From Tetrahymena thermophila SB210 (lineage: Eukaryota > Ciliophora > Oligohymenophorea > Hymenostomatida > Tetrahymenidae): 64,000 bases of DNA. A program made the translations under genes and the position numbers. The stretch covers positions 186,001 to 250,000 of the forward strand of contig NW_002476169.1 in assembly GCF_000189635.1 (NCBI RefSeq). The letters run 5' to 3'. Every line of letters starts with the position of its first letter. The first letter of the stretch is position 1. The notes under the pieces were generated by a model, which was not told the origin of the DNA, did no database searches, and saw nothing but the letters and a program-made list of their open reading frames with translations. Below are positions 1 to 64,000 of this stretch, piece after piece.

Positions 1-1216
1 ACAAAAAAAAAGCTTTCATTACAAGAATTTACATAAAATCACCTTCTTAGAAATGATCTATTCAATTAATTAGAAAAAATAATTGGTTGAAATAAGCCTG
101 ATTATAAACTTGAAAATTAAAAAACCATATTTTTAATTTAAATAGAAAATAAATTAAAACTGTGATTTAGTTTAAAAAATATTTTTTAGATTTTTTTAAA
201 AATATATTTAATAAAATGAGAAAATTTTTTATAGAACTAAATATTTATGTAGATTTATTCTAAAGTTTAAATCACTAGTTTTGAATGATGTTATTTTGCT
301 AAAATTAAAGCTGTAATTAAAGCTGTCTTAAAAGAAATACTTTCTTAATTATACATTTGTCAGTACTAGTTGAAGTATTTCACTTATTTTTTGTTACACA
401 AAATATATTTTTAACAAACTCAAACATCATCATAGCAAAATTATATAATATTTTTAATACTTTTTTCTAAAAAATCACTTATATTTTGGGAAAGGAATTT
501 CATCAAAAATAATGTAAGTTATGTTGATCACAATCTAATGATTGATGTAATTTTTGCGAACCAAAAAAATTATCAATGTAATTAACTTTTTAATATATAA
601 AAAGTCATAGTTAATTAAAATGAAATGTTTATGAAATGTACAAATAACTTAAACAAAATATTACTTTGATAAAAAATATGGCTTCTTTCTGATTATATTG
701 ATATTATTTAAGAAAACTTTACTTTATTTAGTGAACAACAGTTTAAGTTTAAGCGATAGGATTGATAAAGGGGAAAGAAAGTAAAAAAAGAGCAAATAAA
801 TAAAAGTCTTTAATAATAAAGTAGTAGCAGTATTTATTATGCAAAATAAATACTTATAAATAACAAGAATAATTAATTTATCTAGCAGTATTATTCATAA
901 AATAAACATTTATTAAAACAATTTTGATAGCAAATTTTCATTATATTTTTGAAATATTTGAAGATTATTGCAAGTAGGAAATATACGCTTTAGCAAGAAG
1001 ATTTACAATTTAAAATAAATACATTTGACTAGCAAACGATCCAAAGATTTAGATCACTAAGTAGATACAGAATTTGATAATTGAATTTTACTAGTTTGGA
1101 ACCCTATTTAAGAAAACATATCAAATTGATCATCTGAAGGTAGAATAATCAGTTAAGTAACCAACGATAGTTAATAAATCTACTAAAAGCTGTTAATCAT
1201 AAGAGTAGCAGTCTTT
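1..1216. other. Gene-free AT-rich leader
   Basis: No supported gene or RNA is visible here. An in-frame TGA about 95 bases before the ATG at 1217, with no ATG between, argues that the next gene does not extend upstream in this frame. The stretch probably holds the promoter and 5' leader of that gene. There is no telomere-type repeat, so this is not a chromosome end. Confidence 0.6.
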
Positions 1217-4200
1217 ATGAGTAAAGTAGCGAGGTTCTTTAGAAAGAAAATCTTGCTCAAATACGATAATAACTCAATCGAGGAACTTTTTTTCAGTTCT
1301 TTTGTTGAACAGATTAATGATTTTTAAGTTCATTTAGGTAGTTTAATAATCTTTGTGTATAGCATCCTAAACATAGTGATAAATATAGTTAGCTCAAACA
1401 AGCAAAATAGAATTACTGAAATTATATTATTTAGCATTCTTATTACCATCTCTTTAATTGTATTAGTTGTTGGTAGAATTGTTGTCAGCTCAAGGTTTAT
1501 TCTTTTATATATTTAATAAATATATTTTATAGCACTCCATACTATTTTAATTATATCTGCTAGCGAAAGATCAGATAAGCTATACCTTATTATAGTATGC
1601 TATAGTTTGCATATTGTAATCATGCCTTAAAGTTAGCATATTTATGTAATAATCAGTAATGTAATTTTTATTACTCTCATTTTGATTTCCTATAATTAAT
1701 TCGACTGGTAGGAGCTTTGGTAGCTTTGGATTTTGCTTTCTATAATAGGCTTAGAATTGAGATTCTTCGTTGATGAAAAATAAAAAAGGTTGCTTTTTCA
1801 TGATGAGAAGTAAATAATATAAAAAGATAATAATATTGATGAGCTACCAATCTAGATAGATTAAGGTTCTCCTACTTCATCAACTAGAGCTAATAACAAC
1901 AATTAAAATAATATAAAAAATAATGATATCAATTCGTAAATTGCAGGCAAATAACAAAGATATTTTTAGTCCAACCGTCCTACAATAGGACATTAATAAA
2001 CCTAATAAAATAGCGGAAATAATATTTTTGGTAATCAAGGATCTAACAATCAAGAAAATGTAGAAACATAAAGACAAATTCCATAAACTCAATAAAGCCC
2101 TTAAAGCTAGTAGCACAAGACCTTGTAAAAACAGAACAGTAAAAATGGTTTGAGCAGTCAGAGTGTTTACAATTAATAATTCAGTACAAGCAAATAAAAT
2201 TCTTTGCAAAATAACAATTTAGTAAGTGGGCATAATCATTTTAATAATTAAAATGGAAAATAAAAAATAGATTCTCCTCTATTAAATACAGATTAACATA
2301 ATTCAGTTAGCAATTTAAAAAGAAAAATGACTATATTTCATATAAGAAAAGGAATGGATGAGCTAAAAAAATTTATGTAATCCTCTTCGCTGCATATAAA
2401 TGAGATTGGATAAGCAATCTAAAATGGCGAGATAAATAATGGAATAAGTAATTCTTTACATAGATCAGACCTCCCACATGCTATACAATTAAGCCCACTT
2501 ATTTCTAACCCATTTGAGAGCATATATAACATTCAAAGCGCCACAAAGAGAACAAAACAAAATAATATTTATAATTTTTTACCCTGTTCATTTATATACT
2601 GCAAATTGGATCCACAAAATATGGAACAAATTTAGCTAATCTATGCTAACAACAAAGCAAAAAGCGACTATCAAATAGTTGATAATACTAAATTAGATGA
2701 TTTCTTGAAAAAATCTAAAGTTTCATCTTCACTCCTTAAATTTCAAGATGCTTCAATAAATTCTTTGAAAAAAATAATTTTATTAAATTACTAATAAATT
2801 TTAGACGAAAGCAAATTCATGAGATCATAGATCATCTCTCACACTCATTTGCTGACCTCTGATTATAAGTAAAATTTAAATTAATTTAATTATCTGTCAA
2901 ATAATTGTCATAATTTTTTATAATAAGACGAAATTAGCAAGAATATGGCCAAAACTTTTTTAATAGCACCAAAAAGAATAATACAGTTATACAAAAAAGA
3001 TTAAGCTTACTACCAAATAAATTTGCTTTACATTCAGAATTAAAAGAAAAAGAAAATAAAGGGATATAAGTATTAATAGATTTTCATGGAAAGAAATATG
3101 TTATCAAAATAGTTATTCTCCCTAGCGATGAGCTATATATCTTCATTAATGATGACGGATTCGAGAAATTCATATTAGAAAAAAAAAGGAGAGCTACATG
3201 TGACTAGCTAATTAATATTATTGACATGATGATTAACAGATTTTAAACTATTTAGTAAATGCTGTGCAGCGAAATACCTGCTTCCAAAAAGGAAATCCTA
3301 ATGGAGATATTTTTAGCAACAAATTATGCATAAAATATTTAGAACAGTATAAAAGAGCAGCTACAGCAAAATATTGAAGTTATCAATAGAAAAATTATTC
3401 TTTCTGTTACACTGAATAGAGTAAAAGAGATGATTGAGAGGAAATACAAAAACGTGCATGTTCTCATTGATGAAGAAATCCCTAATGAGTGCAAAAAAAT
3501 ATATAATGATCCTTATCATTTAGTTCGTACTTTAACAAATATTATTGAAAACTCATACAGTAATACTTAAACTGGTTTTGTTTAAATTCTTCTTCATCAA
3601 TCTAGGATCTTCAAAGACCATTTAAGGTTCGACATTATAGACTCAGGCAAGGGCATAGATCCACAGATTCTATAATTAATAAATGAAAGTAATTTCTTTA
3701 ATGATGAAGAAGAGGAAGATGCAATTAATAGACTTTTTTTGCTTTTTTCTTCTCTTTCAACAAACAGTGATAAAGTAGAAGAAAAAGAACAAGAAAAATC
3801 TATTTTTTAAGATTATATAATCAAAGGATTTGGGTTAAAATTCTCTCATCACATGATCAAGATAATAGGTCCTTATAATAGAATGTTTGCTGAATCAATA
3901 CCAGGTATTGGTTCAAGGATTAGTTTTATTGTATACAAGGAAGGTCCACCATCTTAAGATACTGTTTTCAAGCCCTATCAGTTTAAAAATAATAATTTTG
4001 AATAAGAAATGGAATATTTCAATCCTCTAAATAAAAGTGCTTCAAATAATAAAAATTGCTCTCTAGAAGAATACATTTAACACATGAACATTGAATTAAA
4101 TAAAATAGAGCCACCTTCTTTAAATAATAGTTTTGTTAATATTAATGTTCCTAATTAATTTAAAACATTTAAAACACCATTTTCATAAAATACTAGCAAA

Positions 4201-4983
4201 TCAAACAATACAATTACCAGTAACAGAGAGATTAGGTCAACTTCTGCACATTAGATTAAGCAAAATAAAAACAAAGTTTCTTTTAGTAAAATTAGATCAT
4301 AAAAGAATATAATTGAAAATTAAAGAAACTTTCTTATCTAAAAACAACTATCTCCTCTCATTTAAGGAATGTCTGTTGCTAATGTAGTTAATTACAAAAT
4401 TTAGCAATAGAATTCTTTAAGACTTTCTTCATCGCCTCCTGGTTATAATTAGAATATACTAAATATCCCATAAAGCCAGGATATTTACATTGATAACTTT
4501 TCTAACTGTTTTAGAAATATTGATCCAGCCTCTTCATAAATGTATTCTGATTATCAAAATAATGGGTAATATTAAATATAAGTAATGAATCAATTAAATC
4601 CAAAACTAAATAAACGATCTTCTAAAGAAAACAATTAAAATGTTAGCCCAAGCATTTACCTGAACTTGAAAAAGAATAATTAATTCCCAAGCAGCATTAA
4701 CAATAGCATTTTTTTTTAGGATTAGAACGTCAGCTCTGGGTAAAACGGTTTAAATGCAACTAATTTGCATAACATCCCTTAAAGTCATGCCTCTTTGTCA
4801 AATATAACTCATATAGGTTAAAATACAACTTTTTATACTCCTAAAGCTGATAAATTAGAGCATTTGATAAACTAAAATGCTTATAATTAGAATTATTCAA
4901 ATCCTCCAAGTAGTCAATTTATCGGGAATGATTCTTATTAGCAATAAGAAGATGGTTATTTTATTAAAAAAATATAACATTGA
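1217..4983 (+). CDS. Membrane-anchored histidine-kinase-like ATPase protein
   Basis: A 1235-residue protein encoded by two exons (intron 2869-2927, 59 nt; spliced length divisible by three, single TGA). Residues about 38-185 hold several hydrophobic segments, so it should sit in a membrane. A long Gln/Asn-rich linker follows, then a GHKL/HATPase_c domain in the last half: an N-box-like NIIENS near residue 750, a G1 box DSGKGID near 788, a G2 box GFGLKF near 850 and a final GIGSRISF. These are the ATP-binding motifs of sensor histidine kinases. I see no canonical H-E-x-R-T-P phospho-acceptor box before the ATPase, and no receiver domain after it; the C-terminal 330 residues are low-complexity. 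It is therefore kinase-like, but autophosphorylation is not assured. The start is set by an upstream in-frame TGA. It converges with the next gene. Confidence 0.8.
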
Positions 4984-5715
4984 ACTAATTAATTAAATAT
5001 ATAAATAAATAAAATATTTAATGAAATAACTAGGAAATTCAATAATAACTATTAATAAATATTCAACTTCAATATAATAAAAAATTTTCTCATATTAAAT
5101 TAATTTTTCAATTATTCTTTTTTCTCTTTTGTATAATAAATCAATTATTATGGCTTATTAAGCTTGCATTTTCTTGTTTATATTTAAGAGCTAATTTAAA
5201 TATATTAATTTAAAACTCATTTCTTTACTTTACTATTAAAATAAAACTTTTTTCATTTATTATTTTTGATTGACTTTTGATTGACTTTAAATACTTTAAA
5301 TATAAATTGAAATCAAAATATCCATAACTCCTTTAAACAAATATAATTTTAGAAAAAATTGTAAAAGTTTTTAAAATTAATTTGTATTTTTTATATTAAT
5401 TTTAATTAATTTATCAATTTTTCTTTTAGCAAAGTATTTTTTTAAGTTTTAATTATCTTATATTTTTTAAACAAAAATTGCTATTTTTATGTCAATAAGA
5501 AATATTAAGAGTCATTTTTACAAATAATTTTTGTATATATTTTAAAAATTAGAATTCATATTAATGATTAGAAAGAAAATAAAATAAAAACATTTTATTT
5601 AAGAAATAATTAATTTTAAAAAGAATAATTGTGTCTAATTTAATATGTATTTTGTAGAGGAAGGGATTGAATATTTTTTAAAAGATATGAAAATAAAAAA
5701 TAAAATATTATTAAC
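4984..5715. other. Convergent intergenic region
   Basis: About 730 bases between the 3' ends of two facing genes. It is very AT-rich with many T and A runs and no supported gene; it should contain both 3' untranslated regions. Confidence 0.6.
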
Positions 5716-6843
5716 TCATTATTAATCTTTTTTAACTTTATTTCTGATATCATTTTTATTTTTTAAATATTCTTTATATTCATCCATCTTTTGTTCATCA
5801 ATTTAAGATTTTAAATCGAATTCAATAATAAGCATAACTGATAAAGTCAAAGTATAGCCAACAAAAAAGCTGATAATATATACAAGTGTAACTTAAGGGG
5901 AAAATACAGCTACATTAAGTATGGCATATTCTGGTGAAATTCCACATAGACCATATCCTATTCCTCCCAAGACACTAGCAATTATGATTCTTATCAAATT
6001 GTGCTTTCTCTATTTAGTTTTTTTGCCTTGATCTTTATTCTATACCTTTATTTCTTCATTTGAGTTTTATTTCTTTTCTTCTTTAGGGTCTTAATTTTTT
6101 ATATCATCTTAATTCTACTTCATATCTTAAGCTTAATTTTAACTTTTTATTTAAATTCCTTTTTTTTGTTATTCGTCTTTGGAAATTATTTTCAAAACTA
6201 TGTTAAAAACTAATACAAAAAAGACGAATTATATGCTATGTAATTTATATTTCTAAAATACTTGAGATAAAAGAAAAGCTGAACCTAATATAACTCCTAA
6301 AAAGAACCTTTTACCCAAAAAGAATAAAGATACTAAAGATGTAACAATAAGTGCAATAATATTGTATTGTTTGTAATCAAAGCTGAGAATAAATTAAATA
6401 GCTTCCATCTCATTATTGAGCTCAACTAAACTACTCACATATTTAGAAATTATACAAAAAATGATGATTCTTAAAAAATCATAAATATTTTGTATCTTAA
6501 AAAATGTATAATTCATTAATTCAAATCCATAGCTGATCCCAAGAATAAAACCGCCTACCCCAAACATACTTATTGGAGTTAATTAAATTAATTCTTAAGG
6601 TTCCTACATAACTTTCACATCTTAGAACTTGTTAAACTTAAAAAAAATGAAAAATATAGAGCTCACTAGAGTAAATGATATCATGTAAGAAATGTTTCCT
6701 TTTGTTATATTCATATATGCTACATCTTATTTTAAAATTTAAGCTAGTTTAAAGGTACATGCTATTATTACTGCTCCTGTTATTGCCAAAACTAAACTTT
6801 ACTCTTTATAAATATTTTAAATATCAAAGCTTTCTATGTTCAT
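5716..6843 (-). CDS. Multi-pass membrane protein, YeeE/YedE-like
   Basis: An intron-free 375-residue protein ending at one TGA. It has about eight to nine hydrophobic segments in two halves separated by a strongly charged linker (about residues 225-285, Lys/Gln/Glu-rich). Each half carries a Gly-rich motif: GVGGFILGISYGFELMNY in the first and LGGIGYGLCGISPEYAILN in the second. The second resembles the G-x-G-x-G-L-x-G-x-C/S-P signature of the YeeE/YedE (Sulf_transp) family, which in bacteria imports thiosulfate or related sulfur compounds. The family's usual Cys just before Pro is Ser here, while a Cys lies two residues earlier. The fold assignment is by eye; substrate and cell membrane are unknown. 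The alternative is an unrelated internally duplicated ciliate transmembrane protein. Confidence 0.6.
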
Positions 6844-7503
6844 TCTACTAATATTTGATAGTTTCAAAATTAAATTTTTCAAAAAATTAAAAAAAATATT
6901 TAATTTTTATGTTGATAAATAAATAGTTTGTAAATTAATATCAATAATTTTACTAATCAAATTAAAATAAAAACAAAATATTAATTATATTTTTCAAATA
7001 GCTTCTTAAAATAAATCTTTTTACTTTTTAGATATTAAAGACTTTTAAAATAAAACACTTTTATATTTTTTTTTTGCAATAAAATAATTTTAAGAAGTAT
7101 ATAAAAATTAAATTAATTGTTTTGTTTGTTTTAATAAAAAAATTAGATTGATTAAAAATATTATTAGAGTTTTCTTTCTTTTTATTATGATTGTTATTAA
7201 CAATTTCACATAATAAAGTAAATTTTTTTATTCATAAAAATATGTCAAAATTAATATTAAATCCAACCAATAATAAATTTTTGAACAAAATTTTTGTATA
7301 TCAATTTTATTTGCTTTAAAATTTAAGTAAAACATCCAAAAGAGATGAGGCGACATCTTTAAATATCAGCTTTCAAAATGAATATATAATTTAAGTAAAA
7401 AATAATTAAAATAACAATAAAGTTTTAAAATGATAAGTCAAAATAATTTATCAATAAATACTAATGCTAATAAACAACCAGTAAATAAATAATAAGAATA
7501 ATT
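6844..7503. other. Intergenic, same-strand gap
   Basis: Between the 3' end of the long channel gene and the start of the YeeE-like gene, both on the minus strand. Only AT-rich sequence is visible; it should hold the 3' untranslated region of one and the promoter of the other. Confidence 0.55.
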
Positions 7504-10500
7504 TCATTTTTTATATTTTTAGGGTTGAGGTACTTGTAATTTTATCTTTAAGCTAGATTTTTCACTAGCTTTTTTATCTTTGTTTTGCTAGACAAGCTCA
7601 GATAATCTCCTAAATTTACTTTTTTTTTGATTCATATTTTTGTATAGAATTTGAGAATTTTCTAATATTTTTTATTTACAAATTATTTTTTATGTTATGT
7701 AACTTAGATTCTAAGTGGGAAAATAAGTTTTCCAATTATTTTATCTTTCAAAAGCCAAAAAGAATTATAATTCAAATTTCTCTTTTAATTTTTTTTCTTA
7801 ATAGATTTGCATTGCTTACTTATTTTGATATTAAATATCTAATAACTTATTATTTATTTCTTTTTAATCAAATTACTTTTACTAGTTGCTTGTAAATGAT
7901 ATTTATTTACTATTCTACATTACATTTTATACAATTTATGCCATATCTTACTTTAACGTGTTTTTCATTTCCACATTTACTTAGGAAGACTAAAGGATTT
8001 AGTTATTTTAGTTATCCTTAAATTTAATTAAATTACTTTGCTACATATTTGGCTACTGTATTTCTGACTAAATACGAGGGATTTTTTTAATAATTTTTTC
8101 TACTTCATTAACTTCCTCAATTTCATCTGTCTTTCTTTAACCAAAACTCATAATATCCAAAAATTTAGCAGATGATTCACTTTGTTAATTATCATCTGCA
8201 ACATTAGCTATGTTTTTTAACGAGAATGTTAATGTACGTTAAATAGTATTCCTAATCTTTGATTCAATATGTTAATCTTTCATTTGCTATTCTTTTCTTA
8301 GCTACTCTTATTAGGCTTTTATATTATCAACTTTTTGTAATATCTAATTTAACAATTATGATTGATTGGGTCTCTATTTTACTAAGCCGAAAGGCAATAT
8401 ACTTGTTTCTAAATCTCCTAAGTCCTCTTAGTTTATTTCTTCGTTTATTATATTTAAATTATATCCTTAGCCATCAGAATATTAAAGTTGCTATCCGTAT
8501 ATTTTATTTTTAAATGCACTTGTTTAAATACTCAAATTAGCACCTATGCTTTAATTCCCTTCTATATCTTAGTCAATCTAAGTAAACGATGAATAAGAAG
8601 GAATGATATCTTCTTCATTATCACTAACATAAATTTCGTTATCTTGCCATCTTATTGTATTATACTTCTAAAAAAATTCTTTATCTGATTCTAGTTATGA
8701 TGGTAGTATTTTGTATGGATTTTTATTTTTATCAAAATAAATTAATTGTTTCTTTTTTTATTTTTTAATTTACTTGTATGAATTTATTTCTTCTTCTATT
8801 TATTTTTCTTGTTCTTATTTCTTTTCTTTATGCTCATTATTTAATGAAATTTAATAGAATATTCTCTTTTTACTACTAACTTACATCTATTGCTTCTCTT
8901 TTTCGTTACCTAATGTTCTTACTTCACTTTAATTTTACATAATTGACGTTTCAGTTTAAATTTATTGAGGACCTTTTTAATCTATACTAGCATCTATTTT
9001 AAAAGAATTATTAGTCTTTCGAATTGAAACAGGAGATACTATTTCTTCAGGACAAATTTAGTCTGATTCATCACTTTTTTAATTCATTTAACTTTAATTT
9101 TTTTAAACTTTGAATTTCGTAAAGCATTCTGGTAGCTGTTCAGTTTCTTCTACACATTCAAGAGGGCATTCTTATTGTTCTCCTTTTGTACCAGATGCAT
9201 CAGCGATATTAGAAATTTAACTTTTATTAGCATTTTTTTTGCTTTAATTGTTTATCAATTCTGTTAATTTGTTATTTTCTAAATAATTTGCTAAACTTAA
9301 ATTACAATTTTCTAAAATACTATCTTACTCATTAATTTTTGCTTAAAATTCTTAGGTATTTATTCCATTAGCCATAATAAGTAATTACATACGAATGTTT
9401 TTTAATTGATATCTTACTTCTTCGTTTTTAAATAAAGAGTTTTACTTATAATTTCTTCTTTTTTCATAAGGTTCTCTTTTGCTTATAAGCTAGTAAATAC
9501 TTTTACTAATAACATACTCTTTTTTTTTGCCATAGCTTTTATTTATTAAAAAATTTAATTATATTTTATAGATTAAAAAGTGAGAGCAAATAGCAATAGT
9601 TGTTTAATTAATATCAATATTTTAAAAATTAATAATTTAAATTTTTTGTTTTATTAGAAATTTAAGAATTTATTTTTTTATACATTTAAATTTATTATAA
9701 AAAATAAAATATTTACTGGACATAAGGGCAAGAATGAATTTGATGAAAGATTGAATGACAAATGTTACAGGATTATTTTATTGGAATATTTGAAAAAAGA
9801 ATTTTATCTTTAATCATACAAAATTTCTCTTTGTCTTTTGGAAATGATGAAATTACTTCTAAAAAGTCACTCCTAGTTATGTAAACAATATTTACAAAGT
9901 CTTTACATTTAGCATTACAATTTTTAGGTGCTCCAGTAAAAAAATCTTCATATCCAATCCAATTATTTTCCTAATAATTAATTTTAAATTAAAAAATTTT
10001 AAAACAAAAACAAATAGAAGAGCTAAATATTTTTTACCTTATATTCTTAAACAATAGGAACAGGATCGCACTGCGTTAAGTAAAGAACAACTTCTCCTTT
10101 TCTTAAGTAGATAAGCTTCTATTATGTATCACCTTAAGCAAATAGTGTTTCACCAGGCGAATATACTTCTTCCTTGAATTTAGGTATGATACTTTTTAAA
10201 AATTGCTTTGAAAACTTTCTTTTAAAGTATTTATTTGTATCTAAAATATTTCCAAAATATTCATTAAACAAAGACCCTTTTAAATTCTCAGAGACATGCT
10301 TTTTACATTCAAAATAATTAAAAATTATTTTAGATAGAAAATAAATTTACTTAAAGGCATTTATCTATTATAGTAGAGGAGCTTTTTTCAGTTTTCATGT
10401 TGTAGTATAATTGTTCAAGTATTTAATTTTAAACTTATCTGCTAATATTACGCTCAGTCATGTACTAAGTAAGACCTAAAATCTGTCTCCTAATAAAAAA

Positions 10501-12705
10501 AAATTGCTTAAAATGAATATTTTAATATTATTTTTTAGTTTACTTTGTTTATAACTTCTTTCTAACGATATCATTAACAATAGAGCTGATTGTTGAAACG
10601 TTATATGCGAATAGACCTGTTGTTATAAAGGCTATAAAAATTAAAAACATTTTTTCTGTACTAGAAACAGGGTGAATATCTCCATATCCAATTGTGGCTA
10701 CAGTAACTACTATGTAATACAGAGAATTTAGATAGATGATTTTATTAGGCTAATTTTAAAGATTGTTTGAATATATCCAATTATCATCTGATGGCGAATA
10801 TGCTGCTGCTAAAATGAAAACACAAGCCAGAATATGTGAGCTCAAAATTAACTCCATAACGAGCCTTATAACTCTATAAGAATAGTAATATTTTACTTAA
10901 ATTTAAAAAGAAGAAAGCAATCTTTCAAGCTCAAATTTAATTTGGTACAAACGATAAATCAATGTAGGGATACTTTTATCTAGTGAAATTTAAAGAGCAA
11001 GAGCTATAAAATCAAACCAGTAATATCCAAAAAAATAGTTCAAAGCTATTTAGCGTCTATCTACAACCAATTTACCATTTAAGTAAAAAGCCAAGTTAAA
11101 ATTAATGTAAATATCTATTAAGAATAGTATGCTAGGAATCAAGGTAAATATAGTATCAAATTTTTATTCTGGTTATAAACTTTGAGTGAAAGCTACTTGT
11201 ATTGAGATATAAAAACATTGCAATATTGCAGATAATATAATTAGGAATTTGAATAATATAACCAATTTACTATCTTAAAACAATATAAGCCTGCTTATTT
11301 TCTCTTCTTGCTCCTAATCAAAGCTTTAAAACTTGACTATCTTTTTTTTTAACTTTTCAATGATATTTTGATCATCATTTTTTTATTTAAAAAAACTGGC
11401 CTTATCCCCTAAGAATCTAAAGTAGTAAGCAGGGACATTAACAAATCTTTTGATTATATTGTATTTTTCAAATATTTTTATCATTTTTCTAACTAATTTT
11501 ATTTTCTTATACTTTATAAATTTATTTTTCTAGTTTTCTTCACTTAAACTACTCTTTCTAATGTTATTCGATATATTGTCTTCATTACTCTCTTCTTTAA
11601 GAAGGTTTAATTTTATTTACATTAAATTTTTACCCTTAATATCATTCTTCATATTTAAAATATTATGCTAATAGCTAGTTTTCTAATCTTAGAAAAGTTA
11701 TTATTTTGAATTTTGAATAGCTTAGGTCTTTACAGGCTCTTTTATTATATACTCCACCTATTTACATTTCTCTGCATTCACTAGACTTGTTTTTCTAAAT
11801 AATTTTAATATTTATTAAATTTTTTTGTTGCAAATTAAATAAAAGTAGAAATATTACTATTAGACTGATTTTGTAGTACTATTTTTGTCTTAAAATTTAT
11901 CTTCTTAAAGGCTTTCTCTGTTAGAGCCTTTGTTAAATAAAGAGTTTTCTATATATCTAGCTATCCCGCTCTTCTAAAGTGTTTTTTTAGGAATTTCTAT
12001 TTTCTTTATTTCTATGCCATCATACTCAAGAAACTCACTTTCATTAAATTGAGATTATTAGTCTATATTGTTATTGCCCTAATTTTTTTGCACCTAAATT
12101 TTGAATTGCTGAATATCAAATTCAGAGGGTTCATCGTTTTCGTTTTTTGTTTCATCATTTTCAAAATTCATGTTTTTCATCTAAAATTAAGGACTTCCAG
12201 TAGTTAAATCTTCATTTTATATTTAGTCTAAATCAATTAATCTAAAATCTTCATTATTATATTTATTTTTAAAAATTGGTTCCTGTTTATTTTCATTAAT
12301 TTAATCCTAATTATTTTTATGGTTTTCATGATCTTTAAAATTTCCTTTCATAAATATATTAAACATAGAAGCTTCTTGTTAGTGATCTTATTTAGAGGAT
12401 TAGTTTGATATTGAATCTAGTTTTTAAATCTTTTGTTTATCTCCATATTCTAATCCTATATTTTTAATTGAAGTATCTATATAATTTTATTTTTTGCTTT
12501 ATTTAGATTTTGAACTCGTTTATTCATGTGATCCCAGCTATTCTTATGATTCTTTATTGGTAGAAGTCTTTTAACTACCCTATTTTTGGTATTTATGATC
12601 AACAGAGAAAATTTCTTAAACCCCTTCTCTCAGATCCAGCTCATCTTCTTAATTTTTATTATTAGCAGTAAGAGGAATCTCTGTATCTAATCTGTCAGTA
12701 TCCAT
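7504..12705 (-). CDS. Potassium channel with CNBD, zinc knuckle and long tail (member A)
   Basis: A 1615-residue protein from five exons; introns 10490-10543, 10299-10350, 9971-10037 and 9536-9716 (54, 52, 67, 181 nt). Spliced length is divisible by three with a single TGA. Residues 1-480 are polar and Gln/Asn-rich. S1 starts near 482 (LVILFKFLIILSAILQC), S5 is hydrophobic, and the pore filter near residue 672 is ATIGYGDI, the potassium signature. After S6 comes a C-linker and a cyclic-nucleotide-binding-like fold with GETLFAQGD. This is followed by the CCHC motif CNICHSIFHQIHSC, then a Lys/Arg segment and an acidic, Gln-rich tail of about 650 residues. The last intron joins the knuckle exon to the tail exon (CPY-VHYGKKKE), so the open frame at 7504-9390 is this gene's tail, not a separate gene. 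The tail lacks the clear terminal Y-F-P-x-x-N motif of the other members. It is presumed to act in the surface or ciliary membrane. Confidence 0.85.
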
Positions 12706-13274
12706 TAATAATACTAATTTATAAATTTATAATTTATTTGAATTATTCCTACCTTTTCGATATTAATATCAAAAATAAATATAAATTAAATTTTTGTTAT
12801 CTTCTACTAATTAATATTATAAATATTCAAATGAGTTATTCATTTCATTTCATCTCATATATTATTAAAAATAAAAGTACATACAAAATTTATTCTTTTT
12901 ATATTTTGAATGTTAATTCAATATTTTAATAGTATTTATTTTTTCTTTTAAAATGCAGACAGATTTAATCGTAATTAATTATTCATCTGATCAAGTTCAG
13001 ACTTCATATAGATTACATATAAAAACACTCAAAAAAACCTAAAATATATATATTCAAAGCAAATGAAAATTGTTGTTAATAAGTGATTTTCCCCATATAC
13101 CGCACTCCATTTATTTATTCCCTTAATAATATATTTATTAAAAATAACTTAACTTATTTTTAAAGCAAATAAAAGCATAACAGAAAAAAATAAAAATTAT
13201 ATGCTTTATATTATGTATTCTTTATGCATATTTTTGTCTTATTTATATAAAACTATTTATCCCTTTTAGAGATT
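12706..13274. other. Intergenic, promoter side of channel A
   Basis: About 570 bases with only short AT-rich frames. It lies upstream of channel A and downstream of the next minus-strand gene, so it should hold a promoter and a 3' untranslated region. No gene is supported. Confidence 0.55.
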
Positions 13275-16123
13275 TCATAACCAAGGATGGGGCTCTTCAT
13301 CATTTACTTTCTCTTTTTAATAAAATTTAAATTCATGTTTTTTGATTTCGTTTTATGTTGCATTATCAATTTTTAATCTCTTATGGCTTTCAGTATTTTT
13401 TTAAGTTTCTTTTAGTATTTTTGTGGCAGCCTATTCTAATAGCTGCTTTGATGAAGGCTTCTTATCTATTACAGCAGAGTCTATACAAATTATTTTAAGT
13501 AAAAAAAAAATAATATTTCTATATATATGAATTAAGTAATATATTTATTTACCTTTCTTAGACTAATCCATAGTATCTTTTATTTACTACAAAGACTTCT
13601 AAAATCTTGAATTAATTTTGTTTAATTTTTCTGATTTTTCTTTAAGCATTAATGATCTTTTTTATACACTTCCTCCTTTAATTCTAATTATTAAAAATAA
13701 ATACAACAGCTTACAAATAAAATAGAGTTTATTTAATTACATGTCGATTTTCCTTTTTGTTTTATCTTCCAATTTTTTAATGTCTTCTTTCACTTTATCT
13801 CTGCATTTATCTCTTGTTTCCTCATCAACATCCTTTACAAATTTTTCAGGATCAAATTTCTAATTATCATCCAAATAAGCTCTATGATTACCTAACAGTA
13901 CTTCTTTTTACCATAGCTACTTTTTATCTTCTCCTACATCAAAAGTTTCACTCTATGCTTAGGATTTAGTTTTACTTCTAATACTTCCTTACTATTTTTC
14001 TAATTTACTTTCTGATTATTTTTCCACTTGTCCGTTTTCTTCTCCTTAACTATTTTCTTATTCTTATTTTTCTAAATCTTTTAAAATATTTTATGAATTT
14101 TAATTTTGATTATCTTAACTATCTTCATCAGCATTTTCAAGTCTTTCGATTAATTTGTTATTCTAAAATTAAACACCTATTTCTTAGATTTAACCCTATT
14201 TGCTTTTTTATGCTTTTTTGATTGGCTTTATTTCCAAAGAATCATATAAGTTGTTATCATCTTTTTCTTCATATTCCTCTTAATATTTTTTAGCTTAACT
14301 ATCAAATTCTTCAAACAGTTCATCATCACCTAAATCAATCTCATTCATAAGGCTTTCCATAAACTATATAATTATATATATATTTTATAATTTTTTTTTA
14401 TTAAAGATGAAAAATCTACTTGAGCTCTCTATGATTTTAGTTAAGTATCTTTAACTTTAGACACTTTTGAATTAACTTTTTCAACTTTTTCTTATGTCAA
14501 AAAAGTTGTCATTTTAACTTATTGTTATTTTTGAATTTTTGGTTTTGGACTTGCTGCAGCTTAATCTCCTAATTGAATTTCTTCCATACCAAACAAGTCA
14601 TTTTCTTGGTTTTAATTATCTTCTTGGAGACTTTAATCTCCTTTTTCATCATTAAAATTTTATAAGTCATCCATTGAATTTTGCTAATTTTCTTGCTAAT
14701 CCTATTCGATTTCTTGTTAATTCTATGAGCCTTCTTAAAAACGGTCTTCTTAAAGATTCTATTCTTCTTAATTATTATCATTTTCATTCCCTTTTTATTC
14801 GTTTTTATGTTATTCATCGTATAGCTTCCCTTAATCATACTCCATTTCATCTAATTATCTTTCTAAGGATAGATCCAAGCTTCTATTTTATAATTTTTCT
14901 CTTATTTCATTCATTTCGTCCATGTGCTCATCTGCAAATTCCAAAATTTGAGGATAACCTTTTTTAATCTTTAATAAAAAAATAATATTTTATTTACTAA
15001 AAATTAAGAAAGTTATTTATTCACTTTATTAAACATATTATCTACTTTAGAAGAAACTTTCATCATCTTTCTCATATCTAAAAAAGAATTTATTTCTCTT
15101 TTTCTATGAACTCCAAATGCCTTTATAATAATAATAAATTAGTTACATTTAATATTCTTAAGAAGAGATCTATTTAAAATATAAGCGAACCTCTTTACCA
15201 GTCTTCGGTTATATCTATTTACTATTCTTGGCTAATAGTTTATTGATTTCCTATTAAATCTTTACAGATTCTCTTTGCTCTTATAATTTTTTATTTGTAA
15301 ATATGCTGTTCCCTGTGCTTTTTTGATTTTTTTCTGCATTGTTTTAATTTTTTACAGGTTCTTGTAGAGCTAAAATTTCATTTTAGATTGCTTTAATATC
15401 TTCATTATCTTAAATAGAGGATATTCCTTCGTTTTTATCTTCTTTATAAAACACAATTTTCTATTTAATCTTTTATCCTTCAATATGAGCTTAGCCCAGT
15501 AAATCATCTGGAATTCTACCTTTTTAAGGTGATTGTGGTAATTCTTCTATCAAAGGTATTTTTTCCCATCCATTGCTTACTTTATAGTATTCGCCAATTT
15601 TGATGTGAGGAAATCTTGCATTAAAAAAAAGTAAATTTTTATTTCTATCTTTTGCTTCTTATTCTGTCTAATATTTTCTAAATTCATCATATTTTCTTAG
15701 CTCTTCTTCTATTTTTTTCTTTTATTTATTATTTAGTGGCTTAATTTCATCCTTATTTAGCTGTTATTTTGGATCAGAAAATATATTTTTTGAAGTTTCA
15801 TTCATGAAGTTATTTTGCAAAGTCTTTTTTCCAGTTTATATACTACTGTTAAGCTTTGCGGATAAAGGCCTATCTTTAGAGTTAATCGAGTTTGGATTCC
15901 ATTGTTGAACATTTAATGTTTATTTTAAATTATTTTCAAATTCATTATAATTATCCCTTTCTTTTGATTTAGATTGGTTTTTAGTATAGATCTTCTCATA
16001 TGGTAATATTTTTTGATCCAAGCAATCTTAATTGGCTTACAATTTTCTTTTTTCAGATGGGATCCATTCCCAAAAAGTTTCAACCTCCCAAGGTTCACTT
16101 TTTTTAGCATTTTTTATTATCAT
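13275..16123 (-). CDS. Unrecognised acidic Gln/Glu-rich coiled protein
   Basis: An 863-residue model with introns 15104-15146, 14969-14997, 14364-14419, 13684-13740 and 13481-13552 (43, 29, 56, 57, 72 nt); the spliced frame closes at one TGA. The N-terminal part has aromatic-rich conserved-looking stretches (EPWEVETFWEWIPSEKRK; FPHIKIGEYYKVSNGWEKIP). The middle is Glu/Gln/Asp-rich and probably helical or disordered, and the C-terminus ends in EEPHPWL-like sequence. I recognise no family. The two upstream introns are unusually short and together total 72 nt; if neither is real the frame still stays open with a different stretch of about 60 residues, so that part is uncertain. It is divergent from the thioredoxin-like gene and may share a promoter region with it. 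Confidence 0.65.
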
Positions 16124-16764
16124 ATTAAGTTTAGTAATTAAAATTAGTGCTTAAAAGGTTAATTGCAAATTTAAAATCTAAGATAATTTTTTAATTTTTG
16201 TGATTAGTTACAATCAATAAACAACATATATTTATATATAGTTTTAAAACCACATAAGACTCATAAAATAAAAAAAATGTTTTATTCCTTATTTTTGATA
16301 TGAACATAATTTATTTTGTGGTTGCATAAATTTAAGCAAAATAGTAGATATTTTTTTATGATAAATAATAATTAAAGTTATATCCTTTAAAATAAATAAA
16401 TTAATATAAAAAAAGTAGAAGAAATTATGTAATCCATTACATTTTTATAAATTCAGAATATATAAATATTAAATAAAAATAGGTTATCCCTTTATAATTT
16501 ATATGAAGCTAACTTCATTGATATGAGAGTTATTCGCCTTTTTTTTCTATATTAATAAAAAAGCTTATTTTTATCAATAAAAATGCATTGTCATATATAT
16601 ATTTCTTGATGAGCTTTTTAAAAAAATATAAAATATACCTTTATGTCTATATGAATTAATTGGATACTTTAAAATTGTTAAAAAATATTTAAATTAATAA
16701 AAAGATATTCGCTGAATTTCAAAATCTTTACTTTTTAAGCAAAAAAGGATAGAATTATAGAAAA
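16124..16764. promoter_or_regulatory. Divergent promoter region
   Basis: About 640 AT-rich bases between two divergently transcribed genes, so it must contain both promoters. I could not pick out a specific box with confidence; TATA-like sequence is everywhere in DNA of this composition. Confidence 0.45.
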
Positions 16765-19311
16765 ATGGAAAACTTAACATTATAAGATTAGCAGAAGATT
16801 TTCAAAGAATCCTTTGAAAAAGTTAAAAATTAGTTAATTGCTTCAAATGTGCAAGATTAAGCTGAGTTAATTGCAAAAAAGAGCTGTGTAATCACAAAGA
16901 GACTGTAATCTGTTTGGTCATATGAAGAAATTAGATAATTAGTTTGTAATGGAAACTTAGAATATAAGCAAGAATTAGAAAAAATTTCTAAGAACATGCA
17001 GAATGCAGATGAAACTTACCTAAAAGATTTTGGAATTAAATTTAAGGCTGGTGTTGGAGAGCATTTACCTAAATTCACAGGACTTTTGGATGTTTTTACC
17101 AACTAAGAAAATGTTGAACTTGCACATTAACCTGGAGAAGTTCTTTTAATTGATTTATGGGCTACTTGGTGTGGACCATGCTAAAACTCAATGTAAAATA
17201 GTGCATCTATTTTACTAAAGAATGAAGCAGCATGGAAGGATAAGGTTTATTAACTCATCTTATTCATATTTTTTAAAATAATATAAATTAATAGGTTAGA
17301 ATTGTTGCTGTTAGCGTTGATGAAAAAAAAGAAGTAGTAATCCAAAGAGTTTTAGAGAAATAGTGGAAAAAAATGTAGCATTGTAAGGTAAAATAATTTT
17401 GGCACTAAATAAAAAACTACTTGACAATGTTAAAACTTTTAAATAGCTAAAAGGTTGGGATAAGGAGCATGATTTGATAAAGCTTTTTGAAGTTTAAGGG
17501 ATTCCTTTTATTATCTTAGTTGATAAGACTGGAAGAGTTTCATATACAGGTCATCCAGGAAAGATTAATTTAGAAGAAAAAATAAATGAACTTTTAAAAA
17601 TGACAGATTAAGAATGCAAAGATTCTTATTTAGCAAACAAGAAAAAATAGGAAGAAGAATTTAACAAAAGATCCCTTATCACTAAATAATAATACTCTGA
17701 AGTTCGTGAATTCCTTAAAACAGAATTCCTTACTCTTATTACTGAGAAGTATCCTGATTTTAAAGGTAGATTTGGTATAATTATGCTCAAGGAGAAGTTA
17801 TTCAAAAATGGAGCTATAACTAAGGAATACTACAAGCCTATCATAGATTTTATTATTGACAAAAGAGAAGAAAATTAAACAAGGGAGTTACTTGAGTTTT
17901 TAAAGAGCAAATATGGAAAGGAAAGATTTTTAGTTGGAATATAAAATGTTACTGATTCTAAAGGTGTTGTACTTACTCATATGAAAGATTTAAGTATATT
18001 TTGATTGAAATACAAGTTTAAAAATAATATTATTAATTTTAAATAGGCAACATATTGAATGAGTTAAATATCACTTGTTTTAGGTTTAGCTTAAGAAGGG
18101 ATTTAGTTTTGATGATGGGCAAAAATAAGCAAATTATTAAATAAAAAGGAGAGGAACTAGGATAATATGGAGAGATGGCCCCAGGAGATATAACTGCTGA
18201 CAGCTTGTAAAAAGTTAGAGCTAGATTTAGATTTTATGGAGACATGCTTTTCTAATAAAAGAAAAACTTTGATATTGTGAAAAAGCTATTAGCTAGTGGA
18301 CCTTAAATTTCTTTAAAAGGCACAAAATTTTTATCTATGCCTGAGATGTATAAATTAAACCAATAAGAAGTAGCTTGTGAGTTAGCTCATTAATAAGGTG
18401 TAGTTTATATCATAGACTTCTTCTTATTCAAGTAAATAAATATAAAATTTAAATATTATTAAAGGAATTGCTGAATAGAATAGAAAAAAAAATAAATTTT
18501 TATTTTTAAATAAATTGTGATACTTATTTATTTAAAAAAAAAAAAAGATTTTAGCCATGCATTGAAAAAGTTAATTAGTACAAAAAATTATATGAAGAAA
18601 ATAAAGAAAAATGGGGTGATAAAGTTAAATTTGTTGCTGCTTGCTTGGAACCTCAAAATGAAAAAACACTTTAATTGTATAATGAAAATGGATGGAGCTT
18701 TATGGAATTTTACTTTTTCAAATAAGATTTAAGATTTAGAAGCGAGTTCATGCATTATAGAATCTAGGTAAATTACAATAAAATTTTAATAATAAACTTA
18801 TTCATATTCTAAATACTAGTAAATGCCTCATATTTGCATTGTTGATAAATTTGGAGCTATAAACTACAATGGTGAGTCAAAGAGCGTTGATCTTAGTACT
18901 AAAATTGATGAACTCTTAAATGCTAATTCTGTAACTAAAAGCGAGCCCTAGAAAAACGAAAATATGAAGGAAGCAGAAATCGAGTATGAAACAGTTAAAA
19001 ATTTAATCTAATCTGCAAATACAGATGCTAGCTTCTAGTTGTTGAAAAAGTTATCATATGATCCTAAGCTAATTATTAAGGTTAAATATTATATTTTTAG
19101 TTTTAGGGTAATCCTATAATAATTTAAAATAATAAAGGTAACAAGAGATAGAGTTTTTAACACTAAGGGAGAAATGATTGAAAAAATATACAGAAAGCCT
19201 GAAATAGGATTTGGAATAAAAAAAGAAGATGCCCATATTGTAGATGAGTTTTTTAAACTTCATGACAAGAAACATTTCAAAGTTGAAGTTGAGTACTTAG
19301 AGAATTTATGA
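16765..19311 (+). CDS. Tandem thioredoxin-fold protein (nucleoredoxin-like)
   Basis: A 719-residue protein from seven exons; introns 17245-17294, 17388-17446, 17994-18046, 18432-18547, 18768-18819 and 19081-19137 (spliced frame closes at TGA). The first thioredoxin fold carries a full active site, WATWCGPC, with Cys136 and Cys139, and later the cis-Pro strand GIPFIILVDKTG near residue 207. A second fold begins near residue 490; its equivalent site reads DFFLFKFQPC, so the first cysteine is replaced by Phe and only the resolving-position Cys near 506 remains. It is followed by VKFVAACLEPQ and MPHICIVDKFG strands. The first domain should catalyse dithiol-disulfide exchange; the second cannot in the usual way and may bind substrate. 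There is no signal peptide, so a cytosolic role is likely. Nucleoredoxin and tryparedoxin are the nearest known types. Confidence 0.85.
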
Positions 19312-19548
19312 AAAACTATCTAAACTGAAATAAATATATTAAAAAAAATTAATTGATCATATATTTGTATTGTCAGAAATTAATTAAATAGAACAGAATT
19401 TATTCTAAATTAAAGATTATAATTAACTTGATATTTTATATACCTCATATCATTATTAGAATATTAATATTCTAATATTAAAAAGGAGATTAGAGCCTAA
19501 ATAATTATAATTAATTTTTTAATAATATTTATTTATGTATTGAAAAAA

Positions 19549-20405
19549 ATGAATTTTAATGACTAAGCATAAGCAGATAGATTTAGTAGTGTATATTTAA
19601 GTGAATAAAATCCTTTACAATTGAATTAATAAGAATATGTTTAAACATCATAAATTGTAAATTTTAAAATAATTTTTTTAATTATTTATAATCTTCTTAA
19701 ATATCTATTAGCAAAATCAAGAATAAAAAAACAAGTTTATAAAAAATTTTACAGGGTGTAGCACTAAAAATCGATCTGTTTGTAAAAATTCTAGTTCTAT
19801 AAATAATGAATAAGTAAAAACATGTGACAATTATGATGCTGCCACATTAGAAATAGAAATATAAGATGAGGAGTCAAAATAATAAGAAATGAATAATTGT
19901 CTAAGCAATTTAACTTTATAGACTTCCAATAGTTGTTAGAAATTAAGTTTTCATTAATCATAAATACATTTTCTTGTGAATTAAAATGAAGAAGAATATT
20001 CAGTGATTAAAAATTAAGATTTACAATATTCTAATTAGAATAGTTAGGTAAACTAATTATTTAAATATAATAATGATATTTCTTCACAGGTAGAAAATAT
20101 TTCAGATTAAAGAGAAAAGAAAAATTTACTTTCTAAAAATAAAGAATCAGGTAAATTTGATTAGAACTAAAATTTCATAAACTTAATACTGAATTTAATA
20201 AAATATTTTAGGATAATCGTTCAGTTCAAAACAATAAAATTATATGGTAGAACAATATTTAGAAATAGATTAAGGAAGAAATATTTTTGAAATTATTGAA
20301 TGTAAATATTTTAAAGGAAAGTTTAAATATTTTTACAATTATTTGTTTATTAAATAAATAAAGCTCTTGATAAGTAAATTTAAATACAAATATTTTCATT
20401 ATTGA
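19549..20405 (+). CDS. Small Gln/Asn/Ser-rich protein, unknown
   Basis: A 232-residue model with introns 19657-19711, 20048-20089 and 20151-20211 (55, 42, 61 nt); the spliced frame closes at one TGA. It starts MNFNDQAQADRFSSVYLSEQ, is polar in the middle with several Cys, and becomes Lys/Phe/Tyr-rich at the end. No domain is recognised. It lies on the same strand as the thioredoxin-like gene, about 240 bases downstream. The last exon is open in a second frame too, so the C-terminal 50 residues are the least secure part. Confidence 0.5.
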
Positions 20406-20849
20406 TAAAGTTAATATAAAAAGAAAAGAAAAAATCAGCCAAATTGAAAAAAATAGATAAGCATTAGCAGAGAATTTTGATTATAATGAATAATTTGATT
20501 GACGATATCAAAAATTAAAATAAAAAAAAATGGAATGCTACATGCATTTTAATTTTATAACATTTTAACAACAAAATGTTGTTGAATTTTGGTAAAAAAT
20601 GCAATAAAAATTAAAAAAGCTATGATTTAATATTTAATATAATTAATTGCATATTTATTAATATTTTTATACTTTACTCTCTATTATTTAAACAAAATTT
20701 TATAAAAAAAATTGTTTGTTCATTTAAAAAAAATATTATTTTTAAAAATTAAAATCACAAAATGAAAAAATGAATATAAATTTCTTAAATTATTAAACGA
20801 ACAAATAAACTCTATTTGAGTAAATTTTATTCTAGATTACTTTCATTTT
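20406..20849. other. Convergent intergenic region
   Basis: About 440 bases between the 3' ends of the small plus-strand gene and channel B. AT-rich, with no supported gene. Confidence 0.55.
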
Positions 20850-23800
20850 TCAATCAACCTTTTTTATATTAAGATTATGAATAACTCTAGAAAGGTTATG
20901 TTCAGGGTAGAATATCCTAAATTCTTTAAAGCTATCAAATTCATTCTCGAAAGTATTCATGTTATTTTAGTAATTACATATATTTTACTATTCTTATACT
21001 ACTATCTTTTTATTAGAAGGATAAACTTTACTTTCATAAGCATTTGTGTTGTACTAAATTAATAGACTATTCCTTTTTTCTATTTCATGTTTGTTTTTCA
21101 TTGAAATTAATTGAGTACTATCAATTATTCCTGAATTATCAGATTTTCTAATAGCTCTTCCTCCTTATAACATCATGACTTAAGAACTGGATAAAGAATT
21201 TTACTTATTAAAAACTAAATTTTTACTAGATTAAGGCTAATAAACTTAGATATCTTTTTAACTACTTCCTAATCTAAAAAAGCTTTAAAGAATAGTAGAA
21301 GACATAGGAATAGATTCATTAACAGATCTATGCATAATGCTTTTCTAGCTTTACTGGTAATCTTCTGCTAAAACCTCGGATATTCTGTTTAAAATTTATT
21401 TTTATTATTTTTTTTACTATTCATGAAATAAGTGTATATTTGTAAAAAAATTTAGAATAAATAAATGAAAATTATCAATTTTGCTGTTTTAGATTTTATA
21501 AATATGATAGCAAGTAATTATTATTGAAAGTACACATAGTATGTTTGGTATTATTTAAAAATATATTTCTTATTGCTTTTAGTTAATTTAAATAAAAGTT
21601 ATACTTGTTAAAATTAAATTCGGTAGATATTTTTAGACAAGTTTTCTTATAAAACAATTTTTGATTTAATTTTTTAATATAGAAAAAACGAATGAGATAT
21701 TTATTTATTACCTTCTTTGGTTGTCTCTACTTTCTTTAAATGAGTTTCTATTCTATGCCATATATAATCTAGAATCTTTAGAAACTTTTAATAAATAACA
21801 AATTTAAAATTTCAAATAATTAGTTGTAGAAATTACTTTTCTACTACTTTTTCATGTTTTCGACAATCGATGGAGGTTACTCGTTATCAGTCTAATTAAA
21901 AAAAGATTGCTTATCAACTGATGTAAAGGATTCTTAATTTTATTGAGAAACATTCGATCTATTTGTCTTATTAGTTTTGTTTGTATGTAGTGTTTTATTT
22001 GTTTTGTGAGTTTTAGTTGTTTTTACATCTGGACTTAGTATTGAAGATTTTTATACATTTATATGAGTCTTATCATCAAATTCTTCGTCCTCAATTTCGT
22101 CACCGTTTTCATAATCAATTAAAACTTAATTTTAAAAAATCTTGAAAGCTGGTATCCTTTACAAAAATTATTTATCACTCCACTCAATTACATTTTTTAC
22201 ATCTTCATATATGTCTAATATTGCTTTATCTTCTTATTATTCATTTAATATTAAATCCATTCTTTTTTATTTAGCTACTTTTTTAGTTTGCTAGAGTTTT
22301 AACAGCGTTTAGTACTGTTTAGATTTATAATTTAAAATAAACTTATAATTAAATAAAAATTTCCTAATTATTTACTCTTTTTTTTCTTTATTTCAAATAT
22401 TGATTTCTATTTTAACTCTTTACAAAATTATGTCTTCTTATAATATAGTCACTAGAATAATTAATTGTTATTAGGGGACATTCACTCGTTTAATGCTACA
22501 GACTATTACAGCATTAGCAAGTTTGAAGCTTTTACAAAAATGAAAATTGGTACTTTTCGTTACTTTATTCGAAAATCATTTGGTATTGTTCCTATTTGAT
22601 AATACAATATTCAATTTTATTCCTTAAAATTAATTTTTGATAAATCATTACGAAATCTTCTTAAAACTATCTCAGCAGCATCAAAAAATCTTCTTTTTCA
22701 ATGTAAGATAATATAACAAAATTTGAGCTTTTTAAAGTAACCTTTGACGGTTTTTATTGTAAAAACTCTGTTAGCCCTATGATTGAACCTTCCTTTAATT
22801 TATAAAAAATTGCTTACATTATTTTATTGTTTTTGAAATCTAGAATTTATTACTTCATAAATATCTATTTCAAAGTCTTATGTTGACTCAAAAACTGATT
22901 TTATTTATCCTTTTTAAATTAGATGCAATCTATTAGTAAGTTCTCCGTTTTTTTGAATAACTTAATCAGGTAATAATCTAGTAATAAATTAATTACATGA
23001 ATAAAATAAAAAATAAAAAATAAACATTACAAAACTTCTTTCATTTTGCAAGAAAGCTATGTTAAAAGCTCCTTAGTAAATAATTTGTTTAAAATTTGAT
23101 TTTTTAGAAAGTATTGCAAGTATATTTCACTGTTTAGTTTTGCTTATATTTTATTATTAAACTATCTAGTTATCTTCTCTCCTTAAAAGTACTTATAATT
23201 TTCATTTTATACTTTTAATTATTTTAAAATATTTTATTGAAGCTACTAAGATATCTTATTCTTTTTTAAATAAGATTTGACAACCATTTTAGTTCTCCTT
23301 TATTTATAAAATTAAAGATTATTAATTAAACTATTCAAGTATTTATTTAATTTAATCATATTTTTTTTAGTTAATATATAAAAAATTGAAATATTACTAA
23401 TAGTCTTTATTTTCAGTGAACTGATTCAAGGCATACTTGATCAAAAATAGAAAAATTTAAAATTAGATAAATAAGTTGAATAGCGTATTAAATATAACAT
23501 AAATCTTTTCAGAATTAGAGACAGGAATAATATCACCATATCCTATAGTTAGAAGAGTAGTCCAAGAAAAATAAAAACTGTAGATATATAAAGTATTTTT
23601 GCTCTGCTCAAATTCTAAGTTTACATTCTTAATCCAGCTGTCTTATTCAATCATTTAAGCTCCTATATAATAAAATATACAAGTAGAGATGTGAGTATAT
23701 ATTAACAATAAACATGCGATGCTAATAAGGTCAAAGATAAATACAAGTTAACTTCTATCAAATAGAATAATATCTTTGATATATTGATTTATTTATTTAA

Positions 23801-25174
23801 CTTCAAAGAGTCTGAGAAAAAATAAAAATTAAATAAATGATTGACTATTATCTTCACTATAAACAATTGAAAAAATAGTTATTATTTCTATAAAAAACTA
23901 GTATGATCTTATTTATTAAGATGCTATCATTTTCCTATCTTTTATGGATATTCCATCTGAATTTTATTTCTTAACATTAAATTTTAGTAACATAGAAACT
24001 AATAAAAAGAAAATCCCAGTTTTGTAAAGAACATTTTCAATAATTTAAGGATCGTTAATACTAAAGCAAAATCTTAAAGGTATCCAAATGAAGTAAAGCA
24101 ATATGTAAATAAGAGTTATAATATTTATTATTTGCATAATAAGAAAATTTTACTACAAGAGTTTAAGATTGATAAAAAAGTTAGATGCTTTTTTTAATTT
24201 AGCATTAAAAAAGGGCTTGATAATTTATTTATTATTTACATTAATACCACCATACGACTTATCATTAATTAAGAGCATTAATTTTTATGGCAAGTTTTTT
24301 AAATTCTTCTACAAGACCTTTTTATAAATGAATAAATAAATAAGCATATATGATAAAAGTATTGGTTGAATTTTAATTAATTCGATAATTAATAAAAGGA
24401 AGCAAAACTTCTACTTAGCTAAAATAAATATAAAAACAATAAAATAATAAAATAATTTACACGCCTTTTTATTCTTTTTATGAATTCAAAAACTTAGTAG
24501 GCTATTCTAAATCGCTATGAATGAGTTTAACTTTGATAAACAGCATTTTTAAATCCCTTTGTATTGCATCCATATTATTGATTATTATTACATGCTTATT
24601 TTAATTTATTTTATATAAGGAGTTCAATTTTTTTATTTGATAAAACCTAATCAATAAATTTATTATTATCAACAATCAAATTAGATTAGTTTTCACATTT
24701 ATTATCTAAGCATTTGATCTTACTATCATTTATATTTAATTCATCTATTGATTTAGCTTTCATTTTTTCTTTTGACTTTGAAAAAGTTAATTAATGTAAT
24801 TATTCAAAAAGATGAGATTCTTTTTGTCTACAATTCTTCTAATCTGGAGATGCTTTGTTACTAGAACCACTGTTTTGGATATCATATACAAAATTAGAGT
24901 TTTAAGAAACGCTCACAGATTCTTACTATGAATTTGTTTTCAAAAAGTAATTGTTGGTAAGTTATTATATACTTTCGACATCATCCTCATTTCTTTTATT
25001 TATTTGCTTAAAGTCATTAACCTAAGAGTTTAAAAATTGAATATTCTTTTTTTAAAGTTAGGCTCCTTTATATAATTGTTGTTCTTTATAGAACTCATCT
25101 TCTTCAGTTTATTTTATTAAAATCAGATTTTGATTTTATCTGTTTTCTGAATTATTTGGTGATAAATAAGACAT
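20850..25174 (-). CDS. Potassium channel with CNBD-like fold and zinc knuckle (member B)
   Basis: A 1208-residue protein from eight exons; introns 24419-24462, 23298-23397, 22978-23030, 22793-22853, 22315-22375, 21785-21836 and 21385-21711. The spliced length closes at a single TGA. A polar N-terminus is followed by six membrane segments with the filter LLTIGYGDII near residue 528. The C-linker (KSYLKKNKISQQLQ) and a degenerate CNBD (VGS/EGSIIGLTEF type) follow. The CCHC motif CQCCNSLQHQTSEC lies near residue 800, then a basic stretch (NQYLKQRKKR), the shared tail segment KQFLQRIPAFKIF and the terminal motif FDSFKEFRIFYPEHN. Intron 21385-21711 is 327 nt, a multiple of three, and free of TGA in frame, so its removal rests on splice signals and on tail similarity. 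It is the first of four head-to-tail channel genes. Confidence 0.85.
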
Positions 25175-26126
25175 ACTGCTTTTATATTATCCTAAATTAG
25201 CTTTTAATTAAAATTTGTAATTTATTTGGTTGATATTTTTTTAATAAAAAATTTAGTGAAATCGTCAAATTTATTAAAAAAATGTTTAATTAAAATAACT
25301 AATACACACACAAATATAATATATATAATTCAATCTAAATATTTTTATTATTAGGCTAAAAACAAACAAAATTTAAATAATATTTTATGAGAAAAAACTG
25401 AAAAATATTATTCAGCATTAAAAATAAAATTTGTAAATTTAGTTACTTTTTTTGAAATGGTTTTAATTTAATATTAAAATAAATTATTTTTTGTAAAGTA
25501 AATTAATTTTTAATTAAAATATTAAACTTTCTTGTTGAGTAAGTTTTCTTTAGTTAGTTATTAAAAAAATAATTTCTATAATTTTACTGTACTAACAATT
25601 TTTTTGAATATTTAAAATAATAGTAGGAATAAATTGACACGTTCTCAAGGTTTAATAAGGTTTGACTTAGGTACTGATTTCCTATTGCATTCATATAATA
25701 TAAGATTAATTTTTTTATAATAAGCTATTACTTAAGACACTATTAAATCATTTATATGATGTATGCAAGCTCAGAAAAAAATTAAATTAAATTAATTAAT
25801 CATTATTTAATAAAAAAAAAATAATTATTTAAACTAATTGATATTCCATAGACACAGACAATGTATTTTTACATATAATAACAGCTCAGCATTTTCTTGT
25901 GAATTTAAAAAAAATAATTATGATTTCTAATTAGGCAACTTTTATATATAAAATATGTTGAAATTTTACTAATTAATTCTAGATAATTAAAATACATCGC
26001 ATATAAATAAATACAATGCTTTCTTATTCTATTTTGTATAAAAAATAGGTTTTATTTAAATAAAAGCGAATAAAATAAATAATTTGATTTATAAAGATAG
26101 ATTAAAGTTCTTAATCAGATACATAA
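25175..26126. other. Intergenic between channels B and C
   Basis: About 950 AT-rich bases between the start of channel B and the end of channel C. It should contain the promoter of B and the 3' untranslated region of C. No gene, RNA or repeat is supported. Confidence 0.55.
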
Positions 26127-29100
26127 TCATATAATCACTTTCTAAAAAAACTTTGTTTTATTGCTTAAAGATTAAGGAGATTTTTCTATACTTGCTTCTT
26201 AAGTCTTTTTTTTAATCCCAATATTTTTTTAAAGAAAACTTTATTTTTTAATTCTAAAGTACCTAAGCTTCGATGTTTATTTTTACTTATAGGCTTGAAG
26301 GACTCTTTCTAGGTTAAAATTTGGAAAATATAATTTAAAATCTTTTTATCTATCAAATAAATTTTCAAACGGATTCATTTAAGATACACTATCTAAGATT
26401 TAATTTATGCTTCTATTAAATAGCTATTATGAAGCTGTTAAACTTAATTTTTTATTTAGATTACTTAAATTGTCAATATTTTGGCATATTAATTTGAAAA
26501 AATCAGGATTATTTAAGAATTGTTCAGCTAGTTTATTATTTTAATTATAACCCCTTCTAATAGACTTATTAAAAGGAACTCTATTGCTCATTAAGCTAGA
26601 AGAACCATGTGTATTGTTATTATGAATTGAAGATGAATCATTATCTATCCCACCTTATTCTTAATTTTCTGTTATTTCTCGATTACTTTAAGAGTAGTTT
26701 TATTTTTTTAAAATATCTTAATTTAACTAATCTAAATTATTATTTATTTTTTAATACGACTTATTGCTACTTCCAAATAAATCTTGATCTATTACGCTAT
26801 TTATTAAAAGGATATTTATCAATTCACTTCAAAAAAGCAAATAAATAAAAAAATAAAATTACTCATCAAAAGAAATTCGTTTTTTACTTATCAGCTCTGG
26901 ATACATTATTTAAAGAGAATTAATATTTGGTTACTTGTCTTAAAATAAAATAAAAAAATTATTTAAGAAACAAACGGTATAAAGAATTACCTTATTCATA
27001 AACAGATGATAATAATACCTTAGATTATAGATCTTCTGTTTTTTTTTTATAAATATCTAAGTAACTTGAAAGAATTTAGCTTCCATTTTAATTCTATTTA
27101 TTTTAAGTTACAGATAAACTCTCTTGTTAAATGCTAGTTTATTCATTTTAGAGAAAGGTGTTTGTTACTATTTCTTCGTCATCATCTTAATTTTCTATCA
27201 AGAAATTACTTTTTAAATTGGTTTAAGATTCTTTTACCAAGTTAATTTTTGGAATATTTTATAAAAAAAATTTATCATCTAATTAGTTTAAAGTCTATCT
27301 ATCTAATTTTATATTATTTAATGTTATACTTTCTTATTAATTTTCTTATAGAGCATGATCATATCGATACATTTTTAGAGATTGTTTCACAATTTAAGCT
27401 TTTTAAAAAGTTGAATACTTTTCATTATTAATAAAAAATTAAATTTTTAAAAATAATAAATTTAAATTCTTTTTTACCTTATCTTTTTTTCTTTTGATTT
27501 CAGATCGACATTAAAATGAAGAAAATTAATGTCTTTTTATTATTATGTTTCTATTTGAGATTATAGAGATAGATGGACAATTATGTATCTCATGATTAAA
27601 TTATTTACAGCACTCACATTTCTGCAAAGTGAATTAATTATTTTTGATATTTTATAACACTTAATCTCTTGTTAGGCAGAATTTTTCCTAATAAAATTTA
27701 GATATGAGTGAATATAAGTTTGATTAGACTTTATTTACATGATCGTTAGGAAATTGGTGTAATAAATCAATAAAATCTTAATATTCAAAAAATATTAGCC
27801 TAGATAAAGTTTAAGCTTTTAAAGTATATTCGTAATCTGTAGAGCATAAAAAATACTTGAGTCCAATAATACTCCCAACCTTGATAATTTAATAAAGTTA
27901 TTTTTTGTACCTTAGGTAAAATTTTTTATTTATTTACTTCTAAAGTATTGAAGGATTTACTTTATTGAGACTCAAAAACCTGATTTATTTACCCCTTATA
28001 AAGAAAATATAGCTTTTTGGAATAAGATCCTACTTTCTAAAGTATTTCGTCAGGATATAAACTTAATTTATTTGAAAAGAAATAAAATATATAAGCTTAT
28101 TTTAATTGTTTACTTAAGCTCCTTCATTTTTAGACAAAGCTTTTCTAAAAATGGTTTTGAAAATATGCTAGTAAGTAATTTATTATTAAAAAGAATCTAT
28201 CCATACTGATCTATTTTTATTTCATCTTTAAGTTAATTATTAAGTTTTTAAAGAACATATTCACCTTAACTAAAACTTTCATGAGCTGATATACTTTCTA
28301 ATTATCTAATAGCTTTTATTCTCAACTACTTTGAGACATTTCTTTGCAACAAATAATTTAATACTTCCCTTTATTATATTCTATTTAAATAAAATATTTG
28401 AATTATTTAGGAAATATTTATATCTTAGAGAAACTTAATTCTCTTTTTAAATTCTAAGCTTAGTAAAAAAATGCTTTTATAAAGTCTCTATTAAAATAAG
28501 TTAAGTATTTTTAAAACTTATGATAAAATCCAATTTTTTCATTTTTTTTGAGTTTAAATGTACTATATTTATAAATTAGCAACGAATAAAAATTTTAATA
28601 TTCCATTTATTTTCTAAAATAAGTATTCTATTTTAAATTTTATCAAAAATAAGAAAGTAATACATTTTTAATATAAACTTTATCCCTTAGATACTTAAGG
28701 AGGGGGTAGAGGGATTATCGATATGGGGCTCTTAGAAAAAAAGAAAAAATTATAGAATGAAAAAGTTATCTTAAAATCATAAAGTTAAATAAAATATCAC
28801 CCTCTGCACCTACAGTAGTCTACATTTTAATTTCACGATTTGTTATATTTTATTCAATTTTACTAAAATAGCTTAATTATAGTGTTTACTATAATATTCA
28901 CTATAATAAGTGGTATAAAAATTTGATGCAAAATATAAAATAAAATGATTACTTAAAAGATTTATGTTTCAGTTAAGATTATTTTAGAATTTCTCCAATT
29001 GTATTAATAGAGTATCCAAAAACAGCACAAGTAATTGTAATCATACCTGAAACGTATATCCTTTCTAAAGTTGTAACTGGAGTAATATCTCCATAACCAA

Positions 29101-30477
29101 TGGTGTTAATTGTAATTATAGAGAAATAGAATGAAGTAATATAATTATGCTGCCAATTGTTATTTATAATATTTTATTGCATTAACCAGCTATAGTCATC
29201 TTCACTCCTTCCCAAAAAATAGAAGCCACAAGCAAATAAATGAGCTATCAACATTAAAAATAAAATTAATTTTGTTAATTCATAAATAGTTTAGCTATTT
29301 TCTGATCTATTTATTTTAAAAATTATGTTATCAATTATTGAAAATGTGTATCTTACTTTATTAAGACTATGGACTTAATATTCTTTTCAAGAATAATAAT
29401 TTTTGGTATTCTTAAAAGGAATAGGCATTTGATTAAAAATATTTGAGAAAATTATTAGATAAAAAGAGCAGAGGTAGTTATTAAATCAATTGTAAAAGTC
29501 TACTTCAAGTAATTTTTTGCAATGGTTTTTTTATCTAAACAAATTACTCCATTGACGTAAATAGTTGAATTAAAACTACAGATTATTGAAAAAATAAATA
29601 ATGATAATGAAAATTCATTTACGATAAAAGAAAATATTTGTTTAGCATCTAATTAAAAAGCTATAGAGAGAGGAACCCAAATAACTTATAATAAATTCAT
29701 CAATAACTCTATGCATCTTAGTATAATCATAACTTTAGAATCTGATTAAAATGTTTTAATTTAACTAAAAATCTTAGGTAACTTTAAGAATCTATATTTA
29801 TTTTTTAAATTTAATCTTACAAAAGACAGATCATTAATAACATCAACAAACCTTTCTTCTATTGTGTTTATGTTTCTTATTTTAATCTAAATTTTTTAAT
29901 TCATTTAGTGAAATTAAAGTAAAAATAGTAGACATTAAAGAAAAATAATAAAGATTACATAAAATTTTAGCATTTTAACGAATTTTACTATAAAATAAAG
30001 TCTCTTTAAAAAGTTATTTTTTAGTGGGTATATAGTTCTTAAATTTTAACTAAAGAATTGTTAGTTTTAAGTTGATTCTGAATTGAATTTTGTTCTCACT
30101 TAATAATTACTAGGATTTATATCATCATTTTTCAAAAATTTATCAAATTATGATTATTTTTTCAAATAATTATCTTTCTTTTCATACAAACATTCATCTT
30201 TGCTTTAACTTTCTAACATGGTATGTTGATAATATATTTATGATTCTTGGCTTTTACTTAAGTTATTTTCATTCAATACATTTAGATATTAATTTTAACC
30301 TGTTATGCAATTCAAAGCATCTGTTGTATTGTAAAGTAGAATTTTAGATTCATTCAAATTAAATACTGGAGAAACATTTTCATTTTTGTCATTTCTTAGG
30401 CTTTAGGCTTATTAACATGTGCTTTCACCTTCCAATTCCTATAGACTTATATTTTTTTAGGGAGCTCCTTCTTCCAT
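26127..30477 (-). CDS. Potassium channel with CNBD-like fold and zinc knuckle (member C)
   Basis: A 1105-residue protein from ten exons; introns 29887-29958, 29307-29356, 28381-28952, 28062-28113, 27880-27937, 27688-27738, 27418-27477, 26939-26990 and 26797-26862. The spliced frame closes at one TGA. N-terminus starts MEEGAPQKNI. S5 includes LIAHLFACGFYFLG, the filter near residue 420 is INTIGYGDIT, and S6 reads GYSINTIGEIL. The C-linker is LNYLLQRNVSKQL, and the CNBD-like fold lacks the usual Glu and Arg of the phosphate cassette (SIIGLKYFL, then TLKAQT). The CCHC motif CECCKQFNHEIHNC is near residue 669; the tail has DDKFFLQNIPKI and ends with DFKLYFPNFNLERVL. S4 has few positive charges, so strong voltage gating is doubtful. 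Its splice sites match those of D and E. Confidence 0.9.
28381..28952 (-). other. Oversized intron of channel C with GC-richer islands
   Basis: This 572-nt intron sits directly after the S6 exon, at the position where the paralogs have introns of 100 (B), 65 (D) and 48 nt (E). Around 28693-28735 and 28799-28815 it holds locally GC-richer, purine- or pyrimidine-biased blocks such as AGGAGGGGGTAGAGGG, rare in introns of this genome. There is also an inverted repeat TTATAGTG / CACTATAA at about 28876-28914. It could be an embedded non-coding RNA, a remnant insertion or an expanded intron; sequence alone does not decide. Confidence 0.5.
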
Positions 30478-31416
30478 GTTAATTATAAACTATTAACGCC
30501 TTATCATAGCACCTTTTATTAGATCGTTACTTTCTTAAAATAGCATAAAAATTACTCTTCCAAATATATAAATCGAATTACCAAAATAGCTTAAAAAATA
30601 TTAATTATTATGATTATTTCAAAAACCCTAAACCCTCTAATGGATAACTATATTTCTTTAGCAAAGCCTTTAAGCTTATATAAGTTTATTAATTTATTAT
30701 TGCTCTTTAATACCTTTTTTACTTAGTAAATAAATTATTTTTATTTTTTAACAAAGTTATCTTTAATTAATTAGAAGTTTAATTAAAGACTGCTTACTTA
30801 ATCTCCACCTAAATCAAACAAACATTATTATCAAAATATTAAGTAAATTTTTTCACTTTTAATTTAAAAATTTTTAGTACCATAAAAGCATCAACATAAA
30901 AATCAATTAAATATGAGTTAGTAAAATAAAAGTTTTCAATTAATTAAATTAATTAGGTAAAAATATGATTCAAACAAATTTTAATTAATTAATTATACTT
31001 TACTATCAAAATAAATTAATGCATTCTTGAAAACATTTTACTCAAAAATGTTCAACATTCCATTTATTCCAACCTCAAATTTTAATATGTTATTCTTGAT
31101 ATAAAATTTTAGTGAATGATTAAGATGACAATTTTATTTGTTTTTAAAACAAATTAAAAAATTTAAATAACAATAAAAAAATTAAATAATATAAACATTT
31201 ATGTTAAATAGTTTCATTGACTAATAAATTTCAATTTTTATATACGAAAAAAAAAAAACATTAATTTATTTTTAAATTAAAGTTAGACTTTTAATCAATT
31301 TCACACCATAATTTAAAATTGAAATAATCAGTCATAAAAAAAAATAATTAATATTTCTCCAAAAATATAATTTTAAAATGTTAAATATATTTTATTGAGA
31401 CAAGTAAATAAATAAA
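30478..31416. other. Intergenic between channels C and D
   Basis: About 940 bases. It includes a short block near 30620-30640 with two tandem CCCTAAA-like units (ACCCTAAACCCT), probably chance. Otherwise AT-rich, presumably the promoter of C and the 3' untranslated region of D. Confidence 0.5.
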
Positions 31417-34400
31417 TCATTAAACATTGCTTGTTCTTAAAAATTTAGTATTATTTTTTGAAAATGTTGTTCCCACTGTAGATTTTTTAGCTTTTTTTCT
31501 TTAAGAGCAAGTGTCATCAAATATAAAATCAAATCTTTTTTTAGGGATTTTAATGCGCAAAAGCTAAAATCTTTTTTTGATAACCTAAAGAACTTTTTCT
31601 AAGTTAAAAAGTGGGAAATAAATTTTGTAATCCTTTTATTTATCAAATTAATTTTCAAAAGGATTCATGTTTTCTAGAGTTTAATTATCTCTTGTATACT
31701 GGTCGAAAGTTTTTGTAAGAAAAGTTGTTTAGCCTACAGTACCTGGAATGAATGTTCCTCCTTGACTAACTTGCATTAAATTAAAGAGAGTTTAATTAAT
31801 TTATTAGTTTGCAGCATTATTTATTTGATGAATTTGAGGTAAATTTATTGAGCCTCTTGGTTTTATGTTAGGGCTACTACTTAAGTTATATAATAAATTA
31901 GTAAAGCTTTGCTATGGATTATTAACTCCTTATAATATTTACTATTATTGAGCTATTTGAGTTAGCTATTAAAGTTGTTATTATTAAAGAATGATTTATT
32001 ATTATATTGGCTAAATTAAGTGCTATGATCCCATTTATTGCTATGGCTAATGTTGGGGTTTTTCTAATTATGCTTAATGAGATTTCCTTCTCATCTTTTT
32101 ATTAGTGTAATGCACATAATTTGACGTCTAGGAAGGTATGTAACCTGTATTTATTGATGGAGTAAACCCACTCATTTAACTTCCAATGTTATTCATTAGA
32201 GTCGAAATACCTTATGGTTATAGATCCTGTTTACTTGTAGGGATATTTTTAGAACTCATTGGTATCTCACCCGCAGAGCCATAAGATTCTTGGTAATCAA
32301 CATTTCTATTCTGTTTCTTGTTTTTTTTGTTGGCATTCATATTCATTTCAATTGAGTCTTACATATTTTGTCTAAACAGAAAAAAAGACAGATAGATAGA
32401 TAGATAGATTTAAATAATAATAGAAATTACTCATCGATATTTTATAGAGTTACCCTTCTTTTGCTATCATTCATGAATTATATTGTAGAATTTCTTTAAG
32501 CTTTTTAAAATAAAAAAATAAAAATTTTCAAATAAAAAGATTTCAATCTGATTTTATTCCAAATATAACTAAAGTAGAAAAAATAGAAAACCAATTTAGC
32601 ATCACATTAAATTAATTTTACGCTTTTCTTTATAGTTTTCAAGAGACGATTCTACCACATTTTCGTCTTTTAATTACTTTTAAATAGATATTTCGTCTGC
32701 TTTTTTCAAAAACTAATCTAAGTTAGATTGTACTGCTCTATTAGCCGAGCTTGTTAAACCATCCTAATTTGTTTCAAATTCTTCTTCTTCTTCCTCCGAA
32801 TCAAACTCATCCTCTTCGTAAATTAGGTCATTGCTTTCTTCTTAAATTTTTCTCTTTATCTCTTACATATTAAATAATTTAATTTGTGGTATTTTTTTTA
32901 AAAAAATTTTATCATCCCAATTGCAAATAAACTTTCTATCTAGTTGCAAAATACTTTAGTCAATATCAGTTACTTAGTTTTTGACTACATATTCATATCT
33001 AAACTCTTTTATATGCATTTTATTAAAGAAGCTGTTACACAAATTATTTTGCTATGTAAAAGACAAAATATATTATATCCTTTTTAAAAAAATAAATTTT
33101 TACTTTTTTTTATTTTCTATTAAAGATCCCTCTTTACTAAATAGAAGAAAACGAATATCTCTTAACAATAAGATCTCTATTTGGAATCACCGATATACAT
33201 GGACAATTGTAAGTTAAATGAGTATACTACTTACAACACTTGCATTATTCTTATGAAAAAATATTATTACTAATATTTTGCAGTATAATATCACGAACCA
33301 AAAAAAATTTTTCCTTTATAAAAAAAGTAAAATTATTTCAAAATTTTATATTCATAGCACTTAACTTAACGTACATTATCATCTGGAAAATGGCTTAGAA
33401 GTTCTACAAAATCATCATACTCGCAGTATATAAGACTAGCTACATTCATACTTTTTAAAGTGTACTGATACTACTTCTAACAAAAAAAATTATTGAGTCC
33501 AACTATATTTCCAACCTAATTTTATCAGATGTAATATTAAAAGAAATAAAAATAATAAAATTCCAAAAACTACATTTAACTCTTCGATGATTGCATCCTT
33601 TTCTGATTAAAAGACTAAGTTTATAGATCCTTTATATATGAAATAAAGTCTTGTTGGAGAGGAACCCTTTTTCTGAAGTATTTCATTTGGATATAAACTA
33701 TTTTGTAAATAGACGAATCAATTTAAAGGCATAGAATAAAATGTAAATTTAAACTTGATGTCTTTCATGAGTAAACTGAGCTTCATCAAAAACTATTTTG
33801 AAAATATTTTTTTGAATTATTTATTGTTTATAATAATTTTTCCAAAGTATTCTGTTTTAACCTCCTCCCTTAAGGAATCATTGAGCTTGTCCAAGACATA
33901 TTTTCCTTAATTGAAAGTTTCTTAACTGATGATGTACTCAAGTTATCTAATAACTTTGATAGTAAGCTGTTTGGATACTTATCTCTGATTCAAATAGTTT
34001 AAGATATGCTTTTATTAAACTCTTGATAAAATATTTTTGTTTAGATATATAAATTATTTTAAAATAATATGCTTAAAATAAATTACTTAAATGATTCATA
34101 GTTTTGTTATTATTATCTGATAATTTCACCAATTGTGTTAATCGAATAACCAAAAACTCCACAACTAAAGATAACCATTATTAAAACAAATATCCTTTCA
34201 CTCGTATTAACAGGAACTATATCTCCATATCCAACAGTATTCATAGTAATTATAGCAAAATAAAGGCATGTTACATATAACTATTCTATTGTATATTCAG
34301 ATATACCCTTCTAAACTATCCAATTGTGGTTTTGATCTCCAGAATTGCCAACATAGTAAAACCCACAAGCACAGAAATGAGCGACAAATAATACAAAAAT

Positions 34401-36012
34401 AATTAATTTTATAAGTTCATAGCAAGTTAAATATTTTTGTTTTCTTTATAATGAAAAAAATTTTTATTGTTAATTATAAATATTAAATAATGTTAAATTT
34501 ATTTAAAATTTTGATAATAAATTTGTAAAGCTAATAAATAACTTTCGTAATTAATTTAATCTAAGAAGAAAAATATTCAAAAATATTTTAATAATATTTT
34601 TTTTTTTTGGGAATTGCATAAAAAACTTAAGATTACTTTGTAATTAGTGATGACTTCACATCATTTTCTAAGTTAAGAATTTAAGGAAATCTCAGAATTA
34701 TTAAATAGATTAAAATCTTTTACTCTTACTGATCTTAAAGTATTAATGCTAGTGTAGTTATGACATCAATTGTGAATGAACCTTTTAAATACTTCATAGC
34801 TATTATTTTTCTACTTTAAACTATGTTTCCATCAATATAAACTGTTGTGTTAAATCTTACAATAATAGAAAAAACAAAAATCACAATAGAAGCCTAAACT
34901 AACAAAAATTCTAAAAAAATGCTAGGTTGCATTTAAAAACTTAACTGCAAAGGAAACCAAAATATTTATAGTAATATTACCAAAAGTTCAAGAATCTAAA
35001 ATAAAATCATAAATATGCTATCCTTTTCAAAAATCTTAAAATTTATTATAAAACTTGGTAATAATTGTCTTCCAATAAATTTTGTTTTTTTGGTAATATT
35101 TTATTATACAAAAGAAACATCATTGATTAACTTAAAATAGTCAAGTTGCAAGTTAGCTATATTTCTTACTGATGCCTTTTAATTATTAATTAAAAAATTA
35201 TGAGATTAAGCAAATAAGTAGAATTAATCAAATTCGTAATTTAATGAATTCTTCAAATAATTGATTTTTTCAATATTAATTAAGTATGGTTTTATATCAA
35301 AATAAATTACACTAAACTTCATTTTTTTTATAAAGCGGATAACATAGTAGAGTCTTTTCAAAAAATTATTCTTGGATATATTTTACTAAATTTGATTAAA
35401 GTGTATTTTTCGACCAGTATTTTACTGATTGTTGATTTACATAGCACCATTACTATTTTGTTTGATTGTTTTAAAATCAAAGTCTGTAACTTGGTTTGGC
35501 TTTAAGCTATTCTTCCTATTGATTTCTATATCTCCATCTATTTGAGATAGTCCTTTTCTAATAATTGCTGATTTATAAATTGAAATTTCTGCCTAATTAT
35601 TCTCATTAAAATTATCAAAAATGTTAGAATCAGCAATATCATTGCCACTATGATCTTTTTTAGAATTACTAAATTTTTAATGCGTGCTAGATCCATCAGC
35701 GTTTAGATTATAATCTTTCGAAATATTTTAATAAATAAGATTTTATTCGAAATATTGTTTTTAAATCACATCATGATTTGAAGGAAACTAAATTTCCTAT
35801 TCGCTTTCTAACTTCTTTTTAATTTAGTTTAAGGATCCATGATTTTTATTTTAATGATATCTATCATTCATAAAAACAGATCTTTTTTTAAGATCAGAGT
35901 CAGAGCAAAAATCCTATAAGTATGTCATATCTTCATCTTTCTTTATCTAAGAGCTAAGCTCTAATCTATTAAATTTTTGTTCAGTAAATGATTATTAAAG
36001 CTCCTATTTCAT
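31417..36012 (-). CDS. Potassium channel with CNBD-like fold, zinc knuckle and poly-Gln tail (member D)
   Basis: A 1264-residue protein from ten exons; introns 35176-35310, 34444-34636, 34022-34086, 33698-33754, 33516-33573, 33314-33374, 33052-33103, 32501-32621 and 32372-32430. The spliced frame closes at one TGA. S5 has VAHFCACGFYYVG, the filter near residue 486 is MNTVGYGDIV, S6 is GYSINTIGEII, and the C-linker is LNYLNQRQVSKQL. The CNBD-like fold again lacks the cassette Glu/Arg (NIVGLNNFF; TLKSMN). The CCHC motif CKCCKQYTHLTYNC is near residue 731. The tail has DDKIFLKKIPQIKLF, an acidic run of seven Glu, a long Gln-rich stretch (several runs of three to five Gln, 31950-32050) and the terminal motif DYKIYFPLFNLEKVL. 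Intron 32372-32430 contains a GATA microsatellite. Confidence 0.9.
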
Positions 36013-36964
36013 ATTTATAATTATATAATTTCTTACTTAATTATTTATAATGAAATATAATATTTTCCAATTAATAAGTAGGAATGAATTATAAAATTGA
36101 ATTCAATTTTCCTTCACAATTATAAATATAAAAAATAATACTATTTAATTTATCTAAAAATGTTAAACTAAAATTTAATCAAATACATGTTTTTAAGCAT
36201 TCTAATTTAATCTATATTTCATAAATACTTTCTTTTAACATAAAAAGTTAACTTCATAGTAAGGATTTGAAATTTAACTATTTTAATTTCCTATTAATAA
36301 TCTATTTAAATTGTTAATAATTTTATTAAAAGATTCCTTTAAATACTTAGTTAAATATTTTTAATAAATTAATTACTTCTATTATGACTTAGATAAAAAA
36401 ATAATAAAATAATTTTATCAATTTAAAAAAAAAAAAATTATAGTAATTATTTTTATTGTTTAATAAAAAAAATTAAAAAGCTTAAAAAAATTATAATAAT
36501 AAAATTAAAATGCATCACTAATTAATTCTTCAATAATTAAAAACCTTCTTTTGTAAAAAATATAATTTAAAATCTACTGCTAAACAAATTTGTTGTTAAT
36601 TTTCTATTTAACTAAAGATTAATAAAATGAAATAAAACACCTAGATTTAATTTTAAAATATTGCACTTAAATGAATTAGATTATCATTATATAAATAATT
36701 TTTTAAATTAGACATAAAAGCTTTCTTTTACTCTTTTTAGAATTAAATTATTTATTTTTCATAATAATAATTCATTTATATATTATGTAATATTTTTAAT
36801 TCATTTATTTGAATTGAAGTCTAAATCATTTAAAGACCGTAAAATATAATGCACAGAAATTTAATTTTAAGTTTATTATTAATTAATTATGAGCAATAAT
36901 AGTAAATAAGAGGTATATAAGTACATAAACAATTTTTTGAAATTATATTTGCTTAATCATAGTT
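36013..36964. other. Intergenic between channels D and E
   Basis: About 950 AT-rich bases, presumably the promoter of D and the 3' untranslated region of E. No gene or structured RNA is supported. Confidence 0.55.
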
Positions 36965-39900
36965 TCAAGAAATATTACTTAAGTGGTTATTATTTCTAAA
37001 AGTAGTAGAAGTATTTTTGCTAAATTATCTAAATTTATTTGATTATCTCCTTTTAAATTATTATTATTTTTATTTCTATTGGTTAGAGTAAGCTTTTTTA
37101 AAACTAGAAATAACTAAATTGTAGTTATTATGAGGAAAATATATTTTATATTCTTTCATTTTATCAAAATAATTAACAAAAACATCTAAAGTTTCGATGT
37201 CATCTTCTTAGTTTATTTGATTTTAAACATTTATTTTTCTTTCTAAATTAGATATTTCCTAAATCATAATTCTATTATTTCCTTTTGGTGAATTGACTTT
37301 ATTAATACTTTACTGATATTTAACTAATTATTATGAGCTCTAAATTGGTAATTTTAACTCTTAGTTTAATTGAGAGATGCCAAAATCAACATTTTTCTGC
37401 TTATTTTATAATTCTTCATCTACATTTTAATTCTATTTAAGCTTTTTTTACTCTTAATCAATATTATTTTTTATTAATGGGCTTTAATCATAATCCTTTT
37501 CCCTTATTTAAAATAATGTTATTTTTAAATGAATATATTTTTTTACTTACGTTTCTTGTGAGGTTGTTACATCTTTGTTGTTTTATTTTATATTTTCATA
37601 ATATGACAAAAAGCGTGAGGAAATTCTAATTTTATCTGAAAAAAATAAAGTTAAAATCTATATTTTATAAGGAACTATTTACTATTAAATGTCTCAATTT
37701 AGCTTTCTTCTTACTTTGATTGCTATTTATATTTTTAGTTTTGTATCGACATAGACTATGAATTTACGATTATAGATTACTCTACAGAAGTTAAACTATT
37801 TTAATTATTCCTTTCTCTAAATGTGTTATCTTCTTCTTAATCTATACCACTAAGTTTAATTTAATCTTCATAGCATACATTCTTAATAATCGGAACTCTT
37901 TAATAAAAATAATAATCTTCACATTCATACAGAGACTAAATATCTCCATACTAAAAAATTTATTCAATATCTTCTTTTTGTTCTTAAAGAATTTTAAAAA
38001 TTCTAAATTCTTTTAGAGATGTTTTAAATTCGTTTAGATGTTAGAGAGTCTTATTCTAATTATATAAAAAATTGTTTTAATTATATAAAATACTTTAGAC
38101 GCTAAATATTTATAAAAATTGACTTTTTACATGGGTAGTTTTTCTTCTATATGAATGATCTCTTGTTTAAACAAAAGGAAATATATATCTTTTGATAATG
38201 ACATCTTTTTATGGCACAAAAGATAGACATGAACACTTGTAAGTTTGGTGTGAAAATTAATTACAACAACTACATCTTTATTCTTAACAAGCATCATTTG
38301 AAATATCTTACAGTAAAATATCTTTTAGCTTGTAAAAAGTCTCCTATTAAAAAAATTAATTTTATTAAGTAAAAATTACTTGAGTAATTTCAAAAAAATT
38401 TAATTTGTACATGATCTTCCTTAAAAGAAGAGAGTAGGTCTTTAAATTAATTATACTCGCAGTAAACAACTGTACAGATATTTGCACTTTTAAATGTGTT
38501 ATCAGACTATTTTTACAATATAAATTATCTCAAGTTTATTAAACTTCCTGCCTATTTATAAATAAATTAATTAATTTTATATTTAAAGCAATTTTCTATA
38601 ATTGTAAAAATTAATTTATTAACTTTTAAGGCATAGATTGTGTGATCATTTAAATCTCTTTCAAATACTTGATTTATCTGTCCTCTATAAATAAAGAAAA
38701 TTTTATTGCTTACTTCTCCTTTTTTTATGACAACTTCATTAGGATAAAGCCTTACATTAAATATTTTAAAATAATTAATTAGTCATTTTTCTTTTCATCT
38801 AAAATGATAATTTTACTAAACGTCTTTCATAATTAGAGACATCTTATTCAAAAACTAAGTAGAGAAAAGCTTAGAAAACAATTTATTTGATTTAATAATT
38901 TTTCCATAAAACTAAGTCTTTACTTCATTTTGAAGTGGTTCATTTAGCTTTTATAAAGCATATTCGCCTCTCTAATATTTCTCATGCTTGTTTATGTACT
39001 CAAGCTATTTTATTACTTTAAGCATTAATTATTTACTAATTTGTCTTTTCTGAAGATAATTTAATACATCTTGCTACTAAATCCTAAATAAAAAAATTCA
39101 GCATAAAGAATATTGACTCAATAATATTTACAAGAAAGACTCTTATTCTTGAAAATTAGATCTAATTATTTCTCCAATAGCATTAATAGAATATGCAAAT
39201 AATCCAGAACCAATAAATGTTATACTCATAACATAAATTTTTTCTTATGGACTAATAGGAGTTATGTCTCCATACCCAATTGTAATCATAGTTATTACAG
39301 AGAAATATATGCTATTTAAATATTAAATTGTCCATTCTTTATTTTATAAATTATTTTTATTGATCCAATTTTCTTCCCCTAAGCCTGTGGTTCCTACATA
39401 AAAAAATCCACAAGCTATAAAATGTGCTACTAAAAGAAGTAGTCCTATTAATTTGATAAGTTCATACTCAGCTTTAAACATTTTCTGTCTTCATTTATAA
39501 TTAATAATAATTAATTAATTTAAAAAATCTTTTAATTTTGTATTGTTAAAAAAAATTAATATTTCTTTAAATTTTAGAAAATTAATTCATTATTAATTAA
39601 TTAATTTAAATTTTTATGTTTTAAAGATTAAATTTAAAAATCATATACAAAAATATTTATTTTCTCTAAATAATGTAAAGAATAAAATAGCAAATAAACA
39701 ATACATTTTATTTTATTAGGTGGGTTGAAAAATAAATATGCAAGAGTTTTAAAGAAAAAGAAATATTATTTTACCTCATGATCAAAGCTGTCTTAATTTT
39801 TTTTTCTATTGATGGCAGCTAGTAAAGTCTCAAAATAACAAGTGGTAAAACTGTTGAGTCATTGATATAACTGGATATTATTAAAATGAATGTAGTAGAG

Positions 39901-41176
39901 AAATCTAACATAAAGCTTGTCTTTAAATATCTTTTTGCTATTTCTTTTCTATCAATAGCTAAATTTCCTTAGAAGTATACTGAAGTGTTAAATCTTACTA
40001 AGATAGAAAAAGAAAAAATAATGGAGGAAAATTAAAAAAGGGAATCATCGAAATTTTATTATTTTATATGGAAAATTTTGTTCATAGGTATCCAAGTTGA
40101 TTGAAGAAGAATTGTTATGAACTAAATAAACTCCCATATTATGATTCCAAAGCTATCTTACTAAAATACTTAAATTTTGCTTAAAATATATTCTAATTTA
40201 AGAAGTAAATATGGCTTGTCTTTTGTACTATCAAAATGGGAGGCTTGGTCATCGATAAGATCAGAAAAACCATTTTAAATATGACCAATGCTTCTAAATA
40301 AAACCTAATTAATTAATAAGAAAAGTGAATAAATATTAATTTTTGTAAATAACACTTATTCTTTTAAATGCTTACATTAAATTTAATTTTTTTTAAGAAT
40401 TTAAGAACAAAGTATATTCTTTTTAAGAAATTTGACTTGTAAATAACAACAGTCTAATCCATATTTTCCGTTTCACCCTTAGTTTCTTTACGATTTTTTT
40501 AATATTAAATTATAATATTATGAATATTTAAGCTTTTATTCGTCTATGAAGATTATGAGTTTTCATATGTTTCAATTTAGCGGTTATTATATTTTAGTAG
40601 ATTTATTTGATTTTTGTGTAAAAATTATGAAAAGTTTTCATACTAAGTATTTGTAACATTTTCAGTATTTTCTTCAAAATAATTGGTGTGTATATGCAGC
40701 ATATTTTTATCTTAATTTTATAAAGTATTTTTTTATTATATATTTTCATTTCCTAAAGAACTTTAAATAGATCTACTACTGTTATTTAAAAACTCAACAT
40801 TTTGTGAAAAATGTACTTAATCAAATTCAGTGTCATTTTCTTTAAAATACTATATAGTCTTGGTGTTACAAATTTAACTCTCTTTTATTTCTTTAGGTTT
40901 TTAATTTTATTAAGGACTATTTCTTGATGGCTAATCTTAATATAACTATTAGCTATCTAGCTCTTAAGAATCATCTTCTTTCCTCATGTTAATTTTGTTA
41001 AATCCATTACAGCTGTTTTATTTCTCGTAATATGCTCTTCTAAAAACACTTCCTCTCCTCATATCTGCATTATCATCTTCATTGCTGTTTTCTAATCTTA
41101 AAGCGAGAGAATTACTTCCAAATTGAATTGTTTAACTCATAGATTCTGAACATATTTTAGCTTAATCAGTTATCAT
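36965..41176 (-). CDS. Potassium channel with CNBD-like fold and zinc knuckle (member E)
   Basis: A 1143-residue protein from ten exons; introns 40305-40375, 39489-39774, 39084-39131, 38751-38816, 38552-38623, 38344-38410, 38056-38130, 37636-37682 and 37503-37550. The spliced frame closes at one TGA. S5 has LLVAHFIACGFFYVG, the filter near residue 515 is MITIGYGDIT, S6 is AYSINAIGEII, and the C-linker is LNYLQKRQISKQL. The CNBD-like fold reads SLINLRQFI then TFKSAN, without the canonical Glu/Arg pair. The CCHC motif CSCCNQFSHQTYKC is near residue 764, but the Pro that follows it in the others is Ser here. The tail ends with EYKIYFPHNNYNLVI. It is the most upstream gene of the transcription-aligned array C-D-E, with seven or more splice positions shared among the three. 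Confidence 0.9.
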
Positions 41177-41705
41177 AATTAATTAATTTATTTTACTTTT
41201 AGTTTGTTTTTATTATTTACAATTTTAATAAATTTTATGTATTGTAAAAAAATAAATAAGCTATTTTTACAAAAAAAATTACTTTCTTCTACTAAAAAAC
41301 ATACTTTCTTCTACTAAAAGCAATTTTTCATATTAAATAGATCATTTTCCTTTACTAAAAGCATAATTTTAGTTCAGAAAAAAATATTGTTTACAAAATC
41401 AATGCTTGACATTAGTTTTCAAAAGTTTTTTAATTTATTATCAATTATTTTCAATCTCTTCTATTACATTTATGTAAAAGCTATTTCAGATAAATTACAA
41501 TTACTAGATTGAATATTTATGCCTTTAAATTTAACTAAAACTCAATAAATATTTTGATAGTCACTTGATAACTTGGCTTGACCCAATATGTTTATTGGTA
41601 ATATAATTATTATAAATTAAGAAATTGCTTTATTTTAAATACAAAATTAAAAAAATATCTTATTTTTAAAAAAAATTTAATTTACTTGGTTAAATACTAA
41701 CTAAA
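41177..41705. other. Intergenic upstream of channel E and of the tRNA pair
   Basis: About 530 bases. Near 41281-41352 a short unit resembling CTTTCTTCTACTAAAA recurs roughly three times with changes. No gene is supported; it should hold the promoter of channel E. Confidence 0.5.
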
Positions 41706-41776
41706 GCACCGATGGTTTAGTGGTAGAATAGAGCGTTGCCATCGCTTTGACCCGGGTTCGATTCCCGGTCGGTGCA
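41706..41776 (+). tRNA. tRNA-Gly (anticodon GCC)
   Basis: A 71-nt cloverleaf. The acceptor stem pairs GCACCGA with TCGGTGC, discriminator A. The D arm carries GGTTTAGTGGTAGAA, overlapping the A box of the internal Pol III promoter. The anticodon stem GAGCG/CGCTT encloses the loop TTGCCAT, giving anticodon GCC. The T arm CCCGGGTTCGATTCCCGG includes the B box GGTTCGATTCC. No intron, and CCA is not encoded, as usual in eukaryotes. It reads GGC and GGT codons. Confidence 0.97.
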
Positions 41777-41782
41777 TTTTTT
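41777..41782 (+). terminator. Pol III T-run terminator
   Basis: Six T residues directly after the discriminator base of the first tRNA-Gly, typical of Pol III termination. Confidence 0.8.
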
Positions 41783-41848
41783 ATTAATAAACAAATTCCT
41801 AACTTATTAAAAATAAGTAGTACATTGTGTTTAAGTTATTTATCGTAA

Positions 41849-41919
41849 GCATCGATGGTTTAGTGGTAGAATAGAGCGTTGCCATCGCTTTGACCCGGGT
41901 TCGATTCCCGGTCGATGCA
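41849..41919 (+). tRNA. tRNA-Gly (anticodon GCC), second copy
   Basis: A near-identical second copy 72 bases downstream. It differs from the first only in the acceptor stem, GCATCGA with TCGATGC: position 4 is T instead of C and its partner is A instead of G, so pairing is kept. Anticodon loop, D arm and T arm are unchanged. Flanking DNA is not similar, so the duplicated unit looks limited to the tRNA itself. Confidence 0.97.
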
Positions 41920-41926
41920 TTTTTTT
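41920..41926 (+). terminator. Pol III T-run terminator
   Basis: Seven T residues directly after the second tRNA-Gly. Confidence 0.8.
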
Positions 41927-42092
41927 ATTATATTTTTTGTTTATAAACAAACTCGATATAAAAAATGCTCTACTAGATAACAAATATCAAAATGAAACAA
42001 TTTAATTCTATCTAATTAATAACTGTTATATAAAACATTTATTTAAACTAAATAAGTTAATAAAATAATATGAATAGGTATGAATGAATTCA

Positions 42093-43175
42093 TCAATCAA
42101 ATGCATTTTTTTCTAAATCGATTTCATCTTACTAAAGTTATTTTTCTTCATCTGATAATTTAGTAACAATATTTTATACAGCTATCCCTCCATTAAGGAA
42201 AGATTCTTTTTCATGAGCTTATTCTCCATTGAAATTTGGATTTCCTTCTGATTGAGCAAATAGCATCTATTAATTCTACGAACTCTATACATTATTGCTT
42301 ACAGATAAATCGGTTTCTACTGGAATACCATTTTATTCATGTTAGATTTAACTCTCAGCTGCATCTGTTTATGTAATTGAATCATCTCCTTTAAAAGCTT
42401 AGTTTGGAAAATTAAAGTCTCCTGACCCTACTGAACTACCAGAAAAATCACTTTCTCCTAATACTTTATCATTAATAGAATCATTTACTAAATCACTTCC
42501 AGTAAGAAAAGTGTCTGCTTCTTCAACTACTTCTGTTTATTAGGTATTTGTATTTTCTGTTGGAATTTCATTTTCATGATGCTATATTGTACTTTGCTAG
42601 CTTTCTTATTAAGATAAATTAGGATCTCCTCCAAAAGCTGAATTTTAATCTTAATTATCACCAGAACCAATGCCTTATTAAGCCTAACTGTTTCCACCTT
42701 ATGTAGTATCACTAACAGCTTATTCGGTAAGATCAGATCCTGATAAAATATTATTTAATTCTTATTGATTTTAACTATCAGCTGTTTAACCATTCTCTTC
42801 ATCGTAAGTTTAATTCCCTATAACATCATTTTCTGTATCGTTTGTATCTCCTTCAATAACATTTTGTTAATTTGTTTAATCTACTGTTTCAAAAGCTTTT
42901 TCTTATCCAGGTGGTACAAAAATAGGCAATTTATTTTCTTCAAAGGTTCTTTTTTCTTTTTAATTATCGAATGGTCTCTTTGCAAAAGGATTTTATGCTA
43001 ACTCTTCAGCAAAATGATCATAAGGATCTTATAATAAAATTTGCAATTACTAATTCTTTTAAAATTCTGGAGTTAAGTGCTATTGTTATTTTTTGTATTT
43101 TCTAAGCATTGGAACTGCTCTTATTAAACACACTGTAATGAGCAAAACTAAAAATAGCTTTGCTGAAGATTTCAT
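42093..43175 (-). CDS. Secreted acidic repeat-containing protein, unknown
   Basis: An intron-free 360-residue protein ending at TGA. The start gives a clear signal peptide (MKSSAKLFLVLLITVCLIRA), so it should enter the secretory pathway. There is no second membrane segment. After a short basic stretch the protein is rich in Asp, Glu, Gln, Asn and Ser with loosely repeated units: SGSDLTEQAVSD and TGSDLVNDSIND; STIQHHENEIPTEN and SQIQHEQNGIPVET. No catalytic domain is recognised. In ciliates such proteins include cargo of dense-core granules (mucocysts) and surface coats, but that is a guess from composition. The gene lies about 170 bases beyond the tRNA pair. Confidence 0.8.
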
Positions 43176-43871
43176 TTTTAAAATAAGTGCTTATATGTGT
43201 TTGCGTATAAATTCTTATAAATTTATCTAATTACTTAAATCTTTAAAATTAAAAACAGTTTATACTTTAGCAATTGAATTCTCTTAAAAACGGTAACAAT
43301 CACTCAATAACAAGCGATTTTCAATTTAATGAATTAAAAATTATTTGAAATAGATTTATAATCAATAATAAAATGTTCATAAAATTTAAAATATTTTTGT
43401 AAGTCAGTCATAGTATTTATAAAAATATAATTATTTAAATCAAAAAGAATAAATAAATGTATCTAAGTTATATATAAAACATTTGCAAATTTTTTATATT
43501 TTGTATTTTAAGAATAATTGTTTCAGTAGTGTTTGATATAAGATGAAGAAGATTAGATAAAATATGTAAGTATCAAGATTTATATGATTCACAATTTATT
43601 AAACTTTTGAATATAATTTTATTTAAAATCAAATAAAATCCTTTAAAATATTATTTTTTAAATTAAATTAAATTTTAAAGTGTGTCTTCAGAATTAATAT
43701 AAAAATTAATCTAATTTAATAATTAAAGCTCTTTTAATTATAATAATTTTAAAATACTTTGATAGATAGTTTTTAATTTTTTGCATGAAATAGCGATTAT
43801 TTAGATTAATAATTTAGTAATATTGAATTATAAATTTATGATAATGTATAAAATAACTTTATAAAAATGTA
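43176..43871. other. Intergenic, promoter side of the secreted-protein gene
   Basis: About 700 AT-rich bases between the start of the secreted-protein gene and the end of the CEP120-like gene. No gene is supported. Confidence 0.55.
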
Positions 43872-45799
43872 TCAAACTTATTTTGCTCTTATTTGGTTGT
43901 TTAATTATATGATAAGAGGATCATTTTCTTAATATCCTGCTGTTCGTAAATAGTAGTCTCTTTCATAAATAAGTCTTTCTAATTCTCCCATATTATCCTA
44001 GTTCCAATCATATTCTTCATAGTTGGCATTTTAGTCTATTACGTTTGAATAAGTAGGATCAACAACTAAGGCTTTTGGAATTTCTTATTGATTTCTTCTA
44101 TATGCAGTGGCATTAATATTCATGTTAGGCTCTACATTCTCTTTTTATTACTTAAGCAGTTAAATTTCATTACGGAGTTGTTCAATTTCTCCATTATTTT
44201 TAAAATTATTTTCTTCTTTAAGCATTTCATATTGCTTCTTTTGTTTAAGCAGCTCAGCTCTTAACTTTTCGTAGTATACTTTATGCTATTCTTTGATTTC
44301 GTTTGCCTTTTATAGCTCTTTTTTAAGTTCTTTTATTTCAAGCATTTTATCTTTAAGCTCATTTTTAACTAAACTTATAGGTGAGTTTTCTTACTCTTTT
44401 TTGTATTTTTCATATTCTTTTTTCATGTTTGCATATTCTTCTTTCAGCTATTCGAACTTAATTTAAAAAAATAATTTTAAAAACTTCTAAATTATATTTA
44501 ACAAAATATAGATAATTAGTTAGATAGATACCTCTAGTTTCAAAGCTGTCTTGTCTTTTTCTGAATTTCCCTACTAATCTTTAATTTTTCTTTTTAAAAC
44601 AGCTATTTCTTCATCTTTTAGAGAGATTTAACGAGATGTTTCAGTAATTCTTGTTTTAAGCTCTTCTTCAAGTAAAACGATTTTTTATTCTCTTTTTTGT
44701 AACTCCATTGCTTTTTCTTTGCTTTTTTTATTTAGCAAATTCATACTTGCTTCTATCTTTTTAAATACTCTCTCTTTTTCAATTTCTTTTGTTCTCCATT
44801 CCTCACTCAATTTTTAAAGGAACTCCATTTCTTTTTGTTTTAATGTAATTTTAAATTTAGCTTCTTCTGCTTTCTTCCATGTTTCTAATTCCCATATGAT
44901 TTTATATTCTAAATCTCCAAATAAGTCATTCTTTTCTGGAAGTACTACTGCTGGATAATCTACATCTTAATCTCCTTATTAATTTATATTATTATTTCCT
45001 TCTAATAAGTCTTGAATTTCATCATTTGACTTAATTCCTAACTATTTTTCTTTTCTTATTATCTATTCTTTAGGACCTAAATCTTCCAAGTAAAATATTA
45101 CCCTTAACTCTGCTACTTTTTTTATGGGGTTTCTATTATCATCAACCTCATCTACAGGTAAATAAGCATCCGATACCTTCGCATAACTTTAGCTTGTTTT
45201 TCTTACTTGTCCTTTCATTATATTCTTTTTATAAGTTAAAAACCATAAAATAAAACTTTTAACACAAGGTAAACTTTTCTATCAAATGCAAATGAAAATT
45301 TACAAATTACATTTTTTCATTTTTTAAATAAAGCAATTTTTTTTAATTTGATTTTATAATAAATAAATGAAAAATAAATTTAGTGTTTTACTGAAAAATT
45401 ATATTTGCATATTCCAATCAAAATATCCTTTTTAAGCCTATCTTAGTGCCATAACTCGATTTCAAACTCTCCCTATAATCTATCATTTAAATTAGCCTAT
45501 GTACAATCGAAAGTATAACTTCTGAAGCTATTTGGGAACTTCTCTTCAACTCGTGGCTTAGTAATAGATATAGGTGGAGCGGATTTGAATTGCTTAATAT
45601 TTAAATTTATTAAAGATTAATATCTAGCATAAATGTTTCCCCTAAAATCATGCTCTTTAAGAGAATGAACATCAATTGAAAGTCTAAGACGATGTTCTGG
45701 ATTTTAAGGGTTCTAATTTGCCTCAGATTACTTATTAAAATCTTTAATTTCCTTGTTTTCTTCTTCATCTAATTCAAAATCTTAAGAATAATTACTCAT
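43872..45799 (-). CDS. CEP120-like centriole protein, short form
   Basis: A 561-residue protein from three exons; introns 45225-45391 (167 nt) and 44457-44531 (75 nt), frame closing at TGA. Residues about 35-136 form a C2-like domain with HRLRLSIDVHSLKEHDFRG, then KFPNSFRSYTFDC and IELWHQDRLKKDILIG. This pattern matches the DUF3668/C2 domain of CEP120. The next exon continues with AELRVIFYLEDLGPKEQ, as in CEP120. Residues about 200-430 are a long coiled coil. The C-terminus reads GELERLIYERDYYLRTAGY, like the conserved end of CEP120. Animal CEP120 is about 1000 residues with extra N-terminal C2 domains that are missing here. CEP120 works in centriole elongation and ciliogenesis, so a basal-body role is inferred. 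Assignment is from remembered family patterns. Confidence 0.75.
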
Positions 45800-46021
45800 A
45801 TTATACAACTTTAAGCAATATTTTTATAAACAAGGCTAACTATTTATTATGTATCTTTTTAATTTAAATTAAATTCAATTAACTAGTCTTCTTTTTCTTT
45901 TAATTCCAGTCAATCAAATTGTTATTTTTTTATTAATAAATTTCAAAAATTGATTAAAGATGTTAGATTGATTGACTTCATTAATTTTTAAGTATTCTAT
46001 CATTAATTCAAAATCTTTCAA

Positions 46022-46054
<33 letters not shown>

Positions 46055-46423
46055 CCTACCTACTTTTCTATTATTTTTAAAGTTACTTTATATTGAAACT
46101 ATTTTTAAAAATGTTATTTAGCATTTATAAAATAGATTTTTAATGAATTTAAAATATTATTGAAAATCAATATTTATTTAAAATTCTGCTTTATTAGATA
46201 AATTAAAAACTCTTAAAGAATCTTTTATTATCCATTTTAAAATCATTTATTTTAATTTTCTAAAGTAAATAAACATGTTGTCTTTATTTTTTTAACAAAA
46301 TATATCAGATAAAATATTCATAAATGTTTATTTTTCAAAATATTTTTTCTGATTGACAGTATTTAATATTAAAGTAAATTGATATTTAAAAACGTAGTTA
46401 TTAATAAAATAAAGAAGTAATAT
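45800..46423. other. Divergent intergenic region with microsatellite
   Basis: About 620 bases between two divergently transcribed genes, so both promoters should lie here. Apart from the tetranucleotide repeat at 46022-46063, only AT-rich sequence is seen. Confidence 0.55.
46022..46063. repeat. ATCT microsatellite
   Basis: About eight perfect ATCT units followed by three imperfect ACCT-type units, a simple tetranucleotide repeat. Confidence 0.9.
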
Positions 46424-47908
46424 ATGTAATTCGTAAATATTGAATTACCAGAATTCACATAAATTTTTGCAAGAAATAGCATCACCTAATCAAATTTTCT
46501 GCAAGAAAATGAATATTTTGAAAAACCTAGAAAAATGGTGAGCAATAAAGAGTATATTGTTTGGGTATTTGAGGAGTGTTTAGATCTGAACATTTTTAAA
46601 TAAAAGCTATAAAATACAAATCTAACAAAAAGTATGAGGTAGATTTATAGATCGGAGTTAAGATATTTAGCTATTAATTAAGATAATAACTCAAAAGACA
46701 TTCAATATCATGAAAAATATAAAACTTTCTACTTAGGATGCTCTCTTTAAAATGCTAAAATAAATTAATTTGATATTTCGCAAAATCATTTAGTAGCACT
46801 AACAACTGATGGACTTTTGATTGTAATTAATATGTAGCAGAAATAGTAATAATAAAATCATCATGCATCTCAATTAGCTAAAACAAGTTCTTCTTCTTCT
46901 TTTTCTCCATAAAAAGGATTGGCTTAAAATATTTAATAGGAATAACTATTTAAAATAAATCTTTAAGATAATTATTTTGTTAGAATTATTATGGCTGAAA
47001 ACTAAAGCGATTATTTTTACGCTCTTGATAATTAAAATAGCTTTTATTAAATTTCTTTTTTAGATGCAAAGATAACAAATATTATAGAAATTGAAAATTA
47101 TGATTCCTATGTAGGAAACCATGAAGGATAAAGAATAAGGTTAATTGAAATAAATGGGTATGGCTATTTACTTTATTCTCTCTAGAACTATATGTTTTAC
47201 TTAGAAACTTAAATCATTAATAATTAAAAAAACAAGGGTGTTATAAAAAAATCTCATTATATGAAGGATATTTCATTTAATTTAATTTTATCTTCCTTTT
47301 AGAACAATATATTTATGATTAATAATCAATATAGCTCAAGGTATTATTTGTTATTTGTTGAAAATGTTAATGAAGCTGAAAATCAATAAATTTTTAACTA
47401 AATAACTAAATATATATACAGCTTTTAAGCATCGCCTGAAAAAGGTAACACTTAAACAAATAGTAAGATATGTGAATTTATCTAATAATTTAATAACTAA
47501 AAAGCTCTATTTAAAGATATAAAAAAAGCTTGGTCTTTAAAAATTTGTAAACTTCTCTAATAAATGGATAAAGATTATTATCATTAGCTTTTCAATAACT
47601 ATATTATTTATTAATTGTCAAAATATCTGTTGAAACACTAACTAAATATATTAGATTTAATATAAATATCAGTTATATCGCTCTTTCAATTAAATCCCAA
47701 ATACTTAAGCATTTTACTTTATCAATTAGAATCTATTGTAGTTGATTTTAGGATCAAAAATGAAATATGGGAAAAAGTTTGGGATTATATGCCTCTCTAT
47801 GATTTAGAAAGAGAATAAGATGACCCTGATTATAAATCTGAATACATAAAAGTATGTAAAATATTAGGTACTGATAGCTAAATTAATTTTTTGTTGACAG
47901 AAAATTGA
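46424..47908 (+). CDS. Unrecognised 494-residue protein
   Basis: An intron-free frame ending at TGA. It begins MQFVNIELPEFTQIFARNS. The first half alternates short hydrophobic strands with polar loops (HLVALTTDGLLIVINMQ; SDYFYALDNQNSFYQISF; YGYLLYSLQNYMFYLET), which suggests a beta-propeller-like or WD-type fold, but no clear WD dipeptides are present. The second half is probably helical (KALFKDIKKAWSLKICKLLQ and after). No signal peptide or membrane segment is evident. Function is unknown; a propeller-plus-helical layout is common in trafficking and ciliary scaffold proteins, which is only a suggestion. Confidence 0.75.
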
Positions 47909-48578
47909 AATTTTTATATTTTATTTTCACTATTTTGTAAAAAAAAAGAATTATTTATTAAAAAAAATTGATATCTTTAATTTTTGTTTGAATTTATTTA
48001 ATATCACAAATTATTATTTTCTATTATTGCCAATTATTTAGTAAGAGTAATTTAAGGTAAATTCGAAATTTTTTTAATTTGAAATAAATCATAAAATCTT
48101 TAAAAATAACATAATAGAAAAAAATAATTTTAAGCCTAATATCTCTTTAATTGAATGAATAAATGTTTTAAATTATAGAAAAGTTATTTTTTAAAAAGTA
48201 GTTACTATGTATGAGTAATATTTAAGTATAAGTCGGGTAAATCAATAGTTATTATTTTTTTGTTGTTGTAAAAAGAAATAAATATAAAACACTTGAACAA
48301 AAGATTTACTTCTAAATAGTATTTGAATTTTCAAGTTAAACAATATATTTGTTATCAATTTTTAAAAGAAAAGTATCGTTTGTCAGTTTTTCTCAAAAAA
48401 ATTAATTATATACTTAAACGAACGACAAATATAATAATATTTAATAATCTTCAAGTATTACTTTAAAGAATAAATAAATATTCTTTGCAAACAATTAACA
48501 AGTTTAACGCTACATTTTAAAGATTAAGAATAGGTTTAAAATTAAGATAGGATTAAGAAATCATTCAAAATTTTCAAA
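47909..48578. other. Intergenic, promoter side of the calcium-channel gene
   Basis: About 670 AT-rich bases upstream of the IP3-receptor-like gene, with no supported gene. Confidence 0.55.
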
Positions 48579-51500
48579 ATGCATACAAATTAAGAGTTCA
48601 ATATAGAAGACTATGTTGACGATGAATAATCAAGTTCCAATTTTCAACCATAGGAAGATTATGAAGAAAAAGTTGTACTAAAATATGGACATACAATTCA
48701 TTTGCAATTATCTGAAATTAGCGATTGTTCTCTAACTACTGATGGGTTTATGAATCCTAAGTTGTTTATTGAAAAAATTAGCTTTTCAAATCAAGATAAA
48801 GCACTTTTTATGATTTATCCTAGTTTTAATACAAGCAATTTAGACAAGCTTTCTTAATTGCCACTAATGAAGCCATAAGAAAAAAAAAACTTTGAAAAAA
48901 GAGTTATAGATGACTATAAGTAGAATTTGGACATATTTGAGAAAATGAAAGGCTTACCTGTAGTTTTTGATACTCCTTTGTAGTTGTTAAATATAAACAC
49001 CAATAAATTTCTTTCTTGCAATTATCATGAAGCAGGTTAAATTTTTAAATATTTTATTTATTTATTGAATTCAAAGCTGAAATGTATATATTTAGATAAT
49101 AGTTAATAAATGATAAAGATAAGATAATAAATTTTTTTTATAAATTGAATTAAAATAATAAAGGTTAACTAAAATTATTATTATAAATTATTAATATAAA
49201 ACAAAAAAGAAAAATTTCAAATAATATTTTAAAAAATATTATCTATTTTATTTGCGTTTAGCTTCAATTTTTAAAGTCTATAATTTGTGGCAATATCAAA
49301 AAGACTTAATTTTATTTATTATAATTTCAAATAAAGAGGAAGAAAGATAGAATTTTAAGTTAGAATTACAAAACTTTTCTTCTAAAAACACACTATTTAA
49401 GATAGTTCCTTCATATATTCATTAAGATCAAAAAGATGGGTATTTATTTTATTCATTAATTAATATAGAAAATCTTTAATTATTTATTTATTTAATGATT
49501 TATTTTAAAGTGTTGTTTTTTCAAATGATGTGATATTTTTAGTCTCTGCAGAGAAATATCTTGAAAGGAATCCATACATATAGTGTAATACTTAGCAGTA
49601 CAAAAAGTACATGTAGTCGGTTATGACAAGCTAACACTTAAATAGATAGTCTTTTTTCCAAAGATCTCCTTCAATTATTAAAAAATCAAAATAAGAAAAC
49701 GAATTACCATTTAGTAGCAACTAAATGGCTTAGAAATTTGATAGGGCTAGTAAAATGATGTTTGTATAAACAGAAACAAAAACTCTTGAAATGGGGCAAG
49801 AAATCATCAGTGAAAATAAACTTGACATAATCAAACCTAAACCACTTATAAACAATTAGACCTCTAACAAAAGTGGAAATCAAACTGTTTAAAATAACTA
49901 AGAAGATCTTAATTAATCTTCTGAACTAAAAAGTGGATAAGATAATAATTAGAATATTCATGAAACTATCCGACCAAACTAAGTTCATAAATTTAAAAAA
50001 GAAGTAACATAAAAAAATATTTAACTTTTTTTTTCAATAGCTTTATAATTATTTTAAATTTTGTTTGATAATTTAAAATTTATTTTTATTTTTAAAATTA
50101 ATTCATAGGTTGATTTAAAAGGTGGAGCAAATTAAGCAACAATTTTACCCTCAATAGATAATCCTAATATCATTTAGTTAAACAATTAAAATATAATTCC
50201 TGTTAATCCCTCTCCAGTTTTCCCTTAGAGCTAGTTTTAAGATTAACCATTAACTCTTAATAAATTTGAAGAAAATAGGAATTACTAAACTGAAGTAAAT
50301 GTTTCTCTTGAAAACAAAACAAAATGGGTTATTAAAAGCTATTGCGAAGTACATAAAGACGAAGAAGTCATAAAGTAATGTTCTATATAATTTAATTTAT
50401 TATATTTAATCAAGAATTTTTTAATGATAAGGTACGGAGATAAAATATGGCTTCACCATTTAGAAACAGCAAACAATATTGTGACTTAGAGAAATTTTAT
50501 TATGAAATAGGAAATACAAAAATAATTTCACCTTGAAAATGATGAACACAAATAAGATTAAAATCGCTACAGATAATGTGTTAAATTTGAAACTACAACA
50601 ATAAAAGACAGTACCTTTTCAAAACATACTGGAAATACAAAAGGTATGTGGATTATTGAAAGAAAGCAAAAACTTAAAGGTGGTCCTGCAGAATTTAAAC
50701 AGATTGTATTCTTTAAACATTTTTCAAGTAGAAAGTATCTATAATTAGGTATTTTATTTTAGTTATACATACTTTTTTTATGAATAAATAAATTAAATTT
50801 TTTATTCAATCTAGTTAAATTTCCTTGTGGTAAGGATTAGTATGCATACTATTTTGATTTAGCTGACGAACCAAATTTAAGTTGCTCATTTGTTTTGATC
50901 AAGCTTCCATCTTCAGGCACAAAGAATTAAAAGTATATAACTAAGGAGTCTTTCTTCTATCTTAAGTCTGTAGAATTTAAAGTCTATATCAATGTTTCTT
51001 TTAGAAAGGGAAATACTAATTTAGAAGAATATTTGGGATTTAATTAAGGTGTTGATGTCTCTGAAATACAAATTGATGAGGCTGCATTTAAATTAGATAA
51101 GGCAACAAACTCAGAAGTTTTGGAAACATATTTCCTAACACAGTGCTTACCTATTCTTAGCAAGAATTTAGATACATTTTAAATACAACAAAAACGAAAT
51201 GCAACAAACAGGCTTGATTAAAAGAACAAAGAAAATGTTATTCTTCTGAACCAACTAGAATAGACTATAGAAGATATTAAGCTCTTTTGTTTGAATTAAA
51301 TTATATTAACCTCGATTGAAAATTAGAGAAATTATTCTAAAGTAAGTTTTTATAGATAAAAAATAGTACAGGAACAATACATAATAGGTAAATTACTTTT
51401 TATTTTTATTTAGCTAGAATTCTATTAATTATAATTAAAACTTATATATAATTAGATGAACTTATTGAAATATTGAAATGCATAGTCAAAGAGTCTGACC

Positions 51501-54500
51501 TTTTAAAATTAAGAAACGAAAGGAAATAAGAAAGTTACAAAAAGGCACAAATTAAATTTAGTGATAAAACATTGTAAAATATAGAGAAATTAAAAAAAGC
51601 AGTTTTAAAAGAGAAAGGCATCAACTTAAATTTATATTTGTCCAAGTTTGGAAAAATGTCATTCGTTAATAACGAGTAAGGAAAAGCCTTCTTTTTTGCT
51701 ATTGGTAAATTCGAAGAAGATAGAGTACAAGCTAGAGCTAAATACCTATAAGATAAAATACACGTACTGAAAAAAATTTATGGACTTCTAACAATTGTAA
51801 TTAAGGATAATACAGATAATGTCAATTTAATTTATAGAAAGCTTACCTAATTCTAAAATCATGCTGCTTATATTAAAGAGGCTGCAGATTTCGTTATTTC
51901 AATTGTTAGTTAGAATGAAACAATTCTAAGTAATTTATCAGATGATATTAAGATTACTGAGAGTCTTGACAATCTCTTGACAAGAGCTCCAAGCTTAAAG
52001 ATATTTTTTCAAACAAGTGACTAAGCCTACAGAAGAGACACTTATATCACACCTCTAGGTGATATTCCAAGAAAACCAACAGACAATCTTTTGCTATTTT
52101 TTAAAGAAAATGCAATTACATAACATAAAGAAAACCTTAAATCAAAACTTACTCACATGAAAGATCCAAATATTCTTAACTTCTTTAGAAATGTAAATAA
52201 ATTTATCAATTTAGATTTTAAGTTTTTAAAATAATTTTTTTATTCAACAAAAGATTTGTAAGTTTTAAGGCAAGGGTGTTTCTGTAAATCAAGAATAGAT
52301 TCATAAGTTTTGTTTTGAAAACGAAGTTCCTACTGATTTCTATAGGAGTTTATTTTATAAGCTAGAAGGAGAAGAAAAGAGACTTAAATTAGACTTAAAT
52401 GGAAGAATTATATAAATTGCAAGCTAAAAAGATCTGGAAGATGTTTCTCCAGATATCTATGGTTATGTTATAGATTAAATCAATTTATGTGCTGATTTAT
52501 GCTTAACAAGAAACTATTTGTGGAAAAAAGATTTAAAAGGAGTAATATTTATTCTAATTATTTATTTTTATTATTAAGATAATATTTGATACAATTTAAA
52601 GTATTGATAATTAACTTTATATTTTAAGTTTATTATTTATTTGATTGTTTTTGTTTGCTCATGATTTTTTTAAAAAAATAGTTTTTCCCAGTCGAATTTG
52701 TTTTCAAAGTAATTTTCGATAATAGCGTAGACGAAAAACTTAGAAGCGCTTTTTGTAATTTGGCAAGATCTTTGTATGTTGATCATGAACCTTTAAATAA
52801 AAAATAAGTTCCTAATATGTGTCGTATATTTAGAGGGCTGGAAACTGCTAAGAAATTCAATAAAGACGAAGAGGAAGATGATCATAATGACAATATTATC
52901 TATGCTTATACAATCGATAAAATAATTAGATACATAAACTAACAGTACATAAAGCTCAGAAAAAGTTATGAAGAGTTCTCTGACTAAGAGCTTAATAAAA
53001 AAGCATTAAAAAGTTTGAAAAGTAATTCATTAAAATATTATTAATAGTTATATATTTTTTTTCTTTTCAGAAGAAGAAGGTAATGATTAAGATAAGTAAA
53101 ATCCTGTTGTTTTTGATGATGGCCTAACACTTGATATTATCAAAATGCTTACAACATTTGTTAAATTTGATATTTTAGCTTTATTGAAGTAATAGTATAT
53201 GTATAGAAGTATTGTTACAACTCTTTTGTAGCTCTTAGAGTATGATAAAAATTAAAGTCATATTTCATATGTTGTACAAAAAGTTCGCCAAGAAAGATTT
53301 AATAGAGCTTTTGATGATCAAAATAAAAATAAATTACTCTCTAATTTTACTGGATTTATAGGTAACTATAAAATAAATTTTTATAAATATTATATAAAAT
53401 ATTATTTAAATACAGTGAGTGCTTCCAAAAATATAGCTTAGGCTGGTAAAGAAATAGCAGGTGAGGTTGCTGGAATAGTTGGTGCAATGATAGGTGTTTC
53501 ATATGGAAAATCTAGTGAAGAAGCTGATAATGAATAATTTGAAGCTACCAATAGTTTATATGCAAAGAATCCTATGATAGGGGGACTTGTAACTTTGAAA
53601 AGCATGTTTCAAAAAGTATATAGTGAAACTGAAGATTAAATTGAAGTTGAAATGAAAACAGAAATTTGTGAATTATTTATTTTCTAGCAAAATTCTAGAA
53701 TGGATTTCCTTATCACAAATTTCCTTTGCTGGTATGATTAAGTTAGTAAGAAATTTTGCAATCTTAATAAAGAAATGTGAAGATGAAAATTTTTTTTTTA
53801 ATTAATTAATTAGGTAAAAAATATACTGATTTCTCAAACAAGAAAGTAGCAGCAGAAATAGAAGATGATATTCCAACAATTATCCCAGAGTTATATAAAG
53901 TAATTAAATGAATTTGCTTATTAAAATTATTTACTACAAATTAACTAAATTAGACTGGTGTAGACGAAATAGAAATGAGAATTATGCAAATGACTGAAAA
54001 TCTAGATCTTAAGCTCAATTTTGATATTACAAATATGACAAATATGCTTAAACTTAAAAAGAAGAAGAAATTTTAAAATTATACTTCTTTAGAGTTAGTA
54101 TTAAATCTTGATAGCTTACTCGAAGGAGACTTAGAAAAAATTATTTAAAAAGAAAAAAGCTAAAAACAAAGAAATAATTGGTAAGCAAACTTAGAAAATC
54201 CTTAAGATCCTGCTAATTCTATTAAATAGGAGGTTTTACCATCTCTCCTTTTCAGCTTCTATATGACAAAAAACCATAAAGTAGAAGACAAAGTAATTGA
54301 GGTTTTAAGAAATTGTTTTAATCAAACAAATATACTCTTCGACAATTTGTATAATCTGGAAGTTCTTTTTGACCAAAGAGATGTTGTCCCCTACATCCTT
54401 CTTGATTAAAAAATAGCTAAGCTCAGATAGTTTGCAGAGGAGTAATATCAAAAACTTAAATTCAATATATTTTAAATTAAATTTATTTATTTATTTAAAA

Positions 54501-57500
54501 AGGTCTGAAGTTTGGCTAACTGACTTTTTAAGAACTTAACAAGTACCCGACAGAATGAAATAAACACAAATAATCTTAAACGAAATTAATGAACTATTTT
54601 ACTATGATGTAAATATTGTAGATGATAAGATAGTTATTCCAGCTCATAAAATTTCTAGTGAAGAAAAATAAACTAGAAGATAAATTGATAAAGTTAGATA
54701 GAAAGTATTTACATTTTTGTAAGGCCATGAGCACCTCATTCAATTAGTAAAAGATGCTTAAAACTAGATGGCAAAGCTATTAAAATCAAAGAATGTTAGT
54801 AATCCTTCCAAATATTCTATTTACAAACTATTATCAAGCCTCTACAGGTGCTTGACCCTATACTGTGATAACTATGAAGTAAATATTTAAACTATTATAT
54901 AGTCCTTCCTTAAAAATATTTTTTTAAATTTGTTAATAGGAAAATCAATAAATTCTATCAAAATATACTGGTTTCTTTTTAGATGAAATTTAATTCGATT
55001 TTGGATAATTAGACTTAGTTTGTTCCATTTATAAAAATAACAAACATCTCTGCGAGAGCTTTTCTGATAACATAGCAAATGTACTTATCAATAATATCAC
55101 ATACATTGGCAGATAACCCAGATTCTTGAAACTATTTAAAATAATTCTTAGTTACAAAGAAAAAAATAATAGACTACCTACAAATTTAATTGAAAATCAA
55201 ATGAAGGTTATTCATTGGTTTTTACCTAAGGACAATTAAGACAAAAATGTAATTTATTTTTAAATGATTTTGATACACTCATAATTTATTATTTTAATAT
55301 TAGGAAATTTAGAGATATCAATAGCTTTTGTATTGCACTATCGATTAGAAAAATAAATAAAGTGTTTAATTTAAGTTTGAGAAGCAATAAGAAAAATCTG
55401 ATGTATAGTTGAGAGATGTTCCCTATCACTATCATGCAGAGCTCTTAGATTTATTCTTGTAGAGTGTAAAAGGTGACGAAAGCTCCTCGATTAATACTTC
55501 AAAACTTAAAAAAGTATTTCCTTAATCTTATATACTCGATCTACTTGTCAAGGAAGACTCATTTGTCCCTTCAGATTAGATGTATCAGACCTTTAAAATG
55601 CCTAAAAAAAATGATAAAAAATTAAATGTATATATTTATGATAACACTATTACATATGATGTAGATGACGAGAAAGAAGGATTTAAAATTCTTAAGCCTA
55701 AGGTATTAATAGATTTAAGATATTTTTATTTTATAAACTCATTAAAATATAAATAAATAACTTAGTTAATTGACTTCTTGTTAGCCATTTATTTCAATGA
55801 AGATAAACCTTATAGTGATTCTATCAAAGATCACAAGAGGTTCTATCAACTTTGTGAAATGGAATATTAAAGATTATCTAGATAAATAGATTAATTTCCT
55901 TAAGACTATATTCACTACATTTGTGGAAAAATTTTAAAAACAGCTCTATTCTATTTCAAAAAAGTTATACTTAGAGAGAATTAACAAGATTATAAAGATT
56001 AAGATGAATACAAAATTCTTTATAATATTTCTACAAGACTATTCGAAATCAGGTTCTAGTTTGATGAGTTGCTAAATAAATAGGAGTTTTAAGATTATGC
56101 TGAATTTATGAAGAACATTAATGAGCAATGCTATAATTAATATACTGAATAAATTAACGCAGCTGAAATGAAGCCAGATAATGTATTTATTTTTTTTTTG
56201 AATTACACTTAATTATTATGATTCTTAAAAAATAAAACAATAGAAAAAGAATGAGTATGATGAGGAAAATAAACTTCTTTGGAAAGCTTAATATAACTGG
56301 AAAATATTCTTGAGCATTTGCAGAAATTCAGAACTTGTCAAAGATACCATAGAAACAGAAATCTCCATTCTAGCTGAATCTATTCTAAAGATAAAAGATA
56401 TGTTCCCAGAGCAATACAGAAAATAATTTAAAATAGACATTTAATATTAAGATATTATCAAAAAATTGATTCAATACCTTTACACAGGGTTAGTTAACTA
56501 AGTAAAACATTTATTTATTTAAAGTTGATTGATTGATTAATTAATTAAGTTATTTATTTAATTATCTTTTTACTTTTTTAACTAATTTATTATTAATTAG
56601 GCTCATATAGACAATATGATTTTTATTTTCAATTTATTGGAATAAATGCTGAATGACTGTGAAGAAGATAAGCAACTTGAAGAAACTTAAAATTTATTTG
56701 ACAGTCTTGACGCTACGAAGATGTGTTTACATTTACTTTCTGATTCTAAAAAGAATCCTATAGAAAAAAAGGAACTTTTAGATTCTATTCTTTAATTTAT
56801 GATAAAACTTCTTGAAGGAGGAAATGGATAAGTAATTCGAATAACTGATATTTTATTTGAATCACTTTATTTAATATTTTTATTTTCACTATTTAGGTTT
56901 AAAAAACAATCTACGATTACTTTATGACTTATCCTGAAAGTGAAGTTATTTTCCATCTATTTTACTCCATTATTATTGATTACATTTAAGATGTCAAGGA
57001 TAAGAAAAAATAAGAGATTTTGAAAATTCAAAATGAAATGCTTTCTAATATAGATTAATTTTCTGGGATAAACTAATCCTTAGTTTAATCTAAGAGAGGA
57101 ATGTCTTAAGTTAAAAGTTAATCCTAAAACGATGAAGTGTTGGAATCTAAATAAAAATCTAAAAGCTTCAAATAACCTTTAAAAAATCAAGCACAAAAAA
57201 GCAAAGTAACAGATGATATTGACAATGAAAGTATTTTATAAAATTCATAAGCAGAACTCAAATTTGATGATGACAAGGACCCTCATAGAAAATAGATTAA
57301 AATGATCAATTCTCATATTTTAATGAATGTTTTGCGTGTGCTCTAACTTTTTTGTGAAGGTCATAACATCAACCTATAAAATTATATAAGAGACTAGACA
57401 AATAGTAGAAATAAGCATGATATGGTTACTGCTATTATTGATGTAAATTCTTAATTAAAATAACAAATATTTGAGATGAGTATTGATTTGTATTTTAAAA

Positions 57501-60500
57501 AAAATAGCTTTTGTATATCTTTTACGATAATATTGATGAAGAAAATTTTTCAAATATGCTTAAATGCTTAGATACTTTGATAGAATTTGTACAAGGACCT
57601 TGTAAAGAAAACCAAAATGCAATTATTGATTCCAAATTTTTCTAATTTGCTGAAGAAATCTTAGAAGGATATGACTAAAAAAAACATGAAAAAAAGAGGC
57701 TTACTTACTTCTAGAGCTCAAATATGCTAAATTAAAGTATGAATTCGTTTACTCGTTCTTTTGCTCAGAGGTCAAGCACAAAAACAAAGACTATTTTAAG
57801 TCATATTGCACAAAAATCAAATACATAATTAAAGCCATGGATGTTGGAGCAAATAAAATATAAAGTAATAAATTAATTTTTAATAGCATAATATATTGAT
57901 ATATTTTATTTATTTTAACATAGACAATGATTTTAGTTACTTCATTGCTCGAAATGAATAGTGAACCATAAGTTATAAAGAGAATAATGAGAAGCTTACC
58001 TCTTGAAGTTTTGAGGAAAAATTTAATATAAGTCTATAAAATGTAAATAAATATTCTGATTTTTTCATAGTAATTAAATAAATAAATAAAATTTAAAAAT
58101 AGGCATAAGAAGCTTTATTAGGAATAATATATCATTTAGTGTTTTGGCCATGTAATTTATTAATTAATTATTAGGTTTTTACTTTATTAAAAATTAATAT
58201 GTTTAATTACTTGATAATTAGCATGAAGATGAGCCACCTGAAGATGCCACAGAAAAGTAATTAGAATATTACAACTATATTATTGAGACTGGCTTTTTCG
58301 TCTTCTTTTTATTGAGCTATTACATAGAGCTGGATGAAAAAGAACTAGATGCAGAGATAAGTACCAAGCTTAATGAGATAAAAAAGGATTTCAATGATTC
58401 TAAATCAATATTTAGCTTGAGAAAAGGCATGATCACATAGATTTATAATCTTATTTATGGTATCATAGATAGTATCTTAGATATATTTAAAGGAATCGGA
58501 AATGAAATCAAAAATTAGATTACTAGTAAGAATGAAGAATAGACTGTTGATTATGAGGTTATTTATATATTTATTCATTCTATTTATTCTAATTTAAATA
58601 AATTCTAATTTAAAAGAAATAAATGAGAGAAGATAATTAAATGTTCAAGCAAGCTCTTGCTTTCTTTAATAAAAACTCTGGAAGGTATATTTTGATTTAT
58701 TAATTTCTTATTTAAGTGATTATTTATTTTAAAATATTATTTTAGTATTGAAATAGTTCGTGATAGAAATTTAGAAAGAATTCGTTTCATTTTACTACCA
58801 TTCTGCCACTATTTGCCAAAATAAACAAAGGTATAATTCCACGATGAAATAGATAGAGATTCAATCCATACAAAATTATCAGGTAATTATGTATTTATTT
58901 ATTTATTTAGTTTGTTAGTCTGATTTGCTATTTAAAAAGCTAAAATTTAATTTATAAAATATTATAAATAGATCTTGTGAAAAAAGCTCCTGAAATTATT
59001 GAAATTTGCAAACATGAAGAATAACTTAGCTTATTTTTTAATAGAAACAAGGTAAAAAAATATAAAACGATCAACTATAAAATTAAAATCACAAGTTCAA
59101 AAATTTGAGACTTAAAATTTTTAAATATTTTTTTTCTTCATCAAATATTTTGCATTCAATTAATATGTTTGATCCACATTAAAAAAATTGATTTGGTTAA
59201 GAATATTAATTTTTAATTCAAATTTAAAATAAAAGTTTATAGGAATATTTGCTAATTCGGTTGACTTATGGAGAGATATAGCTTTCTTATTGACTATTCT
59301 TATAAATATATTTATTGTTGTTTCTTATGGTGGAGGTGAATATAGTACAGCTGAGGAAAAAAAACATAATTAATTATGGAGCCCTTCTTTAGGTTTAGAT
59401 AACTCAGTTACAGCTGCCAAGACTGAGCAAATATTCAGAACTACAGGCATAATAATGATTGTTTGCAGCAGTTTTGTCGTGTTATTTTTCTTATGTCAAA
59501 AGGCTCCTCTTTATTTAAAGAGAGCTTGGGAGTCATAAAAAGCCTCTATCCTTTAAGAAAAATAAATGCTGCTGATTAAGTATACGAAATATTTGATTAT
59601 AATCTTGACCAGTATTCTTAAAGTTCTCACAAACCCTGAAGTTATTTACTATTTGATGTATGGAACGCTTGCTTTTATTGCCACTTATGTTCATCCATTC
59701 TTTTTTTCATTCCATCTTACTGAATGTTTGTTAAGATTCCCTACCCTTAGAAACATTTTAAAAAGTGTTTCAGATTCTTATGCTTCCCTGATTCTTACAT
59801 TTGTGCTGATTATTATGTTATTCTACTTCTAGGCTGTTATCGCCTTCTTTGAATATTATTAAGACTATAATAGTTAGTGTGATTAGCTGTAATTTCCCAA
59901 TTTTATCTAATAAAAGTAATTTTTTTTTTTTAAAAAAAAAGCTATCTCTGCTTATTTCACACATTCTTAATGACTTTCTAAAATAATGGTGGTATAGGTG
60001 GATATTTAGAAAGTAATGTTTCTAACTTGCAAATGAGTGGGCATTGTAAATTATTTATAAGATTTAATTATGAATTTATAATAACTTTTAATTAAAGCTT
60101 ATGATTACAGTAGATTCCTTTTTGATAATATTTCTTTCTTCTCTGTCATGCTTATTTCTGTTTAAATTTTCTCTGGAGTTATTATTGATAAATTTAGTTA
60201 TTTAAGAGAAAAAGAATACGAAAAAAATGAAGATATATTCTAAAAATGCTTTATATGTGAGCATTCAAGGTAAACATTTAATAAAAATAGCATTTATTTA
60301 TTTATTTAATAATTAATATTTTATTATTTAATTAAATTTAGAGAACTTTTTGAAAGACAATCTGATTTTGGATTTGAGTAGCATATTAAATAGGATCACT
60401 ATCTATGGAATTATGTGTTCTATTTAGCTTACTTAAGCTATAAAGACAAAACTGATTAATCTGGTATAGAAAGTTATATTCAATCATAAATAGATGAGGG

Positions 60501-60746
60501 CAGTGATAATTGGTTCCCAATTGAAAAGGCTTTAATCCTTAAAGATAATAAAGATGAGGATCAAGAAGAAATGGAAAGAAAAAAATCATTTAAACTAGAA
60601 GTAATTTTATTTTAATTAGTCATTTTAAAATTAAATTTTTACTAATTAAAAAGAGCGATATCTATTATAAATAAATTCAAGAAGTTCTACAAAATTAGCA
60701 ATTGCTTTAAGAAATCGTCCAGACATAAAAATAATACAAAAAGTGA
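48579..60746 (+). CDS. Inositol-trisphosphate-receptor-like calcium release channel
   Basis: A 3265-residue protein from 32 exons; the spliced frame closes at one TGA. N-terminus has the IP3R/RyR entry fold (VVFDTPLQLLNINTNKFLSC), then MIR-type repeats (YGDKIWLHHLETANNIV), then RIH and RIH-associated helical regions (RQKIVQEQYIIDELIEIL; QINLCADLCLTRNYL; LRVLQLFCEGHNINLQNY; EFVQGPCKENQNAI). Membrane segments lie at about 2850-3110; the filter loop reads NNGGIGGYLE where animal IP3Rs have GGGVGD. S6 ends FSGVIIDKFSYLREKE, followed by the C-terminal zinc site CFIC...HIKQDH near 3142. It should release calcium from internal stores. Introns: 49036-49261, 49440-49510, 50004-50108, 50375-50431, 50749-50814, 51388-51455, 52193-52262, 52542-52681, 53022-53070, 53362-53415, 53746-53813, 53900-53953, 54442-54502, 54879-54939, 55249-55303, 55703-55765, 56183-56243, 56502-56600, 56832-56896, 57443-57507, 57865-57923, 58043-58102, 58152-58221, 58558-58616, 58685-58745, 58883-58971, 59052-59235, 59889-59941, 60046-60097, 60270-60341, 60601-60653. 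The joins near 58043-58221 are the least certain. Confidence 0.93.
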
Positions 60747-62383
60747 TATTTAAGATATCAAAAATTATTCTTAAAGAATTAGAAAGAATGTTATTTATTT
60801 AGATATATAAACCTAATAAGCTTGCTTGCTATGTTATTTAAAATATAATTAATTAATTATTAAAAAATTTATATTATTATTTACTTGTTAAAGGTATAAT
60901 TTTTATTTTTAAATATTTCAGTTAAATAATAAGTAAATATATCGTTTGTTTTAGTTGTACAAACTGAGCTTATTTATGCTTGATAAATTAATTGTGTAAT
61001 TTTAGTAATAAAGATAAAATTTTATTATCAGCTTATGTATTCCGTTATTGATTTAAAAAAGGAAAATTATTCTTTGGAATAATTAAATTATTACTCTTTT
61101 ATTTTTCAAGTATTATTTGAAAAAAAAAATAAATATTTCGAATATTATTAATTAGCCAAAAAATAAATACATAATTTTTAAATTATGCTAGCAAATTTTA
61201 TATAAAATTAATATATATTTTGATTATATTTTTTATAATAAAAAAAAAGCAAATGTATCAACTTATGTTAATTAGTTATTTGTTTAAAAAAAGGAAAATG
61301 ATTTTTGGAAAAAATAATTTATTCCTTCTTAAATATTATTTCAAAAAAAAATATTTTGCTTGACCTTTCATTTATTTAAATATATGAATGAATATTTTTT
61401 AAATATAAATAAAAAACTATCAAAAAATAGACTTTTTAAAATTTTATAAGAAAAGGTATTTAATTATTTTTTATATTGGTAATAAATATATATAAATAAA
61501 TAGAAAAGTTAGATAGATAGATACTATATTTATTTGTTTTTTGAGAAAAGGAATTCAACATAATATTAAATATTTTTATTACACTGGTTTCTAAATAAAA
61601 AATTATATAGTATGTAAATTTTTTATGCGTTTTGTACATTTAATACGTATTAAAAAAGTAAGTAAACTAAACTAAAATATTCTATTTTATGTTTATGTAA
61701 ACCTTAAATAGAAAAAATAAAAACTCCAGAAAGTTAACTGCCATATATGAAATAAAGTGAATTTCTAAGAACAAATCATAAAATATTCCGTAGAATGTGA
61801 AATTTATTTTGCATACATTTTAAAATTTAAACATTTTTGTAGTAAATTTATTTAATAAAAAGAAATTTTATACATAATTTAGTTAAAGAAAAGAGAAAAT
61901 ATACATAAAATGGTATTAATAAAATTGTTATTAGTTAACATAACGTAATACAACTAAAACACGGAGGCTAGCCCTTTAGAAAAGGAGAAATCTTTTTTGG
62001 TTTCCCCTTCCCAAAAAGTGACATAGCAAAACGAAATTATTATGACGATTCGTGTTCATGTTGACTTGCTTGTTGCAGAATGAAAGAATTTATCTAATCT
62101 ATTTATCTATCTATCTATGTATGTATGTTTTTGTTTGTTTGTTTTGTCTATTCTACCTCAGAGTTATATGTTTATTTTTATATGTGTATGTGTGTGGATT
62201 CACTGCATTATCTAGAAAAGCTAATTTGAGAGGGTTATCTCTAACTTCAGTAAAAATAAAAAGTGCCAATAAATTAGTAGAGTGAAGCTAAAGAAATAAG
62301 CTGTTTAATTTGTTTGTTTTTCTTGAAAAATTAGTGTATGTTTACTAAAATGAATTGCAAATCTTCTTGAAATTTTAGAGTAC
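60747..62383. other. Long gene-free stretch at right end
   Basis: About 1.6 kb. The first 1.1 kb is extremely AT-rich with A and T runs and a short GATA repeat near 61510. From about 61960 to 62290 the base composition is more balanced (for example CACGGAGGCTAGCCC and CCCCTTCCC), followed by a compound microsatellite. No convincing frame was found in either strand; the balanced part may be a leader or upstream exon of the next gene. Confidence 0.5.
62095..62144. repeat. Compound ATCT / ATGT / TTTG microsatellite
   Basis: Successive short tracts of ATCT, ATGT and TTTG units, a compound simple repeat. Confidence 0.85.
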
Positions 62384-62785
62384 ATGGATGAGGATATGAT
62401 TATTATTTATTATTTATATTAGTAATTTAAATTGTTAACTTTCGCTTTAACTATAGAGGAAGGATAGTATAGAGTAATTTAATTTTTAGTTGAATAATCA
62501 TAGAGTGTATCAATTAATTAGCACACTAGTTAAGTATTCTGAGAAAAAGTAATTGAACGCTCAAAATAAACTGACTTAATTAATTCAAAGTCTTTTTGAG
62601 CAGCTTTACAAGAATTTTTACTTGAACATTTCATCTCTTTATTATTATTTGATAAAAATTATGCTAATCTAAATTCTAAACTTTTTGTTACTCAGTAAAA
62701 TGATTCTATAAAATTAGTAAACTAAACGCCAATCTATTAGATAAAAAGCAATCCTCTCAATGTTAGTAGAATAATTGAAAATTGA
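62384..62785 (+). CDS. Possible small protein, unknown
   Basis: A 109-residue model with one intron at 62529-62600 (72 nt); the frame closes at TGA. The second exon has the most coding-like sequence (ALQEFLLEHFISLLLFDKNY, then NPLNVSRIIEN at the end); the first contains TIEEGQYRVIQFLVEQSQ. The start is uncertain because an AG just before the ATG could be a splice acceptor from an upstream exon, and the donor GTTAAG is not the common GTAA form. No family is recognised. Confidence 0.35.
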
Positions 62786-62932
62786 AATCTAAATAAAGCT
62801 CATGCTTTTATACGAAGTAGTAGAGAGACAGACAAGCAAACAAAAAAACAGTGAGGACATTTTTTCATTCGATCATTCAGCAATGTGTTGGAATTGTTTA
62901 TAAGTTTGAATAAAAATAATTTTTATCATTGT

Positions 62933-63307
62933 TCATTGTTTATATCCATGATTGTGGCCTTCAATTCCTCTTCTGCTAATTATCAATGCAGTACCCAAAG
63001 CTACAAAAGGAAGAACTTATACTAAGACTCTCTTGGGGAAAGGCATGGAGGCACGGATTCTATCACGGATTACTTTACCACCTACAGAGTTGTAGAAGAT
63101 ATAAGAGAGAGATCCAACAGACAATAATCCTGCTACAGCAAAGAAGTCTTATTATGCAAGCTTTATGGCTGACTTATGTTGTTAAACGGTGAGTGTTTAT
63201 TCGCGATTCAAAAAGCGCTCTAACTCATTAGAATTAGGGAATTTGTATTTTCTAATAACTTCATCTGAGTAGTCTTCCAATTTAAGTCCTGTATAGCTGA
63301 TATTCAT
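62933..63307 (-). CDS. Small conserved-looking membrane protein, possibly mitochondrial
   Basis: An intron-free 124-residue protein ending at TGA, starting MNISYTGLKLEDYSDEVIRK. It has two likely membrane segments, about residues 54-72 (FFAVAGLLSVGSLSYIFY) and 98-115 (VLVQVLPFVALGTALIIS), separated by a basic loop GGKVIRDRIRASMPFPKR. Base composition and codon use are more balanced than its surroundings, suggesting high expression. Small two-helix proteins of this sort are common among ciliate-specific respiratory-complex subunits, but I cannot name a family. The antisense frame in the same place is its shadow. Confidence 0.75.
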
Positions 63308-63483
63308 TTTATATTTACTTAATTTACTTTTATTTTTTACTAATTCCTTGCTTTTTGCTTTTTCTCTTTGATTTTGTTTGCAAAATTTCTTTTCGTTTTG
63401 AATTCTTTATTTTAGTAAATATTTATTGCTTCTCTTTATCTTTCAGAATTTTATTTACCCTCTCTTTTAGATTAAGCAAAGAC

Positions 63484-63636
63484 TCAAAATAGGTCTTAAT
63501 ATGATACATTATTGATATCTTCAATAAAATATCTAATCGAATTCATTTTATCATTTTCTTATCTAATATTCAATATAATACTCATTTAAGATTATGTATT
63601 TCTATTTTCAAACTAGTCATACAGCTTATCCGGCAT
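63484..63636 (-). CDS. Possible small protein or exon, unknown
   Basis: A 50-residue frame starting MPDKLYDQFENRNTQSQ and ending at TGA. A second frame (residues like YFESLLNLKERVNKILKDKE) continues from 63518 down towards 63390, so this may be two exons of one gene with an unrecognised junction or frameshift. It lies 177 bases upstream of the small membrane-protein gene on the same strand. Confidence 0.3.
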
Positions 63637-64000
63637 ACATTTTAAAATATATATATATATAATTTAATATAGAAACCCCCACTTATAAATGATCCTTCTT
63701 TGAGAATTTTATTTTTTTTCTCAATAAAACAATATCCTAGCTTAATATTTTATTGTTGATACAACGAATCTTTTAGTTTAGATTTTTAAATAGTGAATAA
63801 AAAAATTAAGTATAAATAAAAAGTTACAAATTTTATTTTTTCAATAATGAAATTTAATATAAATGATAAAATATTTACAGGTAATTAATTAATAATGAAA
63901 TGAATCAATTAAAAAAAGTAAATTTGAATTTAAAAAAATAATTTTCAAAAAAATTATTATTGAATTTATTTATATTTAGAATAATTATCTCAAACCAAAT
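63637..64000. other. Right-end AT-rich region
   Basis: AT-rich sequence with an (AT)n tract at about 63647-63661. No gene is supported; it may contain the promoter for the small minus-strand gene or genes. Confidence 0.5.

Follow-up and report, generated by a model that had tools for sequence, protein, structure and literature searches.

A CCHC zinc-knuckle-type module after the cyclic nucleotide-binding domain of Tetrahymena thermophila potassium channels

Results

Five potassium channels of T. thermophila carry the spacing C-x2-C-x4-H-x4-C at the same place, and the pattern belongs to a family-wide module with about 250 candidate loci rather than being an oddity of five genes. The window, a stretch of 64,000 nucleotides from contig NW_002476169.1, has exactly five matches to this pattern in all six frames. 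With the ciliate code (table 6), all five are encoded on the minus strand, and each lies in a channel gene with a T-[IV]-GYGD pore and a Pfam channel match (Ion_trans or Ion_trans_2). The initial annotation had reported the exact spacing in all five channels, and it was correct, with coordinates right to within 3 bases. A chance origin is out, since 2000 block shuffles of the window gave a mean of 0.023 matches and a maximum of 2. The features are as follows.

9728..9769, minus: channel 1 CCHC knuckle CNICHSIFHQIHSC (motif scan, five-channel alignment)
9719..9961, minus: channel 1 exon with second half of the cyclic nucleotide-binding domain (CNBD), short helix and knuckle (upstream splice end approximate; PF00027 E 6.9e-12, joined pieces)
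10029..10199, minus: channel 1 exon with first half of the CNBD (splice end approximate; PF00027 on joined pieces)
10669..10704, minus: channel 1 pore signature TVATIGYGDIHP (PF07885 E 4.6e-14)
22478..22519, minus: channel 2 CCHC knuckle CQCCNSLQHQTSEC (motif scan, five-channel alignment)
22370..22621, minus: channel 2 C-terminal module, helix with apparent 9-residue insertion, knuckle and basic tail (alignment)
22652..22930, minus: divergent CNBD region of channel 2 (PF00027 E 0.0021, under the cut-off)
23523..23558, minus: channel 2 pore signature TLLTIGYGDIIP (PF00520 E 2.3e-11)
27577..27618, minus: channel 3 CCHC knuckle CECCKQFNHEIHNC (motif scan, five-channel alignment)
27469..27687, minus: channel 3 C-terminal exon, helix, knuckle and basic tail (alignment; GT...AG intron just upstream)
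27739..28066, minus: channel 3 CNBD, split over two exons by intron 27880-27937 (PF00027 E 2.8e-9, joined exons)
29078..29113, minus: channel 3 pore signature TINTIGYGDITP (PF07885 E 1.1e-14)
33203..33244, minus: channel 4 CCHC knuckle CKCCKQYTHLTYNC (motif scan, five-channel alignment)
33095..33313, minus: channel 4 C-terminal exon, helix, knuckle and basic tail (alignment)
33375..33702, minus: channel 4 CNBD, split over two exons by intron 33516-33573 (PF00027 E 8.8e-11, joined exons)
34212..34247, minus: channel 4 pore signature TMNTVGYGDIVP (PF07885 E 1.4e-12)
38233..38274, minus: channel 5 CCHC knuckle CSCCNQFSHQTYKC (motif scan, five-channel alignment)
38125..38343, minus: channel 5 C-terminal exon, helix, knuckle and basic tail (alignment)
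38411..38755, minus: channel 5 CNBD, split over two exons by intron 38552-38623 (PF00027 E 2.9e-7, joined exons)
39257..39292, minus: channel 5 pore signature TMITIGYGDITP (PF07885 E 1.6e-16)

The knuckle lies a short distance beyond the CNBD. The initial annotation had placed it directly after a CNBD in all five channels. The PF00027 domain follows the pore and is over the Pfam cut-off in four of them, while the channel 2 domain is a partial match to the model and falls under the cut-off. The two elements do not adjoin: by the Pfam borders about 27-39 residues intervene, made up of a short stretch and a linker. The short stretch resembles D-x-E-x-F-x-x-I-K-D and is probably the C-helix. The module as a whole runs from this short helix through the linker and the knuckle to a basic tail that often contains Q-x-R; Pro and x-x-His usually follow the knuckle. 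When the five C-terminal stretches of the window are aligned, the four ligands are the sole invariant columns, and all of them fall inside 14 residues of one chain.

Searches of the T. thermophila genome found at least 247 candidate module loci outside the window, with E 0.5 or 1 as the upper limit for a match; 83 of the 247 were read and 164 were not. Three of the module queries had 150 matches scored out of 276, 189 and 224 candidates, and the PF00520 search had 150 of 306. Among the 150 Ion_trans_2 (PF07885) matches listed, of 343 candidates, a module is found downstream in 82 and upstream in none, and 68 have no module match downstream. The PF00027 search scored 150 of 540 candidates, and 57 of these 150 have no adjacent module match. 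Thirteen of the 57 were read. Four do carry the motif, five resemble kinase or tandem-CNBD proteins by eye, and four (three on C50, one on C31) appear by eye to be other CNBD channels, with the motif absent from the stretch read. All indications are that the Cys-His module terminates a large fraction of the potassium channels in this ciliate. For T. thermophila, 396 channel genes of the voltage-gated type have been predicted (PMC3341644).

The four ligands are conserved throughout the loci read, while the residues around them are not. The exact motif is kept in 83/83 of the loci read, including 72/72 of a contig-order sample that is a subset of the 83. A profile with the ligands masked found 94 modules in this one genome and all 94 have the motif, in the same exon in 92 and in an apparent next exon in two; a BLAST query masked in the same way gave 83 matches, all within the earlier set. 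The 92 aligned knuckles comprise the 83 read, the window's five and four chosen for having the motif, so the invariance of the 92 is partly by choice, and the counts free of such choice are those of the read loci and the masked profile. Across many channels of one genome the ligands are thus jointly conserved. The initial annotation had attributed fixed Cys and His amid varying residues to selection on metal binding; the counts support strong selection on the four ligands of a zinc-knuckle-type module. Identity averages 17% at the non-ligand knuckle positions and 22% over the module, and 15 of the 16 possible synonymous combinations of ligand codons occur among 88 knuckles. The best-conserved non-ligand columns of the module reach 79% in an ungapped alignment; the short helix before the knuckle has conserved D, E and F at 76-79%, and the positions after the knuckle are rich in Arg and Lys. 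At the sequence level, selection evidently holds four residues while their neighbours change.

Many of the modules are tandem copies, since 144 of 252 have another module on the same strand no more than 10 kb away. Such clustering is what would be seen if the Cys-His pattern were a functionless legacy of recent duplication. The low identities and the synonymous changes at the ligand codons largely refute this explanation, which is scarcely credible. Several CNBD columns come close to the ligands in constancy (Phe in 80/82, Gly in 77/81, Phe in 77/81), so the ligands are the strictest but not the only conserved positions.

An additional Cys within the motif (C-x-C-C) is found in four of the five window channels. 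Together with the placement of three cysteines and a histidine beside the gating domain, it would suit a metal or redox sensor, in which channel opening changes when the knuckle loses its zinc or its cysteines are oxidized. However, Cys is uncommon at that position in the family (10%, window included), and absolute conservation of the ligands suits a structural site equally well. A sensor is improbable.

Relatives of the window channels are recognized as zinc knuckles. The best of those tested with hmmscan scores 1.7e-6 for zf-CCHC, and 44 related loci exceed the curated cut-off of this family (PF00098). These 44 channel modules are among 71 over-cut-off zf-CCHC matches in the genome. The window's own five knuckles have no zf-CCHC match in Pfam up to E 1, and a PDB search with their profile retrieved no knuckle; of its four matches, three were PKA regulatory subunits and one was a cytochrome chain. 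In a 30-residue model of the window's core, the knuckle blocks have pLDDT values of 82 and 86. Compared with the PDB by Foldseek, this model gave five matches, all to LIN28-containing entries, at E values of 5.4-10 that are expected from chance alone; at these non-significant values the alignments have an rmsd of 0.5-1.2 over 17-19 columns. A 73-residue model was poor (mean pLDDT 57), and its structure search of the PDB gave no match.

The knuckle is not specially nucleic-acid-like. Nucleic-acid-binding knuckles have an aromatic residue after the first Cys and two glycines, one at C+4 and one before the His. The complete set is found in 0/92 knuckles, and the aromatic residue is missing from all of the window's five. 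The initial annotation had taken the spacing as that of a nucleic-acid or metal-binding zinc knuckle; the module is of zinc-knuckle type, with no special likeness to the nucleic-acid-binding members. A knuckle of the nucleocapsid or CNBP type could be argued from the identical spacing, the zf-CCHC scores of the relatives and the RNA-bound LIN28 entries that are the model's sole structural neighbours. One would hardly be expected at the tail of a membrane channel, and with the complete aromatic-Gly-Gly set missing from all 92, nucleic-acid binding is rejected as the main role and is very unlikely overall.

The cyclic-nucleotide site is less well kept than the knuckle. Of the 81 CNBDs aligned, 52 have the Glu and 52 have the Arg that we take to be the phosphate-binding residues of this site; window channels 1-4 have neither (the alignment did not include channel 5). 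Judged by these residues, the site has decayed in many members and the knuckle has not. Their loss in members that keep the knuckle favors a zinc site that is structural and does not depend on cyclic nucleotides, and it argues against coupling of the knuckle to these ligands.

Discussion

The module probably contains a true CCHC zinc knuckle, set in about 75 residues after the CNBD, which would be a constitutive structural Zn2+ site of the cytoplasmic ring. The knuckle of each subunit would fold around one Zn2+. The zinc-bearing knuckle would end the short C-helix and fix the basic tail, and the ring could thereby fold, pack against the neighboring subunit or bind a partner, irrespective of cyclic-nucleotide binding by the CNBD. 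A part in assembling the cytoplasmic tetramer, which the initial annotation had raised along with metal or redox sensing, is hypothetical.

Alternatively, the knuckle and the basic tail may form a surface that binds protein or lipid and directs the channel to a site such as the cilia or cortex or anchors it there, with zinc being structural for that surface. The ligands are fixed while the non-ligand residues differ among paralogues, as expected if each has its own partner, and the Arg/Lys-rich positions follow the knuckle. The conserved short helix instead suggests that the module packs against its own channel, and the partner is so far only hypothetical. Docking of this kind is rather unlikely, though less so than a sensor.

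The putative structural zinc knuckle can be compared with several known systems. It has the exact spacing of zf-CCHC proteins such as nucleocapsid, CNBP, LIN28 and AIR2. It differs from them in being single-copy, in its location on a membrane channel after a CNBD, in lacking the aromatic-Gly-Gly set and, for the window members, in escaping recognition by Pfam. In the Kv channels Shaw, Shab and Shal, the T1 zinc site (HX5CX20CC) is N-terminal and lies between subunits. The window channels likewise have Cys and His as putative zinc ligands in the cytoplasmic part of a potassium channel, but the ligands are C-terminal, within 14 residues of one chain, and differently spaced. The window channels resemble SthK and the CNG, HCN and KCNH types in having a GYGD pore, a transmembrane domain and a cytoplasmic CNBD, and the channel 5 CNBD has weak matches to PKA regulatory subunits (E 0.0013) and to SthK (E 0.008-0.066). 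They differ in adding a zinc knuckle and basic tail after the CNBD and, in channels 1-4, in lacking the cyclic-nucleotide-site Glu and Arg. A CNBD channel with a TVGFGD filter in the same genome (C31:678251) has no knuckle motif in the stretch read. A full-text literature search found no description of a zinc-knuckle module on a CNG, HCN or KCNH channel, as the initial annotation had supposed. One family member is present in the PDB: residues 772-863 of 7w5z chain C ('Cyclic nucleotide-binding domain protein') are identical by eye to locus L013. This entry was deposited within a respiratory complex IV structure (PMC10227065).

Ciliates are exceptionally rich in channels. It is possible, as a tentative extension, that they have expanded a distinct class of CNBD channels in which the knuckle has become the constant element of the cytoplasmic ring, zinc-dependent folding or subunit contact sets assembly or gating in a large fraction of the potassium channels of the cell, and cyclic-nucleotide binding has become optional. 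If a large share of ciliate channels end in a zinc knuckle, they carry a module for which no description was found in CNG, HCN or KCNH channels, and one that outlives the neighboring cyclic-nucleotide site. If this is true, four residues would provide one testable handle on the assembly or gating of the family.

Motif and gene structure

The CCHC motif that the initial annotation reported in all five potassium channels is present in each of them. When both strands of the window were translated with the ciliate code, exactly five matches to C-x2-C-x4-H-x4-C were found; every one lies in one of the five channel genes (channels 1-5), on the minus strand. Block shuffling of the residues (2000 rounds) gives 0.023 matches on average and at most 2. 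An alignment of the five C-terminal stretches has only four invariant columns, and these are the ligands: the first two Cys, the His, and the last Cys.

Each channel has a T-[IV]-GYGD filter and matches to Ion_trans or Ion_trans_2. With the pieces joined, the cyclic-nucleotide-binding domain (CNBD) passes the Pfam cut-off in channels 1 (6.9e-12), 3 (2.8e-9), 4 (8.8e-11), and 5 (2.9e-7) and falls under it in channel 2 (0.0021). Channels 3, 4, and 5 have clean GT...AG introns, and their short helix, knuckle, and basic tail are encoded in one exon. The exon join of channel 1 is approximate, while the reading frame of channel 2 is open across the assumed join, so that no intron has to be postulated there. 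Two adjacent, near-identical tRNA genes lie beyond the 5' end of channel 5:

41706-41776, plus strand, tRNA-Gly (gcc)
41849-41919, plus strand, tRNA-Gly (gcc)

Distribution in the genome

At least 247 candidate loci for the C-terminal module (helix, linker, knuckle, and tail, about 75 residues) were found outside the window. They come from protein searches of the 101-Mb assembly containing the window with four module queries (E up to 0.5 or 1), the matches being merged to loci. Among the 150 Ion_trans_2 matches listed, which include four window genes, 82 are followed on the same strand by a module at a distance of up to 2.5 kb, none has a module upstream, and 68 have no module match downstream. 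Among the CNBD matches listed, 93 of 150 have an adjoining module match. These modules hold 61 of the 93 zf-CCHC matches genome-wide and 44 of the 71 over the cut-off. Seven consecutive zf-CCHC matches with a CNBP-like pattern occur elsewhere, at G000:C356:22272-22775.

The channel genes form large tandem arrays (for example on contigs C22, C33, C112, C113, C145, C174, and C238), and for 144 of the 252 modules another module lies within 10 kb on the same strand. BLAST undercounts the family, since its queries missed four motif-bearing CNBD genes: L075 (C94:263830), L025 (C10:91785), L071 (C89:12302), and L016 (C198:329928).

Conservation of the ligands

The four ligands are jointly kept in every module read in this genome. 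The exact spacing is found in all 83 loci read of the 247. The first 20 were selected through zf-CCHC matches and are therefore biased. The 60 chosen afterwards followed the order of the contigs, and this contig-order sample has the motif in 72 of 72 module matches read, of 77 on contigs C3-C112. Because the queries themselves contained the ligands, a profile was built with the ligand columns masked. It recovered 94 distinct modules in the sequence read, including those of the window except channel 2, and in 92 of them the motif falls within the same exon. In the other two (L051 and L016) it lies a few hundred bases further in another frame, which is read as the next exon. A ligand-masked BLAST query of the whole genome gave 83 matches, none outside the earlier set.

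The residues between the ligands do vary, with a mean identity of 17% at the ten non-ligand positions of the knuckle and 22% over the whole module (85 sequences). When 92 knuckles are aligned without gaps, the best-kept module columns apart from the ligands are a Pro behind the final Cys and a helix Phe, at 79% each. Synonymous codons are mixed at the ligands: of the 16 combinations that TGT/TGC and CAT/CAC allow, 15 are seen among 88 knuckles. Fixed ligands, divergent intervening residues, and varied synonymous codons together look like purifying selection on the four residues. A few columns of the CNBD come close to the ligands in constancy (Phe 80/82, Gly 77/81, and Phe 77/81), which counts against the ligands being singular.

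The knuckle is kept in every module read, unlike the CNBD Glu and Arg that hold the cyclic phosphate, which many family members have lost. Of 81 aligned sequences, 52 retain the Glu and 52 the Arg, and both are missing from channels 1-4; a cruder pattern count gives 45/71 and 41/71. Other family members retain a near-textbook cassette, FGE...R-x-A-S-A-R-S. By eye, the knuckle is absent from some other CNBD proteins of the genome, namely a C31 channel with a TVGFGD filter and three C50 matches. The knuckle therefore seems to be a feature of one channel group, which seems to require it whether or not cyclic nucleotide can bind.

Relation to known zinc knuckles

Two of three relatives tested pass the zf-CCHC cut-off (1.7e-6 and 3.1e-4) and the third is under it (0.012); the window's own five knuckles have no zf-CCHC match, and a profile of them found no knuckle in the PDB. 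An AlphaFold model of 73 residues from the five window sequences was poor (mean pLDDT 57, about 70 in the knuckle) and gave no match in a PDB search. The 30-residue core was modelled with a pLDDT of 82 and 86 in the two blocks of the knuckle and of 63 beyond them. All five Foldseek matches of this core are in LIN28-containing entries (17-19 columns, rmsd 0.5-1.2); they point one way but, at E 5.4-10, are non-significant alone. Searching the PDB sequences with the module of one relative gave 22 sequences up to E 1, comprising 7w5z chain C and mostly Gag, nucleocapsid, AIR2, terminal uridylyltransferase, or LIN28 by name, with no CNG, HCN, or KCNH channel among them. Nucleic-acid binding is unlikely for the channel knuckle, as none of 92 knuckles has the full aromatic-Gly-Gly set of nucleic-acid-binding knuckles.

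Residues 772-863 of 7w5z chain C are, by eye, identical to the module segment of locus L013 (C422:131262). In its PDB record the chain has 1471 residues and the name 'Cyclic nucleotide-binding domain protein'; it contains a member of this family. PMC10227065 gives 7W5Z as T. thermophila complex IV. Chain C may stem from a gene model in which a potassium channel and a mitochondrial subunit were fused.

Novelty and proposed role

Full-text searches of mainly open-access journal papers found no description of the knuckle-channel combination. PMC3341644 puts the number of voltage-gated-type channel genes in T. thermophila at 396, and the word zinc is nowhere in its main text as available; neither zinc nor cysteine occurs in the portion available of PMC3283738, on potassium channels of pathogenic protozoa. 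Automatic zf-CCHC annotation by Pfam probably marks part of these proteins already, and databases may therefore show the architecture, although no discussion of it was found. Each of the two parts is of a known kind; what is new is their combination, together with how widespread and how strict it is.

A role of the knuckle in redox or zinc sensing is conceivable but less probable. The simplest reading is a structural role, in which a putative zinc would end the short C-helix and hold the basic tail, and would thereby serve folding, subunit contact, or docking of these channels.
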